64,000 nt of DNA, from positions 1-64,000 of the forward strand of contig NZ_JAKHEX010000007.1 of assembly GCF_023130475.1 (NCBI RefSeq), in the 5' to 3' direction. A model generated the notes under the pieces. The model ran no database searches. It saw nothing but the letters and a program-made list of their open reading frames with translations, and had not been told where the DNA came from. Every line of letters starts with the position of its first letter. Position 1 is the first letter of the stretch. Positions 1-64,000 of this stretch are shown here, one piece after another. The stretch is from Aciditerrimonas ferrireducens. GTDB lineage: Bacteria; Actinomycetota; Acidimicrobiia; Acidimicrobiales; UBA8190. The position numbers and the translations under genes were made by a program.

Positions 1-1
1 G

Positions 2-592
2 GCCGAGGCCGTCGCCCAGCTGGCCCCGGCCGCCCGGGTGGTGGTGGGCATGTCGCTCGGGGGCCTCACCGCCCTGGCGCTGGCCGGCCAGCGCCCCGAG
101 CTGGTCCGGGCCCTGGTGCTCGTGGACATCACCCCGGGGGTGACCCCGGAGAAGTCCCAGGCGGTGAGCGCCTTCGTGCGGGGCCCGAGCACCTTCCCGA
201 GCTTCGAGGCCCTCCTCGAGCGGACCGTGGCCCACCACCCCCAGCGGTCGGTGGCCTCCTTGCGGCGGGGCATCCTCCACAACGCCGTCCAGCTCGAGGA
301 CGGCACCTGGCGCTGGCGCCACGCCCGGGGCGGGACCGGGGTGTTCGACGCAGAGGCCCGCATGGATCCCCGCCCCCTCTGGGACGTGCTGGGGTCCTCC
401 AGCATGCCCCTGCTCCTGGTCCGGGGCCTGCGGGCGGACTCGGTGGTGGACGACGAGGACGAGGCGGAGCTGCGCAGGCGGCGACCCGACGCCCAGGTGG
501 TCCACGTGCCGGGGGCGGGCCACTCGGTCCAAGGGGACGCCCCGGCCGAACTGGGCAGGATCCTCCGGAGCTTCCTCGACCAGCTGGCCTGA
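2..592 (+). CDS. alpha/beta-hydrolase fold protein, 5' end outside window
   Basis: This is the 3' part of an alpha/beta hydrolase; the frame is open to base 2, so the true start lies before the window, and 196 residues are visible. The nucleophile elbow GMSLGG, with its serine near visible residue 18, and a late GAGHS histidine about 30 residues from the end supply two members of the catalytic triad. The Asp-rich stretch DSVVDDEDE sits where the acidic member is expected. The lid region is short. The substrate cannot be read from the sequence. The gene lies 92 bp before an acyl-CoA ligase on the same strand and could be co-transcribed with it. Family assignment is sure; function within this very broad family is open. 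Confidence 0.85.
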   Translation, partial: AEAVAQLAPAARVVVGMSLGGLTALALAGQRPELVRALVLVDITPGVTPEKSQAVSAFVRGPSTFPSFEALLERTVAHHPQRSVASLRRGILHNAVQLEDGTWRWRHARGGTGVFDAEARMDPRPLWDVLGSSSMPLLLVRGLRADSVVDDEDEAELRRRRPDAQVVHVPGAGHSVQGDAPAELGRILRSFLDQLA

Positions 593-684
593 GGGTCGGA
601 CCGACGAGCGATCCGGCTCGCCTCGGGCGGTCAGCTGGGGCACGCTGTCCCCGACACTGGGGGGGACGCGAGGAGGGGGGCGAG

Positions 685-2211
685 ATGATCGCTGCGGAGC
701 TGGTCCACCGGGGAGCCCGCCGCTTCGGCGAGCGGACCGCGGTGCGCTTCGAGGGCCGGGAGCTGTCGTTCCGGGAGGTCGAGGCCAGCGCCTCGCGATT
801 CGCCCACGTCCTCCAGGGGGTCGGCGCCAGCAAGGGCGACCGGGTCGCCTTGCTGGTCGGCAACGAGCTCTGGTCGATCCCCTTGGACTTCGCCTGCCTG
901 ACCGCCGGGTTGGTCCGGGTGCCCTTGAACCCTCGGCTGGCCGCCGAGGAGCAGGTCCGGATGCTCGAGGAGACCGAGCCCCGGCTGCTGGTCCACAGCC
1001 CCGAGCTGGTCGAGCGAGCCGAGGAACTCCTGGCGCGGACTCCGGGTCTGGTGGCCCTGGGCCTGGGGTGTCGCGGGGCCGGGGGCGGCCTCGACCTCCT
1101 GGCGGCGGCCGAGCAGGCCGCGTCCACCCGGCCGGCGGTGCACCTCGAGCCGAGCGACCCGATGCTGCTGCTCTTCACCTCCGGCACCACCGGGCGCCTG
1201 AAGGCCGTGGAGCACACCCAGGGCTCCTACGCCGCCATCTGCGCCAACATCCTCGCCAACCTGCTCTCCCCGGGCCCCGACTCGGTCATGCTGCACGCCG
1301 CCTCGCTGATCCACGCCAGCGGGACCTTCGTACTGCCCTACTGGATCCGGGGCGGGGCGGCTGCCGTGCTGCGGCACTTCGAGCCCGAGGCATACCTGGC
1401 GGCCATCGAGCGGGAGCGGGCCAGCGAGGTGAACCTGGTCCCGACCATGCTGGCCATGCTCCTCCAGGCCCTGCCGGACCATCCCGCCGACCTCTCGTCG
1501 TTGCGGCTGGTGGTCTACGGCGCGAGCCCCATGCCCCGCCCGGTCCTGCGCGAGGCCATGGACCGCTTGGGTCCGAAGTTCCGGCAGTACTACGGGCAGA
1601 CCGAGGCTCCCTTGTGCATCAGCGTGCTCGACGAGCGGGACCACCAGGACCCGTCGCTGCTCGGCTCCTGCGGCCAGCCGGCGGTGGACGCCCAGGTGCG
1701 GCTGGCCGACGACCAGGGCCAACCGGTGGCCCCCGGGGAGATCGGGGAGGTGCAGGTCAAGGCGCCGTTCCAGATGGCCGGCTACCACCGGGCCCCGGAG
1801 CTGAACGCCGAGATGCACACCCCGGACGGCTGGCTGCGGACCCGGGACCTGGCTCGGGAGGACGAGCAGGGGTACTTGACCCTGGTCGACCGGGCCAGCG
1901 ACATGATCGTGACCGGCGGCTACAACGTGTACCCCCGGGAGGTCGAGGACGTGCTCCTCGCCCACCCGGCGGTGGCCGAGTGCGCCGTGGTGGGTGCGCC
2001 GGACCCGACGTGGGTCGAGGCGGTGGTGGCGTTCGTGGTCCCCGCCCCGGGGCGCTCGGCCGACGAGGACGAGCTGCGATCCTGGGTCCGGGCCCAGCTG
2101 GCCGGCTACAAGGTTCCGAAGCGGATCGAGTTCGTCGACGGCATCCCGAAGTCCGCGGTCGGCAAGGTGCTGCGCCGCGCCCTCCGGGACCCCCTCTGGG
2201 CGGACCGCTGA
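685..2211 (+). CDS. AMP-forming acyl-CoA synthetase (ANL superfamily)
   Basis: A 508-residue ANL-superfamily ligase expected to activate a carboxylic acid with ATP and join it to CoA. The phosphate loop TSGTTGRLKAVEHT is near residue 164. It departs from the usual TSGTTGxPKGV by having Leu for Pro and Ala for Gly. The adenine-binding motif YYGQTE is near residue 302. The hinge and A8 region RASDMIVTGGYNVYPREVE and the C-terminal lysine motif PKSAVGKVLRR (lysine forming the adenylate) are intact. Length is normal for the family. The ATG is preceded by a strong purine-rich site (GAGGAGGGGGG). Acyl substrate is unknown; the acyl-CoA dehydrogenases, thiolase and lyase elsewhere in the window would fit branched or medium-chain acids. 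Confidence 0.9.
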   Translation: MIAAELVHRGARRFGERTAVRFEGRELSFREVEASASRFAHVLQGVGASKGDRVALLVGNELWSIPLDFACLTAGLVRVPLNPRLAAEEQVRMLEETEPRLLVHSPELVERAEELLARTPGLVALGLGCRGAGGGLDLLAAAEQAASTRPAVHLEPSDPMLLLFTSGTTGRLKAVEHTQGSYAAICANILANLLSPGPDSVMLHAASLIHASGTFVLPYWIRGGAAAVLRHFEPEAYLAAIERERASEVNLVPTMLAMLLQALPDHPADLSSLRLVVYGASPMPRPVLREAMDRLGPKFRQYYGQTEAPLCISVLDERDHQDPSLLGSCGQPAVDAQVRLADDQGQPVAPGEIGEVQVKAPFQMAGYHRAPELNAEMHTPDGWLRTRDLAREDEQGYLTLVDRASDMIVTGGYNVYPREVEDVLLAHPAVAECAVVGAPDPTWVEAVVAFVVPAPGRSADEDELRSWVRAQLAGYKVPKRIEFVDGIPKSAVGKVLRRALRDPLWADR

Positions 2212-2234
2212 GCGACGGCACCCCCCCGGGCGGG

Positions 2235-2255
2235 CAGCGGGTCGCCGACCCGCTG
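2235..2255. terminator. candidate bidirectional terminator hairpin
   Basis: A perfect 9-bp stem (CAGCGGGTC / GACCCGCTG) closes a GCC loop in the 49-bp gap between two convergent stop codons. No T-run follows on either side, which is common in GC-rich actinobacteria. It could end transcripts from both directions. Confidence 0.55.
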
Positions 2256-2260
2256 GGTCC

Positions 2261-3616
2261 TCACCCCTCGGGACGGTCCTGGAGCACCCAGCTGGCCCCC
2301 CCGTCGGTGGTCTTCTCGATCACCCCTTGGCTGGGCTGGAGGCTGCCGCCGGTGGCGGCCACGCCCACCACCCAGCCCTCCTGCCCGGACAGGAAGGCCA
2401 GACCGGTGGGGTCCCCGAGGCTGGGCACCCCCCGGGCCGGCTGGAGGACCGTGCCGTCGGTGCGGAGGACCTCCACCTTGGCCATCTCGGGAGCCGAGGC
2501 GGCCGGGGTCCAGCCGGCAGCGGCAAAGACCCCGTTACCGATGACCGAGACGACACCGGGATAGCTGCCCGGGCTGACCGGCGTGTCGAGGGGAGCCCCG
2601 TCGAACATGTCGGCCTGGAGCACCCCGAGGCTGGTTCCCCCACTGCCAGCAGCCAGAGCCCAGGGCTGGTTGCCGGCAGCCGCCCCTCCGGTGTTGACCA
2701 CCGCCGCCAGCTCGGTTGGGGCCCCGCAGTCGAGGTCCACGAGGTCGGTGCCGGCCGGTGCCCGTCCGCTGGCTGCCCCCGGGTCGGCGACCAGGGTCCA
2801 GCTCGTGCCCCCGTCGGTGCTGCGGTAGAGGCCACCGCCCGCCCCCAGCCAGCCGAGGGTCGGGGAGACGAAGCAGACGCTCTGGGCGTTCGCTGGAGCG
2901 CCGCTCAGCACCGTCCAGTGCCGGCCGCCGTCGCTCGTCATGACCAGCTTGCCACCCTGCCGGGGCGGCACCGGGGCGAAGGCTTGCCCGAAGCCCTCGT
3001 CACCCGGCGGCGTCTCGCCCTGGCCCAGCAGCGGGGCGGTGCCTCCGGCCACCCCGAAGCCCAGGGTGGGGGAGACGAAGTGGACGGTCCGAAGGTGCCC
3101 GACGCTGGGCTCCCCGAGGGCCTGCCAGCAACGGCCCCCGTCGGTGGTCCCGAGCAGCTCGTCCTCGGCGACGGCCCAGCCGTCGGCGGCGGAGACGAAG
3201 TCCACCTGGCCGACGACCTGGCTGGTGCTCAGCTGGGTGCGCCAGAGGGTCCCGCCGTTCGTCGTGGCCAAGATGCCCGCCGCCCCGGCCGCCCATCCCG
3301 TGCTGGTCGAGACGAACTGCACGCTGGCCAGGGCCGGGGCGGTGAGGGACGAGGGGGTGGGCTCCGCGTCGCGCAGGCAGGCCGCGGTGGTCGAGCTCGG
3401 CGTGCTGCTCGAGCCGCGAGCGCTGCTGGTGCCCCCGGCCGCGCTGGTCCCGGCCGAGGACTGCCGGGGGGTCGAGCTGCTGGCGGTTCGGGCCGGGCCG
3501 CTGCTGCCGCAGGCCGCCAGCACCAACCCGACACCGGCTAGGACGCCGACCGCCCAGCCCCGGCCCGGCCGGCGCCGAGTCGGCGAGAGGCGGAAGCGGA
3601 CACGAGAAGCGCTCAC
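2261..3616 (-). CDS. exported lipoprotein with Ycf48/Asp-box-like beta-propeller repeats
   Basis: A 451-residue predicted lipoprotein. The N-terminus has basic residues, a hydrophobic helix and the lipobox LVLAAC, then a long Ser/Thr/Gly-rich linker. The mature part has repeats of the form FVSxxxGW..G...TTDGGxxW (for example VQFVSTSTGWAAG and VDFVSAADGWAVA), typical of Ycf48-like or BNR/Asp-box propellers. It probably sits on the outer face of the membrane; ligand unknown. The GTG at 3616 is chosen because TACGGT lies 7 bases upstream, as in other leaderless starts of this window; a GTG at 3625 is the alternative. A weaker relative with TTDGG motifs is encoded at 60966-62267. Confidence 0.8.
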   Translation of the reverse strand: MSASRVRFRLSPTRRRPGRGWAVGVLAGVGLVLAACGSSGPARTASSSTPRQSSAGTSAAGGTSSARGSSSTPSSTTAACLRDAEPTPSSLTAPALASVQFVSTSTGWAAGAAGILATTNGGTLWRTQLSTSQVVGQVDFVSAADGWAVAEDELLGTTDGGRCWQALGEPSVGHLRTVHFVSPTLGFGVAGGTAPLLGQGETPPGDEGFGQAFAPVPPRQGGKLVMTSDGGRHWTVLSGAPANAQSVCFVSPTLGWLGAGGGLYRSTDGGTSWTLVADPGAASGRAPAGTDLVDLDCGAPTELAAVVNTGGAAAGNQPWALAAGSGGTSLGVLQADMFDGAPLDTPVSPGSYPGVVSVIGNGVFAAAGWTPAASAPEMAKVEVLRTDGTVLQPARGVPSLGDPTGLAFLSGQEGWVVGVAATGGSLQPSQGVIEKTTDGGASWVLQDRPEG

Positions 3617-3623
3617 CTCCGCC

Positions 3624-3629
3624 ACCGTA
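3624..3629 (-). promoter_or_regulatory. -10 box TACGGT, leaderless start of the propeller lipoprotein
   Basis: TACGGT ends 7 bases before the GTG at 3616 (minus strand), so transcription would begin at or next to the start codon. Confidence 0.5.
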
Positions 3630-3790
3630 GTGAGCGGCGAGACCCACTGGGTGCCAGGGCTCCGGTCACAGCCAGGGTCGCGAGCAGCGAAGGCGCCGAC
3701 CCTGACCGGGAGCCAACCACCACGGGCCGCTCGGCACGAGCGCCGCCGAAGGAGTTGTCCGGAGGGGACGGGGGCGTGGGAGACTGGGCC

Positions 3791-5131
3791 ATGGCCAGGG
3801 GCCAGGGGGAGGGGCAGATCAGCACGGTGCCCACAGCCCTTCCCGAGCCCGTGGCCCTGCTCGTGGGGACCCTCGGCCCGGACCGGGTCCTGACCGACCC
3901 GGACCTGGTGGCGAGCTACCGCTTCGATCGTTCGAACGACCCCTCGGCCGGCTGGCCGCTGGCGGTGGTCCGGGCCACGAGCGCCGAGGACGTCCGCCGC
4001 ACCTTGCAGTGGGCCAGCGCCCACCGGGTGCCGGTGGTGCCCCGGGGAGCGGGCACGAGCCTGGCGGGCGGCTCAGTGGCGGTGCAGGGCGGCGTGGTCC
4101 TGAGCCTGGAGCGCATGCGGGCCATCACGATCGACCGGCTCGCAGGGGTGGCTATCTGCCAGCCCGGGGCCCTGAACGTCGAGGTGAAGCGGGCCGCCGC
4201 GGCCGAGGGCCTGTGGTACCCGCCGGACCCCTCCAGCTTCGAGATCTGCTCCATCGGGGGCAACGTGGCGACGAACGCCGGGGGCACCTGCTGCGTGAAG
4301 TACGGGGTGACCACCGACTACGTCCTGGGCCTCGAGGTCGTCCTGGCCGACGGCCGTCTGCTGCGCCTGGGGGGCCGAACGGTGAAGGACGTGGCCGGCT
4401 ACGACCTGAAGCGGCTCTTCGTGGGGTCCGAGGGCACCCTTGGGGTGGTGACCGAGGTCACCCTCCGCCTGCGTCCCCAGCCCCCGCCGGCGGTCACCAT
4501 GGTGGCGAGCTTCGCCGACGTGGCCGACGCCGGTCGGGCGGTCAGCGCCCTGACCGCCACCCTGCGACCCTCGGCCCTCGAGCTCATGGACCAGGTCAGC
4601 GTGCGGGCGGTCGAGGCACAGCTGCGCATGGGCCTGGACACCACGGCCGGTGCCCTCTTGCTGGGCCGTTCCGATGCCGGCGGGGATCGGGGGCAGCGGG
4701 AGCTCGAGCAGATGGTGGCCTGCTGCCGGGCCGAAGGCGCCCTGGAGGTCTTCTGGACCGCTGACGAGGAGGAGGGGGAGCAGTTCATGGCCGCCCGCCG
4801 CCAGGCCATCCCGGCGGTCGAGCGCCTCGGCCGGGTCCTCATCGAGGACGTGGGAGTGCCGCTCCCGAAGGTCGCCGAACTGGTCAGCGGGGTGGCGGCG
4901 ATCGGGGAGGCCCACGAGACCACGATCGCCACCATCGGCCACGCCGGCGACGGCAACTTCCATCCCCTCGTGGTCTTCGACCCCCTGGACCCCCAGGCGA
5001 CCGAACGGGCCCAGCGAGCCTTCGGCGCGGTCATGGACCTGGCTCAGCAGCTGGGGGGCCTGGGCATCCAGCGCCAGCTGAAGCAGCTCTTCGACCCCCT
5101 CGGCATCCTGAACCCCGGCAAAGCCCTCTGA
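3791..5131 (+). CDS. FAD-binding oxidase, GlcD / D-lactate dehydrogenase type
   Basis: A 446-residue flavoprotein of the GlcD/VAO family that would oxidise a 2-hydroxy acid such as glycolate or D-lactate. The N-terminal PCMH-type FAD domain shows VPVVPRGAGTSLAGGSV and later IGGNVATNAGGTCCVKYG plus GGRTVKDVAGYDLKRLF, all signatures of this family. The C-terminal cap domain contains the metal-binding type motif IGHAGDGNFHP. The ATG at 3791 is chosen for its GGGAG site 8 bases upstream; a TTG at 3755 is less likely. No GlcE or GlcF partner is adjacent, so it may act as a single-subunit dehydrogenase feeding quinone or another acceptor. Substrate is uncertain. Confidence 0.88.
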   Translation: MARGQGEGQISTVPTALPEPVALLVGTLGPDRVLTDPDLVASYRFDRSNDPSAGWPLAVVRATSAEDVRRTLQWASAHRVPVVPRGAGTSLAGGSVAVQGGVVLSLERMRAITIDRLAGVAICQPGALNVEVKRAAAAEGLWYPPDPSSFEICSIGGNVATNAGGTCCVKYGVTTDYVLGLEVVLADGRLLRLGGRTVKDVAGYDLKRLFVGSEGTLGVVTEVTLRLRPQPPPAVTMVASFADVADAGRAVSALTATLRPSALELMDQVSVRAVEAQLRMGLDTTAGALLLGRSDAGGDRGQRELEQMVACCRAEGALEVFWTADEEEGEQFMAARRQAIPAVERLGRVLIEDVGVPLPKVAELVSGVAAIGEAHETTIATIGHAGDGNFHPLVVFDPLDPQATERAQRAFGAVMDLAQQLGGLGIQRQLKQLFDPLGILNPGKAL

Positions 5132-5168
5132 GCGGGGCCCCGTTCGCTCGGGTGCGGCGGGCGGCCCC

Positions 5169-5209
5169 CGGGCCCGGCCAGCACGACGGGGCCAGCGGGT
5201 CCCCGGCCG
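5169..5209 (+). repeat. 41-bp exact direct repeat, copy 1
   Basis: An exact 41-base match to 6413-6453, which is inside the AddA-like gene. This copy is non-coding, in the gap between two convergent genes, and similarity continues weakly for about 15 bases beyond it. It suggests that a fragment of the helicase gene was copied into the gap. Confidence 0.8.
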
Positions 5210-5217
5210 TTGTTCGA

Positions 5218-5304
5218 ACCCCTTGTGACCTCCCCGACCTCTTCCAGGCGGCTGATGACGCGTGCTACCAGGCCAAACGAGACGGCGGTGGCGCAGTCGC
5301 GGTC
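5218..5304 (+). pseudogene. possible relic of a GGDEF domain C-terminus
   Basis: The plus-strand frame reads DLFQAADDACYQAKRDGG, close to the conserved end of GGDEF diguanylate cyclase domains (ADxALYxAKxxGR). No GGDEF core or start precedes it, and its 3' end overlaps the 3' end of the addA-like gene on the other strand. It sits directly after a 41-bp duplicated fragment, so it may be recombination debris. Short and without support from a search, hence low confidence. Confidence 0.3.
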
Positions 5305-8300
5305 GAGTCGACCGGCTCGGACAGTCGGGTCCGCACCGCGTCCATCGCCTCGGCCAGCGGGGCATCCCCGATGGTCCAGACCAGGACCCCGGTGCCCTGC
5401 TCCCAGGCGTCGGGCCCCTCGTCGGCGCCGGTCTCGGGCGGGATCGGCCGGGCCCCGGCGGGAGCCCGCAGGAACACCAGGCTGGCCTTCCTCACCGGTC
5501 GGTCCAGAGCCAAGGAGAACGCCAAGGCGTAGGCCGCCAGTTGGGGGGTGTAGCGGGCCACGGCGTCCCGCAGCGCCCCCTCGTCGGCCAGCCGGTCGGT
5601 CTTCAGGTCCACCAGGTGCAGCCCATCGGCGCCCTCGACCAGCAGATCGGCGATGCCCTCGAGGAGACGCTCCCCGACGGGGACTGCTACGTGGACCTCC
5701 CGCCGGGCCCGGCCCGCGCCCAGCAGCGAGGCCACCGCCGGGTCCTCCAAGGCCCTTGTGGCCAACCGGGCCACGAGGCCAGCCTGGGCAGCGACCCCCT
5801 CCTCCCGGGCCACGGCGCGGGCCAAGGCGTCGATCGGGGTGCCTCGAAGAGCCCCGAGGGCCACCGTCCGGTGCACGGCCCGGCCGAGGGCCGCACCCCC
5901 CCGGTGCGCGGCCCGGCGTGGCGGCCGGTCGCACTCCTCGTCCGTCGGCGTCGCAGCAGAGGCGGTGCCGCCGAGCTCCGCGGCCAGCTCGGTGGCGCTG
6001 ACGATCCGCTTCGCCGCCCACGTCGCCCGATCCCGCAGCTGCCGCTCCTCGGCAGCGAGGGCCTTGGCGTCGCCGACCCCGGCGAGGGTCGCTGGCCCAT
6101 CGGGCGGGAGCGGCACCGGACGCTCGTGCTCGGCGCCCGGCGGCGCCCCGGCGGCGGCCGGCCGGGTGCTGGGGGGAAGCGGCCTCGTGAGCTCGGGCCG
6201 CTCGGCCACCAAGGCGGCCACCCGCTGGGCGATGCTCGGATCCCCTTGCTCCTTGTCGGACCGGTGCAGGGAAAGGACCACGTGATCCCGAGCCCGGGTG
6301 CAGGCGACGTAGAAGAGCCGTGCCCGCTCGGCGGCCTGGGCCCTGGCCTCCTGCTCCTTCGCGGCGTCGTAGCCGGGGGTCGACGCCCTGCCGACTCGGA
6401 GCTCCAGACCCTCGGGCCCGGCCAGCACGACGGGGCCAGCGGGTCCCCGGCCGCTGTCCCCGAACCCCAGCACGGCCACGATCGGGAACTCCAGGCCCTT
6501 CGCCCCATGCACCGTCGTGACCTGGACCGCGTCGTGCCCCTCCTCGGGCAGCTCCAGGTCCGGCACTCGCACCTGTTCGTGTTCCCGCTCCCCGATCCAG
6601 GCCAGCAGGGCCCGGAGGTCCCCACCCTGCTCGGCCTGGTGCCGCTGGACCTCCATGCACAGGAACCGCAGCCGCCGCCATCGCTCCCGCCACTGTTCAG
6701 CCGCCAGGGCTCGGCCGACGATCCCGAAGGTGGCCAGCACCCGGTCCAGCACCTCGTCCGGGGCCATGGCCCAGCACTGCGCTGCCAGGTCGGCCAGGGT
6801 GCCCAGACCGGCCACCACCGGGTGGGTGGTCGGCAGACCCCTGGGGGTCGGTGCCCGGCAGTCGAAGACTCCCCCGGCCAGCCGGTACTCCGCCAGGGAG
6901 GTGTCCGAGCAGCGAAGCAGCTCGCTCCGCAGCGCCCCGACCGTGGCCACCGGGTCACCGGGGTCGGCCAGGCAGCGCAGCACCGCCAGCACGTCCCGCA
7001 CGAGGCGGCTCTGGTAGAGCAGGCCGCCCGAGTCCAGCCGGTACGGCAGGCCAACCGCCTCCAGGGCGGCTTCCAGCTCGCTCAACCCCGTCCGGGTGCG
7101 CAGCAGGACACAGAGGTCGGACGCCCGTGCGGGCCGCTCCTCGTCGCCGACCGGCCAGGTCCCCACCGCCCCGGCCAGCACCTCGGCGACCTCCTGCGCC
7201 GCCAGCCGCCGCCGTTCCCTGGCCGAGGCCGCCACGGCGTCCCCCACCACCACGACCCCTGGAGCGAGGCTCCCCTCGTCTCGGACCGCGACCGCGTCGA
7301 CCGGTCCCAGGCCGTCCAGCACCGTCCCGTCCGCTCCCCCGGTCGATCCGATCGCCGTCATGGCCTCCCGCACGAAGGTCACGATCGACGGCCTCGAGCG
7401 AAAGTTGGCCCGCAGGGTCAGCGGCGCTGTCCCGACCACCTGTGCCGTGGCGCCCATCACCGCCGGATCGGCCCGCCGGAACCGGTAGATCGACTGGGTC
7501 GGGTCCCCGACGACCACCAGGCGACCGGACCCCACCCTGGCCTCCTCCCAGGCGTCCTCGGCGAGGAGCGCCGGCTCGGCGGTCAGCCGGACCGCCAACT
7601 CGGCCTGGATGGGATCGGTGTCCTGGAGTTCGTCGACCACCACCAAGCCGATCCGGCTCCGGACCATCCCCAGGACCGCCGGGTGCTGCCGGAGGAGCCG
7701 CCTGGCCAGGACCACGAGATCGTGGAAGGTCAACGTGCCCTGCGAACGGCGCTCCTCGGCGGCCCGCACCACCGCCTGGCCCAGCCACCCCTGCCACGCC
7801 CGCAGGCACCAGACCTCCGCGGCGCGCAGCTGCTCGCTCCGGGCTCGCGACGCAGTCGCCAACGCGTCGCGGACTCCCGCCAGGCTCTCGCCCCAGTTCT
7901 CCTTCTTCCCCAGCTTCGTCCGGATCGTCGGCATCGCGCCGAGGGCCCGCAGGAACCGTTCCTCGTCGTCGCCGGCCTCCTCCAGCGGGGTGAGCGACTC
8001 GGCCAACGCCACCAGATGCTGGGCCAAGAGGTCGCTGCTGTCCCGACAGTCCTCCAGGAACCCCAAGGCTCGCCGGAGGGGGTCGACCACCGCCGTCGGC
8101 TCGACCCCTGGCCAGGGCCCGGGGTCGGGAACCGGCTGGTCCTCCAGGAGATCCCAGTTCCCGCTCAGCCACTCGAACACCTCGGAGAGCTGCCGGCTCC
8201 GGATGCCGCGCAGGACCCGGGCCCGGCGGAAGGCCTCGGTCGCCGTGTCGCTCGACGAGAGCGCGCCAAGCGTCCGCTCCCACTGGGCGACCAGCATGCG

Positions 8301-8741
8301 CCGAGCGGCCGGGCCGTCCAGGACCTCGAAGGTCGCCGGCAGGCCCACCGCCTGGGGCTGGGCTGCCAGCAGCTGGCGTGCGAACCCGTGGACAGTGGTC
8401 ACCACGGCCTCGTCCAGGCTCTCCAGGGCGAGGGCAGCTCGCTTCGTCGCGTCCGCCGGCACGTCAGCGGGCAGGCCCGGCAGGCTCCGGGGATCCTGCC
8501 CGTCGGCCACCATCCGCAGCACCCGGCGAAGCCGCCGGCGCAGCTCGCCAGCCGCCGCCTCCGTGAAGGTCACCGCCACCAGTCGGTCCGGGGTGACCCG
8601 ACCGCTGAGCAGGGCCCCGACGATCCGCCCGACGAGGGCCGTCGTCTTGCCTGACCCGGCCCCTGCGCTCACCACCACGCTCCGGTCGAGGGTGTCGGCG
8701 AGGAGCCGGCGGGCCGTCTCGTCGGGGATCGTGCCGCTCAT
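5265..8741 (-). CDS. addA: AddA-like ATP-dependent helicase/nuclease subunit (UvrD family plus PD-(D/E)XK)
   Basis: A 1158-residue superfamily 1 helicase fused to a RecB-type nuclease, expected to process DNA double-strand ends for recombination. Helicase motifs appear in order: Walker A GAGSGKTT (residues 27-34), motif Ia TFTEAAAGELRRRL, the DELQD motif II, QSIYRFRRAD, LRANFRSRPS, TTVHGAKGLEFP and YVACTRARDHV. Near the C-terminus, LVDLKTDRL gives the D-x-K nuclease core. Its ATG overlaps the stop of the upstream addB-like gene by 4 bases, so the two are translationally coupled. AddA is preferred over RecB because the partner is AddB-like and both subunits carry nuclease motifs; AdnAB-type naming is an alternative. 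A 41-bp piece of the gene is repeated downstream at 5169. Confidence 0.88.
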   Translation of the reverse strand: MSGTIPDETARRLLADTLDRSVVVSAGAGSGKTTALVGRIVGALLSGRVTPDRLVAVTFTEAAAGELRRRLRRVLRMVADGQDPRSLPGLPADVPADATKRAALALESLDEAVVTTVHGFARQLLAAQPQAVGLPATFEVLDGPAARRMLVAQWERTLGALSSSDTATEAFRRARVLRGIRSRQLSEVFEWLSGNWDLLEDQPVPDPGPWPGVEPTAVVDPLRRALGFLEDCRDSSDLLAQHLVALAESLTPLEEAGDDEERFLRALGAMPTIRTKLGKKENWGESLAGVRDALATASRARSEQLRAAEVWCLRAWQGWLGQAVVRAAEERRSQGTLTFHDLVVLARRLLRQHPAVLGMVRSRIGLVVVDELQDTDPIQAELAVRLTAEPALLAEDAWEEARVGSGRLVVVGDPTQSIYRFRRADPAVMGATAQVVGTAPLTLRANFRSRPSIVTFVREAMTAIGSTGGADGTVLDGLGPVDAVAVRDEGSLAPGVVVVGDAVAASARERRRLAAQEVAEVLAGAVGTWPVGDEERPARASDLCVLLRTRTGLSELEAALEAVGLPYRLDSGGLLYQSRLVRDVLAVLRCLADPGDPVATVGALRSELLRCSDTSLAEYRLAGGVFDCRAPTPRGLPTTHPVVAGLGTLADLAAQCWAMAPDEVLDRVLATFGIVGRALAAEQWRERWRRLRFLCMEVQRHQAEQGGDLRALLAWIGEREHEQVRVPDLELPEEGHDAVQVTTVHGAKGLEFPIVAVLGFGDSGRGPAGPVVLAGPEGLELRVGRASTPGYDAAKEQEARAQAAERARLFYVACTRARDHVVLSLHRSDKEQGDPSIAQRVAALVAERPELTRPLPPSTRPAAAGAPPGAEHERPVPLPPDGPATLAGVGDAKALAAEERQLRDRATWAAKRIVSATELAAELGGTASAATPTDEECDRPPRRAAHRGGAALGRAVHRTVALGALRGTPIDALARAVAREEGVAAQAGLVARLATRALEDPAVASLLGAGRARREVHVAVPVGERLLEGIADLLVEGADGLHLVDLKTDRLADEGALRDAVARYTPQLAAYALAFSLALDRPVRKASLVFLRAPAGARPIPPETGADEGPDAWEQGTGVLVWTIGDAPLAEAMDAVRTRLSEPVDSTATAPPPSRLAW
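6413..6453. repeat. 41-bp exact direct repeat, copy 2 (within addA-like gene)
   Basis: Identical to 5169-5209. Here it encodes part of the loop after helicase motif V (reading GRGPAGPVVLAGP on the minus strand), so this is the ancestral copy. Confidence 0.8.
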
Positions 8742-11700
8742 CGGGTCTCGTCCTTCTCCAGGTCGCTCGGCTCGGTCTCCTCGAGCAGGGCCACCAGCCG
8801 CCGGAAGCCGGGGAGGGACTCGGCTTCCTCCCAGGCGTCACGCCGGTCCGGAGGACAGGCCGCCGCAACCGGGCACCGGGGACACTGCCCCTGCCCGTCG
8901 CCCCGATCCGCTCCGCGTCGCTGCGGGAAGGCCCCCGAGGCCAGGGCTTCGGCCAACGCCCCGAGGACCTCCGTCGCCTCTTCCCGGGCCTCCTCGTCCC
9001 AGGCCAGGGGCAGACGCCGACCCGGGTCGTCACCGACCACGAACTGGTACGCCCCCCCGGCCACCGCTTCGCCGGTGGTCACCTCCGTCGCCGTGAGGTA
9101 AGCGCACAGCTGCACCCCGCCCGCCTTCGCCAGGGCGCCCGGACTGAGTTTCTTGAACCGGTCCGCCTGGCCTGTCTTGTAGTCCTCCACCCAGAGGCGT
9201 CCATCGGCCAGCCGGTCGATCCGGTCAGCTCGTCCGCGAAGGACCAGCTGATGGCCACCGGGCAACGGGACCGCCACCCCCCCCGGACCCCCGAGCGCCT
9301 GCTCGACGGCCACCACCCGGACCTGTGCTCGGGCGCGCCGACGGGCATCGGCCCGCACCGCCTCGACCAGCTGGTCGGCCAGGTCGCACAGGTCGAGCTC
9401 CCACAGCAGGCCCCCTGCGCCGAGCCAGCCGGCCGCCACCGAGGCTTCCCGATCGACGACGGCCCGGACGCGCTCCTCGAGCCCCGACCTCCTGCAACAC
9501 CCGGTGGGCCAACCAGCCCCGTCCTCGACCGTCGAGACCCTCGGGGCCCACCGGCGCAGCCATCGCTTCGAGGCCCAGGACCCGCTCGAGGAAGAACCGC
9601 TGCGGGCACGCACAGAAGTCCGCCAGGGCAGAGGGCGCCAAGGGCCGATGCGGCCATCCCTCGGGCAAGGCGTCGGCCGGGATCACCTCCAGCGCGGCCC
9701 GCCGACCGTGCTCGCTCCCGGGGGGAGCCAGGGGGTGCGTGGCCAGCGATCGGCCGGCCAGCCGCCAGCGAACCAGGCTTCGCTGCCGGGCATCGTTCGG
9801 GTCCAGCGCCGGGCCCGGTTCGGCGACGAGCACGGGGTGGCTGGGCACCTCGACCGCCTCGCCCGGGTCGGGCACGCCCGGGGGCTGCTCCCACCACGCC
9901 GACGGCTCCGCCGCGCCGCCAGAGGGGTCGGACCGACTGGTCGTCAAGAGGACGTCGGGGCAGCTGCGAACCACCCACGCCAGCGCCCGCCGCTGGGCGT
10001 CTCGCCGCCGCTGGGCTCGCTCCCCGAGGGAGCCCAGTATCTCCCTTGGGGCGACAGCCAGCAGCCCGTCGGGCTGCACCGGCCCGGGCACCACCCCGTC
10101 GGTGAGGCCCACCACCGCCACGGCCTCCAGGGGCAGCCCGACGGCCGCCGTCAGCGGGGCCACCAGCAGGCCCCGGCCGGCCCGGGTGGTGCTCGGAGCC
10201 GGGGCCGCCAACGCCTCGGCCAACGCCGTCCGCACCACCGCTGGCGCAGGACCCGGCTCGATCCGGTCCAGCCCGCCGAGCTCGTCGAGCACGGCGAGCA
10301 CCGACTCGCGGGCCTCGCGCTCCTCCGCTGGCCAGGTCTCGACGGCCCCCCCGTCTCCCAGGAGGCCCTGGAGGAGCTCGCGACACCAGCGGCTCCAGGC
10401 CCGCCAGCTCCCCTGGGGCTCCTCAGCCACCCAGGCCGCCAGCCAGTCGACGAACGCCCGTACGTCTCGGACGACCTGGATCGCCGCCGCCCGGTCCCCG
10501 ACCACCTCCCCGAGGGTCCGGGCGGCCGTCTCGGGTCCCCAGGGGCTGGGCCCCCCGTCCGCGTCCTCGCTTCGCCCCAGCTCCCCCTCGCCCGACGCCC
10601 ACGCGCCGTGCCGCTGGCCCCCGAGCACGCCGCCCAGGGCCTCGAGGCGCGCCTGCCAGGTCCCCGGGTTGCCCCGGCACCCGGCTGCCACCACCGCCGT
10701 CGACCACGCTGCCACCGGCACGGCGCCGCCGCGCACCGGGTCCCGGATCGGGCCGCTGCCGAGCATGCCGAGCACGTCCTCGGGCTTCCAGCCGGTCCTG
10801 TCCAGGGCCACGGCGCCCAGCAGCAGCCGCCCCGCCACCCGATCGGCCAGTCGACCCCCCCCAGGTCGGTGATGGGGAACCCCGGCCGCCGCCACGGCCC
10901 GTTCGGCTGCCCGAGCCACCAGGCCCTGGCCGGGGTGCAAGAGGGCCAGGCGCTCCAGGGGGACCCCCCGCTCCCAGGCGGAGGCCAGGAACCGCAGGGC
11001 CGCCTGGATCTCGCTGTCCACGGCCGGCAGCCGCAGTCGACGCAGCCCCTGGCCCGACCCCGGCGCTCCAGGGGCCCGACGACCCGCCGAAGCCTGCGAG
11101 GCCTGCCCGGAAGGCCTCGGCCCCCGGCCGGCACGGGGGTTCCCCCCGGCGGCCAGCTGCGCCGCCGCGTCCCGCGTCGCCCGATCCGCCGGCCCGTCCC
11201 CCGTGATGCCCACCAGCACCCGCACCGGCACGACGTCCGCCACGGCCCGCAGCACGTCCGCCCGGGCCAGGGCACCTCGGCTCGGCTCCATCACCAGCAC
11301 CGGGCCGAGGGCCTCGGCCACGACCGCTGGGGCAGCCCGCACTGCAGCGGCCAGAGCCCGGTCAGGCTGCCCCTTGGGCCCCGGCCCCAGCACCTCGTCG
11401 AGCCGGGCCAGGGCAGCCAGCACACAGCGCACCGCCGCACCGAGGCCCTTCGACCCCGCGGCCCGCTCGGCAAGGGCCCTCCGTTCGTCGGCCGGGAGCG
11501 CCTGGACCTCGCCAGCCAGCGCCGTCAGGCCTCGCAGGGTGCCTGGCCGGGGGACCGGGCCCTCGCCGAGCTCCGCCGCCGTCTGCGGATCCCCCGCCAG
11601 CACGGCCCGCAGCGCACTCGCCACCTGGAGCGGACTCGCCGCCGGGGCCGGCTCGACCCCCAGCTGTAGCGCCAGGGTCGCCAAGGCGTCCTCGACCGTG

Positions 11701-11900
11701 GTGCACTGCAGCCCGACCACGCCCCGTCCGCCTCGGGCCGTCTCTCCGAGCCAGCGACGCACGACGATCGCACCCATGGCGCTCGGGGCCAGCACCGTGA
11801 CCGGCTGGAGAGGATCGAGGGCCTGGGCTTCGGCCCGGTGCGCCTCGATCGCCTGCCAGAAGGTCGGCCCGACCGGCACCTCCCGAAGCTCCACGGCCAT
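8738..11900 (-). pseudogene. addB: AddB-like nuclease subunit, reading frame broken near 9482-9485
   Basis: Partner of the AddA-like helicase, about 1050 residues if repaired. The N-terminal and middle parts resemble AddB/RecC-type inactivated helicase domains without a Walker A. One frame runs from 11900 to the cysteine-rich SALADFCACPQRFFL and WLAHRVLQEV; another continues as LEERVRAVVDREAS through the nuclease motif GRADRID...EDYKTG and the CPRCPVAAAC cluster to the stop at 8738. Removing one base from the CCCC run at 9482-9485 joins them perfectly. The break separates the first Fe-S cysteine from the nuclease core and the last three cysteines, so an unrepaired product would be non-functional. 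A sequencing error or a real mutation are both possible. The ATG at 11900 has TACCAT 7 bases upstream. Confidence 0.8.
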
Positions 11901-11907
11901 GCCCGGC

Positions 11908-11913
11908 ATGGTA
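11908..11913 (-). promoter_or_regulatory. -10 box TACCAT, leaderless start of addB
   Basis: TACCAT ends 7 bases before the ATG at 11900 and no Shine-Dalgarno is visible, favouring this ATG over one at 11909, which overlaps the box. Confidence 0.5.
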
Positions 11914-12018
11914 GGGGCACGGTGCGCGCCGACCCCCGGCCACCCCGCAAGCCGGCCCCGCACCGGGGCGCGACGCCTGCGTCCAGGGCTCGGACCGAGG
12001 GGCCCGGGCCGAGGGGAC

Positions 12019-12969
12019 TCAGGCCACGGGATCCAGGGCCTCGACCACCGGCGCCAGGGCCTCCAGATGCCGAGGGTCGCTGGCGGGCACGATGAGAGTC
12101 AGGTCGGTGGCGCCAGCCTCGACGAAGGCCGCCAGCTGCTCGGCCAGCGCCTCGGGAGGACCGAACAGGCTCGAGCGCTCGAAGCGCTCGAAAGGCAGCC
12201 GGTAGAAGGCCTGCAACCGGGCGGCCAGGGCCTGCCGGGCGGCCGCCGGCTCCCCGACCGCTGCCCAGGCCACCAGGCCGCTGCTCACCACCCGGCCCTC
12301 GGCGCTGGCCAGCTCCTCGAGCCGGGCCCGGCGGGCGGCGAACTGGGGTGGGCTGAGGAAGATCCCGTCCCAGCGCTCCCCGAAGCGGGCGGCTCGTCGC
12401 AGGGCCGCTTCCGAGCGACCGCCCACCACGATCGGCGGCCCTGGGCGCTGCTTCGGGAGCAGTGGCAGCAGGACCCCGGCGAGGGGGAACTCCGGACCGG
12501 GGGCGTCCACCAGGCCGCCGGCCCACAGGGCACGGAGGATCGCCAGGGCCTCGTCGGCTCGCCGGCCCCGCCGCCGGGGATCGACCCCGAGGGCGTGGTA
12601 GTCGGCCGGCCACTCGCCGCCGACCCCCACGCCGAGCTCGACCCGGCCGGCCGAGAGCTGGTCCACGGACGCCACCGCCTGGGCGACCTGCAGGGGGTGC
12701 CGAAGCGGGAGGAGGAGCACGGCCGTGGCCAGCCGGACCCGCGTCGTCGCCTCGGCCATGGCAGCCAGGCAGACCAGCGGCTCGGGGGTCGGCACGTGGA
12801 AGAGCAGGTGGTCGCTGACCGCCACCCGGTCGAAGCCCAGGGCCTCGGCCCGCCGGGCCAGGCCCGGCAGGCACGTCAGGTCCATGCCGAGGGGGTCCAG
12901 GGGGTCGGGGACCAGCGATACCCCGACCCGGACCCCCCGGCCCGGGCGGCCCGCAGCGCTCTCGCTCAC
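12019..12969 (-). CDS. LLM-class (luciferase-like, F420 or flavin dependent) oxidoreductase
   Basis: A 316-residue single-domain TIM-barrel protein of the bacterial luciferase-like family. Typical family features are VAVSDHLLFH, the strand-turn LATAVLLLPLRHPLQVAQAVASVD, SAGRVELGVGVGGEW and PPIVVGGRSEAALRRAARFGERWDG-like segments. In actinobacteria such proteins most often use F420, but FMN use cannot be excluded. GTG at 12969 overlaps the thiolase stop by 4 bases (GTGA), so the two genes form one operon and are coupled. Substrate unknown; pairing with a thiolase hints at lipid or sterol breakdown. Confidence 0.85.
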   Translation of the reverse strand: MSESAAGRPGRGVRVGVSLVPDPLDPLGMDLTCLPGLARRAEALGFDRVAVSDHLLFHVPTPEPLVCLAAMAEATTRVRLATAVLLLPLRHPLQVAQAVASVDQLSAGRVELGVGVGGEWPADYHALGVDPRRRGRRADEALAILRALWAGGLVDAPGPEFPLAGVLLPLLPKQRPGPPIVVGGRSEAALRRAARFGERWDGIFLSPPQFAARRARLEELASAEGRVVSSGLVAWAAVGEPAAARQALAARLQAFYRLPFERFERSSLFGPPEALAEQLAAFVEAGATDLTLIVPASDPRHLEALAPVVEALDPVA

Positions 12970-14117
12970 CCCTCGAGCCGCTCCAGCACCGTGGCGTTCG
13001 CCATGCCGTGCCCGATGCACATGGTGGTGAGGGCCACCCGACCGCCGCTGTCCTCCAGGGCGTGGAGGGCGCTCACCAGCAGCCGGGCACCGGTCGCGCC
13101 GAGGGGATGGCCCAGGGCGATGGCCCCCCCACGCGGGTTGATCCGCTCCGCCGGCTGGTCGAAGGCCCGGAGCCAGGCCAGGGCCACCGAGGCGAAGGCC
13201 TCGTTCACCTCCACATGGTCCACTGCCGCCAGGGAAAGCCCGGCTCGGTCCAACGCCTTGCGGCTCGCATCGATCACCCCGGCCAGCTGCAACACCGGGT
13301 CCGACCCCACGGTCACCGAGGCCAGCACCCGGGCCCGCGGACGCAGGCCCCGCTCCTCGGCGAACCGGCGCGAGGCGAGGACCAGGCCCGCTGCCCCGTC
13401 GCTCATCTGACTGCTGTTCCCGGCCGTCACCCAGCCGTCCTGCTGGAACGCCGGAGGCAGTGCGGCGATGGCGGCGAGCGAGGTCCCGGGGCGGGGCCCC
13501 TCGTCGGCCTCGAGCTTGGCCACCACGCCGTCCTCCCCCGTCAAGGAGACGGGCAAAAGCTCGCGGTCGAAGGCCCCGGCTCGCTGCGCCGCCACGGCAC
13601 GCCGGTGGCTCGCGAGGGCGAACTCGTCCATCTCGACCCGGGAGATCCCGAAACGCTCGGCGACGAGCTGGGCCGAGAGCCCCTGCATGATGAGCCGGTA
13701 GGGCATCCTCGGGCTGAAGCTGACCCCGTCGGAGGTCATGGGGACCCGGCTCATGCTCTCCACGCCGGCCGCGATGACCACGTCGGCGTCCCCGCAGCGG
13801 ATCGCCTGCGCCGCGTACCGGACCGCCTGGTCGCTCGAGGCGCACATGCGGTTGACCGTCACCGCCGGCACCTCGACCGGGAAGCCCGCGAGGAGGACGG
13901 CCTGACGCCCGATGTTCCAGCCCTGCTCGCCCACCGGGGTGGCGCACCCCATGATCACGTCGTCGACCCACCCCGGTTCGATGCCGGTTCGTTGGCAGAG
14001 GCCCTGCAGCAAGAACGCCGCGAGGTCGTCGGGTCGCACCTGGGCCAGCGCGCCGCCCCGCTTGCCGATCGGGGTCCGTAGCGCGCCGACGATCACCGCC
14101 TCGTTGTCGTCGCGCAT
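12966..14117 (-). CDS. thiolase (acetyl-CoA acyltransferase)
   Basis: A 383-residue thiolase that would cleave a 3-oxoacyl-CoA or condense two acyl-CoAs. The nucleophile cysteine is Cys92 in VNRMCASS, the catalytic His337 is in GGAIALGHPLG, and the acid-base Cys367 is in CIGHG; the NEAF motif is also present. Length and N-terminus (AVIVGALRTPIGK) match FadA/PhaA-type enzymes. Sequence alone does not separate degradative from biosynthetic use. It lies upstream of and coupled to the LLM oxidoreductase. It is divergent from yihY, with a TAGGCT box 9 bases before its ATG. Confidence 0.9.
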   Translation of the reverse strand: MRDDNEAVIVGALRTPIGKRGGALAQVRPDDLAAFLLQGLCQRTGIEPGWVDDVIMGCATPVGEQGWNIGRQAVLLAGFPVEVPAVTVNRMCASSDQAVRYAAQAIRCGDADVVIAAGVESMSRVPMTSDGVSFSPRMPYRLIMQGLSAQLVAERFGISRVEMDEFALASHRRAVAAQRAGAFDRELLPVSLTGEDGVVAKLEADEGPRPGTSLAAIAALPPAFQQDGWVTAGNSSQMSDGAAGLVLASRRFAEERGLRPRARVLASVTVGSDPVLQLAGVIDASRKALDRAGLSLAAVDHVEVNEAFASVALAWLRAFDQPAERINPRGGAIALGHPLGATGARLLVSALHALEDSGGRVALTTMCIGHGMANATVLERLEG

Positions 14118-14126
14118 CGCCGCAAA

Positions 14127-14132
14127 AGCCTA
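14127..14132 (-). promoter_or_regulatory. -10 box TAGGCT for the thiolase operon
   Basis: TAGGCT lies 9 bases before the thiolase ATG at 14117. It is 12 bases from the opposing -10 box of the divergent yihY-like gene, so the two promoters must compete for space. Confidence 0.45.
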
Positions 14133-14144
14133 GCGACGGCCTGC

Positions 14145-14150
14145 TAGCGT
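14145..14150 (+). promoter_or_regulatory. -10 box TAGCGT, leaderless start of the YihY-like gene
   Basis: TAGCGT ends exactly 6 bases before the GTG at 14157; no Shine-Dalgarno is present. Confidence 0.5.
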
Positions 14151-14156
14151 CCGGCC

Positions 14157-15086
14157 GTGGACCGCCCCGGCCCGGCCGGCCTCGCCCAGCGGGTGCCCGA
14201 CCGGGCCAGGCGCGCCGGCCACGTGCTCCTCGCCACGATCCGGGCCGCTGCCCAGGACCGCATCACCCAGAACGCCGCCAGCCTGGCCTTCCATCTCTTC
14301 CTGGCGGTCTTCCCCGCAGCTTTGGCTGCCATCGGCGCGGCCCGGCTGGTCGGCTTGCCCCCGGGGGCGCTCCAACGAGCCGTCCACGACGCCCAGGTCC
14401 TCCTGCCGGCCCAGGTCGCCCAGGTCGTCGATCAGGCCCTGACCGCCCCGAGCGCCAAGAGCACCGACGGCATCGAGCTGGCCGCCGGGGTGCTCGTGGC
14501 CCTCTGGAGCGCCGTGGAGGCCATGGCTTCATTGCAGGTCGGCCTCGACGTGGCCTGCGAGGTGCGCCGCGACCGGGGTTTCGTCGGCCGTCGTCTCTGG
14601 GCCCTCCCCCTGCTCGGCGCGACCGTGGTCCTCGGTGGGGCAGCCACCGGCCTGCTGGTCCTCGGCGACCCCATCCGCCGCCTCCTGCCTGCCTCCGTGC
14701 CCCTGGCGCGTCCGGCCGCCGCCGGTCTCTTCGACCTGCTCCGCTTCGCCGGGGCCCTGGCCTGCCTGCTCCTGCTGTTCTCCACCTTCTACGCTCTCGG
14801 CCCCCACCGGGAGCGTCTGCGTTGGCGCTGGGTCACCCCGGGATCCGCCCTCGCCGCGACCTTCTGGCTCGCCGCGTCGGCTGGCTTTGCCTTCTACCTC
14901 GACCACTTCGGGCACGAGAGCCGCACCTACGGGGCCTTCGCCGGGGTCGCCATCCTGGCCCTCTGGCTCTTCCTCACCGCCACGGCGGTCCTCTTCGGGG
15001 CCGAGCTCGACACCGTCCTCGAACGCTCGGCCCCCGACCGGCGTCCCTCGCCGGCCCTCGGCCAGCCGGCTCGGACCCCGCGCTAA
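14157..15086 (+). CDS. YihY/virulence factor BrkB family membrane protein
   Basis: A 309-residue integral membrane protein of the YihY (formerly 'ribonuclease BN') family. The early amphipathic motif DRITQNAASLAFHLFLAVFP is the family hallmark, followed by about five more hydrophobic segments and the late YGAFAGVAILALWLFLTA helix with the acidic GAELD end. Biochemical function of the family is not established; older RNase naming is wrong. Starts at a GTG with a -10 box 6 bases upstream. Its stop codon overlaps the stop of the convergent lyase gene by 4 bases. Confidence 0.88.
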   Translation: MDRPGPAGLAQRVPDRARRAGHVLLATIRAAAQDRITQNAASLAFHLFLAVFPAALAAIGAARLVGLPPGALQRAVHDAQVLLPAQVAQVVDQALTAPSAKSTDGIELAAGVLVALWSAVEAMASLQVGLDVACEVRRDRGFVGRRLWALPLLGATVVLGGAATGLLVLGDPIRRLLPASVPLARPAAAGLFDLLRFAGALACLLLLFSTFYALGPHRERLRWRWVTPGSALAATFWLAASAGFAFYLDHFGHESRTYGAFAGVAILALWLFLTATAVLFGAELDTVLERSAPDRRPSPALGQPARTPR

Positions 15087-16051
15087 CCCCCGAGGGCCTG
15101 GGCAACCCTGGAGCGAAGCGGTCGGCCCAGCTGACCGCGTAGCCAGTGGTTGGTGGCCACGAGGGCCCCGAGGTCCACCCCGGTGCGGATGCCCAGGCCC
15201 TCGAGCATCCACACCAGCTCCTCGGTCGCCAGGTTGCCGGCCGCGCCCTCGGCGAAGGGACAGCCACCCAGGCCGCCGATGGCGCTGTCCACCGTCCGCA
15301 CCCCGGCCAGCAGCCCGGCCAGCACGTTCGCCAGGGCCTGCCCGTAGGTGTCGTGGCAGTGCAGGGCCAGGCGCTCCACCACCACCCCAGCCTCCCCGAG
15401 GGCCTCGACCAGGCCTCGGACCTGGCCCGGGGTGGCCACCCCAATGGTGTCCCCCAGGCTGACCTCTCGGCACCCCACCGCCAGCAGCGCCTGGACGGTC
15501 TCTACCACCGCGGCCCGGTCCACCGACCCCTCCCAGGGGTCGCCGAAGCACATCGACACGTACCCCCGCACGGCCACCCCGGCCCGGCGGGCCCCCTCAG
15601 CCACCTCGCTGGCTCGGGCCAGGGCCGTGGCCCGGTCGCAGCCGAGGTTCCGCTGCGAGAAGGTTTCGGTGGCGCTCAAGAAGACCGCCACCTCCCGGGC
15701 CCCGGCACGCAGGGCCCGCTCGAGGCCCCGGGGGTTGGGGACCAGCACCGGCAGCCGAACCCCCGCCTCGTCGGCCAGCTCGGTCAGCACCGCTTCGGCA
15801 TCGGCCAGCTGCGGGACCCGGTCCGGGCGGACGAAGCTCGTGACCTCCACGGCCGCCAGCCCAGCGGCGATCAACCGCCGGGCGAGGGCCACCTTCAGCG
15901 GGGTCGGGACCACCCCCGGCTCGTCCTGCAAGCCGTCTCGCAGCCCGACCTCGTACACCGTCACCGCCTCGGGCAGCCCCGGCAGCGGCTCGGCGAAACG
16001 GCTGGGATCCCTGGGCAGTCGGGTGGTCCCGCCAGGGTCAGCGCCGGGCAT
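15083..16051 (-). CDS. hydroxymethylglutaryl-CoA lyase family protein
   Basis: A 322-residue DRE-TIM metallolyase. The metal and base motif VGLRDGLQDE is at about residues 34-43, SATETFSQRN and SLGDTIGVATP follow, and the second metal site is LHCHDTYGQALAN. The glycine-rich loop with the active cysteine is GGLGGCPFAEGAAGN. These fit HMG-CoA lyase of leucine degradation (HMG-CoA to acetoacetate and acetyl-CoA), though close relatives with other acyl-CoA substrates exist. The ATG at 16051 has GGAGG ten bases upstream and overlaps the upstream hydrolase by 14 bases. Confidence 0.87.
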   Translation of the reverse strand: MPGADPGGTTRLPRDPSRFAEPLPGLPEAVTVYEVGLRDGLQDEPGVVPTPLKVALARRLIAAGLAAVEVTSFVRPDRVPQLADAEAVLTELADEAGVRLPVLVPNPRGLERALRAGAREVAVFLSATETFSQRNLGCDRATALARASEVAEGARRAGVAVRGYVSMCFGDPWEGSVDRAAVVETVQALLAVGCREVSLGDTIGVATPGQVRGLVEALGEAGVVVERLALHCHDTYGQALANVLAGLLAGVRTVDSAIGGLGGCPFAEGAAGNLATEELVWMLEGLGIRTGVDLGALVATNHWLRGQLGRPLRSRVAQALGG

Positions 16052-17033
16052 CCTCGGGCGCCTCCACTCGCTCCTCGGCCGTCGGGCGCTGGTCAGCAAC
16101 CTGGCGGGCGAAGTCACCGAGCGCGCCGGCCACCGCGCCGGGGTGCTGGGCGTGGACGTCGTGGTCGGCGGGCTCGAACCAGCGGACCAGCACCCCCGGG
16201 TGCGCCGCCACGACCTGGGCCACCGTCGCCCGCTTGTCCGCCGACCAGGCCGATCCTTGACCGTCGTCGGCCATCAGGAGCAAAAGCGGCACCGTGAGCA
16301 CCCGGATCCGCTCGAGCGGACGGTGGGCCCAGAGCCCTGCCAGGATCGCCATGTGCCGATCTCGCGGCAACCGGGGAGCCACGGTGCCGTCGTCCCGCAC
16401 CTCCAGGTTGTCCAGGGCGGCCTGCAGCGCCCCTTCGGGCCACCCCGGGTGGAAACGCCGCAGGGCTGCCTCCACCTCCTCGAGCCGCCGACCAGCCAGC
16501 GGCGGCGGGGCCAGGGCGGCGAAGCAGGCGTCGGCGTCGGGAAAGCGGGCCTGCAGGTCGATCACCCCACCGTCCACCCCCACCACCCCCCGGAGCAGTT
16601 CGGGGTGCTGGACGGCCAGTTCGACCACGACGTTGCCGCCCCAGGACTGGCCGGCCACGACCGGACGGTCGAAGTGGTCGGGGTCGGTCCTGGCCAGGGA
16701 CGCGAGGACCTCGGCGAGGTCCCCGGCCACCTGGTCGGTGCCGTAGCCGGTTGCGGGCTTCGCCGACCGACCGTGCCCCCGGAGGTCCACGGCGACCACC
16801 GGGTGCCCGGCAGCCACGAGGCAGGCCGCCACGGCGTCCCAGAGCCGGGCATTCGAGGCCAACCCGTGGACCAGGAGAACGCTGGGTTCGACCGGCGTCG
16901 CCGGCACGGGCCACCGATGCAGGGCCAGCTGCGTGCCGTCGGTGAGCCGGTACGGTTCGACCAGGACCGCCGGTCGCAGCCGGCTCGCTTCCGCCCAGGC
17001 CCCCTCGTCGGTCCAGCCTGCGTCGACCCCCAC
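16038..17033 (-). CDS. alpha/beta-hydrolase
   Basis: A 331-residue alpha/beta hydrolase. The oxyanion region is LLVHGLASN, followed by VDLRGHGRS, the nucleophile elbow GQSWGG, and a late His in EPADHDVHAQHP. The overall shape fits epoxide-hydrolase or esterase-like enzymes; no cap-domain feature fixes the substrate. It is the first gene of a two-gene operon with the HMG-CoA-lyase-type gene, which it overlaps by 14 bases. The GTG start has TAGGGT 6 bases upstream. Confidence 0.85.
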   Translation of the reverse strand: MGVDAGWTDEGAWAEASRLRPAVLVEPYRLTDGTQLALHRWPVPATPVEPSVLLVHGLASNARLWDAVAACLVAAGHPVVAVDLRGHGRSAKPATGYGTDQVAGDLAEVLASLARTDPDHFDRPVVAGQSWGGNVVVELAVQHPELLRGVVGVDGGVIDLQARFPDADACFAALAPPPLAGRRLEEVEAALRRFHPGWPEGALQAALDNLEVRDDGTVAPRLPRDRHMAILAGLWAHRPLERIRVLTVPLLLLMADDGQGSAWSADKRATVAQVVAAHPGVLVRWFEPADHDVHAQHPGAVAGALGDFARQVADQRPTAEERVEAPEDARR

Positions 17034-17039
17034 GGCTGC

Positions 17040-17045
17040 ACCCTA
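17040..17045 (-). promoter_or_regulatory. -10 box TAGGGT, leaderless start of the hydrolase-lyase operon
   Basis: TAGGGT ends 6 bases before the GTG at 17033 on the minus strand. Confidence 0.5.
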
Positions 17046-17101
17046 CCGGGACCCGCCCCGCGGCCTCGAGCAGCCGGACCCGAGCCGACCCTCCCGCCTG
17101 G

Positions 17102-18448
17102 TCAGGCGGTGCTGGCCAGTTGGGCTTCCAAGCGGGTCACGGCCGACTCCACCTGGGCCACGACCCGCCCCAGATCGGCCGCCGCAACCGTCCGCTCGTA
17201 GGCGCCGACCGACCGGGCGACAGCCAGACGACCAAAGGCTCGCTGGGCCAGCACGGCGTCGGCCACCAACGCCCGGCGATCGGCGGCGGCACCGGCGGGG
17301 ACCGCGAGGAGGCTGACCCGGTGGGCGAACGCCGCGAAGGCAGCCACCGCCGTCCGGTCCGCCGCCGTCACGCAGGGCAGCGGCTGGCTCGCCCCTCGGC
17401 AGGCCACCGTCTCGGTCTCGTAGGTGCCCACCGCCCGGTCCAGCTCGGCGTAGGCCTGGGCCAGCTGGCTGCCGGCCCGGCTGGCAGCCGCCTCCTGGCC
17501 AGCCGCTGCCGCCTGCTGGGCGGCAGCGACCCCGCCGCCGACCCCCAGCAGCGCGAAGACGGCGGCCACCACCACCAGCCGGGACGCCACCCCGTCCTGC
17601 CAGGCCGGGCGCGGAGGAGCGGGCACCACCCCGAGCAGCTCCGCCGGCACCCCGTCGGGAGCCCAGCGCCGGAAACGCGCCCAGGCCTCCCTCTGGCGTT
17701 CCAGCGGCCAGAGCTCCGCCCTCCGCTTGGTGCCCGGCCGGGGCCAGCAGCCACAGACGAGGCGGGTGGCGTCGTAGCCCCAGACGACCCGCACGCCGGC
17801 GTAGACCACCGCGTCGGGCCAAGGCTCGGCGAAGCCGAAGCGCCGCGTCGCCTCGCCGGGCCGGTCCCCGAGCACGCCCCTCGGCCATGCCACCGGGGCC
17901 ACGGCTGCGACCGCCGCCGCCCGGACCTGGATCCGCAAGGCGCAGGCCAAGGCGACGTGGAGTGGGCCCGGGAGCCGGCCTCGAAGGCCCAACCAGAGCC
18001 AGCCCAGCACGGCGAACGGCCACGAACCGAGCCAGAGCAACGCGCCGAGGACCAGCGCCACCAGCCCACCCGGGAACCGCAGGACCGCCCGACGATCCGC
18101 CCGCTGCTCCGCCAGGCCCAGGGCCACGTTGGTGCCCTCAGCCCGAACGGTCGGCCAGGGCGTCAACCCGAAGGCGTAGGCGCCGGCCCCGGCCCAGCAG
18201 GCCAACGCGGCCCGCCGGAGCCAGCCGGCCGACACGCTGCCCCGGCCCCGCAGCAGCGCCCAAGGCCCGTCGACCAGCACCAGCACCAGCGCGACCCCGA
18301 GGCCGAGCGCCCCGAGGGCCAGCACCGGCCAGGTCAGCACCGCGCGAACCAGGGCCGCCGACCGGGGCTGCTCGTAGGGGCCGGCGGCGACCAGGGCCAG
18401 CGGCTGTCGAACCCCTCCCTGCTGCGCCTCCCGGCCTGCGTCCGCCAC
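17102..18448 (-). CDS. multi-pass membrane protein of unknown function
   Basis: I do not recognise this 448-residue protein. It has about four hydrophobic stretches in the first half (for example VLALGALGLGVALVLVLV and GGLVALVLGALLWLGSW), a roughly 110-residue polar section rich in Trp and Arg with CGCWPRPGTKRR, one more transmembrane helix (LVVVAAVFALLGVGGGVAAA) and an Ala-rich, probably helical C-terminal domain with two cysteines. The last part resembles an extracytoplasmic coiled domain. The GTG at 18448 is chosen for its AGGAGGGA site; longer frames upstream run through a tandem repeat and look non-coding. It is divergent from the cysteine desulfurase. Confidence 0.6.
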   Translation of the reverse strand: MADAGREAQQGGVRQPLALVAAGPYEQPRSAALVRAVLTWPVLALGALGLGVALVLVLVDGPWALLRGRGSVSAGWLRRAALACWAGAGAYAFGLTPWPTVRAEGTNVALGLAEQRADRRAVLRFPGGLVALVLGALLWLGSWPFAVLGWLWLGLRGRLPGPLHVALACALRIQVRAAAVAAVAPVAWPRGVLGDRPGEATRRFGFAEPWPDAVVYAGVRVVWGYDATRLVCGCWPRPGTKRRAELWPLERQREAWARFRRWAPDGVPAELLGVVPAPPRPAWQDGVASRLVVVAAVFALLGVGGGVAAAQQAAAAGQEAAASRAGSQLAQAYAELDRAVGTYETETVACRGASQPLPCVTAADRTAVAAFAAFAHRVSLLAVPAGAAADRRALVADAVLAQRAFGRLAVARSVGAYERTVAAADLGRVVAQVESAVTRLEAQLASTA

Positions 18449-18464
18449 TCTCCCTCCTGGCACT

Positions 18465-18528
18465 GGCCCTCCTGGCCGCTGGCCCTCCTGGCCGCTGGCC
18501 CTCCTGGCCGCTGGCCCTCCTGGCCGCT
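18465..18528. repeat. four perfect 16-bp tandem repeats
   Basis: The unit GGCCCTCCTGGCCGCT occurs four times without change, filling half of the 117-bp space between two divergent genes. It is followed by a partial fifth unit (GGCTG). The block lies just upstream of the membrane-protein Shine-Dalgarno and before the cysteine desulfurase promoter. Confidence 0.95.
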
Positions 18529-18553
18529 GGCTGCCGTACCAGGGGCGGGATCC

Positions 18554-18559
18554 TATTCT
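18554..18559 (+). promoter_or_regulatory. -10 box TATTCT, leaderless start of the cysteine desulfurase
   Basis: TATTCT ends exactly 6 bases before the GTG at 18566 and is the most AT-rich hexamer of this region. Confidence 0.55.
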
Positions 18560-18565
18560 CGCCCC

Positions 18566-19798
18566 GTGGACCCCCGGACCCCGGCCCCGCCGGCTTCCTC
18601 CCCTTCCCGGGCCTACCTCGACCACGCGTCGACCGCGCCCCTTCGCCCCGAGGCAATCGCGGCGCTTCGCGACCTGCTCGACCTGGCGGGCCAGCTCGGG
18701 GACCCAGGGCGCCTCCACGTCGAGGGCCGAACGGCCCGGGACCTCCTCGAACAGGCCCGGAGCCAGGTCGCGGCCTGGCTAGGGGTCGGCAGCCGGCAGG
18801 TCGTCTTCACCTCCTCGGCCACCGAGGCCATCCACAGCGCCGTCCACGGGGCGATCACCCGGGCCCCAGGCCGACCGATCCTCCTGGCACCGGTCGAGCA
18901 CAGCGCGGTGCAGCGAGCCAGCGCCCGGGCGGCCCCCACCGTGGCCCTGCCGGTCGACCGCCGTGGGCGGGTCGCGCCGGAGGCGGTGGCCGAGGCCCTG
19001 GGGCGAGCCGGAGCCGACGGCGGGCAGCCGGCTGCTGCCCTGGTCCACTGCCAGCTGGTCAACCACGAGCTCGGCACCCTCCAGCCGGTGGCCGAGATCG
19101 CCCAGGTCTGTCGGCGCGCCGGCGTCCTGCTCCACGTCGACGCGGCGGCCGCTGCTGGGCACCTGCCGGTCGCCTTCGAAGAGCTCGGGGCGGACCTGCT
19201 CTCGGTGAGCGGTCACAAGCTCGGCGGTCCGCCGGGGATCGGCTGCCTGGTCCTCCGCCGGGGCCTCCGGCTCCCCCCGCTGTTGCTCGGCGGCGACCAG
19301 GAGCGGGCCCGGCGGGCCGGCCTGGAGAACCTCCTCGGTGCGGTCGGCCTCGGCGCGGCCGTCGCTGCCCTCGGTGACCGGCGGGCTCAGCAGGACGAGG
19401 CCACTCGGCAGCGGACCCTCGTCGCCACCCTCCAGGCGGCTGCCCTGGCCGTGCCCGGCGTCCAGGTGCTCGGCGAGCCCGACCCCGACCAGCGGGCCCC
19501 CCACCTCCTCTGCCTGGGGCTCGAAGGGGTCGAGGCCGAACCGGTCCTCTTGGCCCTGGACCAGGCCGGGGTGGCCTGCCACTCCGGCTCCTCGTGCGCG
19601 TCCGAGGCCCTGGCACCCTCCCCGGTCCTCGCGGCGATCGGCGTCGACGCCGACCGTTCCCTGCGACTCTCGGTCGGCTGGTCCACCACCCAGGACGAGG
19701 TGGCGGCCTTCACCCGGGCGTTCGGCCCCGCCCTCGCCCGCCTCCGAGCGCTCCGCGCCGCGCTGGCCGACCCCGACGGCCCGGGGCCTGGGCGCTGA
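18566..19798 (+). CDS. cysteine desulfurase (NifS/IscS family, PLP dependent)
   Basis: A 410-residue class V aminotransferase-fold enzyme that would take sulfur from cysteine as an enzyme-bound persulfide. Key elements are YLDHASTAPLRPEA, TSSATEAIHSAVHG, the PLP-lysine Lys218 in SVSGHKLGGP and the catalytic Cys344 in HSGSSCAS. The HSGSSCAS loop is of the long IscS/NifS type, not the SufS type. No scaffold, mnmA or suf gene is adjacent, so whether it serves Fe-S clusters or tRNA thiolation is unknown. It appears to be monocistronic and starts leaderless at a GTG. Confidence 0.9.
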   Translation: MDPRTPAPPASSPSRAYLDHASTAPLRPEAIAALRDLLDLAGQLGDPGRLHVEGRTARDLLEQARSQVAAWLGVGSRQVVFTSSATEAIHSAVHGAITRAPGRPILLAPVEHSAVQRASARAAPTVALPVDRRGRVAPEAVAEALGRAGADGGQPAAALVHCQLVNHELGTLQPVAEIAQVCRRAGVLLHVDAAAAAGHLPVAFEELGADLLSVSGHKLGGPPGIGCLVLRRGLRLPPLLLGGDQERARRAGLENLLGAVGLGAAVAALGDRRAQQDEATRQRTLVATLQAAALAVPGVQVLGEPDPDQRAPHLLCLGLEGVEAEPVLLALDQAGVACHSGSSCASEALAPSPVLAAIGVDADRSLRLSVGWSTTQDEVAAFTRAFGPALARLRALRAALADPDGPGPGR

Positions 19799-19853
19799 AC
19801 CGAGCGACCCTCGAGGGCACGAGGCCCCCTCCTGCGGGGTCCCCCTGACCGGG

Positions 19854-20798
19854 TCAGCGCCCGGTCGTCGAGGGCCCGAGGCCGCTCGCCTGGGCCACCG
19901 CCTCGGCCTTCCGCACCGCCGCCGGGACCGGCAGGTGGAGCTGGCCGTCCACCTTTTCGATGGTGCTGGCGAACGCGGCCAGGGTGTCGGTGGAGGCGTG
20001 GTCGGCCAGCGCCGCGTCGAACTGGCTGGCCGCCTGGGACAGGCTGCCGTCCTGGGCCAGCATGGAGCCCAGGAAGAGCCGCGGTCCAGGGTCGCTTGGA
20101 TCCTCGGCCACCGCCTTGGCCTCCTCGCTCTGCCCCGCCGAGACCAGCGCAGGTCGACGTGCCCGCACCCCCGCGGCGTACTCCAGCCACCCGGCCTCCG
20201 AGAGGGCCTCCTCCTCGGTGGGCTCCAGCTGCAGCACCGCACGGTAGGCGGCCAGGGCGGTCGCTGGCTGCCCCTCCAGCAGGGCCTCCTCGGCCTGGTC
20301 CAGCAGGCGCTGGACATGCTGGCCCTTCGTGAGGGTGATGGACCCGGTCACCGGTTGCCCGGGCAGTCCGACGCCCAGGTCCGAGCTCACCAGGACCACG
20401 GCGGCCGCGGCGAAGCAGGCCAAGGCCCCGACGACGAACCAGCGTCGCCGCCGCCACCGCCACCGCCGCCGCGAGGAACCCCCCTCGGCCGACCCGGCCG
20501 CCGGCTCCTCGCCCCGAGCGGGTTCGTCCCTCGGGGTCGGCCCGTCAGCGCTCGGCGCGCCAGGGGCCTGGCTCGGGGCGGTCCCGGCCTCGGTTCGGCC
20601 CTCCAGGAGTCGCAGCACCTCGGCAGCCCGGGCCGTGTAACGGGCCCGGAGGGCCTCGTAGTCGGCCGGCTCGATGTCCCCGGCCTCCCGCTCCCGCTCG
20701 AGGTCAGTCAGGGAGCGCAGCAGGAAAGCCCGCTCCTCTTCGAGGGCCTGCCGGTCCCCCTCCCCGGTGTTCCCCAGGGCCACCTCGGTCCGGCTCAC
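19854..20798 (-). CDS. CcmI-like TPR protein of cytochrome c maturation
   Basis: A 314-residue protein with a coiled N-terminal part (LEEERAFLLRSLTDLERERE), a Gly/Pro-rich linker, one transmembrane helix (WFVVGALACFAAAAVVLVS) and an outer TPR-like domain (QAEEALLEGQPATALAAYRAVLQLEPTEE split over two helices). This is the arrangement of the apocytochrome-binding CcmI/NrfG arm. The usual second N-terminal helix of CcmI is absent. The GTG start overlaps the ccmH stop by 4 bases and has GGTGGAG upstream. It is last of the ccm operon. The CcmI label rests on position and TPRs more than on sequence. Confidence 0.72.
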   Translation of the reverse strand: MSRTEVALGNTGEGDRQALEEERAFLLRSLTDLEREREAGDIEPADYEALRARYTARAAEVLRLLEGRTEAGTAPSQAPGAPSADGPTPRDEPARGEEPAAGSAEGGSSRRRWRWRRRRWFVVGALACFAAAAVVLVSSDLGVGLPGQPVTGSITLTKGQHVQRLLDQAEEALLEGQPATALAAYRAVLQLEPTEEEALSEAGWLEYAAGVRARRPALVSAGQSEEAKAVAEDPSDPGPRLFLGSMLAQDGSLSQAASQFDAALADHASTDTLAAFASTIEKVDGQLHLPVPAAVRKAEAVAQASGLGPSTTGR

Positions 20799-21373
20799 GG
20801 CCCGGGCTCCACCGGCCGGCCGGTCTCTGGCGACCCGTGGGTCCTGCCGTTCCCCGCAGCACCAGCCATGGCCGCCAGGGCCGCACGCACCAGGGCCTCG
20901 TCGTCGGCCTCCACCGCCACGGCCGCCGCCCGACTGCGCCGCCAGAGGAAGCCGCCGAGCGCGCCCGCCGCGACCACCCCGGCCAGCCCCGGTAGGACCC
21001 AGACCAGCAGGGTCGGCCCGCTCGTCGGCGGATCCAGCAAGATCGCCGTGCCGTAGCGGCTGATCAGGTACTGCTCGACTTCCGTCGGCGTCTGTCCCTC
21101 GTCGATCCGCCGCACGATGGTGTGCCGGACGGCGATGGCCGTCGGCGCGGTGGACACGGCCACCGAAAGGTCGTCGCAGCTCGGGCACTTGATATCCCGC
21201 TCCAAGGTGGCGATCTCCTGGGCCCGTGGGCTGCCGCTCGGCCGGTGCCAGCCGACGACCAGCGCCACGGCCACCGCGACCGCCAGGACGATCCAGGCAG
21301 CCCGCTCGAACGCGGGCCGCCGCAGGGATCGCCGGGGGACCTCCGAACTGGCCAGGCCAGCAGCGCTCGTCAT
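20795..21373 (-). CDS. ccmH: cytochrome c-type biogenesis protein CcmH
   Basis: A 192-residue membrane-anchored thiol oxidoreductase that reduces the haem-binding cysteines of apocytochrome c. It has an N-terminal transmembrane helix (AWIVLAVAVAVALVVGW), the redox pair Cys63-Pro-Ser-Cys66 followed by DDLSVAVS, the family segment IVRRIDEGQTPTEVEQYLISRYG, and a C-terminal helix (LVWVLPGLAGVVAAGALGGFLW). The family motif LRCxxCQ is IKCPSCDD here, a mild change. Both ends overlap neighbours by 4 bases. Confidence 0.9.
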   Translation of the reverse strand: MTSAAGLASSEVPRRSLRRPAFERAAWIVLAVAVAVALVVGWHRPSGSPRAQEIATLERDIKCPSCDDLSVAVSTAPTAIAVRHTIVRRIDEGQTPTEVEQYLISRYGTAILLDPPTSGPTLLVWVLPGLAGVVAAGALGGFLWRRSRAAAVAVEADDEALVRAALAAMAGAAGNGRTHGSPETGRPVEPGP

Positions 21374-21978
21374 CCGAAGCTCCGCTCTGCTCGGGCCAGC
21401 TGGCGGTCCAGGAAACTCGTGGTCACCGCCCCGTAGATGTGGGCCGCCACCACCCCGGTCGGGGAGATCAGGAACGTCTCGGGCGGCGAGGTCACCCCGT
21501 AGGCGAGGGCGATCTTCGTTCCCGGGTCCGTCAGGGTCGGCCAGGTGGCACCCTCGGCCCGCTGGAAGGCGGCTGCGGCCGCGTCGGTGTCCTCGAAGAC
21601 CACCGAGACCAGCAGCGGGCCGCCGGCCTGGCGGTGCTGGTAGGCGAAGGCCACCAGCTCGGGCTCTTCCTCCTGGCAGGGCACGCACCAACTGGCGAAG
21701 AAGTTCAGGATGACCCAGCGACCCCGCTCGGCAGCCAAGGAGAAGCGCTGACCGGTGACGGTGGTCGTCGAAATCGGCGGCGCCTGGTGCCCCACCAAGG
21801 GGCTCAGGGCCTCTTCCGCCTGGTAGGAGGGCCGGGTGGCCAGCACCGCCACGACCGCCACCACGACCACCAAGGCGATGCCCGCCACCCACCGGGCGGT
21901 CCGCCGCCGGCGGGGCCGGCCCCCTCCGGGGGCGGGGGGCGCGGCGGTCGCCGAGGAGGGTGCGACCTCGGTGGTCAT
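21370..21978 (-). CDS. ccmG: TlpA/CcmG-type membrane-anchored thioredoxin
   Basis: A 202-residue protein with one N-terminal transmembrane helix (WVAGIALVVVVAVVAVLA) and a thioredoxin-fold domain holding WCVPC in NFFASWCVPCQEEEPEL. It contains the TSPPETFLI cis-proline segment typical of CcmG/ResA. It should keep the CcmH or apocytochrome thiols reduced outside the membrane. The ATG at 21978 is chosen because it gives the same ATGA overlap with ccmF as found at every other junction of the operon; an ATG at 21990 is possible. Confidence 0.88.
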   Translation of the reverse strand: MTTEVAPSSATAAPPAPGGGRPRRRRTARWVAGIALVVVVAVVAVLATRPSYQAEEALSPLVGHQAPPISTTTVTGQRFSLAAERGRWVILNFFASWCVPCQEEEPELVAFAYQHRQAGGPLLVSVVFEDTDAAAAAFQRAEGATWPTLTDPGTKIALAYGVTSPPETFLISPTGVVAAHIYGAVTTSFLDRQLARAERSFG

Positions 21979-24092
21979 CGCCCGAGCCACCCCAGTCCCC
22001 AGGGCCGCCGCCCACTAGCTGCCCGGTCATCGGACGGCCCGGCCCGGCTGGTCACTGGGACCGGCGAGGCGTCCGGCGCCTCGGCTTCCTCCGCGACCAA
22101 CCGCCGCCCTCCGGGCCCCGCCCCGGGCTGGAACGACGTCGGATCGGTGGGCCGGCGCCGCCGTCCGGGGAGCAGCGCCAGGACGGAGCCCACCACGAGC
22201 ATGAAGCCCCCCACCCACAACCAGGCCACCAGGGGCTGGATGGTCACCCCGATGGTCACTGGCCCGTTCGCCACCAGGTCACCGTTCTTCGCCGTCGGCA
22301 GCGCGTCCACCGTCAGGTAGACGTCCCGGAACGGGGTCGAGGAGAGCGCTGGCGTCCCCACCGGGTCCTGGTCGTTCCCGAACGACGAGACCGCCGGCTT
22401 GAGCACCCCGTGGCCCGCCACCGCCACGTCCAGCTCCGTGGCGCTGCGGGCCGGGGTCTGGACCTGCCGCATGCCCAGGTAGGTGAGCCGCTGGCCGTCG
22501 AAGGTGGCCGACTGTCCCGGCCGCAGCTCCAGCTGGGTCCGGTGGGCGTAGGCCGTGGCCGCCGTCAGGCCGATGGCGATCACCACCACCCCCAGGTGCA
22601 CCACCATCCCGCCGTTCGCCCGCCCCAGGAACCCCCGCCACCACCCCACCCCGTGGCGATGGGCCGCCCGGGCCGCCAGGACGAGCTGCCGGACGTTGGC
22701 CGCCGCCGCCATGCCCCCCAGGCCGAAGGCCAGCAGCGGCACCAGGCCCCGAACCCCAGCCGCCACCAGGACCAGCACGACCGCCCCGCCGAACCAGGCC
22801 GGCAGCAGCAAGCGGTGCCGCAGCGTCCCGGCCGTGGCCTTCCGCCAGGGCAGGGCCGGACCGATCCCCATGAGGACCAGCAGGCAGATGGCGATCGGCA
22901 TGGTCATGGTGGCGAAGAACGGGGCGCCCACCGTGACCTGCTGGCCGCTGAAGGCCTCGTAGAGCAGAGGGAAGAGGGTGCCGAGCAGGATGACGAAGGC
23001 CAGCAGGACGAAGAGCAGGTTGTTCACCAGAAACGCGCCCTCCCGGCTCAAGGGCGCGTCGATGGTGCCGGGGGCCCGCAGCCGGTCGCCACGCCACGCG
23101 ATCAGCCCGACCCCCAAGGCCACCACCACTCCGAAGAGACCCAGCAGCTCGGGTCCGATGGTCGAGTCGCTGAACGCGTGCACCGAGGCCACCACCCCCG
23201 AGCGGGTCAGGAACGTCCCGAGGATGGTCAGGCAGAACGTGGCGATCACCAGCGAGAGGTTCCAGACCCGCAGCAAGCCCCGGCGCTCCTGGACCAGCAC
23301 CGAGTGCAGGTAGGCCGTGGCCGTCAGCCAGGGCAGCACCGCGGCGTTCTCCACCGGGTCCCATCCCCAGAAACCGCCCCAGCCGAGCACCTGGTAGGAC
23401 CACCACGCTCCCAGCAGGATCCCCAGGGTCAGGCACCCCCAGGCGAACAGGGTCCAGCGCCGCGTGGCGACCTGCCACCCCTCGCCGAGCCGGCCCGTGA
23501 TCAAGGAGGCCACGGCGAAGGAGAACGGCACCGTGAAGCCGACGAACCCGAGGTAGAGCAGCGGCGGGTGCACGGCCACCAGGACGTTGTCCTGCAGGAG
23601 GGAGTTCGGGCCCAGGCCGTTGCTGGGCACCGGGCCGGTGACGTGCACGAACGGGTTGGCCGGCCCGACCAGCAGTGCGAAGAAGAAGACCGCCACCCCG
23701 AGGGAGACCAACGTCGCCCAGCCCACCAGCTCGTCCTCTGCCCGCCGTCGGAACCGCCAGGCCATGGCCGCCACGTACCCCGCCAGGACAGCAGCCCACA
23801 GCAGGAGCGAGCCGGCCAGCGCCGACCAGAGCCCCGTGATGGAGAAGAGCAGGGGGGTCTGCCGGCTGTTGTTGTCCGCCACGTAGGCGATCCGGAAGTC
23901 GTGGGTCAGCAGGGCGTGCTCCAAGGCCCCCACGGCAATCACCGCTCCCAGCAGCATCAGCCAGGCGTAGGTCTTGCCGCTCTTGATCAGGTCGGGCCGG
24001 TGCCGCAGCAGGCCGACCGCCAGGACTCCCATGCCCACCACGCCGGCCACCAGGGCCAGCAGCTCGCCGGTCCAGCCCAGGGCCGCGTTCAC
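21975..24092 (-). CDS. ccmF: haem lyase CcmF
   Basis: A 705-residue polytopic protein that attaches haem to apocytochrome c. The tryptophan-rich WWD haem-handling motif is WGGFWGWDPVENAAVLPWL. The nearby histidine segments LVAVHPPLLYLGFVG and TRSGVVASVHAFSDS are also conserved. About 15 hydrophobic segments and an outer domain near the C-terminus match the family size. The GTG start overlaps the ccmE stop by 4 bases. All expected landmarks are intact. Confidence 0.93.
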   Translation of the reverse strand: MNAALGWTGELLALVAGVVGMGVLAVGLLRHRPDLIKSGKTYAWLMLLGAVIAVGALEHALLTHDFRIAYVADNNSRQTPLLFSITGLWSALAGSLLLWAAVLAGYVAAMAWRFRRRAEDELVGWATLVSLGVAVFFFALLVGPANPFVHVTGPVPSNGLGPNSLLQDNVLVAVHPPLLYLGFVGFTVPFSFAVASLITGRLGEGWQVATRRWTLFAWGCLTLGILLGAWWSYQVLGWGGFWGWDPVENAAVLPWLTATAYLHSVLVQERRGLLRVWNLSLVIATFCLTILGTFLTRSGVVASVHAFSDSTIGPELLGLFGVVVALGVGLIAWRGDRLRAPGTIDAPLSREGAFLVNNLLFVLLAFVILLGTLFPLLYEAFSGQQVTVGAPFFATMTMPIAICLLVLMGIGPALPWRKATAGTLRHRLLLPAWFGGAVVLVLVAAGVRGLVPLLAFGLGGMAAAANVRQLVLAARAAHRHGVGWWRGFLGRANGGMVVHLGVVVIAIGLTAATAYAHRTQLELRPGQSATFDGQRLTYLGMRQVQTPARSATELDVAVAGHGVLKPAVSSFGNDQDPVGTPALSSTPFRDVYLTVDALPTAKNGDLVANGPVTIGVTIQPLVAWLWVGGFMLVVGSVLALLPGRRRRPTDPTSFQPGAGPGGRRLVAEEAEAPDASPVPVTSRAGPSDDRAASGRRPWGLGWLGR

Positions 24093-24646
24093 CGCTGCGC
24101 GACCCCCGTGGCGCTCGTGCCCTTCGGCAGCGGCCCGTCCCGCGACGGGAGGTAGTTCCCCGTGTGGTCCACGATCACTTCGTGCGAGACGAACGTGGAG
24201 CCGACGAAGGTGCCTTGGACGATCACCGGGATGCCCACCTGGAAGAGCTGCGGTGGCTCCCCGATGTTCTCCACGGCGATCCGGTCCCGGCCCTCGGCCA
24301 CCGTGAAGTCCACGATGTCGCCCTGGTGGTGGACCGTGCCCGGTTGCACGATCCCCTTCAGCCGGAACGTCCGACCGGCCAGCTTCGTCTTGTCGGCCAG
24401 GGCTTGGCGCACCGTCACGTAGTAGTCCAGGGATGTGCCGATGCCCTTGTAGAGCAGGAAACCGGCGGCGCCGGCCAGCACGACCGCCACGGCCCACAGC
24501 CGCCAGCTGGCCCGCCGGCGAACCCGGGGGGGCGCCGCCCCCCTGCCTGGCGGCGTCGGAGCCAGCCAGTTCCCGTCCCGGCTCCCCTCGGGCCCGGACG
24601 CCCCCGACGGGGTGCCTCCGCTCGGCGGGGCCTGCAGCTCGGTCAC
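24089..24646 (-). CDS. ccmE: haem chaperone CcmE
   Basis: A 185-residue protein with an N-terminal Pro/Gly-rich cytoplasmic tail, one transmembrane helix (LWAVAVVLAGAAGFLLYKG) and an OB-fold domain. The covalent haem site is His161 in the HxxxY motif (HTGNY), so this is the His-type CcmE and not the Cys variant seen in some archaea and bacteria. Conserved RLKGIVQPGTV and VPVIVQGTF-like strands are present (here GIPVIVQGTF). The GTG start overlaps ccmD by 4 bases. Confidence 0.92.
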   Translation of the reverse strand: MTELQAPPSGGTPSGASGPEGSRDGNWLAPTPPGRGAAPPRVRRRASWRLWAVAVVLAGAAGFLLYKGIGTSLDYYVTVRQALADKTKLAGRTFRLKGIVQPGTVHHQGDIVDFTVAEGRDRIAVENIGEPPQLFQVGIPVIVQGTFVGSTFVSHEVIVDHTGNYLPSRDGPLPKGTSATGVAQR

Positions 24647-24777
24647 GCCCCGCCCTCCCGCCGCCGACGAAGCTCTGCCACTGCCCGCTCCAGCCGTCGC
24701 CGCCGGAAGGCCAACGTCACGCCGTAGACGGCCAGCACGCCCAGGGCCACGATGTAGCCAGCGTCGATGTAGCTCAT
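24643..24777 (-). CDS. ccmD: small haem exporter subunit CcmD
   Basis: A 44-residue membrane protein, easily missed by length cut-offs. It has one helix (AGYIVALGVLAVYGVTLAF) followed at once by an arginine-rich cytoplasmic tail, the topology of CcmD, which helps release holo-CcmE from CcmABC. It sits between ccmC and ccmE as expected, has AGGAGG before its ATG, and overlaps both neighbours by 4 bases. Confidence 0.85.
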   Translation of the reverse strand: MSYIDAGYIVALGVLAVYGVTLAFRRRRLERAVAELRRRREGGA

Positions 24778-25626
24778 CCCTGCCTCCTGGCGCTCGACGG
24801 CGCTGCCCACCCCGGCGTGTCCTGGGCCTGGAGCACCCCGGGCAGCACGGGCACGTCCCGGCCCGCCGGCTCGCCCGCCCCGAGCACGACGCCGCTTGGC
24901 ACCTCGGCCCCCGGTGCCGCCTCGGCGTGCCGATCGGCCAGCGCCACCTCCAGCTCGTGGGCCTCCAGCTCGGCCCGCAGGGCTTCGATCCGCAGGGCGG
25001 TGGCCAGCATCCACGCGAAGACCAAGGTGAAGGCCACGAAGCCCAAGAGCATGGTGGCCGTGCCACCAGCTCACCGAGAAGTAGACGATCGGGACGTCGA
25101 GCAGGGCCACCAGGGCGGCGATGGCCGACCGCCGGGCCCGCGTGTCCGGGTCCGCCGGGACGCGCCGCAGCGCCAAGTAGCCGAGGAGCAGCACCAGCAG
25201 CAGGGCCGACGAGGTCAGTCGGGCGTCCCAGGCCCACCACACTCCCCAGGTCGGCCGGCCCCAGATCGACCCCGTGGCCAGGGTCAAGGCGGTGAACACC
25301 GCCCCCACCTCACCGGCCGCCGCTGCCAGCCGGTCCCAGAAGGGGTGTCGAGTCCGGGGCCAGAGCCACAGCACGCTCCCCAGGCCCAGCGCGCCGAAGG
25401 CCAGGTAGAGCGCCACCCAGGCCACCGGCGGATGGACGTACACCAGCCGCACCAGGTTCCCCATGACCTGCGAGGGCGGGGTCACCCACAGGCCCAGCCA
25501 AACCGTCAGGCCCGTGGTCACCACCGCCGCCAGGCCGACCAGCCGCACCGCCCACTCGGCCCGAGGGGACCACGGTCGCACCCCGGCCCCCTCGCCGGCC
25601 CCTCGCTCCTGCACGATGCTCCTCAT
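24774..25626 (-). pseudogene. ccmC: haem transport protein CcmC, frameshifted near 25055 with probable loop deletion
   Basis: CcmC passes haem to CcmE. From 25626 the frame reads YVHPPVAWVALYLAFGALG (first haem-ligand loop), the WWD segment TWGVWWAWDARLTS, then DVPIVYFSVSWWH; after this the frame turns to nonsense. The true last helix, ATMLLGFVAFTLVFAW, continues in another frame and ends in an ATGA overlap with ccmD at 24774. In relatives about 20 residues including a TLHQ motif with the second haem-ligand His stand between WW and this helix. Here they are missing, so the break looks like a deletion of a length not divisible by three. Mis-assembly or a real lesion are both possible. The ATG has AGGAGG upstream. 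Confidence 0.78.
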
Positions 25627-26321
25627 GGCGCCTCCTGGATCGGACCGAAGACCACGACGCCCAGGGCCAGGTAGGCCAGGCTGAACGCCGTCAGCAGCGC
25701 CAGCCAAGGACCGTTGCCGACCACCGGGGCTCCCGACAACGCGCTCGACACATCCCGGCCCCGCAAGGCTGCCTGCCAGAGGTGCGAACCGGCCAGCAGC
25801 ACCGGCACTGCCACCGGCAACAGCAGGAACGGCAGCAGCGTCTCCCGCCCCCGCACGCTCTGGGTCAACGACCCGTAGAGGGTGCCGGCCGCCGCCAGGC
25901 CCACCGTCCCCGCCAGCGAGGCCCCCACCAGCAGCCCGGGCTCCCGGATGCCCGCGCCGTAGAGCAGGTCCACCCCCACACCAAGCAGGACCTCCACGAC
26001 CGCCAGCTCCACGACGACCGCCAGGGTCTTGCCGAGGAACACCCCCGGCGGTTCCAGACCCGAGAGCCGCAGGGTGTCCCGGGCGCCGGGCCCGGCCTCG
26101 ATCGCCGCGCTCCGCTGCACCGCCAGCACGGTGAGGAAGAGCACTGCCACCCAGAACAGGCCAGGCGCCGCCCCGGAGAGGACCCGGTGGTCGGGGCCCA
26201 GGGCGAAGGCGAACAGGAAGAGGACCAGCGCAGCGAAGGGCAGCACCTGATGCAGCAGCACCCGGGAGCGCAGCTCGATCCGCAGGTCCTTCCCGGCGAC
26301 CAGCCAGGCGTCACGCCACAT
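25623..26321 (-). CDS. ccmB: haem exporter permease CcmB
   Basis: A 232-residue six-helix membrane protein, the permease of the CcmAB transporter. Family features are the N-terminal KDLRIELRSRVLLHQVLPF, the SGAAPGLFWVAVLFLTVLAV helix, and ETLLPFLLLPVAVPVLLAG. It overlaps ccmA by 11 bases and ccmC by 4. Length is normal. Confidence 0.9.
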   Translation of the reverse strand: MWRDAWLVAGKDLRIELRSRVLLHQVLPFAALVLFLFAFALGPDHRVLSGAAPGLFWVAVLFLTVLAVQRSAAIEAGPGARDTLRLSGLEPPGVFLGKTLAVVVELAVVEVLLGVGVDLLYGAGIREPGLLVGASLAGTVGLAAAGTLYGSLTQSVRGRETLLPFLLLPVAVPVLLAGSHLWQAALRGRDVSSALSGAPVVGNGPWLALLTAFSLAYLALGVVVFGPIQEAP

Positions 26322-27057
26322 CCCGGCCTCCTGGGCCCCCGGCCACCACCACCGGCGCCTCGTCCTGCCCCTGGCTCGTCGCCCCGGCGCCCCCTTCGGC
26401 CCACCCCTCGGGCCGCCAGACCTCCAGCACCCGGCCCCCGCCGAGGGTCACCACCTGGTCGGCCATCGGCACCACCGTGCTGAGCTCGTGGCTGGCCACC
26501 ACCACCGTCGCCCCACCGGCCGCCGCGTCCTTGATCACCCGGTCCACCAAGGCCCGGCCCGCTTGGTCCAAGGAGGCGTGCGGCTCGTCCAACAGCCACA
26601 GGGCCGGGCGCCTCGCCACCAGGACTGCCAGGTCCACCCGTCGCCGCTGGCCCGCCGACAGGCGCCCGGCAGGGGTTCGTCGCAGCCGACCCCCGAGCCC
26701 GACCACCTCCAGCGCCAGGCCGACCCGCCCCAGGTCGCCCCGAGCCGCCCGCAGGGCGAAGCGGACGTTCTCCTCCACCGTCAACTCGTCGTAAAGAGCG
26801 GCCGCGTGCCCCACCATCCCCACCAGGTGCCGCACCTGTCGGCGGTCGCTCCGCAGGTCCACCCCCAGGACCTGCCCCTCGCCCCCGCTCAGCGGCAACA
26901 GGCCGGCCAGGACCCGCAGCACGCTGGTCTTCCCGGCACCGTTCGCACCGGCCAGCACCACCACCTCGCCCGGCTCGGCCACCAGGTCCACCCCGGCCAG
27001 AGCCGGGAACCGACCGGCCAGGGCGACAGCGCCACGGAGGCAGAGGGCGGGGGGCAT
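26311..27057 (-). CDS. ccmA: haem exporter ATP-binding protein CcmA
   Basis: A 248-residue ABC ATPase, first gene of the cytochrome c maturation operon. Walker A is GANGAGKTS, the signature is LSAGQRRRVDLAV, and Walker B is LWLLDEPHASLD, with the switch His in VVASHE. The LSAGQRRR form is typical of CcmA. With CcmB it powers release of haem-loaded CcmE. Transcription probably begins at the TAGCAT box just after the gmd terminator. Confidence 0.9.
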   Translation of the reverse strand: MPPALCLRGAVALAGRFPALAGVDLVAEPGEVVVLAGANGAGKTSVLRVLAGLLPLSGGEGQVLGVDLRSDRRQVRHLVGMVGHAAALYDELTVEENVRFALRAARGDLGRVGLALEVVGLGGRLRRTPAGRLSAGQRRRVDLAVLVARRPALWLLDEPHASLDQAGRALVDRVIKDAAAGGATVVVASHELSTVVPMADQVVTLGGGRVLEVWRPEGWAEGGAGATSQGQDEAPVVVAGGPGGRDVA

Positions 27058-27066
27058 GGCGGCCCT

Positions 27067-27072
27067 ATGCTA
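27067..27072 (-). promoter_or_regulatory. -10 box TAGCAT of the ccm operon
   Basis: TAGCAT lies 9 bases before the ccmA ATG on the minus strand, directly after the gmd terminator hairpin. It marks an independent promoter for the nine-gene operon. Confidence 0.5.
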
Positions 27073-27073
27073 C

Positions 27074-27112
27074 GAGGCTCGTCCGTCGGCGCACCAAGCG
27101 CGCCGACGGGCC

Positions 27113-27114
<2 letters not shown>
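27074..27114 (-). terminator. strong hairpin terminator after gmd
   Basis: A perfect 10-bp stem (CCGTCGGCGC / GCGCCGACGG, 27083-27109) with a 7-base loop is extended by an outer GAGGC/GCCTC pairing. It begins at the gmd stop codon and stops short of the ccm promoter. No T-run follows. Confidence 0.65.
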
Positions 27115-29150
<2,036 letters not shown>

Positions 29151-29154
<4 letters not shown>

Positions 29155-30263
29155 GCACCGCCGTCCTCGTCTCCTTCCGCCTCGGGGGGACCGACGGGGT
29201 CTCGGTCGAGGCCGCCAAGTGGGCCTGGGCCCTCGGCCAGCTCGGCTGGCGGGTCCGGACCCTGGCGGGCACCGGCTGCGCCGACCAGCTCCTCCCCGGC
29301 CTGGCCATCGACGCCGACCAGCCGCCCACGTCCCGCGAGCTGGCCGACGCGCTCGCCGACGCCGACCTCGTCGTCGTCGAGAACCTCCTCTCCCTCCCCC
29401 TCAACCCCCCCACCGCCCAGCTGCTCGCCAGGGTCCTCGCCGGCCGGCCGGCCCTCCTCCACCACCACGACCTGCCCTGGCAGCGCCCCCGCTTCGCCCG
29501 CCTCCCCCCGCCGCCCGACGACCCCGCCTGGGTCCACGTCGCCATCAACGCCCTCAGCCAACGCCAGCTCGCCCGTCGCGGCCTGCAGGCCGCCCTCCTC
29601 CGCAACGCCTTCGACCCGTCGGCCTTCGCCGCAGGCCGCCGGCAGGCCCTCCGCGACGCCCTCGGCGTCGAGCCCGACGAGCTCCTCCTCCTCCAGCCCA
29701 CCCGGGCCCTGCCCCGCAAGAACGTCCCCGGCGGCCTCGCCCTCAGCGCCCACCTCGCCCGCCAACCCCTCCTCCACCGAGCCGGCTGGCGGGCCGTCCG
29801 CTACTGGCTCGCCGGCCCCCCCGAGGACGGCTACGGCCCCGAGCTCACCCGCCTCCTCGCCGACCCGCCCCTCCCCGTCACCCACGGCCTCCCCCCCGGC
29901 GGCCCCTGGGACCCCGCCGACCTCTACGCTGCGTCCGACGCCGTCGTCCTCCCCTCGTTCTGGGAAGGGTTCGGCAACCCCACCATCGAGTCGGCCCTCG
30001 CCCGCCGCCCCCTCGCCCTCGGCCCCTTCCCCGTCGCCCGCGAGCTCGCCGCCTACGGCTTCTCCTGGGCCCTCCCCGACGACTGGACCCCCGCGACCCA
30101 CGCCGCCCTCGCCGCCGACCTTGCCGAGTGGCTGGCAGAGCCTCAGAAGTGGCGAACGGATCGGAACGAGGCGGTGGCCCGGCGACACTTCGCCCTCACC
30201 GACCTGCCCCTCCGTCTCGACCCTCTCCTTCGACGGGTCCTCGGCCGGTCGCCCCTGCCCTAG
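29151..30263 (+). CDS. glycosyltransferase (GT-B fold, GT4-like)
   Basis: A 370-residue GT-B glycosyltransferase. The N-terminal domain starts LVSFRLGGTDGVSVEAAKW, the acceptor side. The donor domain contains QPTRALPRKNVPGGL and the nucleotide-sugar motif PSFWEGFGNPTIESALARR, a version of the EX7E motif of GT4. Donor and acceptor are unknown. The start overlaps cbiX by 4 bases, although the two functions are not obviously linked. Its TAG stop is part of the -10 box of the next gene. The third positions are almost uniformly C, stronger than in neighbours. Confidence 0.82.
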
Positions 30264-30266
30264 GCT
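30261..30266 (+). promoter_or_regulatory. -10 box TAGGCT, built on the upstream stop codon
   Basis: TAGGCT begins with the TAG stop of the glycosyltransferase and ends 7 bases before the GTG of the TetR gene. Confidence 0.5.
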
Positions 30267-30273
30267 GCACGCC

Positions 30274-31059
30274 GTGGCGGCGCTCCCCGACCCGGCCCCG
30301 CGGCCCGCCGTCGGCCGGCCTCCCAAGCGACTCCCGGCCCGCAAGCGGCGCCAACAGCTCCTCGACGTCGCCCTCCGCGTCTTCGCCGCCAAGGGCTACG
30401 CCGCCACCACCATGGACGACATCGCCGAGGCCGCCGGCGTCACCAAACCTCTTCTGTACCAGCACTTCGCCTCCAAGCGGGCCCTCTACCTCGAGCTCGT
30501 CGACGCCGTCGCCCAGGACCTCCTCCAAGCCATCGCCCAGTCCACCGCCGGCGCCGCCGGGCCCCGCCAGCAGGTCGAGGCGGGCTTCGCCGCCTACTTC
30601 CGCCTCGTCGTCCACCACGCCGATGCCTTCCGCCTCCTCTTCGGCAGCGAGGCGCCCGCCGACCCCGAGCTCTCCGACTGGCTCCGCCGGGTCGAGGACG
30701 TCCTGGCCGGCGCCGTCGGCAGCCTCATCGAGGCCGGCCTCGACGACGAGCATCGTCTCCTCCTCGCCCACGCCGTGGTCGGCATGGCCGAAGGGGCCAG
30801 CCGCTTCCTCCTCACCCGCCAGCCCGGTCGGGACCATCTCCCCCCCGAGGACGCGCCCGAAGCCGCCAAGGACCTGGCGGCCGACCGCCTCGCACGCCGC
30901 CTCGCCGATCTCGCGACCGGTCCGAGCGGTCCCCGCCACGACGACGCGGGGCTGTCGCACCTCGGGACACGGGGTCCGAGCAGCCAAGGACCGCGCTGGT
31001 TCACGGCGAGCCATCGGGGCCCTCACCAGTCGTTGTGGAGTTTGTGTGACATGTTGTGA
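30274..31059 (+). CDS. TetR-family transcriptional regulator
   Basis: A 261-residue TetR regulator. After a Pro/Arg-rich N-terminus, the helix-turn-helix reads YAATTMDDIAEAAGVTKPLLYQHFASK (split over helices 2-4). The ligand-binding domain is helical and of normal size, with a polar C-terminal tail of about 50 residues that is unusual. Ligand and targets are unknown; neighbours are a glycosyltransferase and a DUF4395 membrane protein. It may control itself through the adjacent leaderless promoter. Confidence 0.9.
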   Translation: MAALPDPAPRPAVGRPPKRLPARKRRQQLLDVALRVFAAKGYAATTMDDIAEAAGVTKPLLYQHFASKRALYLELVDAVAQDLLQAIAQSTAGAAGPRQQVEAGFAAYFRLVVHHADAFRLLFGSEAPADPELSDWLRRVEDVLAGAVGSLIEAGLDDEHRLLLAHAVVGMAEGASRFLLTRQPGRDHLPPEDAPEAAKDLAADRLARRLADLATGPSGPRHDDAGLSHLGTRGPSSQGPRWFTASHRGPHQSLWSLCDML

Positions 31060-31137
31060 AAAGACGAGGCCCACCGCTCATCCCCCCGCCCCGCCTCCTC
31101 ACACCCGCGTCTTTCCCCATAAAGCCGATCATAATGG

Positions 31138-31143
31138 TAAGAT
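31138..31143 (+). promoter_or_regulatory. -10 box TAAGAT, leaderless start of the DUF4395 gene
   Basis: TAAGAT ends 6 bases before the GTG at 31150 within the most AT-rich patch of the window (31110-31146), making it the best promoter seen here. Confidence 0.65.
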
Positions 31144-31149
31144 TTTGCC

Positions 31150-31644
31150 GTGCTTCGCTCACTGCTGCGGTTCCCCGACCCGGTCAACGAGCTCGCCGCC
31201 CGGGTCGTCGCTGCCGGGGTCGTCGTCCTGACCCTCGCCACCCTGGCGGGCCAGGAGGGTTGGCTCCTCGTCCCCCTGGCCGCCGGCTTCTGGGCTCGGG
31301 TGGCGAGCGGCCCCCGCTTCAGCCCCCTGGGCCGGTTCGCCACCCAGGTGGTCGCGCCACGGCTCGGATCGCCGAGGCTCGTTCCGGGACGTCCGAAGCG
31401 TTTCGCCCAGGGCATCGGGGCGCTCTGCTCGACCACCGCTGCCGTGCTCTGGCTCGCCACCGGAGACCGGTTGGCCGCCACGGTCGTGCTGGTCGCGCTC
31501 CTGCTGGCTGCCGGCCTGGAGGCCGCCTTGGGTCTCTGCCTGGGCTGCCGCCTCTTCGCGCTGCTGGGCCGGCTGGGCCTTCTCCCCGCCACAGCCTGCC
31601 CAGAGTGCGCTGACCTCAGCCGCCGGTGGGCGGAGCGGGTGTGA
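31150..31644 (+). CDS. DUF4395 family membrane protein
   Basis: A 164-residue membrane protein. It shows the DUF4395 pattern FPDPVNELAARVVA at the start, GPRFSPLGRFA, PGRPKRFAQGIG, and C-terminal CLGCRLF and CPECADL cysteine pairs, with about four hydrophobic helices. The family often accompanies thioredoxin-like proteins or rhodaneses in actinobacteria, suggesting thiol or sulfur chemistry; that is inference. The last 29 bases overlap the end of the convergent phosphatase gene. Confidence 0.85.
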   Translation: MLRSLLRFPDPVNELAARVVAAGVVVLTLATLAGQEGWLLVPLAAGFWARVASGPRFSPLGRFATQVVAPRLGSPRLVPGRPKRFAQGIGALCSTTAAVLWLATGDRLAATVVLVALLLAAGLEAALGLCLGCRLFALLGRLGLLPATACPECADLSRRWAERV

Positions 31645-32146
31645 GCCGGCGGGCCAGCTCGTCGACCAGCGTACGGATGCGGGCAGCCAGGGTCTGGTAG
31701 CTGGCGGGGTCCTCGGGGTCGGGCTCGGCGACCTCGTCCTGCTCGGAGAGCCTGGCCGTCGAGAGGTGTAGCGCGCCGAGCCGTTCGGTGAGGGGCGCGG
31801 GGCCGAGGGGGAGACGGGACGCCAACCAGGGGAGGGTGGCGGTCCGCTCGGCGGCACCGGGGCACCACTGGCGGACCCAGGCGACGTGCTCCCGGGCCAT
31901 GGCCACGACGAGGGTGGCCTGGTCGAGCAAGGCAGGGGTGGCCTGCCGGGAGCGGTGGGGCGGCACCGGGAGCCCCAGGGCGACCAGGGCGTCTCGGGTC
32001 CGCCATCCCATGGGTTGCCCGGGCACCGCCAAGGTCCCGGCACTGGTCGCCTGGTAGGGCCCGCCGTGGGCGTCGAGCACCGCCGCCGCCATCACCGAGC
32101 GGACGGCGTTGCCGGTGCAGAGGAAGAGCACTGAGGGCCGGGTCAC
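31616..32146 (-). CDS. low-molecular-weight protein tyrosine phosphatase / arsenate-reductase-like
   Basis: A 176-residue LMW-PTP fold protein. The phosphate loop CTGNAVRS places the nucleophile at Cys10 and the arginine at Arg16. The late acidic EPDPEDPASY supplies the general-acid Asp with the usual following Pro. The typical ISRxxxS form is NAVRSV here. It probably removes phosphate from protein tyrosine; arsenate reduction is less likely because resolving cysteines are not evident. Starts leaderless at a GTG, 6 bases after TAGCCT. Confidence 0.85.
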   Translation of the reverse strand: MTRPSVLFLCTGNAVRSVMAAAVLDAHGGPYQATSAGTLAVPGQPMGWRTRDALVALGLPVPPHRSRQATPALLDQATLVVAMAREHVAWVRQWCPGAAERTATLPWLASRLPLGPAPLTERLGALHLSTARLSEQDEVAEPDPEDPASYQTLAARIRTLVDELARRLTPAPPTGG

Positions 32147-32152
32147 GGCCCG

Positions 32153-32158
32153 AGGCTA
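32153..32158 (-). promoter_or_regulatory. -10 box TAGCCT, leaderless start of the phosphatase gene
   Basis: TAGCCT ends 6 bases before the GTG at 32146 on the minus strand. Confidence 0.5.
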
Positions 32159-32261
32159 GGACCCCATCGGGGCCAGGACGCGCCCGTGCGGCCCGCCCCG
32201 GGGGAGGCCGGGGGCGCGGACCGCACGGGGTCGCCTGGTGGTGGAGAGGCGAACGGCCGGG

Positions 32262-33704
32262 TCAAGCGCCAGGCGGCACCGCCCCGGGGACGGGCTGCTG
32301 GGCAGCTCGCACCACCTCGCCGGCGGCCTCGACGACATCCTCGGGGGAGAGCTCGTCGAGGCTCCGGCGGGCGGGCTCGGGCACCAGCAGGGTGAGCAGG
32401 GCGCCCACCAGGGCGAAGCCCGCCGAGAGCTTGAGGGCACCAGCGACCCCCAGGTGGTCCTTGATGACGGGGAAGAGGTAGACGCCGATGAAGGCCCCGA
32501 CCTTCGCCACCCCGGCGCTGATGCCATGGCCGGTGCTGCGGGCACTGGTGGGGTAGACCTCGCCGGCCAGCACGAAGGTCGTGGTGTTGGGCCCGAACTC
32601 GGCGAAGAAGTAGCTCATGCCGAAGAGGATGAGGAAGGGGCCGACTGCCGCCGTGATGCCGGGGATGACCCCGATGAGGAGGAAGGCCAGGCCCATGAGG
32701 GGGAAGCCGATCAGCTGAAGGCGCCGGTGCCCGATGCGGTCCATGGCGAAGGCCGCCAGGTAGTAGCCCGGCACCGCGGCGACCGAGAAGACGATGAGCT
32801 GGAGGGCCAGGGCCTCGGTCAAGACGTGGGCCCCGTGGCTGCCCAGCACGCTCTTCACGATGAGGGGGGCCGAGACCGAGTTGCCGTAGTAGGCGTAGTC
32901 GAACACGAACCAGGCGCCTGCGGTCCCGGCCAGGTAGAGGAGGTAGCGGGGGGTGCTCAGGAACTGCCAGAGGCCGATCCGCCGGCCAGGACCGTCGCTG
33001 ATCCCCTGGAGGTCGGTCTGCACGGCACCCTCGGAGTAGGAGGCGACCGCCACGGCCGCCTCCCGCCGCTGGCCCTCCACCTTGGCCTGGTAGCGGGGGG
33101 ACTCGGGCATGCGCCGACGGAGGAGCACCACGCCGGCGGCCGGCAGGGCACCCAGGCCGAGGAGGATCCGCCAGGTCACGTCGTGGTTCACCCCGGCCGA
33201 CAGCAGGGCCAGGGCAGCGACGTAGCCGGCCACGGTGCCGAGGGCCTGCATGGAGAAGACCAGGCCGACGAGCTTCCCCCGGTTGCGGCGGTTGGAGAAC
33301 TCGCTCATGAGGACGGCCGACATCGGATAGTCACCGCCGACCCCGATGCCGAGGATGAACCGGAACGCCAGCAGCCAGGCCAGGCTCGGGGCGAAGGCCG
33401 AGGCCAGGGCACCGCCCACCATCAGGGCGGCTTCGAGGCCGTAGATCTTCTTCCGACCCAGCACGTCGGCGACGCGACCGAAGATGAAGGCCCCGACGAA
33501 GGCCGAGATGAGGGTGATGGAGTTCACCAGCCCGGTCTCCGAGGAGCTCAAGTGCCACTGCTTGGCGATCAGGGTCGTGGCCGTCCCGATGATGAACAGG
33601 TCGTACGCGTCGGTGAAGAACCCCATCCCGGCGACCACCACCGACCGGGTGTGGAACCGGCTCAAGGGTGCTTCGTCGAGGGCGGTCGTCAACTGATCGG
33701 ACAC
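32262..33704 (-). CDS. MFS transporter, phosphate:H+ symporter-like
   Basis: A 480-residue twelve-helix major facilitator protein. The first helix GMGFFTDAYDLFIIGTA is characteristic of the PHS (phosphate symporter) and related sugar/organic-acid branch. The loop 2-3 motif is GRVADVLGRKKIYG, the loop after helix 6 carries MPESPRY, and helix 4 is preceded by FRFILGIGVGGDYPMSAVLMSEF. Substrate could be phosphate or an organic anion. The GTG start has GGAGG eight bases upstream. No partner gene is adjacent on the same strand. Confidence 0.85.
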   Translation of the reverse strand: MSDQLTTALDEAPLSRFHTRSVVVAGMGFFTDAYDLFIIGTATTLIAKQWHLSSSETGLVNSITLISAFVGAFIFGRVADVLGRKKIYGLEAALMVGGALASAFAPSLAWLLAFRFILGIGVGGDYPMSAVLMSEFSNRRNRGKLVGLVFSMQALGTVAGYVAALALLSAGVNHDVTWRILLGLGALPAAGVVLLRRRMPESPRYQAKVEGQRREAAVAVASYSEGAVQTDLQGISDGPGRRIGLWQFLSTPRYLLYLAGTAGAWFVFDYAYYGNSVSAPLIVKSVLGSHGAHVLTEALALQLIVFSVAAVPGYYLAAFAMDRIGHRRLQLIGFPLMGLAFLLIGVIPGITAAVGPFLILFGMSYFFAEFGPNTTTFVLAGEVYPTSARSTGHGISAGVAKVGAFIGVYLFPVIKDHLGVAGALKLSAGFALVGALLTLLVPEPARRSLDELSPEDVVEAAGEVVRAAQQPVPGAVPPGA

Positions 33705-33996
33705 GGGCGCCCTCCTTCGGGGCGCTCGTCGCAGGCTCGGGACTTCCGGCCGTTGCCGCCATTGTCCGAGGCCCAGGTTGCCCCGAGGCGACCCCCGGAT
33801 GGCCGGGGGGTAACGCCTGGGTGAACTCTTCGCGACATCGGGGCGGGGCCGTCGGCGCGGTGGTCGATCCGGGGGCGTCCGACCCGAACAGGCACCCATC
33901 CCAAGCCCCTGACCAGGGCCATCGCTCAGCTGGTGGGCTCGGAGTACCCTGGGGACGTGGCGGCGGACGCCGCCGCCAACCGAGGAGGACTAGACC

Positions 33997-35349
33997 GTGA
34001 CCACCACCGCTGCCGCCCAGGGGGCCACCGAGCGCCGAGAGGACGACGCCCTGCTCCAGGAGCTCCGGGCCTGGCTGAAGGACAACTGGGACCCGGACCT
34101 GTCCGTGGGCGAATGGTGGGAGCGCCTCGGGCTCGCCGGGTGGGCGGCCCCGAGCCTTCCGGCCAACGCCTACGGCCGGGACCTGTCCCGGGCCGACGCG
34201 GTGCGGGTCGAGCAGGAGATCGCGGCCCACGGGGCCCTGGGCGCCCCGGGTGGCCTGGGTCTGTTGCTGGCCGCCCCGACCATCGCCGTCCACGGCACCC
34301 AGGCCCAGATCGACCGCTACGTCCGGGGCATCGTCACCGGCCAGGACGCCTGGTGCCAGCTCTTCAGCGAGCCCCAGGCCGGTTCGGACCTCGCGGGGCT
34401 GCAGACGAAGGCGGTGCGGGACGGCGACGAGTGGGTCGTGACGGGGCAGAAGGTCTGGACCTCGGGGGGACAGATCGCCGACTACGGGATGCTCCTGGCC
34501 CGGACCGATCCCGAGGCGCCGAAGCACCGGGGCATCAGCTACTTCGCCCTCCCGATGCACCAGCCCGGGGTCGAGGTCCGGCCCCTGCGGGAGATGACCG
34601 GGCGGGCCCTGTTCAACGAGGTCTTCCTCACCGAGGCCGTCGTGGCCGACGATGCCCGCATCGGGGACCTGAACGACGGGTGGCGGGTCGCCAACACCAC
34701 GTTGGCCTTCGAGCGCGCCGGGCTCGGTGCGGGCGGGGGGTCGGCCGGTGGCGGCAGCGGGGCCATGCCGGGCTCGGTGGCCGGTCACCTCGAGCGCCGG
34801 GCCGGTGACTTCGTGGCTGGCCCGGGCCGGCGGGCGGCGGGCAGCGACGCCGCCGGCCCCGGCTCGTTGGCCCGCTCGGGCACCGCGCTGCTCGTCGAGG
34901 CCGCTCGGCGTCGGGGGCTCCTCGAGGACCCCGTCATCCGCCAGGGCCTGGTCCGCCTCCACATCCTGAACGAGCTCGGTCGCTTCAACACCGCCCGGGT
35001 CAAGGCCGCCCGGGAGGCCGGCCGGGACGTCCCCGGCATGCCGAACATCGCCAAGCTCACCATGAGCGAGGTGGTCCGCCTCGTCCGGGACCTCGGTCTC
35101 CAGATCCTCGGCCCCTACGGCACCCTCCACGGCTACAGCGAGGACGACCGACGCCAGCTGGCGGAGGCCACCGGCATGGCCGAGCTCACGGCCATCACCG
35201 AGGCCGCCCTCTTCGCCCAGGCACCCCCGATCTACGGCGGCACCGACCAGATCCAGCGGAACATCCTGGGCGAGCGGGTCCTGGGCCTGCCGAAGGAGCC
35301 CGGCCCGGACCGGGATACCCCCTTCTCGCAGCTGCCCAAGAACGCCTGA
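33997..35349 (+). CDS. acyl-CoA dehydrogenase (FadE type), Gly at the usual catalytic Glu position
   Basis: A 450-residue acyl-CoA dehydrogenase. FAD and substrate motifs are CQLFSEPQAGSDLAGLQTKAV and VTGQKVWTSGGQIADYG; the C-terminal PPIYGGTDQIQRNILGERVLGLP is typical of actinobacterial FadE proteins. In that motif the glutamate used as base by MCAD-type enzymes is replaced by Gly (YGGT), so the base must lie elsewhere, as in IVD-like enzymes, or in a partner subunit. A low-complexity Gly/Ala insertion at about residues 245-290 is unusual. GAGGAGG precedes the GTG; TACCCT at 33945-33950 may be the -10 box. Substrate unknown. Confidence 0.88.
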   Translation: MTTTAAAQGATERREDDALLQELRAWLKDNWDPDLSVGEWWERLGLAGWAAPSLPANAYGRDLSRADAVRVEQEIAAHGALGAPGGLGLLLAAPTIAVHGTQAQIDRYVRGIVTGQDAWCQLFSEPQAGSDLAGLQTKAVRDGDEWVVTGQKVWTSGGQIADYGMLLARTDPEAPKHRGISYFALPMHQPGVEVRPLREMTGRALFNEVFLTEAVVADDARIGDLNDGWRVANTTLAFERAGLGAGGGSAGGGSGAMPGSVAGHLERRAGDFVAGPGRRAAGSDAAGPGSLARSGTALLVEAARRRGLLEDPVIRQGLVRLHILNELGRFNTARVKAAREAGRDVPGMPNIAKLTMSEVVRLVRDLGLQILGPYGTLHGYSEDDRRQLAEATGMAELTAITEAALFAQAPPIYGGTDQIQRNILGERVLGLPKEPGPDRDTPFSQLPKNA

Positions 35350-35357
35350 GCCGCTGG

Positions 35358-36143
35358 TCAGCGCCGAGGCGGCGGCCAGGGACGCCGGGCCTCGAAGTGG
35401 GCCACGCGGGCCACCTCGACCTCCAGCTCCTTGAGCCCAGGCACCAGGTGTCGCGCCGCGACGGCCAGCAGGCTGCCGGTGAGCGGGGCGGCCCAGTAGA
35501 GCCAGTAGGCGTGCCACTGGCCGCTCACCACCGCCGGGCCGAGGCTGCGGGCCGGGTTCGTGCTGGTGCCGGAGTAGGCCGCTTCCAGCCAGACCATCAG
35601 GCCGTACATGGGGGGCAGGGTGCACGGCGTCCAGGCCCGCAACCGGGGATGGGCGACGAAGACGACGACCGTGGCCACCAGCACGAAGGTGGTCAGGGTC
35701 TCACCCAGGTAGGCCGGGCCGATCCCGGCCGGTCCGGGCATCGTCGCCCCGTAGGCCACCTGCTGCCCGAGGGAACCGAAGGCCAGGAGCGGCAGGGCCC
35801 CGAGGACCGCTCCTGTCAGCTGTGCTGCCACATAGCCCAGCAAGGCGGCACCCGGCAGGGTGCCTTCGCACCAGAACGCGAAGGACACCGCCGGGTTGAG
35901 GTGGGCACCGCTCACCCTGCCGACCGGCGAGAGCGTCACGGTCATGCCCACCGCCCCGAACAGTCCGCCGGTCAAGGCCCGCCGGGCAGCCAGGGATGGC
36001 AGCACCGACGCCAAAGGCCCGTGGGGCGCGCTGGCCACGATGACCACCGAGAGACCCACCCCGACCAGCACGGCGGTGCCCACCAGCTCGGCGGCACACG
36101 CTGCCAAGAGGTGGCGGTGACCCACCGACCCATCCTGTCGCAT
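35358..36143 (-). CDS. MIP family channel (aquaporin/glycerol facilitator)
   Basis: A 261-residue six-helix channel with both half-helix signatures, AHLNPAVSF and GTSTNPARSLGPA, which line the pore. The second NPA is followed by ARS, so the selectivity-filter arginine is present. The residues around the filter do not clearly separate a water channel from a small-solute one. A 29-residue Arg/Glu-rich C-terminal tail is cytoplasmic. The gene ends 8 bases from the stop of the convergent acyl-CoA dehydrogenase. Confidence 0.88.
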   Translation of the reverse strand: MRQDGSVGHRHLLAACAAELVGTAVLVGVGLSVVIVASAPHGPLASVLPSLAARRALTGGLFGAVGMTVTLSPVGRVSGAHLNPAVSFAFWCEGTLPGAALLGYVAAQLTGAVLGALPLLAFGSLGQQVAYGATMPGPAGIGPAYLGETLTTFVLVATVVVFVAHPRLRAWTPCTLPPMYGLMVWLEAAYSGTSTNPARSLGPAVVSGQWHAYWLYWAAPLTGSLLAVAARHLVPGLKELEVEVARVAHFEARRPWPPPRR

Positions 36144-36221
36144 GCCGCTCGCCGGCGGGGCGGGCCGACTGGCCGAGGCGCAGCAGGACCCTCTCGCCAG
36201 CCGGTCAGGGGACCAGGGGGC

Positions 36222-37439
36222 TCAGGGGATGTGGATGCCCGAGATGGCCCGGGCGATGATGAGCCGCTGGATCTCCGAGGTGCCCTCGAAGATGGTGTAG
36301 ATCTTGGAGTCCCGGTGCCAGCGCTCCACGGGGTGCTCCCGGATGTAGCCGTAGCCGCCCATGATCTGGATGGCCTGCTCGGTGACCCAGACCGCGGTCT
36401 CCCCGGCGAAGAGCTTCGACATCGACCCCTCGCCGGCCGTGAAGGGCTGGCCGCTCCGGCCCATCCACGCGGCCCGCCAGACCAGCATCCGGGAAGCGTC
36501 GATCCGAGTCTTCATGTCGGCCAGCTTGAAGGCGATGCCTTGGTTCTCGATGATGGCCCGCCCGAAGGCCTTCCGCTCCTTGGCGTAGTCCAGGGCGTAC
36601 TCGTAGGCCGCCCGGGCGATGCCCAGGGCCTGGGCGCCGACCGCCGGCCGGGACGCCTCGAAGGTGGCCATGGCCGCCTGGGACTTCGACCGCTTCCCTT
36701 CCCGGGCGCGGGCCAGGCGCTCGTCCAGCTTCTCCTTCCCGCCCAGCAGGCAGCGCCCCGGGACCCGGACGTTGTCCAGAACCACCTCGGCGGTGTGCGA
36801 GGCCCGGATCCCCATCTTCTTGAACTTCTGCCCCTGGCTCAGCCCCGGGGTCCCCGGGGGCACCACGAAGCTGGCCTGTCCGCGGGAGCCGAGTTCGGGG
36901 TCCACGCTGGCCACCACCACGTGGACGTCTGCGATGCCCCCGTTGGTGATCCAGGTCTTCGTCCCGTTCAGGACCCACTCGTCCTTGGCCTCGTCGTAGA
37001 CCGCCCGGGTCCGCAACGAGCTCACGTCGGAGCCGGCGTCGGGCTCCGAGACGCAGAACGCCGCGAGCTGGATCTTGTCCGGAGTCCCGTAGCACTGGGG
37101 GCCCCACTCCATCAGCTGCTCAGGGGTCCCGTTCGCCGCGATCCCCGCCAGACCCAGGCTCGAGCCCAAGATGGCCAGGGCGATCCCGGCGTCGCCCCAG
37201 GCCAGCTCCTCGCAGGCGATCGGGAGGGTCAGCCCGGTCTCGTCGGCGAAGGCCTGGGCCATGAAGTCGAAGGAGTAGAGCCCGATCTTCGCCGCCTCCT
37301 CCACCACCGGCCGGGGGAACTCCTCCCGCTCGTCCCACTCGTGGGCCACGGGCCGGATGGTCTGCTCGGCGAAGTCGTGGACCCACTTCTGGATCTGGAG
37401 CTGGTCCTCGTTGAGCTCCATCGAGAACGGCTGCGGCAT
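36222..37439 (-). CDS. acyl-CoA dehydrogenase (MCAD/GCD type)
   Basis: A 405-residue acyl-CoA dehydrogenase with full motifs: FCVSEPDAGSDVSSLRTRA, NGTKTWITNGGIADV, the FAD segment IMGGYGYIREHPVERWHRDSK split over the domain, and YTIFEGTSEIQRL in which Glu385 is the expected base. A basic insert (REGKRSKSQ) lies before helix G. Oxidises an acyl-CoA at C2-C3, passing electrons to ETF. AGGAGAG lies before the ATG. A TTACC-CGAC-GGTAA inverted repeat 48-61 bases upstream of the start may bind a TetR-type regulator. Confidence 0.9.
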   Translation of the reverse strand: MPQPFSMELNEDQLQIQKWVHDFAEQTIRPVAHEWDEREEFPRPVVEEAAKIGLYSFDFMAQAFADETGLTLPIACEELAWGDAGIALAILGSSLGLAGIAANGTPEQLMEWGPQCYGTPDKIQLAAFCVSEPDAGSDVSSLRTRAVYDEAKDEWVLNGTKTWITNGGIADVHVVVASVDPELGSRGQASFVVPPGTPGLSQGQKFKKMGIRASHTAEVVLDNVRVPGRCLLGGKEKLDERLARAREGKRSKSQAAMATFEASRPAVGAQALGIARAAYEYALDYAKERKAFGRAIIENQGIAFKLADMKTRIDASRMLVWRAAWMGRSGQPFTAGEGSMSKLFAGETAVWVTEQAIQIMGGYGYIREHPVERWHRDSKIYTIFEGTSEIQRLIIARAISGIHIP

Positions 37440-37486
37440 CGTGCTCTCCTTCCGACCCTCCCTGGGTCCCTCGGCCACCACCCAGT

Positions 37487-37500
37487 TTACCCGACGGTAA
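37487..37500. promoter_or_regulatory. inverted repeat TTACCCGACGGTAA, candidate operator
   Basis: Two 5-base arms (TTACC/GGTAA) flank CGAC, in an AT-richer patch between the acyl-CoA dehydrogenase start and the 3' end of cysS. The position fits control of the dehydrogenase gene. Confidence 0.45.
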
Positions 37501-37527
37501 CAAGGCGGGTGGGCCGGATCGGACCGC

Positions 37528-38982
37528 TCAGCGGGGTCGCAGGCGGGAGCCTTCGGGGCTGTCCTCGACCGTCCACCCGCGGGCCGCCAGCTCGTCCCGC
37601 AGGCGGTCGGCTTCCTCGAACCGCCGGGCCTGCCGGGCCTCGTCCCGGGCCGCCAGCAGGGCCTTCGCCTCCTCGTCGGGCTCCGTGCGACCGGGTCCAA
37701 GGGCGTGGTCCCCGAGGGCCAGGCCCAGCGCACCGGCCAGGCAGCCCACCGCCCGGGCCAGCCCCAGGGCCTCGTTCTCCTGCCCGGCGTCGGCCGCCTG
37801 GTGGGCCTGGCGGACCAGCTCGAAGATCCCCGCCAGGGCCCCCGGCGTGTCCAGGTCCTCGTCCATGGCCCGACAGAAGCCCTCCAGCGCTGCCGCTGGC
37901 ACCCCGGCCCGGATGGCCTCGCTCGCCCGGTCGACCTGGGCGCCGGCCGCCACCGCCTCCGGGAACCGCCGGGCCAGGGCGTCGAGGCGCGCTAGGCCGC
38001 TCTCGGCGTCCCCGACCGTCGCCGGGGTCACCTCCAGCGGACGCCGGTAGTGGGACCGCAGGACCAGCAGCCGGTAGGCCCGGGGGTCGGCCTGGGCCAG
38101 GAGGTCGGGCAGCGAGGTGAAGTTCCCGAGGGACTTCGACATCTTCTGCCCCTCGACCTCCACGAAGCCGTTGTGCACCCAGTGCCGGGCGAAGGCCCGG
38201 CCCAGGGCGACCGCCTGGGCCCGCTCGTTCTCGTGGTGCGGGAACCGCAGATCCTGCCCGCCGCCGTGCAGGTCGAAACCCTCGCCGAGGAGGCCCAGGG
38301 ACATGACCACGCACTCCGTGTGCCACCCGGGCCGGCCCGGGCCGAACGGCGAGGGCCAGGATACCTGGTCCTGAGTCCCCGGCACCTTCTTCCAGAGGGC
38401 GAAGTCGAAGGGGTGCCGCTTGGCCTCGCCGCCGGCGACCCGGGCGCCGGCCCGCAGGGACGCAAGGGGCTGGAGGGCCAGCAAGCCGTAGTCCGGCACC
38501 CGGCTCACGTCCAGGTAGACCCCGTCGGGGGCCTCGTAGGCCGCGCCCTTGGCCACCAGCTCCTCGACCAGGGCCACCATCTGGGGGACCCAGGCCGTGG
38601 CGTGGGGCACCTCGTCGGGTCGCTCCACCGCCAGCTGGGCCATGGCCTCCCACCAGACCGCCTCGTAGCGGGCTGCGACCTCGGTTGCCGGGCAGCCCTC
38701 CTGCCGGGCCCGTTCCAAGATCTTGTCGTCGACGTCCGTCACGTTCGAGACGTAGCGGACCCGCAGGCCCACGAACCGCAGGTAGCGGCGCAGGACGTCG
38801 AAGACGAGGGTGAAGCGCCCGTGGCCCAGGTGCGGTACGTCGTAGACCGTGGGCCCGCAGACGTACATCGAGACCTCGCCGGCCTGCCGCAGGGCGAGGG
38901 GACGGACCTGGCCCGTCGCCGAGTCGTGCAGCCGCAGGGTCAGCGTCGACGAGGAGGTCGGGCGCGCCGGGTCGCCAGGCAC
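37528..38982 (-). CDS. cysS: cysteinyl-tRNA synthetase
   Basis: A 484-residue class I synthetase. The HIGH-like motif is HLGHGRF after CGPTVYDVP, whose Cys is a zinc ligand; the others are Cys in PGWHTECVVM and His/Glu in GFDLHGGGQDLRFPHHENE-type sequence. The KMSKS motif is GQKMSKSLGNF. The DALR helical domain and the C-terminal ADRLRDELAARGW tail, both lacking in the mycothiol enzyme MshC, identify CysS. The GTG start is 6 bases after TACCGT, a -10 box shared with the divergent valS. It is essential and probably monocistronic. Confidence 0.93.
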   Translation of the reverse strand: MPGDPARPTSSSTLTLRLHDSATGQVRPLALRQAGEVSMYVCGPTVYDVPHLGHGRFTLVFDVLRRYLRFVGLRVRYVSNVTDVDDKILERARQEGCPATEVAARYEAVWWEAMAQLAVERPDEVPHATAWVPQMVALVEELVAKGAAYEAPDGVYLDVSRVPDYGLLALQPLASLRAGARVAGGEAKRHPFDFALWKKVPGTQDQVSWPSPFGPGRPGWHTECVVMSLGLLGEGFDLHGGGQDLRFPHHENERAQAVALGRAFARHWVHNGFVEVEGQKMSKSLGNFTSLPDLLAQADPRAYRLLVLRSHYRRPLEVTPATVGDAESGLARLDALARRFPEAVAAGAQVDRASEAIRAGVPAAALEGFCRAMDEDLDTPGALAGIFELVRQAHQAADAGQENEALGLARAVGCLAGALGLALGDHALGPGRTEPDEEAKALLAARDEARQARRFEEADRLRDELAARGWTVEDSPEGSRLRPR

Positions 38983-38987
38983 TCGGA

Positions 38988-38993
38988 TACGGT
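38988..38993 (+). promoter_or_regulatory. -10 box TACGGT of valS (overlaps the cysS box)
   Basis: TACGGT is 9 bases before the valS GTG. Five of its bases are also the -10 box of cysS read on the other strand. Confidence 0.5.
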
Positions 38994-38994
38994 A
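38989..38994 (-). promoter_or_regulatory. -10 box TACCGT of cysS (overlaps the valS box)
   Basis: TACCGT ends 6 bases before the cysS GTG at 38982. The joint sequence ATACGGTA serves both strands. Confidence 0.55.
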
Positions 38995-39002
38995 ACCGCA
39001 CC

Positions 39003-41702
39003 GTGAGCCCCCTCCGTCCCCGACCCGACCAGCCCGCCCGCCGCCCGGTCCTCCCCGAGCGGCCGGCCCTCGAGGGCCTGGAGGAGAAGTGGTCGGTCCG
39101 CTGGGAGCAGGCCGGCACCTACCACTTCGACCGCACAGCTCCACGGGAGGCGGTCTTCGCCATCGACACCCCCCCGCCGACCGTCTCCGGTTCGCTCCAC
39201 GTCGGCCACGTCTTCTCCTACACCCACGCCGACACCATCGCCCGCTACCAACGCATGCAGGGCCGGGAGGTCTTCTACCCCATCGGCTGGGACGACAACG
39301 GCCTGCCCACCGAGCGCCGGGTCCAGAACTACTTCGGGGTCCGCTGCGACCCGTCCATCACCGAGGACAGCGGCCCACCCGACCGGGCCGGCCGGCGAGG
39401 GTCCGAGCCGCCGGTGCCGGTCAGCAGGCCGACCTTCGTCGCCCTCTGCCACCAGCTGACGGCCGAGGACGAAGGGGCCTTCGAGGCGCTCTTCCGCCGC
39501 CTGGGCCTGTCGGTCGACTGGCGCCACACCTACACCACCATCTCCGACCGGGCCGTCCGGGCCAGCCAACGGGCCTTCCTCCGACTCCTCCGGTCCGGCC
39601 ACGCCTACTCGACCGAGGCCCCCACCCTCTGGGACGTGGACTTCCAGACGGCGGTCTCCCAGGCGGAGCTCGAGGAGCGGCCGCTGCCCGGCGCCTACCA
39701 CCGCCTCCGCTTCCCCCTCCTCGGGCCAGCCGACCGGCCCCTTCCGCTCAGCCCCCCGGACCCCGCCGGCCCGGCCGTAGAGATCGAGACCACCCGGCCC
39801 GAGCTCCTGGCGGCCTGCGTGGCCCTGGTCTGCCACCCCGACGACCCCCGCTACCAGCCCCTGGTCGGCCAGCTCGTGGCCACCCCCCTCTTCGGCGTGC
39901 CGGTCCCGGTCGTCGCCCACCCCCTGGCCGACCCCGAGAAGGGCTCGGGCATCGCCATGGTCTGCACCTTCGGGGACACCACCGACGTCGTCTGGTGGCG
40001 GGAGCTCGCCCTGCCAACCCGGACCCTCGTCGGCCGGGACGGCCGGCTCCAGCCCGCCCCCTTCGGCAGCCCGGGCTGGGAGAGCCTGGACCCCGCCGGG
40101 GCCCAGCGGGCCTACGCCGAGCTCCAAGGACGCCGGCCCGAGGCGGCCCGCCGACGGATCGCCGAGCTGCTGGCCGAGGCCGGGTACCTGGTCGGGGAGC
40201 CCCGGCCCATCACCCACCCCGTCAAGTTCTACGAACGCGGCGAGCGGCCCCTCGAGATCGTCTCCAGCCGGCAGTGGTACGTCCGCACCCTGCCCCTCCG
40301 CCAGCGTCTGCTCGAGCGGGGGCGGGAGCTGCGCTGGCACCCGCCCCACATGCGGCACCGCTACGAGGCCTGGGTCGAGGGCCTCTCCAGCGACTGGAAC
40401 ATCAGCCGGCAGCGCTTCTTCGGCGTGCCCTTCCCCGTCTGGTACCCCCTCGACGACGAGGGTCAGCCGGACCACGACCACCCGCTGGTGCCCCCCGAGG
40501 AGGCCCTGCCGGTCGACCCCTCGGTCGACACGCCCCCCGGCTACCGACCCGAGCAGCGGGGCCGACCCGGTGGCTTCGTCGGGGACCCCGACGTCATGGA
40601 CACCTGGGCCACCTCCTCCCTCACCCCCCAGATCGCCGGCGGCTGGGAGGACGACCCGGAGCTCTTCGGGCGGGTCTTCCCCATGCACCTGCGCCCCCAG
40701 GCCCACGAGATCATCCGGACCTGGCTCTTCTCCACGGTGGTCCGGGCCGAGCTCGAGCACCGCTCCCTGCCCTGGTCCGACGTGGCCATCTCCGGCTGGG
40801 TCCTCGACCCCGACCGGAAGAAGATGTCGAAGTCCAAGGGGAACGTCGTCACCCCCCTCGACCTCCTCGAGCGCCTCGGCACCGACGCCGTCCGCTACTG
40901 GGCCGCCTCGGGCCGCCCCGGGGTGGACACCGCCTTCGACGAGGCCCAGATGAAGGTGGGTCGGCGCCTGGCCATCAAGGTCCTCAACGCCTCCCGCTTC
41001 GCCCTCGGGCGCCTGGCCGACGAGGGCGCCGAGACCCTTCCGGGCCCCGAGGCCGTCCGTCACCCCCTGGACCTCGCCATGCTGGCCGAGCTCGGAGAGG
41101 TCGTCCGCGAGGCCACTGCGGCCTTCGAGGCCTTCGACTACGCCAGAGCCCTCGAGCGCACCGAGGCCTTCTTCTGGCGCTTCTGCGACGACTACCTCGA
41201 GCTCGTCAAGGCCCGGGCCTACGGGGAGCCCGGGGCCACGACCCCGGACCCCGAGGCCAGCCGGTCGGCCCGGGCCGCCCTGGGCCTGGCCCTCTCGATC
41301 CTCCTCCGGCTCCTCGCCCCCTTCCAGCCCTTCGTCACCGAGGAGGTCTGGTCCTGGTGGCACGACCAGGACGCCTCCATCCACCGGGCCCCCTGGCCTC
41401 GCCTCGAGGAGCTGCCGGTGGCTGCCCGGGAGGCCTCCGCGGCCGACGGCCAGGGGACCTTGGCCCTCGCCAGCTGGGTCCTCGGGGCGATCCGCCGGGC
41501 GAAGACCGATGCCCGCCGCTCGATGCGCTCGCCGGTCGCCCAGGCGGTGGTCCGCCACCGGCCGGAGGCCCTGGCCGCCTTGGACCCGGCCCTCGCCGAC
41601 CTTCGGGAGGCAGGCGCCGTTCTCGAGCTGCGCACCGAAGCCCTCCCGGACGGCCAGGAGCCGGCCGTGGCCGTCGAGCTGGCCGAGCTCAGCGAACCAT
41701 GA
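39003..41702 (+). CDS. valS: valyl-tRNA synthetase
   Basis: An 899-residue class I synthetase. HIGH is HVGH in SGSLHVGHVFSYTHAD. The valine-specific IGWDDNGLPTERRVQNYFG follows, an editing (CP1) domain is inserted, and KMSKS is KKMSKSKGNVVTP. After the catalytic core comes an anticodon-binding helical domain. The C-terminal coiled-coil arm of many ValRS proteins seems short or absent, in line with the ValRS branch that has the GLPTERRVQ signature. Only 20 bases separate its GTG from that of the divergent cysS. Its 3' end overlaps the next gene by 14 bases. Confidence 0.93.
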   Translation: MSPLRPRPDQPARRPVLPERPALEGLEEKWSVRWEQAGTYHFDRTAPREAVFAIDTPPPTVSGSLHVGHVFSYTHADTIARYQRMQGREVFYPIGWDDNGLPTERRVQNYFGVRCDPSITEDSGPPDRAGRRGSEPPVPVSRPTFVALCHQLTAEDEGAFEALFRRLGLSVDWRHTYTTISDRAVRASQRAFLRLLRSGHAYSTEAPTLWDVDFQTAVSQAELEERPLPGAYHRLRFPLLGPADRPLPLSPPDPAGPAVEIETTRPELLAACVALVCHPDDPRYQPLVGQLVATPLFGVPVPVVAHPLADPEKGSGIAMVCTFGDTTDVVWWRELALPTRTLVGRDGRLQPAPFGSPGWESLDPAGAQRAYAELQGRRPEAARRRIAELLAEAGYLVGEPRPITHPVKFYERGERPLEIVSSRQWYVRTLPLRQRLLERGRELRWHPPHMRHRYEAWVEGLSSDWNISRQRFFGVPFPVWYPLDDEGQPDHDHPLVPPEEALPVDPSVDTPPGYRPEQRGRPGGFVGDPDVMDTWATSSLTPQIAGGWEDDPELFGRVFPMHLRPQAHEIIRTWLFSTVVRAELEHRSLPWSDVAISGWVLDPDRKKMSKSKGNVVTPLDLLERLGTDAVRYWAASGRPGVDTAFDEAQMKVGRRLAIKVLNASRFALGRLADEGAETLPGPEAVRHPLDLAMLAELGEVVREATAAFEAFDYARALERTEAFFWRFCDDYLELVKARAYGEPGATTPDPEASRSARAALGLALSILLRLLAPFQPFVTEEVWSWWHDQDASIHRAPWPRLEELPVAAREASAADGQGTLALASWVLGAIRRAKTDARRSMRSPVAQAVVRHRPEALAALDPALADLREAGAVLELRTEALPDGQEPAVAVELAELSEP

Positions 41703-42306
41703 CCCGGCGGGCCGCCAGCAGGAACGGCAGGGCGGCCACCGCCAGCACCACCGCCTCCAGCCACAGGGGCTGCCCCGGCCGACCCAGGAGCGCCAGGTGC
41801 AGGTCCTCGACCGGCGCAGCGGCCAGCTTCCTCGGGTCCAGGAACCCCGGCAGGTAGACCGCCGCCAGCAGGCCGGCGATCCCGGCCAAGGGGGCCATGA
41901 GCAGGGGACCCGAGGCGGCCACCACCATCCCGGCCACCGCCAGGGCCAGGACCACGGTGCCCGCGGCGGCGCCCGCGGGCAGGTAGACCGCCGACACCAC
42001 CCCCACCAAGGCCACCAGCAGGGCCAGCAGGACCCGCAGCCAGCGGACCGCCCGGGCCGCGGCCACCAAGCCCCACGCGGCCACCCCCGGCACGAGCACC
42101 CCGACCAGCGCGCTCAGCCCGAGCACCACCCGTCGGGACGCCCCGTGACGAGCCGCGTCGTGCACCAGGGTCAGCCCACCGGTGTGGACGATCCGAAGGC
42201 TGGTCTGCGCCAAGGTGAAGGCCGCGCCCGCAAGATAGGGGACCTTGCCCAGGCCGACCGCCACTCCGAGCAGCCCGCCCACGATCAGCCAGATCCTGGT
42301 CCCCAT
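41689..42306 (-). CDS. integral membrane protein of unknown function
   Basis: I do not recognise this 205-residue protein. It has about six hydrophobic helices: IWLIVGGLLGVAVGLGKV, VVLGLSALVGVLVPGVAAWG, VLLALLVALVGVVSAVYLP, VVLALAVAGMVVAAS, PLAGIAGLLAAVYLP and LEAVVLAVAALPFLLAA. The repeated AVYLP after two helices hints at internal duplication. The GAGGGGA site precedes the ATG. It overlaps the convergent valS end by 14 bases and may be co-transcribed downstream of the sigma/anti-sigma pair, 167 bp away. Confidence 0.6.
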   Translation of the reverse strand: MGTRIWLIVGGLLGVAVGLGKVPYLAGAAFTLAQTSLRIVHTGGLTLVHDAARHGASRRVVLGLSALVGVLVPGVAAWGLVAAARAVRWLRVLLALLVALVGVVSAVYLPAGAAAGTVVLALAVAGMVVAASGPLLMAPLAGIAGLLAAVYLPGFLDPRKLAAAPVEDLHLALLGRPGQPLWLEAVVLAVAALPFLLAARRVMVR

Positions 42307-42473
42307 GGCCCGTCCCCTCGCGCGCCCGCCGGCCCGGGCCTGCCTGCCGCTGCCTTCGAGCCCCGAGGCCGGTCCGGGGTCCGCCTAGCATGACCCACCC
42401 CGCCCGGCGAGCGGGGGATCTCCCTCGGCGCGCTGCCAGGATCCGCCGACCCTCGCGCCCAGCACCAGCAGCA

Positions 42474-43961
42474 CTAGGGCTGCCACGCCGGCACCCCACC
42501 CCATGGCAGCTTGCCGAACCCATCGGGACCGGCGCTGTCCAGCTCGCCCTGCAAGCCGCCGAGCAGGGTCGTCGACCGCCCCCCGTCGACCGGCACGCTC
42601 TGGACGCTCGTCGGGGTGGCGTAGACCACCGTCGTCCCGCCTACCCCGAAGCGGGGCGCCGTCGCCCCGGCCCGGGCACCTCGCACCGGTCGACCCAGAC
42701 CCCCCGAAGCCGGGACGATCCACAAGCGTCGTTCCTGGTCCCACCCGTCCAGGCCGCTCCCCGTCCCGTCCCCCAGTACCGGCGCTCGGACGACCACCAG
42801 GGAGCGCCCGTCCGGCGACCAGGCCGGGTCCAGGGTCACCCAGCCCCGAGGGTTCGGCAGCGCCCGGCACCGGCCCGTGGCCGGGCGACAGACCTCCACC
42901 TGGCTGCCCGACCACGGGAAGGCGCCGTGCTGGGCCACCAAGGCCAGCCGCCCGCCGCCGGGGGACCAGACCAGCCAGGGCAGGTAGACGAACGTGGTCG
43001 CCACGGGGCGAACCGGGCCCCCGGCCACCGGCACGGCAACCAGCTCCAGGCCTGTGGCCTCGGCCGCTGCCGAGCGTCCGGGATCCAGCCAGGCCAGGAG
43101 ACCCGCGCCGTTCGGCCAGAAGCCGGCCAGCTGGATGCCCGTACCCGCTGGCGGCTCGTAGGCCAGGACCGTTCGCCGGCCGTCCACCAGGTCCGCCAGC
43201 ACCACCCGATCCGGGGCCGAGCCCACCCCTGGCACGCTGTAGGCCAGCCGATGCCCGTCGTCGGACCAGACGAAGGAAGAGGCCACCGGGGCGACGACCT
43301 CCGGCGTGCTCGATCTCGACCCGCCGGGCGCGGCACTCACCACCACCAGCCCCCCGGCGTCCGGCCCGGCCGCCGGGATGGCGGCGACCAGATCGGCCGC
43401 TGGTGACCAGGTGAAGGCCGTCACCGGCCAGGGAAGGGCTACTCGCCCTGGACCTCCGCCGGCCGGCACCACGTGCAGGTGCTGACCAGCACCCAGGAAG
43501 GCCAGCCACGCCCCGTCGGCCGACCACTGGGGCGCGGAACCTGGGGCGCGGTCGGCCACCGGTCGAGGTTTCGCCACCCCGGGGGAGAGCACCAGGAGCC
43601 GGTCACCCCGGAACACCGCCAGCGGACCCGGGAGGGCGTTCAGCGCAGCCTGCTCGGGACCGGGCCGGACCGTCCGGTAGGGGGCGCCGCTCCCTGCCAG
43701 GGCCAGCCCCATGACCACGCCCCCGCCGAGCAGCAGCACCGCGCAGGCCACCCAGAGCCCGACGAGCAGCCCGCGGGCGGAACGAGACCAGCCCGGCAGC
43801 ACCCGCCCGAGGCCGCGCCGAGTGGGCCGCGGCAGCTGGTACCAGCGCGGACGGCGATCGACCGCCGCTTCGATCTCGGGGCCTGGCCCCTCGATCAGTT
43901 CGTCGGCCAGCCGTCGCAGGTTCCGCCGCAGTCGCTGCTCGAAGAGCTCGTCCCCGCTCAC
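42474..43961 (-). CDS. membrane-anchored TolB-like propeller protein, putative anti-sigma factor
   Basis: A 495-residue protein with a cytoplasmic N-terminus of about 75 residues (ELFEQRLRRNLRRLADELIEG and a basic stretch), one transmembrane helix (LLVGLWVACAVLLLGGGVVMG) and a large outer domain of PD40/TolB-type blades: PQWSADGAWLAFLG, FVWSDDGHRLAYSV, LVWSPGGGRLALVA, PAWSPDGRSLVVV. Position directly behind an ECF sigma gene with a GTGA overlap, and this topology, suggest a sensor that binds the sigma factor. No zinc (ZAS) motif is seen, so anti-sigma activity is inferred from context only. Confidence 0.7.
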   Translation of the reverse strand: MSGDELFEQRLRRNLRRLADELIEGPGPEIEAAVDRRPRWYQLPRPTRRGLGRVLPGWSRSARGLLVGLWVACAVLLLGGGVVMGLALAGSGAPYRTVRPGPEQAALNALPGPLAVFRGDRLLVLSPGVAKPRPVADRAPGSAPQWSADGAWLAFLGAGQHLHVVPAGGGPGRVALPWPVTAFTWSPAADLVAAIPAAGPDAGGLVVVSAAPGGSRSSTPEVVAPVASSFVWSDDGHRLAYSVPGVGSAPDRVVLADLVDGRRTVLAYEPPAGTGIQLAGFWPNGAGLLAWLDPGRSAAAEATGLELVAVPVAGGPVRPVATTFVYLPWLVWSPGGGRLALVAQHGAFPWSGSQVEVCRPATGRCRALPNPRGWVTLDPAWSPDGRSLVVVRAPVLGDGTGSGLDGWDQERRLWIVPASGGLGRPVRGARAGATAPRFGVGGTTVVYATPTSVQSVPVDGGRSTTLLGGLQGELDSAGPDGFGKLPWGGVPAWQP

Positions 43962-44425
43962 AGCTCCAGCAGACCGCGCAACCGTGCCAGCGCCTGGCCG
44001 AGACGGGCCTCCACCACCGCCTGTCGCCACCCCAGGGCGTCCGCGACGGCACCGACCGGCAGGTCGCAGAAATAGCGCAGCACCAGAGGCGTCCGCAGCC
44101 GCTCCGGGAGCAGCCCCAGGACGGCTGCCAGCTCCTGGAGCTCGGGCGCTGAGGCCAACGACAGGCCTCCCCACGGTTGCCCCGGCCCGCCCCGACGCCG
44201 CCGTGCCACCAACCGACTGGCCCGCACCACCCAGTGGAGCTGCTCCCGAGGATCACCGGGACCTCCCCGGACGACGGCCTCCTCGGCCAGGCGGCCGGCC
44301 ACCGCGGGGTCCCCGGTCAACAGGGCCGCCGTCCGCACCAGCTCGACCGGTGCCGACGCAGGCGCAGGCAGCCGGGCGAGGTGGCTCGCCCCGCCCCGTC
44401 CCCCGGTCGTCCCCCACTCGCCCAC
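43958..44425 (-). CDS. compact ECF-type RNA polymerase sigma factor
   Basis: A 155-residue sigma-70 family protein. Region 4 is clear: LPERLRTPLVLRYFCDLPVGAVADAL with a recognition helix WRQAVVEARLGQALARLRGLL. Region 2 is reduced: VELVRTAALLTGDPAVAGRLAEEAVV corresponds to the usual LVRxAYLLTGDxxxAEDLVQEA, but the acidic core-binding DLVQ is altered to GRLAEEA. The GTG at 44425 has GGAGGAG five to six bases upstream. A longer frame to 44812 gives an arginine-rich, unlikely extension. It is coupled to the TolB-like membrane partner. Promoter targets unknown. Confidence 0.8.
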   Translation of the reverse strand: MGEWGTTGGRGGASHLARLPAPASAPVELVRTAALLTGDPAVAGRLAEEAVVRGGPGDPREQLHWVVRASRLVARRRRGGPGQPWGGLSLASAPELQELAAVLGLLPERLRTPLVLRYFCDLPVGAVADALGWRQAVVEARLGQALARLRGLLEL

Positions 44426-44991
44426 CCGGTCTCCTCCCCGCTCGCTCGCCGCCCCTTCCAGCCTGGCACAGCACCGCCCGCCCACGCGTCGACGGCGCCG
44501 ACGCGACTGGAGGGGCCTTGCGGGCCCCTCCAGCGCACCATGGAATCCTCGGCCTGCGGTCGGACCGGAGAGCCAACCGCCGAAAGGGTGGGAAGACGTC
44601 GTCCGCGACGGGCCGAACCCCGGGGTCCGGCAGCCGCCCGCCCCGGCTGCACCACCGCACCAGGCACCAGATGCGTCCGGCCTCGGACTCGCAGCGACCG
44701 TCCTCGACGTGGCGGGGACCGGTCGGTCCCGCAGGCCCCGGTCAGTTCCGGGCTCCCGCCCTTCCCCGAGGCGGCGACCGTTCGAACACGCTGCTTCCCA
44801 CGACTCGGACACCTCCTTTCCCTAGGGTCCTTGCCGGAGGCGCTGTTCGCTTCCACCTTCATTGGTACGCCTCTTCGCCGGTGAACGCAACGGGTTTTTC
44901 GTGGCGACTCCGTGACGATCGCGTGAACGGGCCATGCCCTGGCCAGCGCCGGCGACTCGCCTGGTGGTAGTCTTGATGCACGAATCAGTCG
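44426..44991. other. 566-bp gene-free region between sigma factor and LuxR regulator
   Basis: No convincing protein or RNA gene. It contains an 11-bp-stem hairpin (44507-44533) and, on the minus strand, a near-perfect Shine-Dalgarno AAAGGAGGTG at 44811-44820. The latter is followed after 10 bases by a 19-codon frame (GTG at 44801, stop at 44742), possibly a leader peptide for the sigma gene. TAGTCT at 44968-44973 on the plus strand may be the -10 box of the LuxR gene. Confidence 0.5.
44507..44533. other. perfect 11-bp stem hairpin upstream of the sigma gene
   Basis: CTGGAGGGGCC pairs with GGCCCCTCCAG around a TTGCG loop, 82 bases before the sigma factor start on its strand. There is no T-run. 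It could be a leader RNA structure or an attenuator for the sigma/anti-sigma operon. Confidence 0.6.
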
Positions 44992-46131
44992 GTGTTACCT
45001 CCCGGGTTGCCAGCCTCGCGGGCGCGGGCCGTGCTCGGCGCCGTGGCCGCTGTCCAGAGCGCCGCCTCCGTCCGGGAGGTCCAGCTCGCCTGGCTCCGAT
45101 CCGTCCCTGAGGTCGTCTCTGCCGCTGGCTACGGCTTCTACCTCCTCGAACCGTCCAGCCTCCGACCGCTGGACGTCGCCGCCAACGTGCCCGACCGCTT
45201 CCTCCAGCGCTACGAGGACGAGGGGCGTCAGGACGACCCGGTCCTCCAGGAGGCCGTGGCCCGAGGGGGCCCGATCGACTCCAGCCGCCTCGGGCCGCCC
45301 TGTCGCTGGCAGCACTCGGCCGTCTGCGCCGTCCTCGAGGAGGCCGGCTACCACCACTCGCTCGAGGCCCCCATCATCGTCGACGGGGTGGTCGAGGGGA
45401 CCTTGAACATGGCCCGCCGCAAGGAGGATCCTCCCTTCTCCCTCGAGGACCTCGAGGCGCTCGGCCTCGTCGCCGAGCAGGTCGCCGCCGCGGTGACGAG
45501 GGCGCGCCGTTACGACCAGGTCAGCGAGCGGACCGTCCTCCTCGCCGACGCCCTGGACGCTGCCGCTCAACCCGTCGTCGTCACCACCGTCGACGGCGAG
45601 CTCATCTTCCAGAACCGCATGGCCCTCCGGGCGGTCCCCGGTTCCCACCAGACGTACCTCGAGCGTGCCCATCCTGTGCTCCACGAGGCGCTCGAGCAGC
45701 TCCGCCAGGGCCACCAGCGGGTGGTCACCGCCCAGGAGGCGAACACGACTACCCCGGTCGCTGGCAGCCGGGACGAGCGACCCGTGGCAGACCTCGGGGG
45801 CGCGGTGGCCGTCAAGGCCGTTCGGCTCCGCTCCCGCCAGGACGCCGTGGTGTCCTTCGTCTCGTTCCGTCCGGCGGGTGCTCCGGGACTCCCCGACGCC
45901 GCCCTGCCCCTTTCGCCTCGCGAACGGGAGATCGCCGACCTCGTCAGCCAGGGCCTCACCACCCGTCAGATCGCCGAGCTCTCCTTCGTCAGCGAGAACA
46001 CCGTCAAGCAGCACCTCAAGCGCATCTTCGCCAAGCTCCAGGTCAGCTCGCGGGCCGAACTCGTCCAAGCCGTCTGGCGGGCGGCCGCCGACCACCGGGA
46101 CCGGCCCGCGGACCTCGACGCGGCCACCTGA
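44992..46131 (+). CDS. LuxR-family regulator with GAF-like sensor domain
   Basis: A 379-residue regulator. The N-terminal half (about residues 15-165) resembles autoinducer-binding or GAF domains (YGFYLLEPSSLRPLDVAAN, LEAPIIVDGVVEGTLNMAR). A PAS-like part (VVTTVDGELIFQNRMALRAV) is followed by the C-terminal helix-turn-helix LSPREREIADLVSQGLTTRQIAELSF and SENTVKQHLKRIFAKL. No phosphoacceptor domain is present, so a small ligand is likely sensed. It converges on the end of the catabolic operon (46213) and is the only regulator near it, so it is the first candidate to control that system. GTG at 44992 is the likeliest start; TTG at 45007 is possible. Confidence 0.82.
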   Translation: MLPPGLPASRARAVLGAVAAVQSAASVREVQLAWLRSVPEVVSAAGYGFYLLEPSSLRPLDVAANVPDRFLQRYEDEGRQDDPVLQEAVARGGPIDSSRLGPPCRWQHSAVCAVLEEAGYHHSLEAPIIVDGVVEGTLNMARRKEDPPFSLEDLEALGLVAEQVAAAVTRARRYDQVSERTVLLADALDAAAQPVVVTTVDGELIFQNRMALRAVPGSHQTYLERAHPVLHEALEQLRQGHQRVVTAQEANTTTPVAGSRDERPVADLGGAVAVKAVRLRSRQDAVVSFVSFRPAGAPGLPDAALPLSPREREIADLVSQGLTTRQIAELSFVSENTVKQHLKRIFAKLQVSSRAELVQAVWRAAADHRDRPADLDAAT

Positions 46132-46212
46132 GCGTCCACCGAACCGACCGGCAGCCTGGCTGGACCGTCGCCACACCGGCCGCGGCGCCCCGTCCTTCCT
46201 CGTGGGGGTCCT

Positions 46213-47241
46213 TCAGGCGGGGCACCGGCCCTCGAAGAAGGCCCCGAAGTCCTTCGGGACCTCCGGGATGAGTCCGGCCGCCACCAGTCCTTCGGCCGCA
46301 CGCCGCATCTGGGCGTCGGTCAGCTTCATCGCCGGCGCTCGCACTGGGCCGCCGTTGTACCCCTGGAGCCAGGCCTGGAACTTCCAGAGGTAGCGGTGGT
46401 TGAAGTTCGCCCCCGCCGCCTGCGCTCGGAGCTGCTCCCGGGCGAGCCGGGCCGGCTGGATCGCCCAGTAACGGGCCAGCGCTTCCTCCCGTCGCCCGGC
46501 CCGTGCCAGCTCGAGGTACTCCGGCACGGTGGTCCCGTAGTACTCGTAGTTGCTCGTCCCCACCCAGGGGGTGCCGTAGAGCTCCTCCCACAAGAGCACG
46601 TTCGGCTCGTAGGGATCGCAGACCAGCAGTCCCCGGCCGGCCAAGGCCTCGAACGCCTGCCGACTGCCCACCACCCCCGGCTGTCCCACCTCGTACTTCG
46701 CCGCCACCACGTTCGGGACATCGGCCAGCTCGGTCCAGACCTCGATGGGGAACCCGCTGGGGTGCAGCCGGGCGAAGTTGTAGTGCGGGGCGCAGAACAG
46801 GATCACCGCCAGCTCGGTTCCCTCGCACAACGCCCGGGTGTAGGCCAGCAGCTCGGCAGTCGAACGGGGGTAGAAGCTGTTCGGGTAGGCCACCAGCAAG
46901 CCGTCCACCCCGATCGCCCGGGCGTCCCGGGCCACCGCCAGCGTCGTCTGCAAGGAGTCGAACGAGCCGTGCAGCACCGTGTAGTGCCGTCCTCGGCCCT
47001 CGTCGACGGCGATCTCCATGAACCGCCGCATCTCCGCCGGCGTCGTGCCGGCCTCCGAGACCAGCAGGGCTCCCCAGAACCCCAGCTCCATGTTCCGCCG
47101 GACGTCGTGACGAATGCCGGCCTCATTGAGTCCCCGGGCCCCCTCGGTGAACGAGGGGATGATCACGTTGCAGACTCCCCGCCACTCCTCCTGCGCCCAG
47201 GCCTTCATGTCGCTCGGCGCGACCTTCGCCCCCGCTGCCAT
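46213..47241 (-). CDS. DapA-family (class I aldolase/hydratase) enzyme, copy 1
   Basis: A 342-residue TIM-barrel protein of the DapA/NanA/NahE superfamily. Lys182 in VVAAKYEVG is the expected Schiff-base lysine. The superfamily GTTGE motif is GTTPAE here, and the strand that carries the catalytic Tyr (YNxP in DapA) reads LFCAPHYNFARL, so substrate binding differs from DapA. A C-terminal WLQGYNGGP segment is shared with the paralogue at 48287-49306 but not known to me elsewhere. It is last in the ten-gene operon. A retro-aldol or hydratase step on a ring-cleavage product is the best guess. Confidence 0.78.
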   Translation of the reverse strand: MAAGAKVAPSDMKAWAQEEWRGVCNVIIPSFTEGARGLNEAGIRHDVRRNMELGFWGALLVSEAGTTPAEMRRFMEIAVDEGRGRHYTVLHGSFDSLQTTLAVARDARAIGVDGLLVAYPNSFYPRSTAELLAYTRALCEGTELAVILFCAPHYNFARLHPSGFPIEVWTELADVPNVVAAKYEVGQPGVVGSRQAFEALAGRGLLVCDPYEPNVLLWEELYGTPWVGTSNYEYYGTTVPEYLELARAGRREEALARYWAIQPARLAREQLRAQAAGANFNHRYLWKFQAWLQGYNGGPVRAPAMKLTDAQMRRAAEGLVAAGLIPEVPKDFGAFFEGRCPA

Positions 47242-47281
47242 CGCTCTCCGTTCCTCCTCTCGTCCTGCCGTCCAAAGCAGC

Positions 47282-48265
47282 TCAGGCGTAGGGCTTCACT
47301 GCTGGGAACGCTCCGATCTCCTGCCCCAGGCCACCGGCCACCGCCAGGTGGTAGGCGCCGACGGCCACGGCGATGTCCTGCAGGGCGTTGCCCGAGGACT
47401 TGAACAGGGTCACCTGCCGCTCATCGGTCCGGCCGACCTGGCCTGCCTCGAGTTGCCAGAGCTCGGGCACTTCGGCGAGCCGGATCGCCCCGCTGGCCTC
47501 GGCGGAGCGCCCGTCACCGGACTGGCCGACGGTCCCCCGGTCGTCCACGACCACCAGGTCCGCCCGTCGCCAGCACTCGTCCTCGACCTCCCGGGCTTCG
47601 GCTCGCACCGAGCTCAGCCCGGTCACGTGGACGCCGGGCCGGAGCCAGGCGGCCCGGTAGACGGGCTCCCGGGGCGCCCGCATGGCCAGGACCGTCACCG
47701 GGCACGCCTCGGCAACCGCTTCCGCCGATCCGACGGCCTCGGCCCGCACACCCAGCTCTTGCCCGATCCAGGCTGCGAACGCTTCGCGGCTCTCCGCCCG
47801 AGGGCTGTGGACCACCACGTCCTCCAGTGGCCGGAGGTGCAGGTAGGCCTCCAGGAACGCTCGGGCCTGGACCCCCGCACCGATCACCCCTACCCGCCGT
47901 TCCTCCGCCGGGGCCAGCAGGTGGGTCCCGAGTGCCGACGTGGCCGCGGTCCGCCGCGTGGTGATCCAGTTCGCGTCCATGAGGGCCAGCAGCTCCCCCG
48001 TGGCGATCCGGTACAGACCCACCAGGTACCGCATGCCGATCCCCGCTGCCCGGTTCATGGCCTTGAAGCCCATGTAGCCCGAGCCGTTCAGGAACGCCTG
48101 GCTGATGCGGAGCCAGTTCTGCCCGTCTGCTGCGTCCGTCGTCTGCCGCGGCGGCATCTGCACCAGCCCTTGGGCCTGTTCCGCCAGCGCCTGGCGGAGC
48201 TCCTCGATGGACCGCCCCACGTCCAGCAGGGCGGTCATCTGCTTCTCGTCCAGGATCAGCGTCAT
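47282..48265 (-). CDS. ornithine cyclodeaminase / mu-crystallin family protein
   Basis: A 327-residue Rossmann-type enzyme of the OCD/mu-crystallin family. Substrate-side motifs are YMGFKAMNRAAGIGMRYLVG (lysine of the active site) and ELLALMDANWITTRRTAATSALGT; the NAD(P) loop is VGVIGAGVQARAFLEAY. The C-terminal FKSSGNALQDIAVA is a family hallmark. Members deaminate ornithine, reduce cyclic imines (ketimine reductase) or act as alanine dehydrogenases. Standing between two DapA-like genes of a dioxygenase operon, reduction of an imine or release of ammonia from a nitrogen-containing intermediate is plausible. Confidence 0.85.
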   Translation of the reverse strand: MTLILDEKQMTALLDVGRSIEELRQALAEQAQGLVQMPPRQTTDAADGQNWLRISQAFLNGSGYMGFKAMNRAAGIGMRYLVGLYRIATGELLALMDANWITTRRTAATSALGTHLLAPAEERRVGVIGAGVQARAFLEAYLHLRPLEDVVVHSPRAESREAFAAWIGQELGVRAEAVGSAEAVAEACPVTVLAMRAPREPVYRAAWLRPGVHVTGLSSVRAEAREVEDECWRRADLVVVDDRGTVGQSGDGRSAEASGAIRLAEVPELWQLEAGQVGRTDERQVTLFKSSGNALQDIAVAVGAYHLAVAGGLGQEIGAFPAVKPYA

Positions 48266-48286
48266 CCTCGCCTCTCTCGCACCGGT

Positions 48287-49306
48287 TCAGGCGGGGAAGC
48301 GCCCGGTAGCGAACCCGCTGTCGTCGCTCGGCACCTCGAACCCCGATGCCTCCACGCCGGCTCGCAGCATCCGCATCTGCCCTGGGTGCAGGCGCATCTG
48401 CGGCATCCGCAGCAACCCGCCGTTGTAGCCCTGCAGCCAGCCCAGGTACTTCCAGCCGACCCGGTGGATCAAGTTCGACCCGGCCCAGGTCTGGCTCCAC
48501 GCCCCCTTCGCCTCTCGTGCCGGCTGGTAGCTCCAGTAAAGCTCCATGCCCTCGTCCCACTTGCCCTCGTGCAGCAGCGAGAACCAGCGCGGCACCCGGT
48601 CGCCGAACGCCTCGTAGCCGCTCGTGCCCATCCACGGCATGCCGAACCACTCGATCAGGGCCGGCGCCGTGTGCTCCATCGGGCACTGCACCACGATCCG
48701 GTCCCCGCACCGGCGCAGGACGTCGGCTAGGCCAGCCACGATCCCCGGCGGGTTCGCCTCGTACTTCACCGCGGCTGCGGTGTCGATGTCGGCCATCTCG
48801 ACGATGGCCTCGTGGGGGAAGCTCTGCGGGGACATCGACCGATAGCCCCAGGTGGTCACGGCAAAAACGATCAGCGCCAGGTCCGTCCGTTCGGCCACGT
48901 CGCGGGTCCAGGCCACCACGTCACTGGGGGCCTTCGGCACGAAGGACGGCGGGTACGCCAGCAGACCGGCCTCCACCCCGATGGCCTCCGAGGCCTTGGC
49001 CACCTGGACCGTCTCCTCGAAGGTGGAGAAGCTCAGGTGCGCCACGATCCGGAAGCCCTCCGGCGCGGCGTCAGCTGCCACCTCCAGGAAGTGGAGGTAC
49101 TCCTCGAGGGTCGTCCCGCACTCCGAGGCCACCAGCGTGCCCCAGAAGCCCATCTGGGCTGCCAGGCGCACGTCGTGACGGATTGCCTCGTCGTTCAGAC
49201 CCCTGAAGTCGCTCGTGAAGCTCGGTAGGGTCACGTTGCACATGCCGCGCCAGGTGCGTGCCCGCTCCTTGGCCTCGCTCCTCGTGTAGGGAAGTGCCAC
49301 TTCCAT
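48287..49306 (-). CDS. DapA-family (class I aldolase/hydratase) enzyme, copy 2
   Basis: A paralogue of copy 1, 339 residues from the ATG at 49306. Shared landmarks are WRGMCNVTLPSFTSD, FRGLNDEAIRHDVR, ECGTTLEEYLHFLE (GTTGE changed to GTTLEE), Lys181 in AVKYEA and WLQGYNGGLLRMPQ. The catalytic Tyr strand reads IVFAVTTWGYRSM, again unlike DapA and unlike copy 1, so the two may act on different intermediates or form a hetero-oligomer. AGGAGG lies only two bases before the ATG; a GTG at 49300 has better spacing, and a GTG at 49363 would overlap the upstream stop. Confidence 0.78.
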   Translation of the reverse strand: MEVALPYTRSEAKERARTWRGMCNVTLPSFTSDFRGLNDEAIRHDVRLAAQMGFWGTLVASECGTTLEEYLHFLEVAADAAPEGFRIVAHLSFSTFEETVQVAKASEAIGVEAGLLAYPPSFVPKAPSDVVAWTRDVAERTDLALIVFAVTTWGYRSMSPQSFPHEAIVEMADIDTAAAVKYEANPPGIVAGLADVLRRCGDRIVVQCPMEHTAPALIEWFGMPWMGTSGYEAFGDRVPRWFSLLHEGKWDEGMELYWSYQPAREAKGAWSQTWAGSNLIHRVGWKYLGWLQGYNGGLLRMPQMRLHPGQMRMLRAGVEASGFEVPSDDSGFATGRFPA

Positions 49307-49359
49307 CTCCTCCTCGAATGGTTCGTCGCTTCCGTTCTCGGTCCCACCACCGCCAGCCG

Positions 49360-49959
49360 TCACGCCGCTCCCTCGGCGGCTCCCGACTTCGCCTCGAGCC
49401 GGGTCCGCGCCTCTTCGAGGCTCAGTCCCCCGAGCCGGGCATGGAGCCGCCCTCGGTTGGCCACGGCGGCGATGACCACCAGCTCGTCGGCAAGGGGCGC
49501 GTCGGGGACTCGGACCTCCACGGCGTCGTAGTGGCTCCGGACCCAGAGCTCGTCCTTGTAGGCCAGCGGGACGTCGATGGCGCAGCCGGGCCCGCCGACC
49601 TTCGTGGTCGAGGTGATCCAGGCCAGACCGCCTCCCACGGCCTTGCGGAACGCGTCGCCGAACGCCGAGGTGAGACACGCGTTGGCATGCTCCTGCTCGC
49701 CAGCGGTCCCGCAGATCGCGGCCTTGCCGTAGCTCTGGACCTCGTCGCCCAGGGCCTCACGGGCCAGCGTCCCGAGCTCCTCGCCGAGGGCCGCCGAGGG
49801 CTCGACCAGTGGCGAGAGGTCCTCCACGAATCCCTGCCCGGCCAGCGGATTGCTCACGACCGCCAGCGCCGCCACCTTCCGGAGCGGTCGCAGGCCGGGC
49901 CGGCCCGCCGCCAGCCTCACCTCCTCCACCACCAGCTGCACCTTTCGAATCGTCAGCAC
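49360..49959 (-). CDS. AA_synth (DUF1185) family protein
   Basis: A 199-residue protein matching my memory of the 'amino acid synthesis' family PF06684: YGKAAICGTAGEQEHANACL, AVGGGLAWITSTTKVG, PGCAIDVPLAYKDELWVRSHYD and a final ADELVVIAAVANRGR. No enzymatic role is firmly established, and the family name is not well supported. In this operon it is more likely a catabolic enzyme or accessory factor, since no amino acid biosynthesis gene is near. GGAAGGAGG precedes the GTG. Confidence 0.8.
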   Translation of the reverse strand: MLTIRKVQLVVEEVRLAAGRPGLRPLRKVAALAVVSNPLAGQGFVEDLSPLVEPSAALGEELGTLAREALGDEVQSYGKAAICGTAGEQEHANACLTSAFGDAFRKAVGGGLAWITSTTKVGGPGCAIDVPLAYKDELWVRSHYDAVEVRVPDAPLADELVVIAAVANRGRLHARLGGLSLEEARTRLEAKSGAAEGAA

Positions 49960-49984
49960 GTCTCGTTGCTCCTCCTTCCGCTCC

Positions 49985-50806
49985 TCAACCCACCCGTTCC
50001 TCGCCGACCCGGGGCGTCCTGTTCGCTTCGATCCGCTCGCCGCGCCCCCCGTCCGAGGGCACCACCGTGCCGGTCACCAGCGGGGACAAGGCCCGACTCA
50101 CCAGGTACAGGTAGGTCCCTGCGTGGTCCGCCGGACTGGCAGCCACGCCGAGCAAGGTCTGGGCGGCGATCCGCTCGTCCCGTTCCGGACCGTCGGCGAC
50201 CCGACCGTCTTGCCCCAGGCTCCGCAGCCCGACCAGCCGGGTCCGGGCCGTCCCCCCGGGGGCGACGCCGTTCACCCGGACCTCCGGGGCGAGCTCCCGG
50301 GCCAGGTGGGCCACGAGGCCACGCACCGCCCACTTGCTCGACCCGTAGAGCACGCCGCCACCCTCCGGCCACCTGGCCGAGCTGGAGACCGTCAGCACCA
50401 AAGACCCCCGGCTGGCCCGCAGGGCCTCGGCCGCGACCCGGGCCACGACCAAGCCGCTCAGGACGTTCACCCGGTAGATCTCCTCGAAGGCCTCGACCAG
50501 GTCGCTCGGCGAGAGCGAGCAGATCGGCTGGTAGAAGTCGAACCGTCCGGCACAGCAGACCACGCTGTCGAGCCGGCCCGCCGCCGCCTCCGCTCGTTCC
50601 ACCGCCTCGGCCACCACGCTCGGGGCGCAGGCGTCGCCCACCACCCGGTCCGCCAAAGGAAGGTCGCCGAGGCGCTCCCCGTCCAGGTCCAGGCCGACGA
50701 CCAAGGCACCCTCGGAGGCCAGTCGCTCGGCGACCGCCCGCCCGATGCCCGAACCGGCACCGACGACCAGCACGCCCTGCTCCGCCAGGAGTCCCGGTTC
50801 AGGCAA
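49985..50806 (-). CDS. short-chain dehydrogenase, probable cis-dihydrodiol dehydrogenase
   Basis: A 273-residue classical SDR. The cofactor loop is VLVVGAGSGIGRAVAERLA with Asp in GLDLDGERL favouring NAD+; the NAG equivalent is CCAGRFD, serine is in TVSSSARW and the YxxxK is YGSSK. Coupled to a Rieske dioxygenase, it would oxidise the cis-dihydrodiol to a catechol-type product. The TTG at 50806 is chosen: AGGAGGGAGG lies 5 bases upstream and the start overlaps the small upstream gene by 8 bases. Confidence 0.83.
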   Translation of the reverse strand: MPEPGLLAEQGVLVVGAGSGIGRAVAERLASEGALVVGLDLDGERLGDLPLADRVVGDACAPSVVAEAVERAEAAAGRLDSVVCCAGRFDFYQPICSLSPSDLVEAFEEIYRVNVLSGLVVARVAAEALRASRGSLVLTVSSSARWPEGGGVLYGSSKWAVRGLVAHLARELAPEVRVNGVAPGGTARTRLVGLRSLGQDGRVADGPERDERIAAQTLLGVAASPADHAGTYLYLVSRALSPLVTGTVVPSDGGRGERIEANRTPRVGEERVG

Positions 50807-51107
50807 CCCAGCCTCCCTCCTCGTCGTCCTCAGGCAACCGGCCACCTGTCGGGTCGGTCGGCCCGAAGGGCTCCTCGAGGAGATCGGAGAACAGCGCCGG
50901 CGTCTGCCACGTCAGGGCCTCGAGCTCCAAGGCGTCGAGCAGGATCCGCCGGCCCAGCCGGGGCGCGAAGACCTCGAGCCGGACACCGTTGCGGGTGGGG
51001 ACCCGCCGGACGAGCACCTCGGCGAACTCGTTGGCCACGATCACCGGCGTGGTCGGGGCCGCCGACCACGCCACCGGCTCCGCTTGCCGTCTCCCCTCCG
51101 GGGTCAT
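50799..51107 (-). CDS. small protein of dioxygenase operons ('dihydrodiol dehydrogenase'-labelled type)
   Basis: A 102-residue protein between the dioxygenase beta gene and the SDR, overlapping the former by 4 bases. Its core VIVANEFAEVLVRRVPTRNG, RLEVFAPRLGRRILLDALEL and LTWQTPALFSDLLEEPFGP recalls short actinobacterial proteins that databases call 'dihydrodiol dehydrogenase'. It has no nucleotide-binding fold, so that name is doubtful. It may be a small accessory subunit of the oxygenase. The ATG is set by the ATGA overlap. Confidence 0.7.
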   Translation of the reverse strand: MTPEGRRQAEPVAWSAAPTTPVIVANEFAEVLVRRVPTRNGVRLEVFAPRLGRRILLDALELEALTWQTPALFSDLLEEPFGPTDPTGGRLPEDDEEGGWVA

Positions 51108-51640
51108 AGCAGCACCGAAAGGCTGTTCCCGGTCAGGTTGGCCTGGTCCACCACCAGGATCCGCCGACGGATCCGGAAATCGTCGCCTTCCTCGACCAGC
51201 TCGTCCATCCGATCCGCCGAGTAGAGGTCGGCCCGGGGATCCTCCCCCCGGTTGCGGTAGACGAGAAGGTTGCACCGGGCCTGGATGACCCCATCGGCCC
51301 GCCAGGTCCGCACGTTGGTCACGAAGTGCCGCGTGCGCGACGGTGGCTGCTCGGCCCACGCGAAGTCCGAGCAGAGGCGCTGCACCCGCACCCCCAGGGT
51401 CTGCTTGGAGTCCCAGAAGATCCTCCCGGTCGGGGACAGCTCCGAGTCGACCTGCCGCTCCCGGGTGATTCGCAGGGGCGCTTCGTAGCTGGCGTCCTCG
51501 CAGAACAGCGCCAGCCACTCCTCGAATCGCCGCTCGTCGAGCAACTGAGCCTCCCGGAAGAGGAACTGCTCGACACGCCGCGCCAGCTCGACCGGCAACC
51601 GCTCCTGATCGAGTGCCTCGCTCGCACCGTTGCTCGTCAT
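51104..51640 (-). CDS. aromatic-ring-hydroxylating dioxygenase, beta subunit
   Basis: A 178-residue beta subunit with the SnoaL-like cone fold: VEQFLFREAQLLDERRFEEWLALFCEDASYEAPL at the start (helix then first strand) and RIRRRILVVDQANLTGNSLSVLL at the end. Such subunits are structural and can influence specificity. It overlaps the alpha gene and the small downstream gene by 4 bases each. Confidence 0.9.
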   Translation of the reverse strand: MTSNGASEALDQERLPVELARRVEQFLFREAQLLDERRFEEWLALFCEDASYEAPLRITRERQVDSELSPTGRIFWDSKQTLGVRVQRLCSDFAWAEQPPSRTRHFVTNVRTWRADGVIQARCNLLVYRNRGEDPRADLYSADRMDELVEEGDDFRIRRRILVVDQANLTGNSLSVLL

Positions 51641-52947
51641 GGCCGCTCCAGGTACTCGAGCCAGGTCTGCCACATGTTCCGGAAGTTCGTCTCCGTCATG
51701 TACGGGGTGACGGCCACTCCCGGACCAGGGAAGTCCGCGATCGGTTCACGGTCCAACCCCATCAGGTACGGGAAGGACAGCTCCTGGGCGGCAGGGTTGC
51801 CGGCCATCGCCGTCACCCGACTCCAGTTGTCGAAGTCGTCCTGCTCGAACATCCCGCCGTGCCCGAACGCCAGGGTGTAGGCCCGGTAGGCCTCCGCCTT
51901 GTAGGCCTCCGGGGCATCTTTCGGCACGAGACACCACGAGAGCATCTGCATCCGCCCGACCCCGATGGGCTGCCACAGGCGCATGGTGCAGAACCGCACC
52001 CCGGGCTCTCCAGGGGTCGCGCTGAAGGGCTGGATCAGCAGCGAGAGGTTGGGGAAGACGGTGCTGACCGCCGTCCTGGTCTCCTTGAACAACTCCAGCT
52101 GCGCGGGGCTGAGCGCCTCGGCCATTCCCTGCACGACCTCGTCCGGGTAGCCGAAGAACGGGGTCATGCCCGGGGTCCGGCCCAAGCCGATGCCGTGGCC
52201 TCGGTGGGGGAAGTGGACGGCGTAGCCCTGCGAGTGGGTGGACGCCGAGGACGCGTAGTAGCCGAGTTGGAAGCCGAACTGGTGGGCGACCGGGGTGTGG
52301 TAGCCGTCACCGGCGAAGTTCTCCGCACAGATCTTCCAATCCGTCTCCGTCACCCACTGGTTCGGGGGCGCGTAGACCTCCGTTCCCCCTGGTCCCGGCC
52401 GCAGATAGATGTCGAGGTAGAACTGGAAGCCTCCGAGGTACTCCTCCAAATCCGGAGCGCCGGGGTCGAGGCACCCGAAGACCAGCCCCTGGTAGCTGTC
52501 GGTTCGGACCTCCAGGAGGTTCCAGTCGGATCGTCGCAGTCGACCGTCGTAGACCGTTCGGATGTGGGGCACCCCGATCAGCCGACCGTCGTTGGCGTAG
52601 GTCCAGCCGTGGTAGGAGCACCGGAAGTGCGAGGCGTTGCCCATGGCCGCCTTGCACACCTGGTTCCCGCGGTGTCGGCACATGTTCAACAGGCACCGGA
52701 CCGTCCCCTGCTCATCGCGCACCACGATGACCGAGTTCCCGGCAAGGTTGCGCAGCACGTAGTCGCCCGGTTCGGGGATCTCACTGTCATGGGCCAGGAA
52801 CAACCATGCCCGTCGGAACAGGCGCTCCTGCTCTGCCGCGAACACCGCCGGGGAGTTGAAGATCTCGACCGGCAGCCGGCCCTCGGCCAGCTCCTTGCGG
52901 ACCCGATCCAGCACCTCTTCGACGCTGGTCAGCTCGGCTCCTCTCAT
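51637..52947 (-). CDS. Rieske-type aromatic-ring-hydroxylating dioxygenase, alpha subunit
   Basis: A 436-residue catalytic subunit. The Rieske [2Fe-2S] site is Cys90-x-His92 (NMCRHRGN) and Cys110-x2-His113 (CSYHGW). The mononuclear iron site is His217 and His222 in GDGYHTPVAH, with the bridging Asp214 two residues before His217's Tyr; the third carboxylate probably lies in EQDDFDNW. The enzyme should add both atoms of O2 to an aromatic ring to give a cis-dihydrodiol. No ferredoxin or reductase gene is in the window, so electrons must come from elsewhere. GAGGAGGGG precedes the ATG. The substrate is unknown. Confidence 0.93.
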   Translation of the reverse strand: MRGAELTSVEEVLDRVRKELAEGRLPVEIFNSPAVFAAEQERLFRRAWLFLAHDSEIPEPGDYVLRNLAGNSVIVVRDEQGTVRCLLNMCRHRGNQVCKAAMGNASHFRCSYHGWTYANDGRLIGVPHIRTVYDGRLRRSDWNLLEVRTDSYQGLVFGCLDPGAPDLEEYLGGFQFYLDIYLRPGPGGTEVYAPPNQWVTETDWKICAENFAGDGYHTPVAHQFGFQLGYYASSASTHSQGYAVHFPHRGHGIGLGRTPGMTPFFGYPDEVVQGMAEALSPAQLELFKETRTAVSTVFPNLSLLIQPFSATPGEPGVRFCTMRLWQPIGVGRMQMLSWCLVPKDAPEAYKAEAYRAYTLAFGHGGMFEQDDFDNWSRVTAMAGNPAAQELSFPYLMGLDREPIADFPGPGVAVTPYMTETNFRNMWQTWLEYLERP

Positions 52948-53816
52948 CGCCCCTCCTCCTCCGACTCGCCCCCTGGCTTTCTGGCCGCCACGACGGCCGT
53001 GCCGGTCAGCCACGCTGGCACCGGCCGGTAGGCCAGGACCTCCCATCGCCAGCCGGCCAGGGCCGCCCCGGCCACGACCCACGCCCGGATTTCCGCCGCG
53101 CCGTTGCCCGCCTCGGCCAGCCGCGCCTCGGAGAGCTTGGCCAGCTGCGCCACGTCTCCCTTCTCCAGCAGGCCGAGGACGAGCTCGTCGAAGGCCTGGT
53201 CGATCTCACCGGCCCGGGGGAGACCGACCCAGTGTGAGAGCCCCCCGCTGGCGACCACCGCGACCCGCGCCGCTGCCTCCTGGGCGCCAATGATCTCCCC
53301 AAGAGCACGACCCAGGGCGGCGCAGCGGGCCAGGCTGGGCATGGGAGCCTGGACGGCGTTCACCACCACCGGCACGACCGGCACGGGATCTGCCGGGTCG
53401 ACCAGCAGGGACAGCGGCACCGCGAACGCCTCGTCGAACCCGTAGCCGCCGCCGACCAGCGCCGGATCGAAGCCCTGCGCCAAGAGTCCCTCGGCCAAGG
53501 CCCTACCTAAGGCCGCCTGCCCCGGATACCCCCGACGAGGCACCTGAAGGAACCGTTCGAATCCCTCGCTGGCCGGACAGGCGTACTCCTCGGCCATCCC
53601 CACGGCCACCGTCGGGAGGTTCGCCGGCGAGAAGTTCGTGAAGTGCTCCGAGGAGACCATCACCAGGGCATCCGGTCGGGCAGCTCGAATACGCCCGGCC
53701 ATGTCCTCGAAGGCGCCGAGGACGGCCTGGCGGTCGGCTGCCGGAGCCCGCTCCGGGAAGCCGGTCAGACCGGGCGAGTGCGAGACACAGGCCCCGGCCA
53801 CCAGGTGGCCGGTCAT
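52944..53816 (-). CDS. extradiol dioxygenase, class III, catalytic (LigB) subunit
   Basis: A 290-residue LigB-fold enzyme. Metal ligands expected for the class are His13 in CVSHSPGL and His58 in SSEHFTNF; the second-shell His is in GGLSHWVG. It would open a catechol-type ring next to the diol using Fe(II). It pairs with the downstream-overlapping small LigA-like gene, as in protocatechuate 4,5-dioxygenase and gallate-type enzymes. Together with the Rieske enzyme and the SDR it makes a dihydroxylation, rearomatisation and cleavage series. Confidence 0.87.
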   Translation of the reverse strand: MTGHLVAGACVSHSPGLTGFPERAPAADRQAVLGAFEDMAGRIRAARPDALVMVSSEHFTNFSPANLPTVAVGMAEEYACPASEGFERFLQVPRRGYPGQAALGRALAEGLLAQGFDPALVGGGYGFDEAFAVPLSLLVDPADPVPVVPVVVNAVQAPMPSLARCAALGRALGEIIGAQEAAARVAVVASGGLSHWVGLPRAGEIDQAFDELVLGLLEKGDVAQLAKLSEARLAEAGNGAAEIRAWVVAGAALAGWRWEVLAYRPVPAWLTGTAVVAARKPGGESEEEGR

Positions 53817-54082
53817 CGCCCGACCCCGCTGGCTCGGCCCAGTCGGGCGTAGTAGTCCTCCCGGGACATCCCCATCTCGATCATGCTGAGGTACAACAGC
53901 AGCGGGTTCACGCCAAGCTCGAGGAGACGGTCCACGGCCCCCTCGGCCAGGGCCTGGGCAGCGTTCGGGTCCACGCCTCGGGCGCAGGCCACCGCAACCG
54001 GCCGTTCCCGCAGGGATCGGGCGAGCGCAGGGTCGCGTCGGGCTTCGAACAGGAGCTGCTCCAGGGCGAAGCACCCGGACAT
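53813..54082 (-). CDS. extradiol dioxygenase, class III, small (LigA) subunit
   Basis: An 89-residue all-helical LigA-type subunit: SLRERPVAVACARGVDPNAAQALAEG and NPLLLYLSMIEMGMSREDYYARL split over helices. It caps the active site of the LigB partner and is first in the operon. The ATG at 54082 has GGGGAGG 8 bases upstream and is followed by a 4-base overlap with ligB. Its upstream region is the shared control region with the divergent transporter operon. Confidence 0.82.
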   Translation of the reverse strand: MSGCFALEQLLFEARRDPALARSLRERPVAVACARGVDPNAAQALAEGAVDRLLELGVNPLLLYLSMIEMGMSREDYYARLGRASGVGR

Positions 54083-54167
54083 CCAGCACGCACCTCCCCT
54101 CCCCACGACGATCCCGGTGTGACCGGCTCGCTGGCATCGAACACCGCCCTGCTCCGGGCCGCTATTC

Positions 54168-54185
54168 CCCAAACGGGTACATTCG
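54168..54185 (+). promoter_or_regulatory. 18-bp operator-like element, copy 1
   Basis: CCCAAACGGGTACATTCG, matching copy 2 in 17 of 18 bases. The centre-to-centre distance is 63 bp, six turns of B-DNA. Contains TACATT, which could also act as a -10 box. Confidence 0.65.
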
Positions 54186-54230
54186 CCCGGCTGGAGGCCA
54201 GCGGCCCCCGGCCATCAGGCGAGCCTGTCC

Positions 54231-54248
54231 CCCGAACGGGTACATTCG
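54231..54248 (+). promoter_or_regulatory. 18-bp operator-like element, copy 2
   Basis: CCCGAACGGGTACATTCG. It contains the imperfect inverted repeat CGAA-N8-TTCG. Located 88 bases before the transporter start and 149 bases before ligA. Confidence 0.65.
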
Positions 54249-54300
54249 TTCCTCCCCTCTGGCCTCGGCGTCGCTCTTCGTTCATCCTTCGCTCAAGGAC

Positions 54301-54314
54301 GACCTCGCGAGGTC
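54301..54314. promoter_or_regulatory. perfect 14-bp palindrome before the transporter operon
   Basis: GACCTCGCGAGGTC is fully self-complementary and ends one base before the GGAGG-rich ribosome-binding region of the substrate-binding protein gene. Candidate operator or RNA hairpin masking translation. Confidence 0.55.
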
Positions 54315-54335
54315 GGGAGGAGGGGAGGAACAACC

Positions 54336-55439
54336 GTGCGTCTCCGGTTCACTCGGCGCCACACCAGCCGTCGCCGTTCCAAGACCGCGGGCCTCGTGCT
54401 CGCTGCCGTGGCCCTCGGGGCCGCGGCGTGCAGCTCGTCGAGCAGCTCCAGCTCGACCAAGCCAGCGGCCAGCACGGCCCACCAGGGCTACACCATCGGC
54501 TTCTCCAACCCACAGGGAACCCAGCCGGTGCTCGACACCTTCCAGCAGGCCTTGACCGAGGCGGCCAAGCGGCAGGGCATCACCGTGACCTCGCTCAATG
54601 CGGCCCTCTCCGTTTCCAATCAGGTCTCCGACATCCAGCAGTTCATCAACGAGAAGGTCAAGGCCATCGTGGTCTTCCCCCTGGCCGGCCCGCCGCTCGT
54701 GCCCGTCCTCACCGCTGCCCGCAAGGCCGGCATCGTCGTGCTGGGGTACAACGCGGTGACCTCGACGAGCCCGATCACCTCGGCGCAGCAGCTCTACCCC
54801 TACAACGCCGACATCAACCAGGGCCTCATCCACGAAGGGGCCAAGCTGGCCGCCCAGTTCGTGGCCAAGGCTCTCGGGGGCAAGGGCAACGTGCTCGGGG
54901 TCGACATCGCTGCCCCGGTGCCGTCGCTCCACGCCTTCATGCACGCCGAGGAGGCCGACGTCACCGCCGCCAGCTCCGGCATCCACTGGCTCGAGACGGT
55001 CCACGACCAGACCGACGACATCGCTGGCGCAGCAGGCCCGGTCGCTGACGCCCTCACGAAGTACCACGACAACGTCCAAGCGGTCATGGCCTACTTCGAC
55101 GGTGCCGCCGAGGGCGCCGCCCAAGCCCTGAAGGCCGCCGGCGTCCACGCTGTGGTGGTCGGCCAGCAGGGCAACGCCGACGGCATCGCAGCCATCCGGT
55201 CCGGCGAGATGGACGCCACCATCAACGAGCTGCCTTACGAGCAGGCCCTCATCGCCCTCAAGATGGTCGAGGACCTCGTGGCCGGCAAGAGCGTCCCCCC
55301 CGTCGTCCACCCGCCGGTCCAGCTCGTCACCAAGGCGAACCTCTCCAGCTACGTCCCCTGGAGCACCGGCCTCAAGGAGGTGGCCGACGGCACCCTCACC
55401 CCGCCAGCTACCCTGAGCGCCAACCCGACCGTCGGCTGA
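54336..55439 (+). CDS. ABC transporter substrate-binding lipoprotein (ribose/sugar type, Peripla_BP_4)
   Basis: A 367-residue lipoprotein with signal helix GLVLAAVALGAAACSSS (lipobox GAAAC) and a Ser-rich linker. The binding domain starts YTIGFSNPQGTQPVLDTFQQ and shows NAALSVSNQVSDIQQFINE, VVVGQQGNADGIAAIRSG and INELPYEQALIALK, all typical of ribose-type receptors. In catabolic settings this receptor class can bind non-sugar ligands. First gene of a five-gene operon divergent from the dioxygenase operon. GGAGG sites precede the GTG. Confidence 0.88.
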   Translation: MRLRFTRRHTSRRRSKTAGLVLAAVALGAAACSSSSSSSSTKPAASTAHQGYTIGFSNPQGTQPVLDTFQQALTEAAKRQGITVTSLNAALSVSNQVSDIQQFINEKVKAIVVFPLAGPPLVPVLTAARKAGIVVLGYNAVTSTSPITSAQQLYPYNADINQGLIHEGAKLAAQFVAKALGGKGNVLGVDIAAPVPSLHAFMHAEEADVTAASSGIHWLETVHDQTDDIAGAAGPVADALTKYHDNVQAVMAYFDGAAEGAAQALKAAGVHAVVVGQQGNADGIAAIRSGEMDATINELPYEQALIALKMVEDLVAGKSVPPVVHPPVQLVTKANLSSYVPWSTGLKEVADGTLTPPATLSANPTVG

Positions 55440-55441
55440 GG

Positions 55442-57019
55442 GTGAGCCTGGTGGCACCCCGCCGCCATCCCACGGAGCACATTGCCGATCGCTCCGGGCC
55501 GAGCCTTCATCCCGTGCCGGTCCTCGAGGCTCGCCAGGTCGTCCGTCGATTCGGCAAGGTCACGGTCCTGCGGGGCGTGGACTTCGTCCTCCATGCCGGC
55601 GAGGTCCACGCCCTGGCGGGGGCCAACGGCTCGGGCAAGTCCACCCTGGTGCGCATCCTCTCCGGGGCGCTGCGGCCCTCGGAGGGCACTGTCGTCGTCG
55701 GGGGCGCCCCGGTCCGCCTCCGCTCGCCCCACGACGGCCTGCACCTCGGCATCGCCACCGTGCCCCAGGAGCTCCCTCTGGTACCCAGCCTGAGCATCGC
55801 CGAGAACCTCTTCCTCGGTGCCCTCCCCCGCCGCCGGGGTGTCGTGACCTGGCGAGAGCTGCGTCGACGGGCGCTCGACGCGCTTCGGTCCGTCGACCCC
55901 GAAGGCCGCCTCGCCCCTGACCGGCCGGTCGCCGAGCTCGACCTGGCCGATCGCCAGCTCGTCGCCATCGCCCGAGCCCTGCTCCACGGCGCCCGGGTCC
56001 TGCTCTTCGACGAACCCACCAGCGCCCTGCCCGGCCCCGCGGCCAACCGGCTCCTCGAGCTCATCCGCCTGCTCCGATCCGAAGGCCGCGCCATTGCCCT
56101 CGTCAGCCAGCGGCTCGACGACATCACCGCCGTCGCCGACCGGGTCTCGGTCCTGCGCGACGGGTGCATGGTGGCCGAGCTCCCCGGCGACCAGGCCCGG
56201 GCCGCCACCCTGGCCGAGCTCATGGTCGGCCACCCCGTCCACGCGCACCACACCCCGGTCCGTACGAGAGGAGCGGGGGAGCTCCTCTCGGTCGAGGACC
56301 TCGACCCCGCCGGTCGAGGGATCCCCATCTCCTTCGGTGTCCGTCCCGGCGAGCTCCTCGGCCTCGCCGGCCTCCCCGGCTCGGGCGTCGACGAGCTCCT
56401 CGCCTCGCTGGCCGGGCGGCGCAAGGCCGCCGCCGGCCGGATCCGGCTGGCCGGCCGGGACCTGACCGGCCTCGGCGTCGTCCGTCGAGCCCGCCTCGGC
56501 GTCGCCTACGTCTCCGGCGACCGTCGCCGAGAGGGGATCGTCCCGAACGCCACCGTGGCCGAGAACCTCACCCTGGCCCTGACCAGCCGGGCCAGCCTCC
56601 GGCCCCTCCGGCGGGCTTCCCTCGTCGAGCGGGTGGCCGGTGTCCTCCGGGATCTCGACGTCAAGCCCAACGATCCCACCGCTCTGGCCGGCACCCTCTC
56701 GGGCGGCAACCAGCAGAAGCTCGTCGTGGGTCGCTGGCTCCTCGCCGGGGCCCGGCTGTGGCTCCTCGCCGACCCCACCCGGGGCGTCGACGTCCATGCC
56801 CGGGCGGACATCCACCGCCTGCTGCGACACCAGGTCGCCGAAGGCGGTGCCGCCGTCATGACCTCCTCAGAGCTGGCCGAGCTCCTCGAGGTCTGCGACC
56901 GCATCCTGGTCGTCCACCGGGGTGCGCTCGTCGCCGAGGTCGATCCTGCGCAGACCAGCGAACACGACCTGCTGGCGCTGGTCGGGGGTGCCGAGCCTGC
57001 CAGGGAAAGGAGCCAGTGA
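55442..57019 (+). CDS. ABC transporter ATPase with two nucleotide-binding domains (RbsA/MglA type)
   Basis: A 525-residue double ATPase. Domain 1 has Walker A GANGSGKST and Walker B VLLFDEPTSAL, but its signature is LDLADRQ instead of LSxxQ. Domain 2 has a canonical LSGGNQQK signature, but its Walker A is lost (GLPGSGVDE) and its Walker B reads LLADPTRG, with Asp-Glu changed to Ala-Asp. Thus one composite ATP site is complete and the other is degenerate in all three elements, an extreme form of the asymmetry known in this family. It starts 3 bases after the receptor stop and overlaps the permease by one base. Confidence 0.9.
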   Translation: MSLVAPRRHPTEHIADRSGPSLHPVPVLEARQVVRRFGKVTVLRGVDFVLHAGEVHALAGANGSGKSTLVRILSGALRPSEGTVVVGGAPVRLRSPHDGLHLGIATVPQELPLVPSLSIAENLFLGALPRRRGVVTWRELRRRALDALRSVDPEGRLAPDRPVAELDLADRQLVAIARALLHGARVLLFDEPTSALPGPAANRLLELIRLLRSEGRAIALVSQRLDDITAVADRVSVLRDGCMVAELPGDQARAATLAELMVGHPVHAHHTPVRTRGAGELLSVEDLDPAGRGIPISFGVRPGELLGLAGLPGSGVDELLASLAGRRKAAAGRIRLAGRDLTGLGVVRRARLGVAYVSGDRRREGIVPNATVAENLTLALTSRASLRPLRRASLVERVAGVLRDLDVKPNDPTALAGTLSGGNQQKLVVGRWLLAGARLWLLADPTRGVDVHARADIHRLLRHQVAEGGAAVMTSSELAELLEVCDRILVVHRGALVAEVDPAQTSEHDLLALVGGAEPARERSQ

Positions 57020-58062
57020 TGTCCCTCCCCGACACCGCCCGCCAGGACCTCGTCGGTCCCACGCACCCGACCCCGACCGAAACCCCCCGTTCGGGCCTCC
57101 GGCACCACCTGCGCCGCGGCCACCAGCATGTCCGCGGCTACCTCGGGGCCCTGCTCGCCCTCGCCGTGCTCGTCGTCGTCCTCGTTGCCACCGAACCCAC
57201 CTTCCTCACCACCGGCAACCTCAAGAACGTCCTGGTCACCAACAGCTCGCTCTTCATCGTCTCGGTCGGCATGACCTTCGTCCTGCTCTCCGCCGGTTTC
57301 GACCTCTCGGTCGGCGCCATCATGGCCGGGGCCGAAGAGGTCCTCTATCTCCTGCTCCACGCCGGTGTCCCCGCCCCTCTCGCCATCGTCGTCGTCCTCC
57401 TCGGGGGGTTCCTCCTCGGCGCTGGCCTGAACGGTCTCCTCATCGGCGTGGCCGGCCTCAACTTCTTCGTCGTGACCCTCGGCAGCATGACCCTCCTCTA
57501 CGGGGTCGTCGACGTGGTGACGAACGGTGCCAGCCAGACCATCAGCTCCTCGGTCCTGGCCCACCTGGGCAACGGCACCGTCCTCGGCGTCCCGGCCCCG
57601 GTCGTCGTCCTCGTCGTCGTCATCGTCCTCGGTGGCCTCGTCCTGCGCTGGACGCCCTACGGTCGTGCGGTCTACGCCACCGGTGGCAACCGGGAGGCGG
57701 CACGCCTCGCCGGCATCCGGGTCCCCCTGGTCGTCATGAGCGTCTACGGCATTGCCGGTCTGTGCGCCGCCCTGGCCGGGGTGGTCGAGGCCGGGCGGCT
57801 GGCGTCCGCCACCCCGACCGCCGGGTCCTCCATCGCCCTCATCAGCGGCGCCGCGGTCCTCCTCGGGGGCACCAGCCTCTTCGGCGGTGTCGGTGGCTTG
57901 ACCGGCACCGTGGTCGGCGTCTTGGTCATCGCCGTCCTGGGCAACGCCGTCAACCTGCTCGGCGTCTCCAACTTCTGGCAGGACGTCGTCACCGGGGCGG
58001 TCCTCCTCGGCGCCATCCTCCTCGACCGCCTGCAGAAACGTGGCCAACCTTCCGGCCACTGA
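57019..58062 (+). CDS. ABC transporter permease (RbsC type)
   Basis: A 347-residue membrane protein with about nine helices. Family segments are TTGNLKNVLVTNSSLFIVSVGMTFVLL-like sequence, SAGFDLSVGAIMA, NFFVVTLGSMTLLYG, YGRAVYATGGNREAARLAGI and the late GGTSLFGGVGGLTGTVVG. Only one permease is encoded, so it probably forms a homodimer. The ATG at 57019 has AAAGGAG six bases upstream. Its 3' end overlaps the ThDP enzyme by 23 bases. Confidence 0.9.
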   Translation: MSLPDTARQDLVGPTHPTPTETPRSGLRHHLRRGHQHVRGYLGALLALAVLVVVLVATEPTFLTTGNLKNVLVTNSSLFIVSVGMTFVLLSAGFDLSVGAIMAGAEEVLYLLLHAGVPAPLAIVVVLLGGFLLGAGLNGLLIGVAGLNFFVVTLGSMTLLYGVVDVVTNGASQTISSSVLAHLGNGTVLGVPAPVVVLVVVIVLGGLVLRWTPYGRAVYATGGNREAARLAGIRVPLVVMSVYGIAGLCAALAGVVEAGRLASATPTAGSSIALISGAAVLLGGTSLFGGVGGLTGTVVGVLVIAVLGNAVNLLGVSNFWQDVVTGAVLLGAILLDRLQKRGQPSGH

Positions 58063-59728
58063 GCACGCCGGGCGACCCGAGCGCCGGGTGCGCGAGGCCC
58101 TCGCCGACGCCTTCGTGGCCGAGGGGCTCACCACCGTCTTCGGCCTCATGGGCGACGGCACCAAGCGCTGGATGCTCGACATGGCCGCTCGGGGGGCTCG
58201 CGTGGTCCAGGTCCGCCACGAAGGGGCCGGCTGCGCCATGGCGGACGGAGCTGCCCGGGCCACCGGCCAGCCGGTGCTCTGCGCCGTCACCTACGGCCCG
58301 GGGGTCAGTCAGCTCAGCACCGCGCTCCTCGTGGCCGCCAAGCACCGCACGCCCCTCGTGGTCTTCGCAGCGGACGTCCCGACCCACCAGCGAGACCGCA
58401 AGGGCCAGCTCGACGTCTCGACCCGGCAGCTGCTCGAGGCAGCCCAGACCGAGGTCCACGAAGTCCTTCCCGGCCAGGACCCCATGGGCCTCGTCCGACG
58501 GGCCGTCGGCCGGGCCCGTTGCCACGGCCGCCCGGTGGCCGTCCTCGCCGGCCCCGAGGTCCAAGAGCTCCCCGCTCCCCCGCCCACCGGACTCCGCCGG
58601 CCCCCACTCGACCCGCCGGTCGCCCTCCCCCACCCCGAAGTCGTCGCCCAGGCCGCGCAGCGCCTGACGTCCGCTTCCCGACCCGTCCTTCTGGCCGGGG
58701 CCGGCGCCGCCCGGGCCGGCGCTGGCCACGCCCTCGTGGCCCTGGCCGACCGCCTCGGCGCCCGCCTGGCCACGAGCTTCGGCGCCAAGGGCCTCTTCGA
58801 CCCCCATCCGGCCAACCTCGGGCTGGCCGGCGGCTTCGCCCTGCCAGCGACCAAGGAGGCTCTCGCCCGCGCCGATCTGCTCCTCGCGGTCGGGGCCAGC
58901 CTGAACTTCCACACCACCGACCAAGGCCAGGCCTTCCCTCGCGCCCGGGTCCTCCTGGTCGATCAGCGCCCCGACGCCGCCCTGGAGGCCACCGTCCCCC
59001 TCGACGCCTTCCTCCTCGGGGACGCCCGGCTCGTCACCGAGCAGCTCCTCGCGGCGCTCCCGGATCGTCCCTCGCCCGCTGGCCCCTGGCAGAGCGGCGT
59101 CCCGGTGGTCGACGCCTCGGGCGACCTCCGCCGGGAAGCGCTCCGCCGATCTCCCCAGGCCCTCGAGCCGCACCGCTTGGACCCCCGGGTCCTCATGCTG
59201 GCCCTCGACGAAGTCCTGCCCGAGGACGCCCTCGTCGTCGTCGGCGGCGGCCACCACATGGGGTTCGCTGCCCAATACCTCACGAACCGCAGCGGGCGCC
59301 GGCAGTTCCTCATGGCCTTCGACTTCATGACCACCGGTCAGGCCGTCCCCACGGCCATCGGCGTCGCCCTCGCTCGCCCCGAGCGGCCGGTGGTGGCCAT
59401 CGAGGGCGACGCCAGCTTCCTCATGCACGTCCAGGAGCTCGAGACCGCGGCCCGGATCGGGGCCCGCCTCCTCGTGGTGGTCATCGACGACCAAGCCCTC
59501 GGCGCCGAGGTGCACGCCCTCGAGGCCGAGGGCCTCGACCCGACCCTCGCGCTCGTCCCCACGCCCGACCTGGCCCGCCTGGCCGAGGCCCTCGGCGGCC
59601 GGGGCCGGCGCATCGACGACCTGACCCAGGTCGCCAGCCTCCCCGGCTGGTTCGACCCGACCCACAGCCCCCCCGTGCCCCACGTCGTCGACTGCCTGGT
59701 CTCCCGCCGGGTGGTCGGACCGGGCTGA
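58040..59728 (+). CDS. ThDP-dependent enzyme (acetolactate synthase / benzoylformate decarboxylase-like)
   Basis: A 562-residue three-domain ThDP enzyme. The cofactor-activating Glu is in VRHEGAGCAMADGAAR, the central domain contains RPVLLAGAGAARAGAG, and the ThDP/Mg region is IEGDASFLMHVQELETA...VVVIDDQALG. In that motif the usual GDG and NN are GDA and DD, a notable change for Mg2+ binding. It may decarboxylate or condense a 2-oxo acid. It follows the importer genes in the same operon, so it probably acts on the imported compound or on a product of its breakdown. Confidence 0.8.
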   Translation: MANLPATEHAGRPERRVREALADAFVAEGLTTVFGLMGDGTKRWMLDMAARGARVVQVRHEGAGCAMADGAARATGQPVLCAVTYGPGVSQLSTALLVAAKHRTPLVVFAADVPTHQRDRKGQLDVSTRQLLEAAQTEVHEVLPGQDPMGLVRRAVGRARCHGRPVAVLAGPEVQELPAPPPTGLRRPPLDPPVALPHPEVVAQAAQRLTSASRPVLLAGAGAARAGAGHALVALADRLGARLATSFGAKGLFDPHPANLGLAGGFALPATKEALARADLLLAVGASLNFHTTDQGQAFPRARVLLVDQRPDAALEATVPLDAFLLGDARLVTEQLLAALPDRPSPAGPWQSGVPVVDASGDLRREALRRSPQALEPHRLDPRVLMLALDEVLPEDALVVVGGGHHMGFAAQYLTNRSGRRQFLMAFDFMTTGQAVPTAIGVALARPERPVVAIEGDASFLMHVQELETAARIGARLLVVVIDDQALGAEVHALEAEGLDPTLALVPTPDLARLAEALGGRGRRIDDLTQVASLPGWFDPTHSPPVPHVVDCLVSRRVVGPG

Positions 59729-59751
59729 TCCCGAGAAAGGAGCGCTCGACC

Positions 59752-60921
59752 GTGAGCATCGCCGTCGTCCGCATCGGTTCGTCCCACATCGGGGACCTCG
59801 CCGGCACCCCCCTCGACGGGGACGCCCTCGTCCTCGAGGACGAGCGCATCGCCTGGGTCGGGACCAGCGAGGAGGTCCGGCCCGCCGACCACCGTCTCGT
59901 CGTCGACGCCGCCGGGGCCGGGGTCGTCCCGGGCTTCATCGATTCCCACGTCCACGTGACCTTCGGCGACTACACCCCCCGCCAGCAGACCGTCGGCTTC
60001 CTCGAGAGCTACCTCCACGGCGGCATGACCCGGGCCATCTCGGCCAGCGAGGTCCACGTCCCGGGCCGTCCCACCGACCCCGCCGGGGTCAAGGCCCTCG
60101 CGGTGGCGGCCGAGCGCTGCTTCCGCTCCTACCGGCCCGGGGGGGTCACCGTCCATGCCGGTTCGGTCATCTTGGAGCCAGGCCTTACCGAGGCCGACTT
60201 CGTCGAGCTCCGCCAGGCCGGCGTCTGGCTCGCCAAGGCTGGTTTCGGCGCCTTCCCCGACCCCATGGGCTACGTCCCCGTCGTCCAGGCGGCCCGCCGG
60301 GCAGGCCTGGTCGTCATGTGCCACACCGGTGGCGGGTCCATCCCGGGCAGCCAGCGGGCCATCGGCGCGGAGGCCCTCTTGGCGATGCAACCGAACATCG
60401 CCGGTCACGTCAACGGCGGGCCCACGGCCATGAGCGACGAGGACAACCAGCGGGTGGTCCTCGAAGGAGGCGACATGGCCCTCCAGCTCGTCCAAGCCGG
60501 CAACCTCCGCTCGGCCATCGACATCGCCCGCCTGGCCCTCGAGCACCACCAGGAGCACCGTCTGCTGCTCGCCAGCGACACCCCCACCGGCACCGGCATG
60601 ATCCCCCTGGCGCTCCTCCGGACCATGGCCGAACTGGTCTCCCTCGGGCCCCTCAGCCCCGAGCTGGCCCTCGCCGCGGTGACCGGCTCCGTGGCCCGGG
60701 TCTACGACCTGCCCGCCGGCCGCCTGGCGCTCGGGGCTCCCGCCGACCTGCTGGTCCTCGACGCGCCGGTCGGGTCCGTGGCGAAGGACTGGAAGGGTGC
60801 CCTCCGACTCGGGGACCTCCCGGCGGTCGCCGTGGCCCTGACCGCCGGGGAGCTCCGGTTCACCCGGAGCCGCAACACGCCCCCGCCCAGCCGGCCGGTC
60901 ACGGTCGTCCACCCGGCCTGA
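59752..60921 (+). CDS. amidohydrolase, enamidase-like
   Basis: A 389-residue metal-dependent amidohydrolase. Metal ligands are His66 and His68 in IDSHVHVTFG, a His in VVMCHTGGGSIPGS, a His in IAGHVNGGPTAMSDE and the Asp in LLASDTPTGTGMIPL. The segments SIPGS, HVNGGPTA, SDTPTGTGMIPL, GSVAKD and the near-terminal SRNTPP closely follow what I recall of enamidase from nicotinate-fermenting Eubacterium barkeri, which hydrolyses 6-oxo-tetrahydronicotinate to formylglutarate and ammonia. This match is from memory, not from an alignment. It would fit cleavage of a cyclic amide in this operon. AAAGGAG precedes the GTG. Confidence 0.8.
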   Translation: MSIAVVRIGSSHIGDLAGTPLDGDALVLEDERIAWVGTSEEVRPADHRLVVDAAGAGVVPGFIDSHVHVTFGDYTPRQQTVGFLESYLHGGMTRAISASEVHVPGRPTDPAGVKALAVAAERCFRSYRPGGVTVHAGSVILEPGLTEADFVELRQAGVWLAKAGFGAFPDPMGYVPVVQAARRAGLVVMCHTGGGSIPGSQRAIGAEALLAMQPNIAGHVNGGPTAMSDEDNQRVVLEGGDMALQLVQAGNLRSAIDIARLALEHHQEHRLLLASDTPTGTGMIPLALLRTMAELVSLGPLSPELALAAVTGSVARVYDLPAGRLALGAPADLLVLDAPVGSVAKDWKGALRLGDLPAVAVALTAGELRFTRSRNTPPPSRPVTVVHPA

Positions 60922-60927
60922 CCCCCT

Positions 60928-60959
60928 CGGGCTGGCCCTCTCGGACAGGGCCTCGCCCG
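60928..60959. terminator. bidirectional terminator hairpin
   Basis: CGGGC-T-GGCCCT pairs with AGGGCC-TC-GCCCG around a 7-base loop: 11 base pairs with one small internal loop. It lies in the 44-bp gap between two convergent stop codons. Confidence 0.65.
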
Positions 60960-60965
60960 ACCGGG

Positions 60966-62267
60966 TCAGGACAGGCTCGAGGCGGTGGGGATCTGGGGCA
61001 GGGGCAGGACGGTGGTCTGCCAGCGCGCGGCCCCGCTCGTCAGGCCCCCGTCCCCGCTGCTCGGCACCGTGGCGAGCGCCGGGTGCTTCCCCGAGCTGCC
61101 CGCCACCACCACCTCGCTCCCTCCTGCCGACCAGCCCACGCCGTCGGCCACCAGGCCGAACCCGTCCCCCTGCACCGGGGCCACCAGCTGCCACCCGGCC
61201 CCCGAGCCGGCCCGAGCGAGCACCTCGTCGGGGCCCGGCCCCGGGAAGCGGTCGGGGTCCCGGCCGGCCAGGAGCACTTCGACGCCCTGGGGTCCCGCAC
61301 CACCGCCCAACAAGGTCAACCCGCCGGTGATGGTCGCCGGCTGGCCCAGCAGGTCGAGGGACCCCGCCGCCCCGAGCCCTGCGAGGCCGGCCTCCAGTAC
61401 CCCGCCGGGCACCGCCGTGCTCTGCCACCCGACCGTGGCGGCCGCCGGGCTCCCGGCCACGTCGCTCGCCAGCGGCAGGACGGTCGTCGCCCCGCCGCTC
61501 GCTCCCGGCACCACCACGCTCCAGTGGCTCACCTGGCCGCTGCCCGAGACCGCCACCAGGAGGCCCCGAGGCCCGTCGCACCGGCTCCCCACCAGCACCG
61601 AGCCCGAGGGCCCCGGGCCCAGGCCCTCCAGGGTGCAGCGGCTGGCGTCCGTACCGAGCAGCTGGCTGGCCGCGGCGACCGTGGCCCAGCTGGCTCCGCC
61701 GTTCCTCGTCGTGAGCAGTTCGCGCTGGCGGCCCAGGCCCCCCAGGACGACCGCCTGGTCGGTGCTCTCCGCCAGCACCCCCTGGGGTGCGGGGGCCAGG
61801 GGCACCGACAACGCCGTCTCCGACCAGTGCCGGCCCCCGTCCGTGGTGACCGCCACGGCGCCGTCCAGCTGGTAGCGGTAGCTGCCGATCGCCACCCAAG
61901 CGGTTTGGCCACCTGGCAGGCCGCTCACCGCAACCCCGCCCCGCACCACGATGCCCGGCGGGGTCACCTGCGCCACGCTGCCCCCGGCCAACCGTTCGAC
62001 CAGCCAGTCCGGCCGGGCGTTCCCGCCGGGCCCCGAGGAGACGCTGGCTGGGTCGGGCACCACCAACCAGGTGACGCCGCCGCCCGGTCCGCTCACCGCG
62101 TCCACCTCGCCCGTGCCCTCCAGCCGCGGCGCGTTCGGGGGTGCCGCGGCCCGCAGGGTCTTCTTCGAGGGGCTGCTGGCGCAGCTCGCCAGGAGCAGAC
62201 CGAGGACCACCGTGAGGATCAGCAGGCCCCGCTGGCGCCTGCGACCCGCTCGCCCGACCTCAGGCAT
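60966..62267 (-). CDS. exported lipoprotein with propeller-like TTDGG repeats
   Basis: A 433-residue predicted lipoprotein: basic N-terminus, helix LLILTVVLGLLLASC with lipobox LASC. The mature part has scattered repeats such as VAVTTDGGRHWSE, ELLTTRNGGASWAT and DGVGWSAGGSE, related to Ycf48/BNR-like propellers but weaker than the protein at 2261-3616. Ligand unknown. It overlaps the end of the SCO1-fusion gene by 8 bases and is probably co-transcribed with it, suggesting a role near respiratory copper or cytochrome assembly. Confidence 0.72.
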   Translation of the reverse strand: MPEVGRAGRRRQRGLLILTVVLGLLLASCASSPSKKTLRAAAPPNAPRLEGTGEVDAVSGPGGGVTWLVVPDPASVSSGPGGNARPDWLVERLAGGSVAQVTPPGIVVRGGVAVSGLPGGQTAWVAIGSYRYQLDGAVAVTTDGGRHWSETALSVPLAPAPQGVLAESTDQAVVLGGLGRQRELLTTRNGGASWATVAAASQLLGTDASRCTLEGLGPGPSGSVLVGSRCDGPRGLLVAVSGSGQVSHWSVVVPGASGGATTVLPLASDVAGSPAAATVGWQSTAVPGGVLEAGLAGLGAAGSLDLLGQPATITGGLTLLGGGAGPQGVEVLLAGRDPDRFPGPGPDEVLARAGSGAGWQLVAPVQGDGFGLVADGVGWSAGGSEVVVAGSSGKHPALATVPSSGDGGLTSGAARWQTTVLPLPQIPTASSLS

Positions 62268-64000
62268 GGGGCAGGAGGCTCGCGGCCTCGTCGGCGAACA
62301 TCTCGGCGTACCCCACCTCGATCCGGGGTCCCGGCACCCCCGTGGCCTCGGTCACCGCCTGCTCCCGTCCCCCCGGTCCGATCACGTAGACCAGCAGGCT
62401 GTGGGCCACCATGCCCACCTGGGCCACCTGGGTCACCGCCCCGAACTTCGCCCATACCGCTTCCAGGGTCGCCGGCGAGCCGGTCAGGAACTGCCAGTTC
62501 GGCACGCCGGTCAGGCCGTGCTCGGCGTCGAAGGCCCGGATGCTCCCCAGGCTCGTGAAGTCCGGGTTGGCGTCGATCGCCACGAACGCCACCTGGCGCT
62601 CGTGGGACCGCAGGAGGTGCGCCACCTCCGCCAGTTCCTCCGCCACCACCGGGCAGGTGGCGTAGCAGACCGGGTCCAGGAACGAGAGGAACACCACCTT
62701 GCCCCGGAAGCTCGCCGGCGTCACCATCTGGCCGTCCTGGTTCTCCAGCCGAAACCGCGGGACCGGCGGGTGCCCGGGGATGGTCGCCAGCCCGCCGCTC
62801 GCCACGTCGGCGAGGGTCACCCCGGCCGGTTCCCGCACCGCCCGGGGCAGGCTGGTCAGGACCGGCGGCAGGCACCACAGCGCCGATCCCCACAGCGCCA
62901 AGGCCAGCCAGACCCGCAGCGGGTGCCGCTGCCACCACGAGCCCGTGGCCGCGCCCGGCTCGGGGGGCTCGCCCCGGGGCCCCGGACCGCTCCCCCTGCC
63001 CCCCGAGGCACCCATGACCGGCCGGTGCGGGCCCATCCCCTCGGCACCGGCCATGGCCAGGGCGCCGCCGAGCACCGGGCTCGGCGCGCCCATCGACAGG
63101 ACCGGGGCGCTCCGTCGCCCGAGGAGCCGGTGCACCGCCGGCCTGGCCTGCCGGACCCGGGCCGTCGCCGGCAGGGTGCTGCCCAGCCCCCCCATCCAGG
63201 CGGCTGCCAGCAGCAGGCCCACGGGCAGGGCGATGTTCGGGTCGGTGCCCGTCCCCCCCAGCACCCCGAAGTCCATGCCCAGCCACCAGGCCGCCGCCAG
63301 GTAGAGCGCGGCCAGGCCCACTGCTCCCCGGGGGGCCCGCCGAATGAGCAGCCAGACCCCGGCCACCGCCGGCACGGCGGTCCACAGGGCGTTCACCACC
63401 ACCGGGTCCGATCGGGCCAGGTCGGCCATCGCCGTGATCGGCGCCGCCAGCACGCTCGGCTGGGGGTTCTGGGCTGCGGCCTGGAAGACCCGGGCCAGCG
63501 CCTGGCCGTGCCAGAACCCTTCGGCGGGCAACCCCTGGAGCAGCGCCGCCAGCAGGAGCAGCCCCCCGACCGCCCAGAGGAGGACCCGGGCGGCCCGCTG
63601 GTCGTCCCAGCGGCTCGCCGGCACCCAGAGCAGCAGGAGGGCCACGCCGACGTAGACCAGGACCGCTCCTGGGGTGCCCGAGAGGAAGGTCCCGCCCTTG
63701 CCGAAGAGATCCCCGGCCCCTTCCCCGAGCAGCCAGACGACCGTGCCCCACACCACTGACGCCGCCAGCGAGCACCGTCCGAGCAGGCGGTCCCCCCCGA
63801 CGAGGATCCCCCAGCCGATGGCCACTTGGAGGAACACCGTCAGGGCGTCGGTGGTGACCGTGTGGAGGCTCCAGAGGTTCACCGCCACCCGCCCCAGCTC
63901 GCCGATCACCCGGGGCTGGCCCGTCATGGCCGGCTCGAGCACCATGGCCACGAACTGCCTCGGCATCGCCGGCTGGGCCTGCAGCAGCCCGTCCAGCAGC
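62260..64000 (-). CDS. multi-pass membrane domain fused to SCO1/SenC domain, 5' end outside window
   Basis: The 3' part of a gene; the frame is open to the window edge and 579 codons are visible. About seven or eight hydrophobic segments come first (VFLQVAIGWGILVGGDRLLG, VLVYVGVALLLLWVP, VLLWAVGGLLLLAALL and others). A Gly/Pro-rich cytoplasmic stretch, another helix (VWLALALWGSALWCLPPVL) and a thioredoxin-fold SCO domain follow: FRLENQDGQMVTPASFRGK, the copper motif DPVCYATCP (CxxxC) and the distal His in GMVAHSLLVYV. SCO proteins deliver copper to cytochrome oxidase; the membrane part is not one I can name. An ATG at 63966 could be a start, but the coding look continues upstream of it. Confidence 0.82.
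   Translation of the reverse strand, partial: LLDGLLQAQPAMPRQFVAMVLEPAMTGQPRVIGELGRVAVNLWSLHTVTTDALTVFLQVAIGWGILVGGDRLLGRCSLAASVVWGTVVWLLGEGAGDLFGKGGTFLSGTPGAVLVYVGVALLLLWVPASRWDDQRAARVLLWAVGGLLLLAALLQGLPAEGFWHGQALARVFQAAAQNPQPSVLAAPITAMADLARSDPVVVNALWTAVPAVAGVWLLIRRAPRGAVGLAALYLAAAWWLGMDFGVLGGTGTDPNIALPVGLLLAAAWMGGLGSTLPATARVRQARPAVHRLLGRRSAPVLSMGAPSPVLGGALAMAGAEGMGPHRPVMGASGGRGSGPGPRGEPPEPGAATGSWWQRHPLRVWLALALWGSALWCLPPVLTSLPRAVREPAGVTLADVASGGLATIPGHPPVPRFRLENQDGQMVTPASFRGKVVFLSFLDPVCYATCPVVAEELAEVAHLLRSHERQVAFVAIDANPDFTSLGSIRAFDAEHGLTGVPNWQFLTGSPATLEAVWAKFGAVTQVAQVGMVAHSLLVYVIGPGGREQAVTEATGVPGPRIEVGYAEMFADEAASLLPHA

Follow-up and report, generated by a model that had tools for sequence, protein, structure and literature searches.

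Several described catabolic systems share part of their gene content with the locus analyzed here, which lies in a 64,000-nucleotide stretch of Aciditerrimonas ferrireducens DNA (the window). The cluster on pROB02 of R. opacus B4 contains, like the window and in the same order, genes encoding the alpha and beta subunits of a Rieske dioxygenase, a small protein and a dihydrodiol dehydrogenase. We take these pROB02 genes to be nar (naphthalene dioxygenase NarAa/NarAb, NarB and NarC); the record itself gives family names only. The nar cluster also contains an aldolase of the NahE/NarC type; enzymes of the NahE/NarC/PhdJ type are known to act on fused-ring substrates. The window instead encodes LigAB, a DUF1185 protein, an enamidase, an OCD-family enzyme and two DapA-like proteins from a different subfamily. 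The pht (phthalate 3,4-dioxygenase) cluster of Arthrobacter keyseri pRE1 shares with the window the Rieske alpha and beta genes and the same small protein, but its alpha subunit is more distant and the stretch examined contains no LigAB, DapA, DUF1185 or enamidase gene. A dioxygenase, a dihydrodiol dehydrogenase and a class III extradiol enzyme are common to the window and to hca and mhp of E. coli; mhp, however, uses the hydrolase MhpC, the hydratase MhpD and the aldolase MhpE. The classical mhp/hca lower pathway was rejected, because the window contains no MhpC- or MhpD-like gene.

Other systems resemble the remaining genes. The reductive nicotinate pathway of Eubacterium barkeri (6-hydroxynicotinate reductase and enamidase) has the enamidase family in common with the window, and in relatives a DUF1185 gene lies beside or near the enamidase gene. 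No match to 6-hydroxynicotinate reductase, the UPF0280 protein or nicotinate hydroxylase was found in the window. The lum (lumichrome/riboflavin) pathway of Nocardioides simplex, whose substrate is a benzo-fused N-heterocycle, follows a similar Rieske, extradiol and ThDP logic (PMC12746152). Finally, the 7-hydroxycoumarin operon of Pseudomonas mandelii 7HK4 is an aromatic catabolic operon that, like the locus in the window, includes a DUF1185 gene; the authors describe no demonstrable effect of the DUF1185 protein HcdD, and HcdE and the cupin HcdF have no counterpart by family in the window cluster (PMC7913881). The sequence-only reading of this DNA knew of no described pathway with the gene set of the window, and we found none in the open literature searched; an older or closed-access description is possible.

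Gene calls and Pfam/NCBIfam matches place 15 genes at positions 46213-60921, ten on the minus and five on the plus strand, in two tightly packed divergent operons with overlaps between neighbours of up to 23 bases and gaps of at most 53 bases. The 15 genes, the two operons and the families named by the sequence-only reading are thereby confirmed; a GAF-LuxR regulator gene (44992-46131), absent from its gene list, belongs to the system as well. The 15-gene set is compact and seldom encountered. Because the cluster lies well within a contig of 100,761 bases (genome size, 2.65 Mb), a binning artefact is less likely. Chance falls far short of accounting for the gene content and order, given that independent genomes show this order again. 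The features are the following (with E-values where given).

44992..46131, plus strand: transcriptional regulator of the GAF-LuxR type that probably controls the system (Pfam GAF and GerE)
46213..47241, minus strand: DapA2, Schiff-base lyase of the DapA/NAL family, probably the aldolase acting on the LigAB product (PF00701)
47282..48265, minus strand: enzyme of the OCD/mu-crystallin family, of the imine reductase or cyclodeaminase type (PF02423, 4.6e-46)
48287..49306, minus strand: DapA1, DapA/NAL-family Schiff-base lyase, probable heterocycle-branch enzyme (PF00701)
49360..49959, minus strand: AA_synth/DUF1185 protein, probably acting with the enamidase in its step (PF06684, 5.3e-65)
49985..50806, minus strand: SDR, cis-dihydrodiol dehydrogenase type (NCBIfam PRK06200/HcaB/BphB_TodD, 1.4e-71)
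50799..51107, minus strand: 102-aa accessory protein of nar/pht-type Rieske operons (position of homologues)
51104..51640, minus strand: Rieske dioxygenase beta subunit (PF00866, Ring_hydroxyl_B, 1.2e-37)
51637..52947, minus strand: Rieske dioxygenase alpha subunit, nar-like (PF00355 and PF00848; PDB 2b1x)
52944..53816, minus strand: LigB-type class III extradiol dioxygenase, catalytic subunit (PF02900, 4.4e-37)
53813..54082, minus strand: LigA-type small subunit, 89 aa (position and homology to the L013 and L138 counterparts)
54170..54184, no strand: 15-base motif CAAACGGGTACATTC, probably an operator, within the region of the divergent promoters (genome-wide motif count)
54233..54247, no strand: second copy of the 15-base motif, CGAACGGGTACATTC (genome-wide motif count)
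54336..55439, plus strand: lipoprotein-like substrate-binding protein of a ribose-type (CUT2) ABC importer (PF13407, Peripla_BP_4, 7.5e-36)
55442..57019, plus strand: importer ATPase with two ATPase domains (PF00005, two stretches)
57019..58062, plus strand: importer permease (PF02653, BPD_transp_2)
58040..59728, plus strand: ThDP-dependent enzyme, 2-oxo acid decarboxylase/lyase type (three TPP_enzyme domains)
59752..60921, plus strand: enamidase-family amidohydrolase, probable cyclic enamide hydrolase (PDB 2VUN)

Judged from sequence, the upper part of the system is a nar-type module (Rieske alpha and beta, small protein and dihydrodiol dehydrogenase) with LigAB added. The alpha subunit is 43% identical to that of pROB02, and its best PDB relative is 2b1x, a Rhodococcus naphthalene dioxygenase (4.4e-114). 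As the sequence-only reading had suggested, trees were built for the Rieske alpha and LigB proteins. The alpha subunit falls near NarAa, in one clade (support 100/100) with those of T. roseum, Rhodococcus USK13 and the loci L013 and L072 discussed below; alpha proteins 63% identical to it were found in G023 and G226. The LigB tree was obtained too, with its deep branches weakly resolved. The nearest PDB entries of this protein are MhpB and LigB, and in the phylum sample its close relatives were present only in enamidase-positive genomes (2/2; hypergeometric p 0.001). The LigA-like protein has no direct match in Pfam/NCBIfam; it is 41% identical to its positional counterpart in L013, and its L138 equivalent matches PF07746. 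The locus thus combines a LigB domain with a small alpha-subunit gene, the latter recognized by position and homology. The 102-aa protein has no Pfam/NCBIfam match of its own, and the confidence of its predicted structure (pLDDT 64) is too low for a structure search. Homologues are encoded directly 3' of Rieske beta in the nar, pht, T. roseum and Thermus clusters, and the protein is a small one that is conserved in Rieske operons of actinobacteria.

The two DapA-like proteins show weak matches to the DHDPS family (6.5e-8 and 6.3e-7). The Schiff-base lysine is conserved in DapA2 and invariant in DapA1 (K181), and the AlphaFold model of DapA1 (pLDDT 94) has the (beta/alpha)8 fold of the DapA/NAL superfamily. 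PhdJ was its first Foldseek match, but tied with DHDPS and NAL and at a sequence identity of 15%. A NahE/NarC identity was ruled out by sequence for both proteins, as matches are partial (23-28%), and NarC and NahE queries had no match of their own in the window. A search with DapA1 of 396 genomes of the phylum yielded only remote relatives in other gene contexts. The sequence-only reading had treated the two proteins as one pair, which is not supported: they fall in separate clades with different gene company, that of DapA1 having an enamidase alongside in 6/7 members and that of DapA2 occurring with LigB in L018, L019, L027, L028 and L032.

An OCD gene adjoins 44 of the 52 close DapA relatives, many of which are near ordinary aromatic genes and have no enamidase, so that OCD seems to partner this family of DapA proteins in general. 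The same observation weakens the earlier proposal that OCD removes the nitrogen. A hydroxyproline-type set (LhpC/LhpI/KGSADH) was also considered as a possible reading of DapA and OCD together with an aldehyde dehydrogenase.

The amidohydrolase shows full-length homology to the enamidase of PDB 2VUN (1.1e-103 over 5-383) and shares its metal-site and substrate motifs (HxH, E, HTGG, HxNGGPTA and DxPxGTG); it belongs to the enamidase (EC 3.5.2.18) family proper. The match of the DUF1185 protein to PF06684 scores 218.6 bits, against a gathering cut-off of 27. A DUF1185 gene adjoins 12 of 14 sampled enamidase genes, complete nicotinate sets included. The pair is found with nicotinate genes (XDH and 6-hydroxynicotinate reductase), with a hydantoinase-like gene plus an isochorismatase-type hydrolase and DUF1989, and with XDH. 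It also accompanies the nar-type module in sister clusters. The four sister clusters of T. roseum, Rhodococcus USK13, G023 and G226 contain a NahE/NarC-type aldolase; those of T. roseum (Thermomicrobium) and G226 enclose a molybdenum hydroxylase, and those of USK13, G023 and G226 contain LigB, which was not detected in the T. roseum cluster.

The best explanation, to which we give just short of an even chance, is that the locus is one catabolic system of two modules for a compound that combines a benzene ring with a cyclic amide, whether benzo-fused or aryl-bearing; a benzo-fused lactam resembling 2-quinolone or isoquinolone is the likeliest candidate. We infer the substrate and the nitrogen step. 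The contexts of the enamidase and DUF1185 relatives, and the molybdenum hydroxylases of two sister clusters, indirectly support the N-containing substrate put forward by the sequence-only reading. Its order of import, dihydroxylation, rearomatisation, extradiol cleavage and aldolase step also agrees with protein families and conserved context. The compound would be taken up by the CUT2 importer. In the first module, the Rieske dioxygenase with the 102-aa protein would convert the benzo ring to a cis-dihydrodiol, which the SDR would rearomatise to a catechol, and LigAB would carry out meta cleavage, after which DapA2 may release pyruvate by a Schiff-base retro-aldol reaction. In the second, ring opening of the cyclic enamide that is left, with release of its nitrogen, may fall to the DUF1185 protein and the enamidase, and cleavage or decarboxylation of the oxo acid so formed to DapA1 and the ThDP enzyme. 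An imine arising en route is probably reduced or hydrolysed by OCD, and the products would probably enter central metabolism. Several observations count against this explanation. The window cluster contains no ferredoxin, ferredoxin reductase, molybdenum hydroxylase or NarC-type aldolase gene, and such functions would have to be supplied from elsewhere (a family search found molybdenum hydroxylase and ferredoxin genes elsewhere in the genome); CUT2 importers are known for sugars, not heterocycles; the window enamidase is of another lineage than that of L013; and OCD and DapA also occur in clusters without any sign of nitrogen chemistry.

A substrate without ring nitrogen, which we consider unlikely but the most serious competitor, fits the lack of any further nitrogen enzyme in many DapA/OCD clusters. 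Enamidase relatives might hydrolyse enol lactones instead, so that the enamidase-like enzyme, helped by DUF1185, would act on a LigAB-derived enol lactone or 2-pyrone, like LumW after LumE. The lumichrome pathway makes a pyrone after extradiol cleavage, which is opened by a 40-kDa cobalt hydrolase (PMC12746152), and HcdD is encoded within an operon for a coumarin, a lactone (PMC7913881). The nicotinate, hydantoinase-type and molybdenum hydroxylase genes that accompany the enamidase relatives, and the molybdenum hydroxylases inside sister Rieske clusters, argue against this reading. The same sister clusters, with their fused-ring NahE/NarC-type aldolase, also speak against a monocyclic arylalkylamine or aryl amino acid, an improbable substrate whose amine would, after ring cleavage, cyclise onto the newly formed ketone and yield a pyrroline or piperideine, with OCD reducing the imine and DapA removing a 2-oxo acid. 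OCD-family enzymes do act on cyclic ketimines, the nearest NCBIfam models of this OCD include pyrroline/piperideine-carboxylate reductases, and OCD and DapA genes are usual neighbours; the enamidase-DUF1185 pair, however, would be left unexplained.

That the divergent operons are one uptake-and-degradation system, as the sequence-only reading held, is supported by a comparison with two other actinobacterial MAGs (L013, and L011 together with L072). In L013, the ring-cleavage genes, an enamidase gene and the ABC importer are co-directional and in the same order, the enamidase gene within the operon and the importer behind it. The same pieces in L011 and L072 agree with this order and direction, and in both MAGs a related LuxR gene is near, as in the window. 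A 42-45% relative of the substrate-binding protein comes after the operon in L011/L013, and GAF-LuxR homologues are encoded beside the same cluster in L011/L013 (55-57%), Rhodococcus USK13 (39%) and G023 (41%). A genome-wide count of exact matches to the 15-base motif gives just two, each of them situated between the divergent operons, and the motif's core, CGAACGGGTAC, is also present upstream of ligA in L013 and L072; the GAF-LuxR protein probably controls both operons via the repeated CRAACGGGTACWTTC sites. Independent inheritance, which the sequence-only reading had named as evidence against a single system, is seen only in part: the window enamidase is of a different lineage from the in-operon enamidases of L013/L072, but both have the block together with the importer, the regulator and an enamidase. 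This difference in origin, and the lack of a ThDP enzyme gene in the L013 stretch, would suit two unrelated neighbours, one operon for aromatic ring cleavage and another whose CUT2 importer, ThDP enzyme and amidohydrolase serve a different compound. The shared direction in L013, the agreement of L011 and L072, the unique motif and the renewed combination of ThDP enzyme, enamidase and DapA1 in L017 make this quite improbable (ThDP enzymes are also encoded in L134 and the USK13 region).

A variant of the lumichrome pathway with riboflavin imported by CUT2 is very improbable: XDH, Rieske, extradiol and ThDP enzymes are joined in the lum pathway too, and the chemistry is similar in outline, but the gene content is mismatched, as the single-chain P450, pyrimidine-ring hydrolases, two-subunit ThDP decarboxylase and XDH of that pathway are all absent from the 15 genes of the window, whose ThDP enzyme is a single 562-aa chain, and DapA, OCD, DUF1185 and enamidase are not described for it (PMC12746152).

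The benzo-fused lactam reading can be extended, more tentatively than the reading itself, to the proposal that the locus is a member of an undescribed modular pathway family attacking benzo-fused N-heterocycles from the benzo side, and that DUF1185 and enamidase together make up a general lactam-opening unit, of which DUF1185 would be the second part that had been missing. We know of no assigned genes for such benzo-ring-first routes, and the locus would offer a concrete gene set for the breakdown of this class of compounds. The function of the widespread OCD-DapA pair in aromatic clusters of Actinomycetota and Pseudomonadota also becomes testable, as does, given the adjacency to most sampled enamidase genes, the role of DUF1185 proteins. 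If true, a lactam-opening role would explain DUF1185, a family still annotated as 'amino acid synthesis'.

The minus-strand operon comprises ten genes, from that of a LigA-like 89-aa protein (54082) to that of a DapA-like protein (46213), and the plus-strand operon comprises five, from that of a substrate-binding protein (54336) to that of an amidohydrolase (60921). The spacing between genes within each operon is -23 to 53 bases, and each is therefore very likely a single transcript. Several of the genes named below have these coordinates:

44992-46131, LuxR regulator
46213-47241, minus strand, DapA-like enzyme (DapA2)
47282-48265, minus strand, OCD-family enzyme
48287-49306, minus strand, DapA-like enzyme (DapA1)
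49360-49959, minus strand, AA_synth protein (DUF1185)
50799-51107, minus strand, small 102-aa protein
58040-59728, plus strand, ThDP enzyme
59752-60921, plus strand, enamidase-like amidohydrolase

Family searches confirmed the gene families named in the sequence-only reading, and two could be assigned more exactly. The top-scoring models for the SDR are dihydrodiol dehydrogenases (PRK06200, HcaB, BphB_TodD). The amidohydrolase is related over its full length to the crystallised Eubacterium barkeri enamidase (2VUN, E 1.1e-103) and retains the metal-site motifs. No family of its own was found for the 102-aa protein in Pfam or NCBIfam. Its relatives are located immediately after Rieske beta in Rhodococcus nar-type, Arthrobacter pht, Thermus and Thermomicrobium clusters, which marks it as a regular accessory of nar/pht-type Rieske operons, not peculiar to this locus. 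The cluster contains neither ferredoxin nor reductase, whereas those of Rhodococcus sp. USK13 and of G023, a sampled genome with a sister cluster, have both; ferredoxin families are present elsewhere in the genome. The permease gene (57019-58062) shares 23 bases with the start of the ThDP gene as called, and a later GTG at 58088 or 58115 could be the true ThDP start.

Genome contigs were scanned with the DapA family, which yielded 79 loci. One of these (L013, MAG SKS5.bin46) contains, in a single direction, ligA, ligB, the genes for Rieske alpha, Rieske beta, the 102-aa protein, SDR, DUF1185, enamidase, DapA1, OCD and DapA2, and those for the substrate-binding protein, ATPase and permease of the importer; an aldehyde dehydrogenase gene and a homologous LuxR regulator lie beyond this row. 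The order of the ring-cleavage block recurs in L013, the same pieces are present in L072 and L011 (YF2.bin68), and L012 has a similar set. What is co-directional in L013 is divided between two divergent operons in the window. These arrangements place the importer and the enamidase in one set with the ring-cleavage genes, which bears out the proposal of one uptake and degradation system; the LuxR gene is part of it too. The sequence CRAACGGGTACWTTC is present twice between the divergent operons (expected count in the window, 0.05), these being the sole exact copies in the whole 2.65-Mb genome, and its core CGAACGGGTAC is found upstream of ligA in L013 and L072. The copies constitute a putative operator at which a regulator may bind.

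The nearest solved structure to Rieske alpha is Rhodococcus naphthalene dioxygenase (2b1x, 4.4e-114). In a tree with known enzymes, the window protein forms one clade (100/100) with those of L013, L072, Thermomicrobium roseum and USK13, and this clade adjoins a Thermus enzyme and the pROB02 protein of the NarAa type; PhtAa follows, with HcaE and NdoB more distant. The alpha subunits of the complete genomes of G023 and G226 (Thermomicrobium) are 63% identical to the window's, and both genomes contain ligA, ligB, a NahE/NarC-type aldolase, Rieske alpha/beta, the small protein and SDR in a single row. LigB, Rieske and the small protein are common to five clusters besides the window (L013, L072, USK13, G023, G226). 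The T. roseum cluster has Rieske, the small protein, SDR, DUF1185 and enamidase; LigB was not detected in it. Aldolases of the NahE, NarC and PhdJ type are known from fused-ring substrates. A NahE/NarC-type aldolase is present in T. roseum, USK13, G023 and G226 (37-64% identities among these and reference enzymes), whereas the window and L013 have DapA1 and DapA2 in its place; a NahE-type identity for these two was ruled out by sequence comparison. An ORF weakly similar to MhpE aldolase (E 5.6e-5) is located outside the cluster (15083-16117, minus strand).

An alpha/beta hydrolase gene is present beside LigA/LigB in L138 (12176-13324) and L092 (5828-6979), possibly encoding a C-C hydrolase that acts on the product of ring cleavage; the closest PDB entry to the one so placed in G023 is 2,6-dihydroxypseudooxynicotine hydrolase (2JBW, 1.5e-26). 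A haem-containing aldoxime-dehydratase-family gene, absent from the window, is located near the USK13 and G023 sister clusters with GAF-LuxR regulators (L101, 20893-21963; L148, 10286-11314, PF13816 in the latter).

The strongest new finding of the analysis is the company of the enamidase. Of 396 sampled genomes of the phylum, 13 besides the window's carry it at E < 1e-60. A DUF1185 gene directly adjoins it on the same strand in 12 of the 14 sampled loci, one of which is the G023 Rieske/LigAB cluster. Close LigB relatives (48-50%) were found in two genomes of this sample, both enamidase-positive (hypergeometric p 0.001). Two of the 14 loci, L141 and L142, have the full nicotinate set of molybdenum hydroxylase, 6-hydroxynicotinate reductase and UPF0280; Sulfitobacter has the same set, with DUF1185 and enamidase relatives, and a Comamonadaceae plasmid carries a nicotinate set with no hydroxylase in the stretch examined and DUF1185 nearby on the opposite strand. 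L135, L143 and L144 contain a hydantoinase-like amidohydrolase or isochorismatase-type hydrolase together with DUF1989-like genes (by Pfam in L144 and partly in L135), and L134 combines molybdenum hydroxylase, FAD monooxygenase and ThDP enzyme with the enamidase. In the T. roseum and G226 sister clusters, a molybdenum hydroxylase lies inside the Rieske operon (51% identity to each other). These contexts indicate that the substrate, or an intermediate, contains a cyclic amide. The proposed nitrogen-containing compound thus gains indirect support from the nicotinate, hydantoinase-like and molybdenum-hydroxylase contexts, which do not identify it.

A study of 7-hydroxycoumarin (PMC7913881) mentions two DUF1185 relatives, HcdD, encoded in the operon concerned, and TgnF, of trigonelline breakdown; according to its authors, HcdD had no measurable effect. 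Nicotinate-type clusters with 6-hydroxynicotinate reductase, two tandem DUF1185 paralogues and a UPF0280 gene were also observed in L100 (1887-3052) and L102 (4427-5691).

In a tree of 50 DapA relatives, DapA1 and DapA2 fall in separate clades. All seven members of the DapA1 clade except L016 adjoin an enamidase or, in the window only, share one system with it; of these six, L012 alone had no detectable DUF1185 gene. In the 15-member DapA2 clade, L018, L019, L027, L028 and L032 adjoin LigB. This company suggests that DapA2 acts on the ring-cleavage product and DapA1 on the heterocycle branch. With different clades and different company, the two enzymes are not one pair. The DapA1 model (pLDDT 94) is a DapA-fold enzyme with a Schiff-base lysine. 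PhdJ is the first Foldseek match of this model, tied with many DHDPS and NAL structures, so the reaction is not readable from the fold. An OCD gene adjoins 44 of the 52 close relatives of DapA, and among these are clusters that have ordinary aromatic genes but no enamidase; nitrogen removal by OCD, as had been proposed, is therefore not specific. In Actinomycetota and Pseudomonadota, OCD-DapA pairs recur next to genes of aromatic catabolism (L090, L091, L094, L095, L096, L011-L053), in several loci accompanied by aldehyde dehydrogenase.

None of the other 297 genomes sampled from the same order, of which ten belong to the same family, has DapA1. In a tree of enamidases, the window protein groups with those of Nonomuraea, Streptosporangium and Cryobacterium (100/99); the enzymes encoded within the operon in L013, L072, L012, USK13 and T. 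roseum fall elsewhere. The most economical explanation is that the in-operon enamidase was lost in the lineage of the window, which retains one of other origin in the importer operon. The retention of two different enamidases in one pathway argues that this step is required.

Elsewhere in the window, a GDP-mannose 4,6-dehydratase family gene lies close to a group-1 glycosyltransferase gene (27113-30263), suggesting a surface polysaccharide locus. A 568-aa ORF (62260-63966) has a SCO1/SenC domain confined to C-terminal residues 404-534, and its true start may be further downstream.

All of its enzyme families are known, as is the nar-type module, so the system is not categorically new. The lumichrome pathway (PMC12746152, 2025) follows the same enzyme logic, attacking a benzo-fused N-heterocycle with Rieske, extradiol and ThDP enzymes, but its gene set is different. 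No description of the window's set was found in the open literature searched, in agreement with the sequence-only reading.

Enzyme families and gene context support the proposed order of import, cis-dihydroxylation, rearomatisation and meta cleavage of the ring. DapA2 would release pyruvate, the enamidase with DUF1185 would open a cyclic enamide, DapA1 and the ThDP enzyme would cleave further, and OCD would perform an imine step. The molybdenum hydroxylase of the sister clusters would make the lactam from the heterocycle; the window genome has molybdenum-type hydroxylases outside the cluster, the best with 45% identity to the T. roseum enzyme. A benzo-fused lactam of the quinolone type as substrate fits all of these parts.
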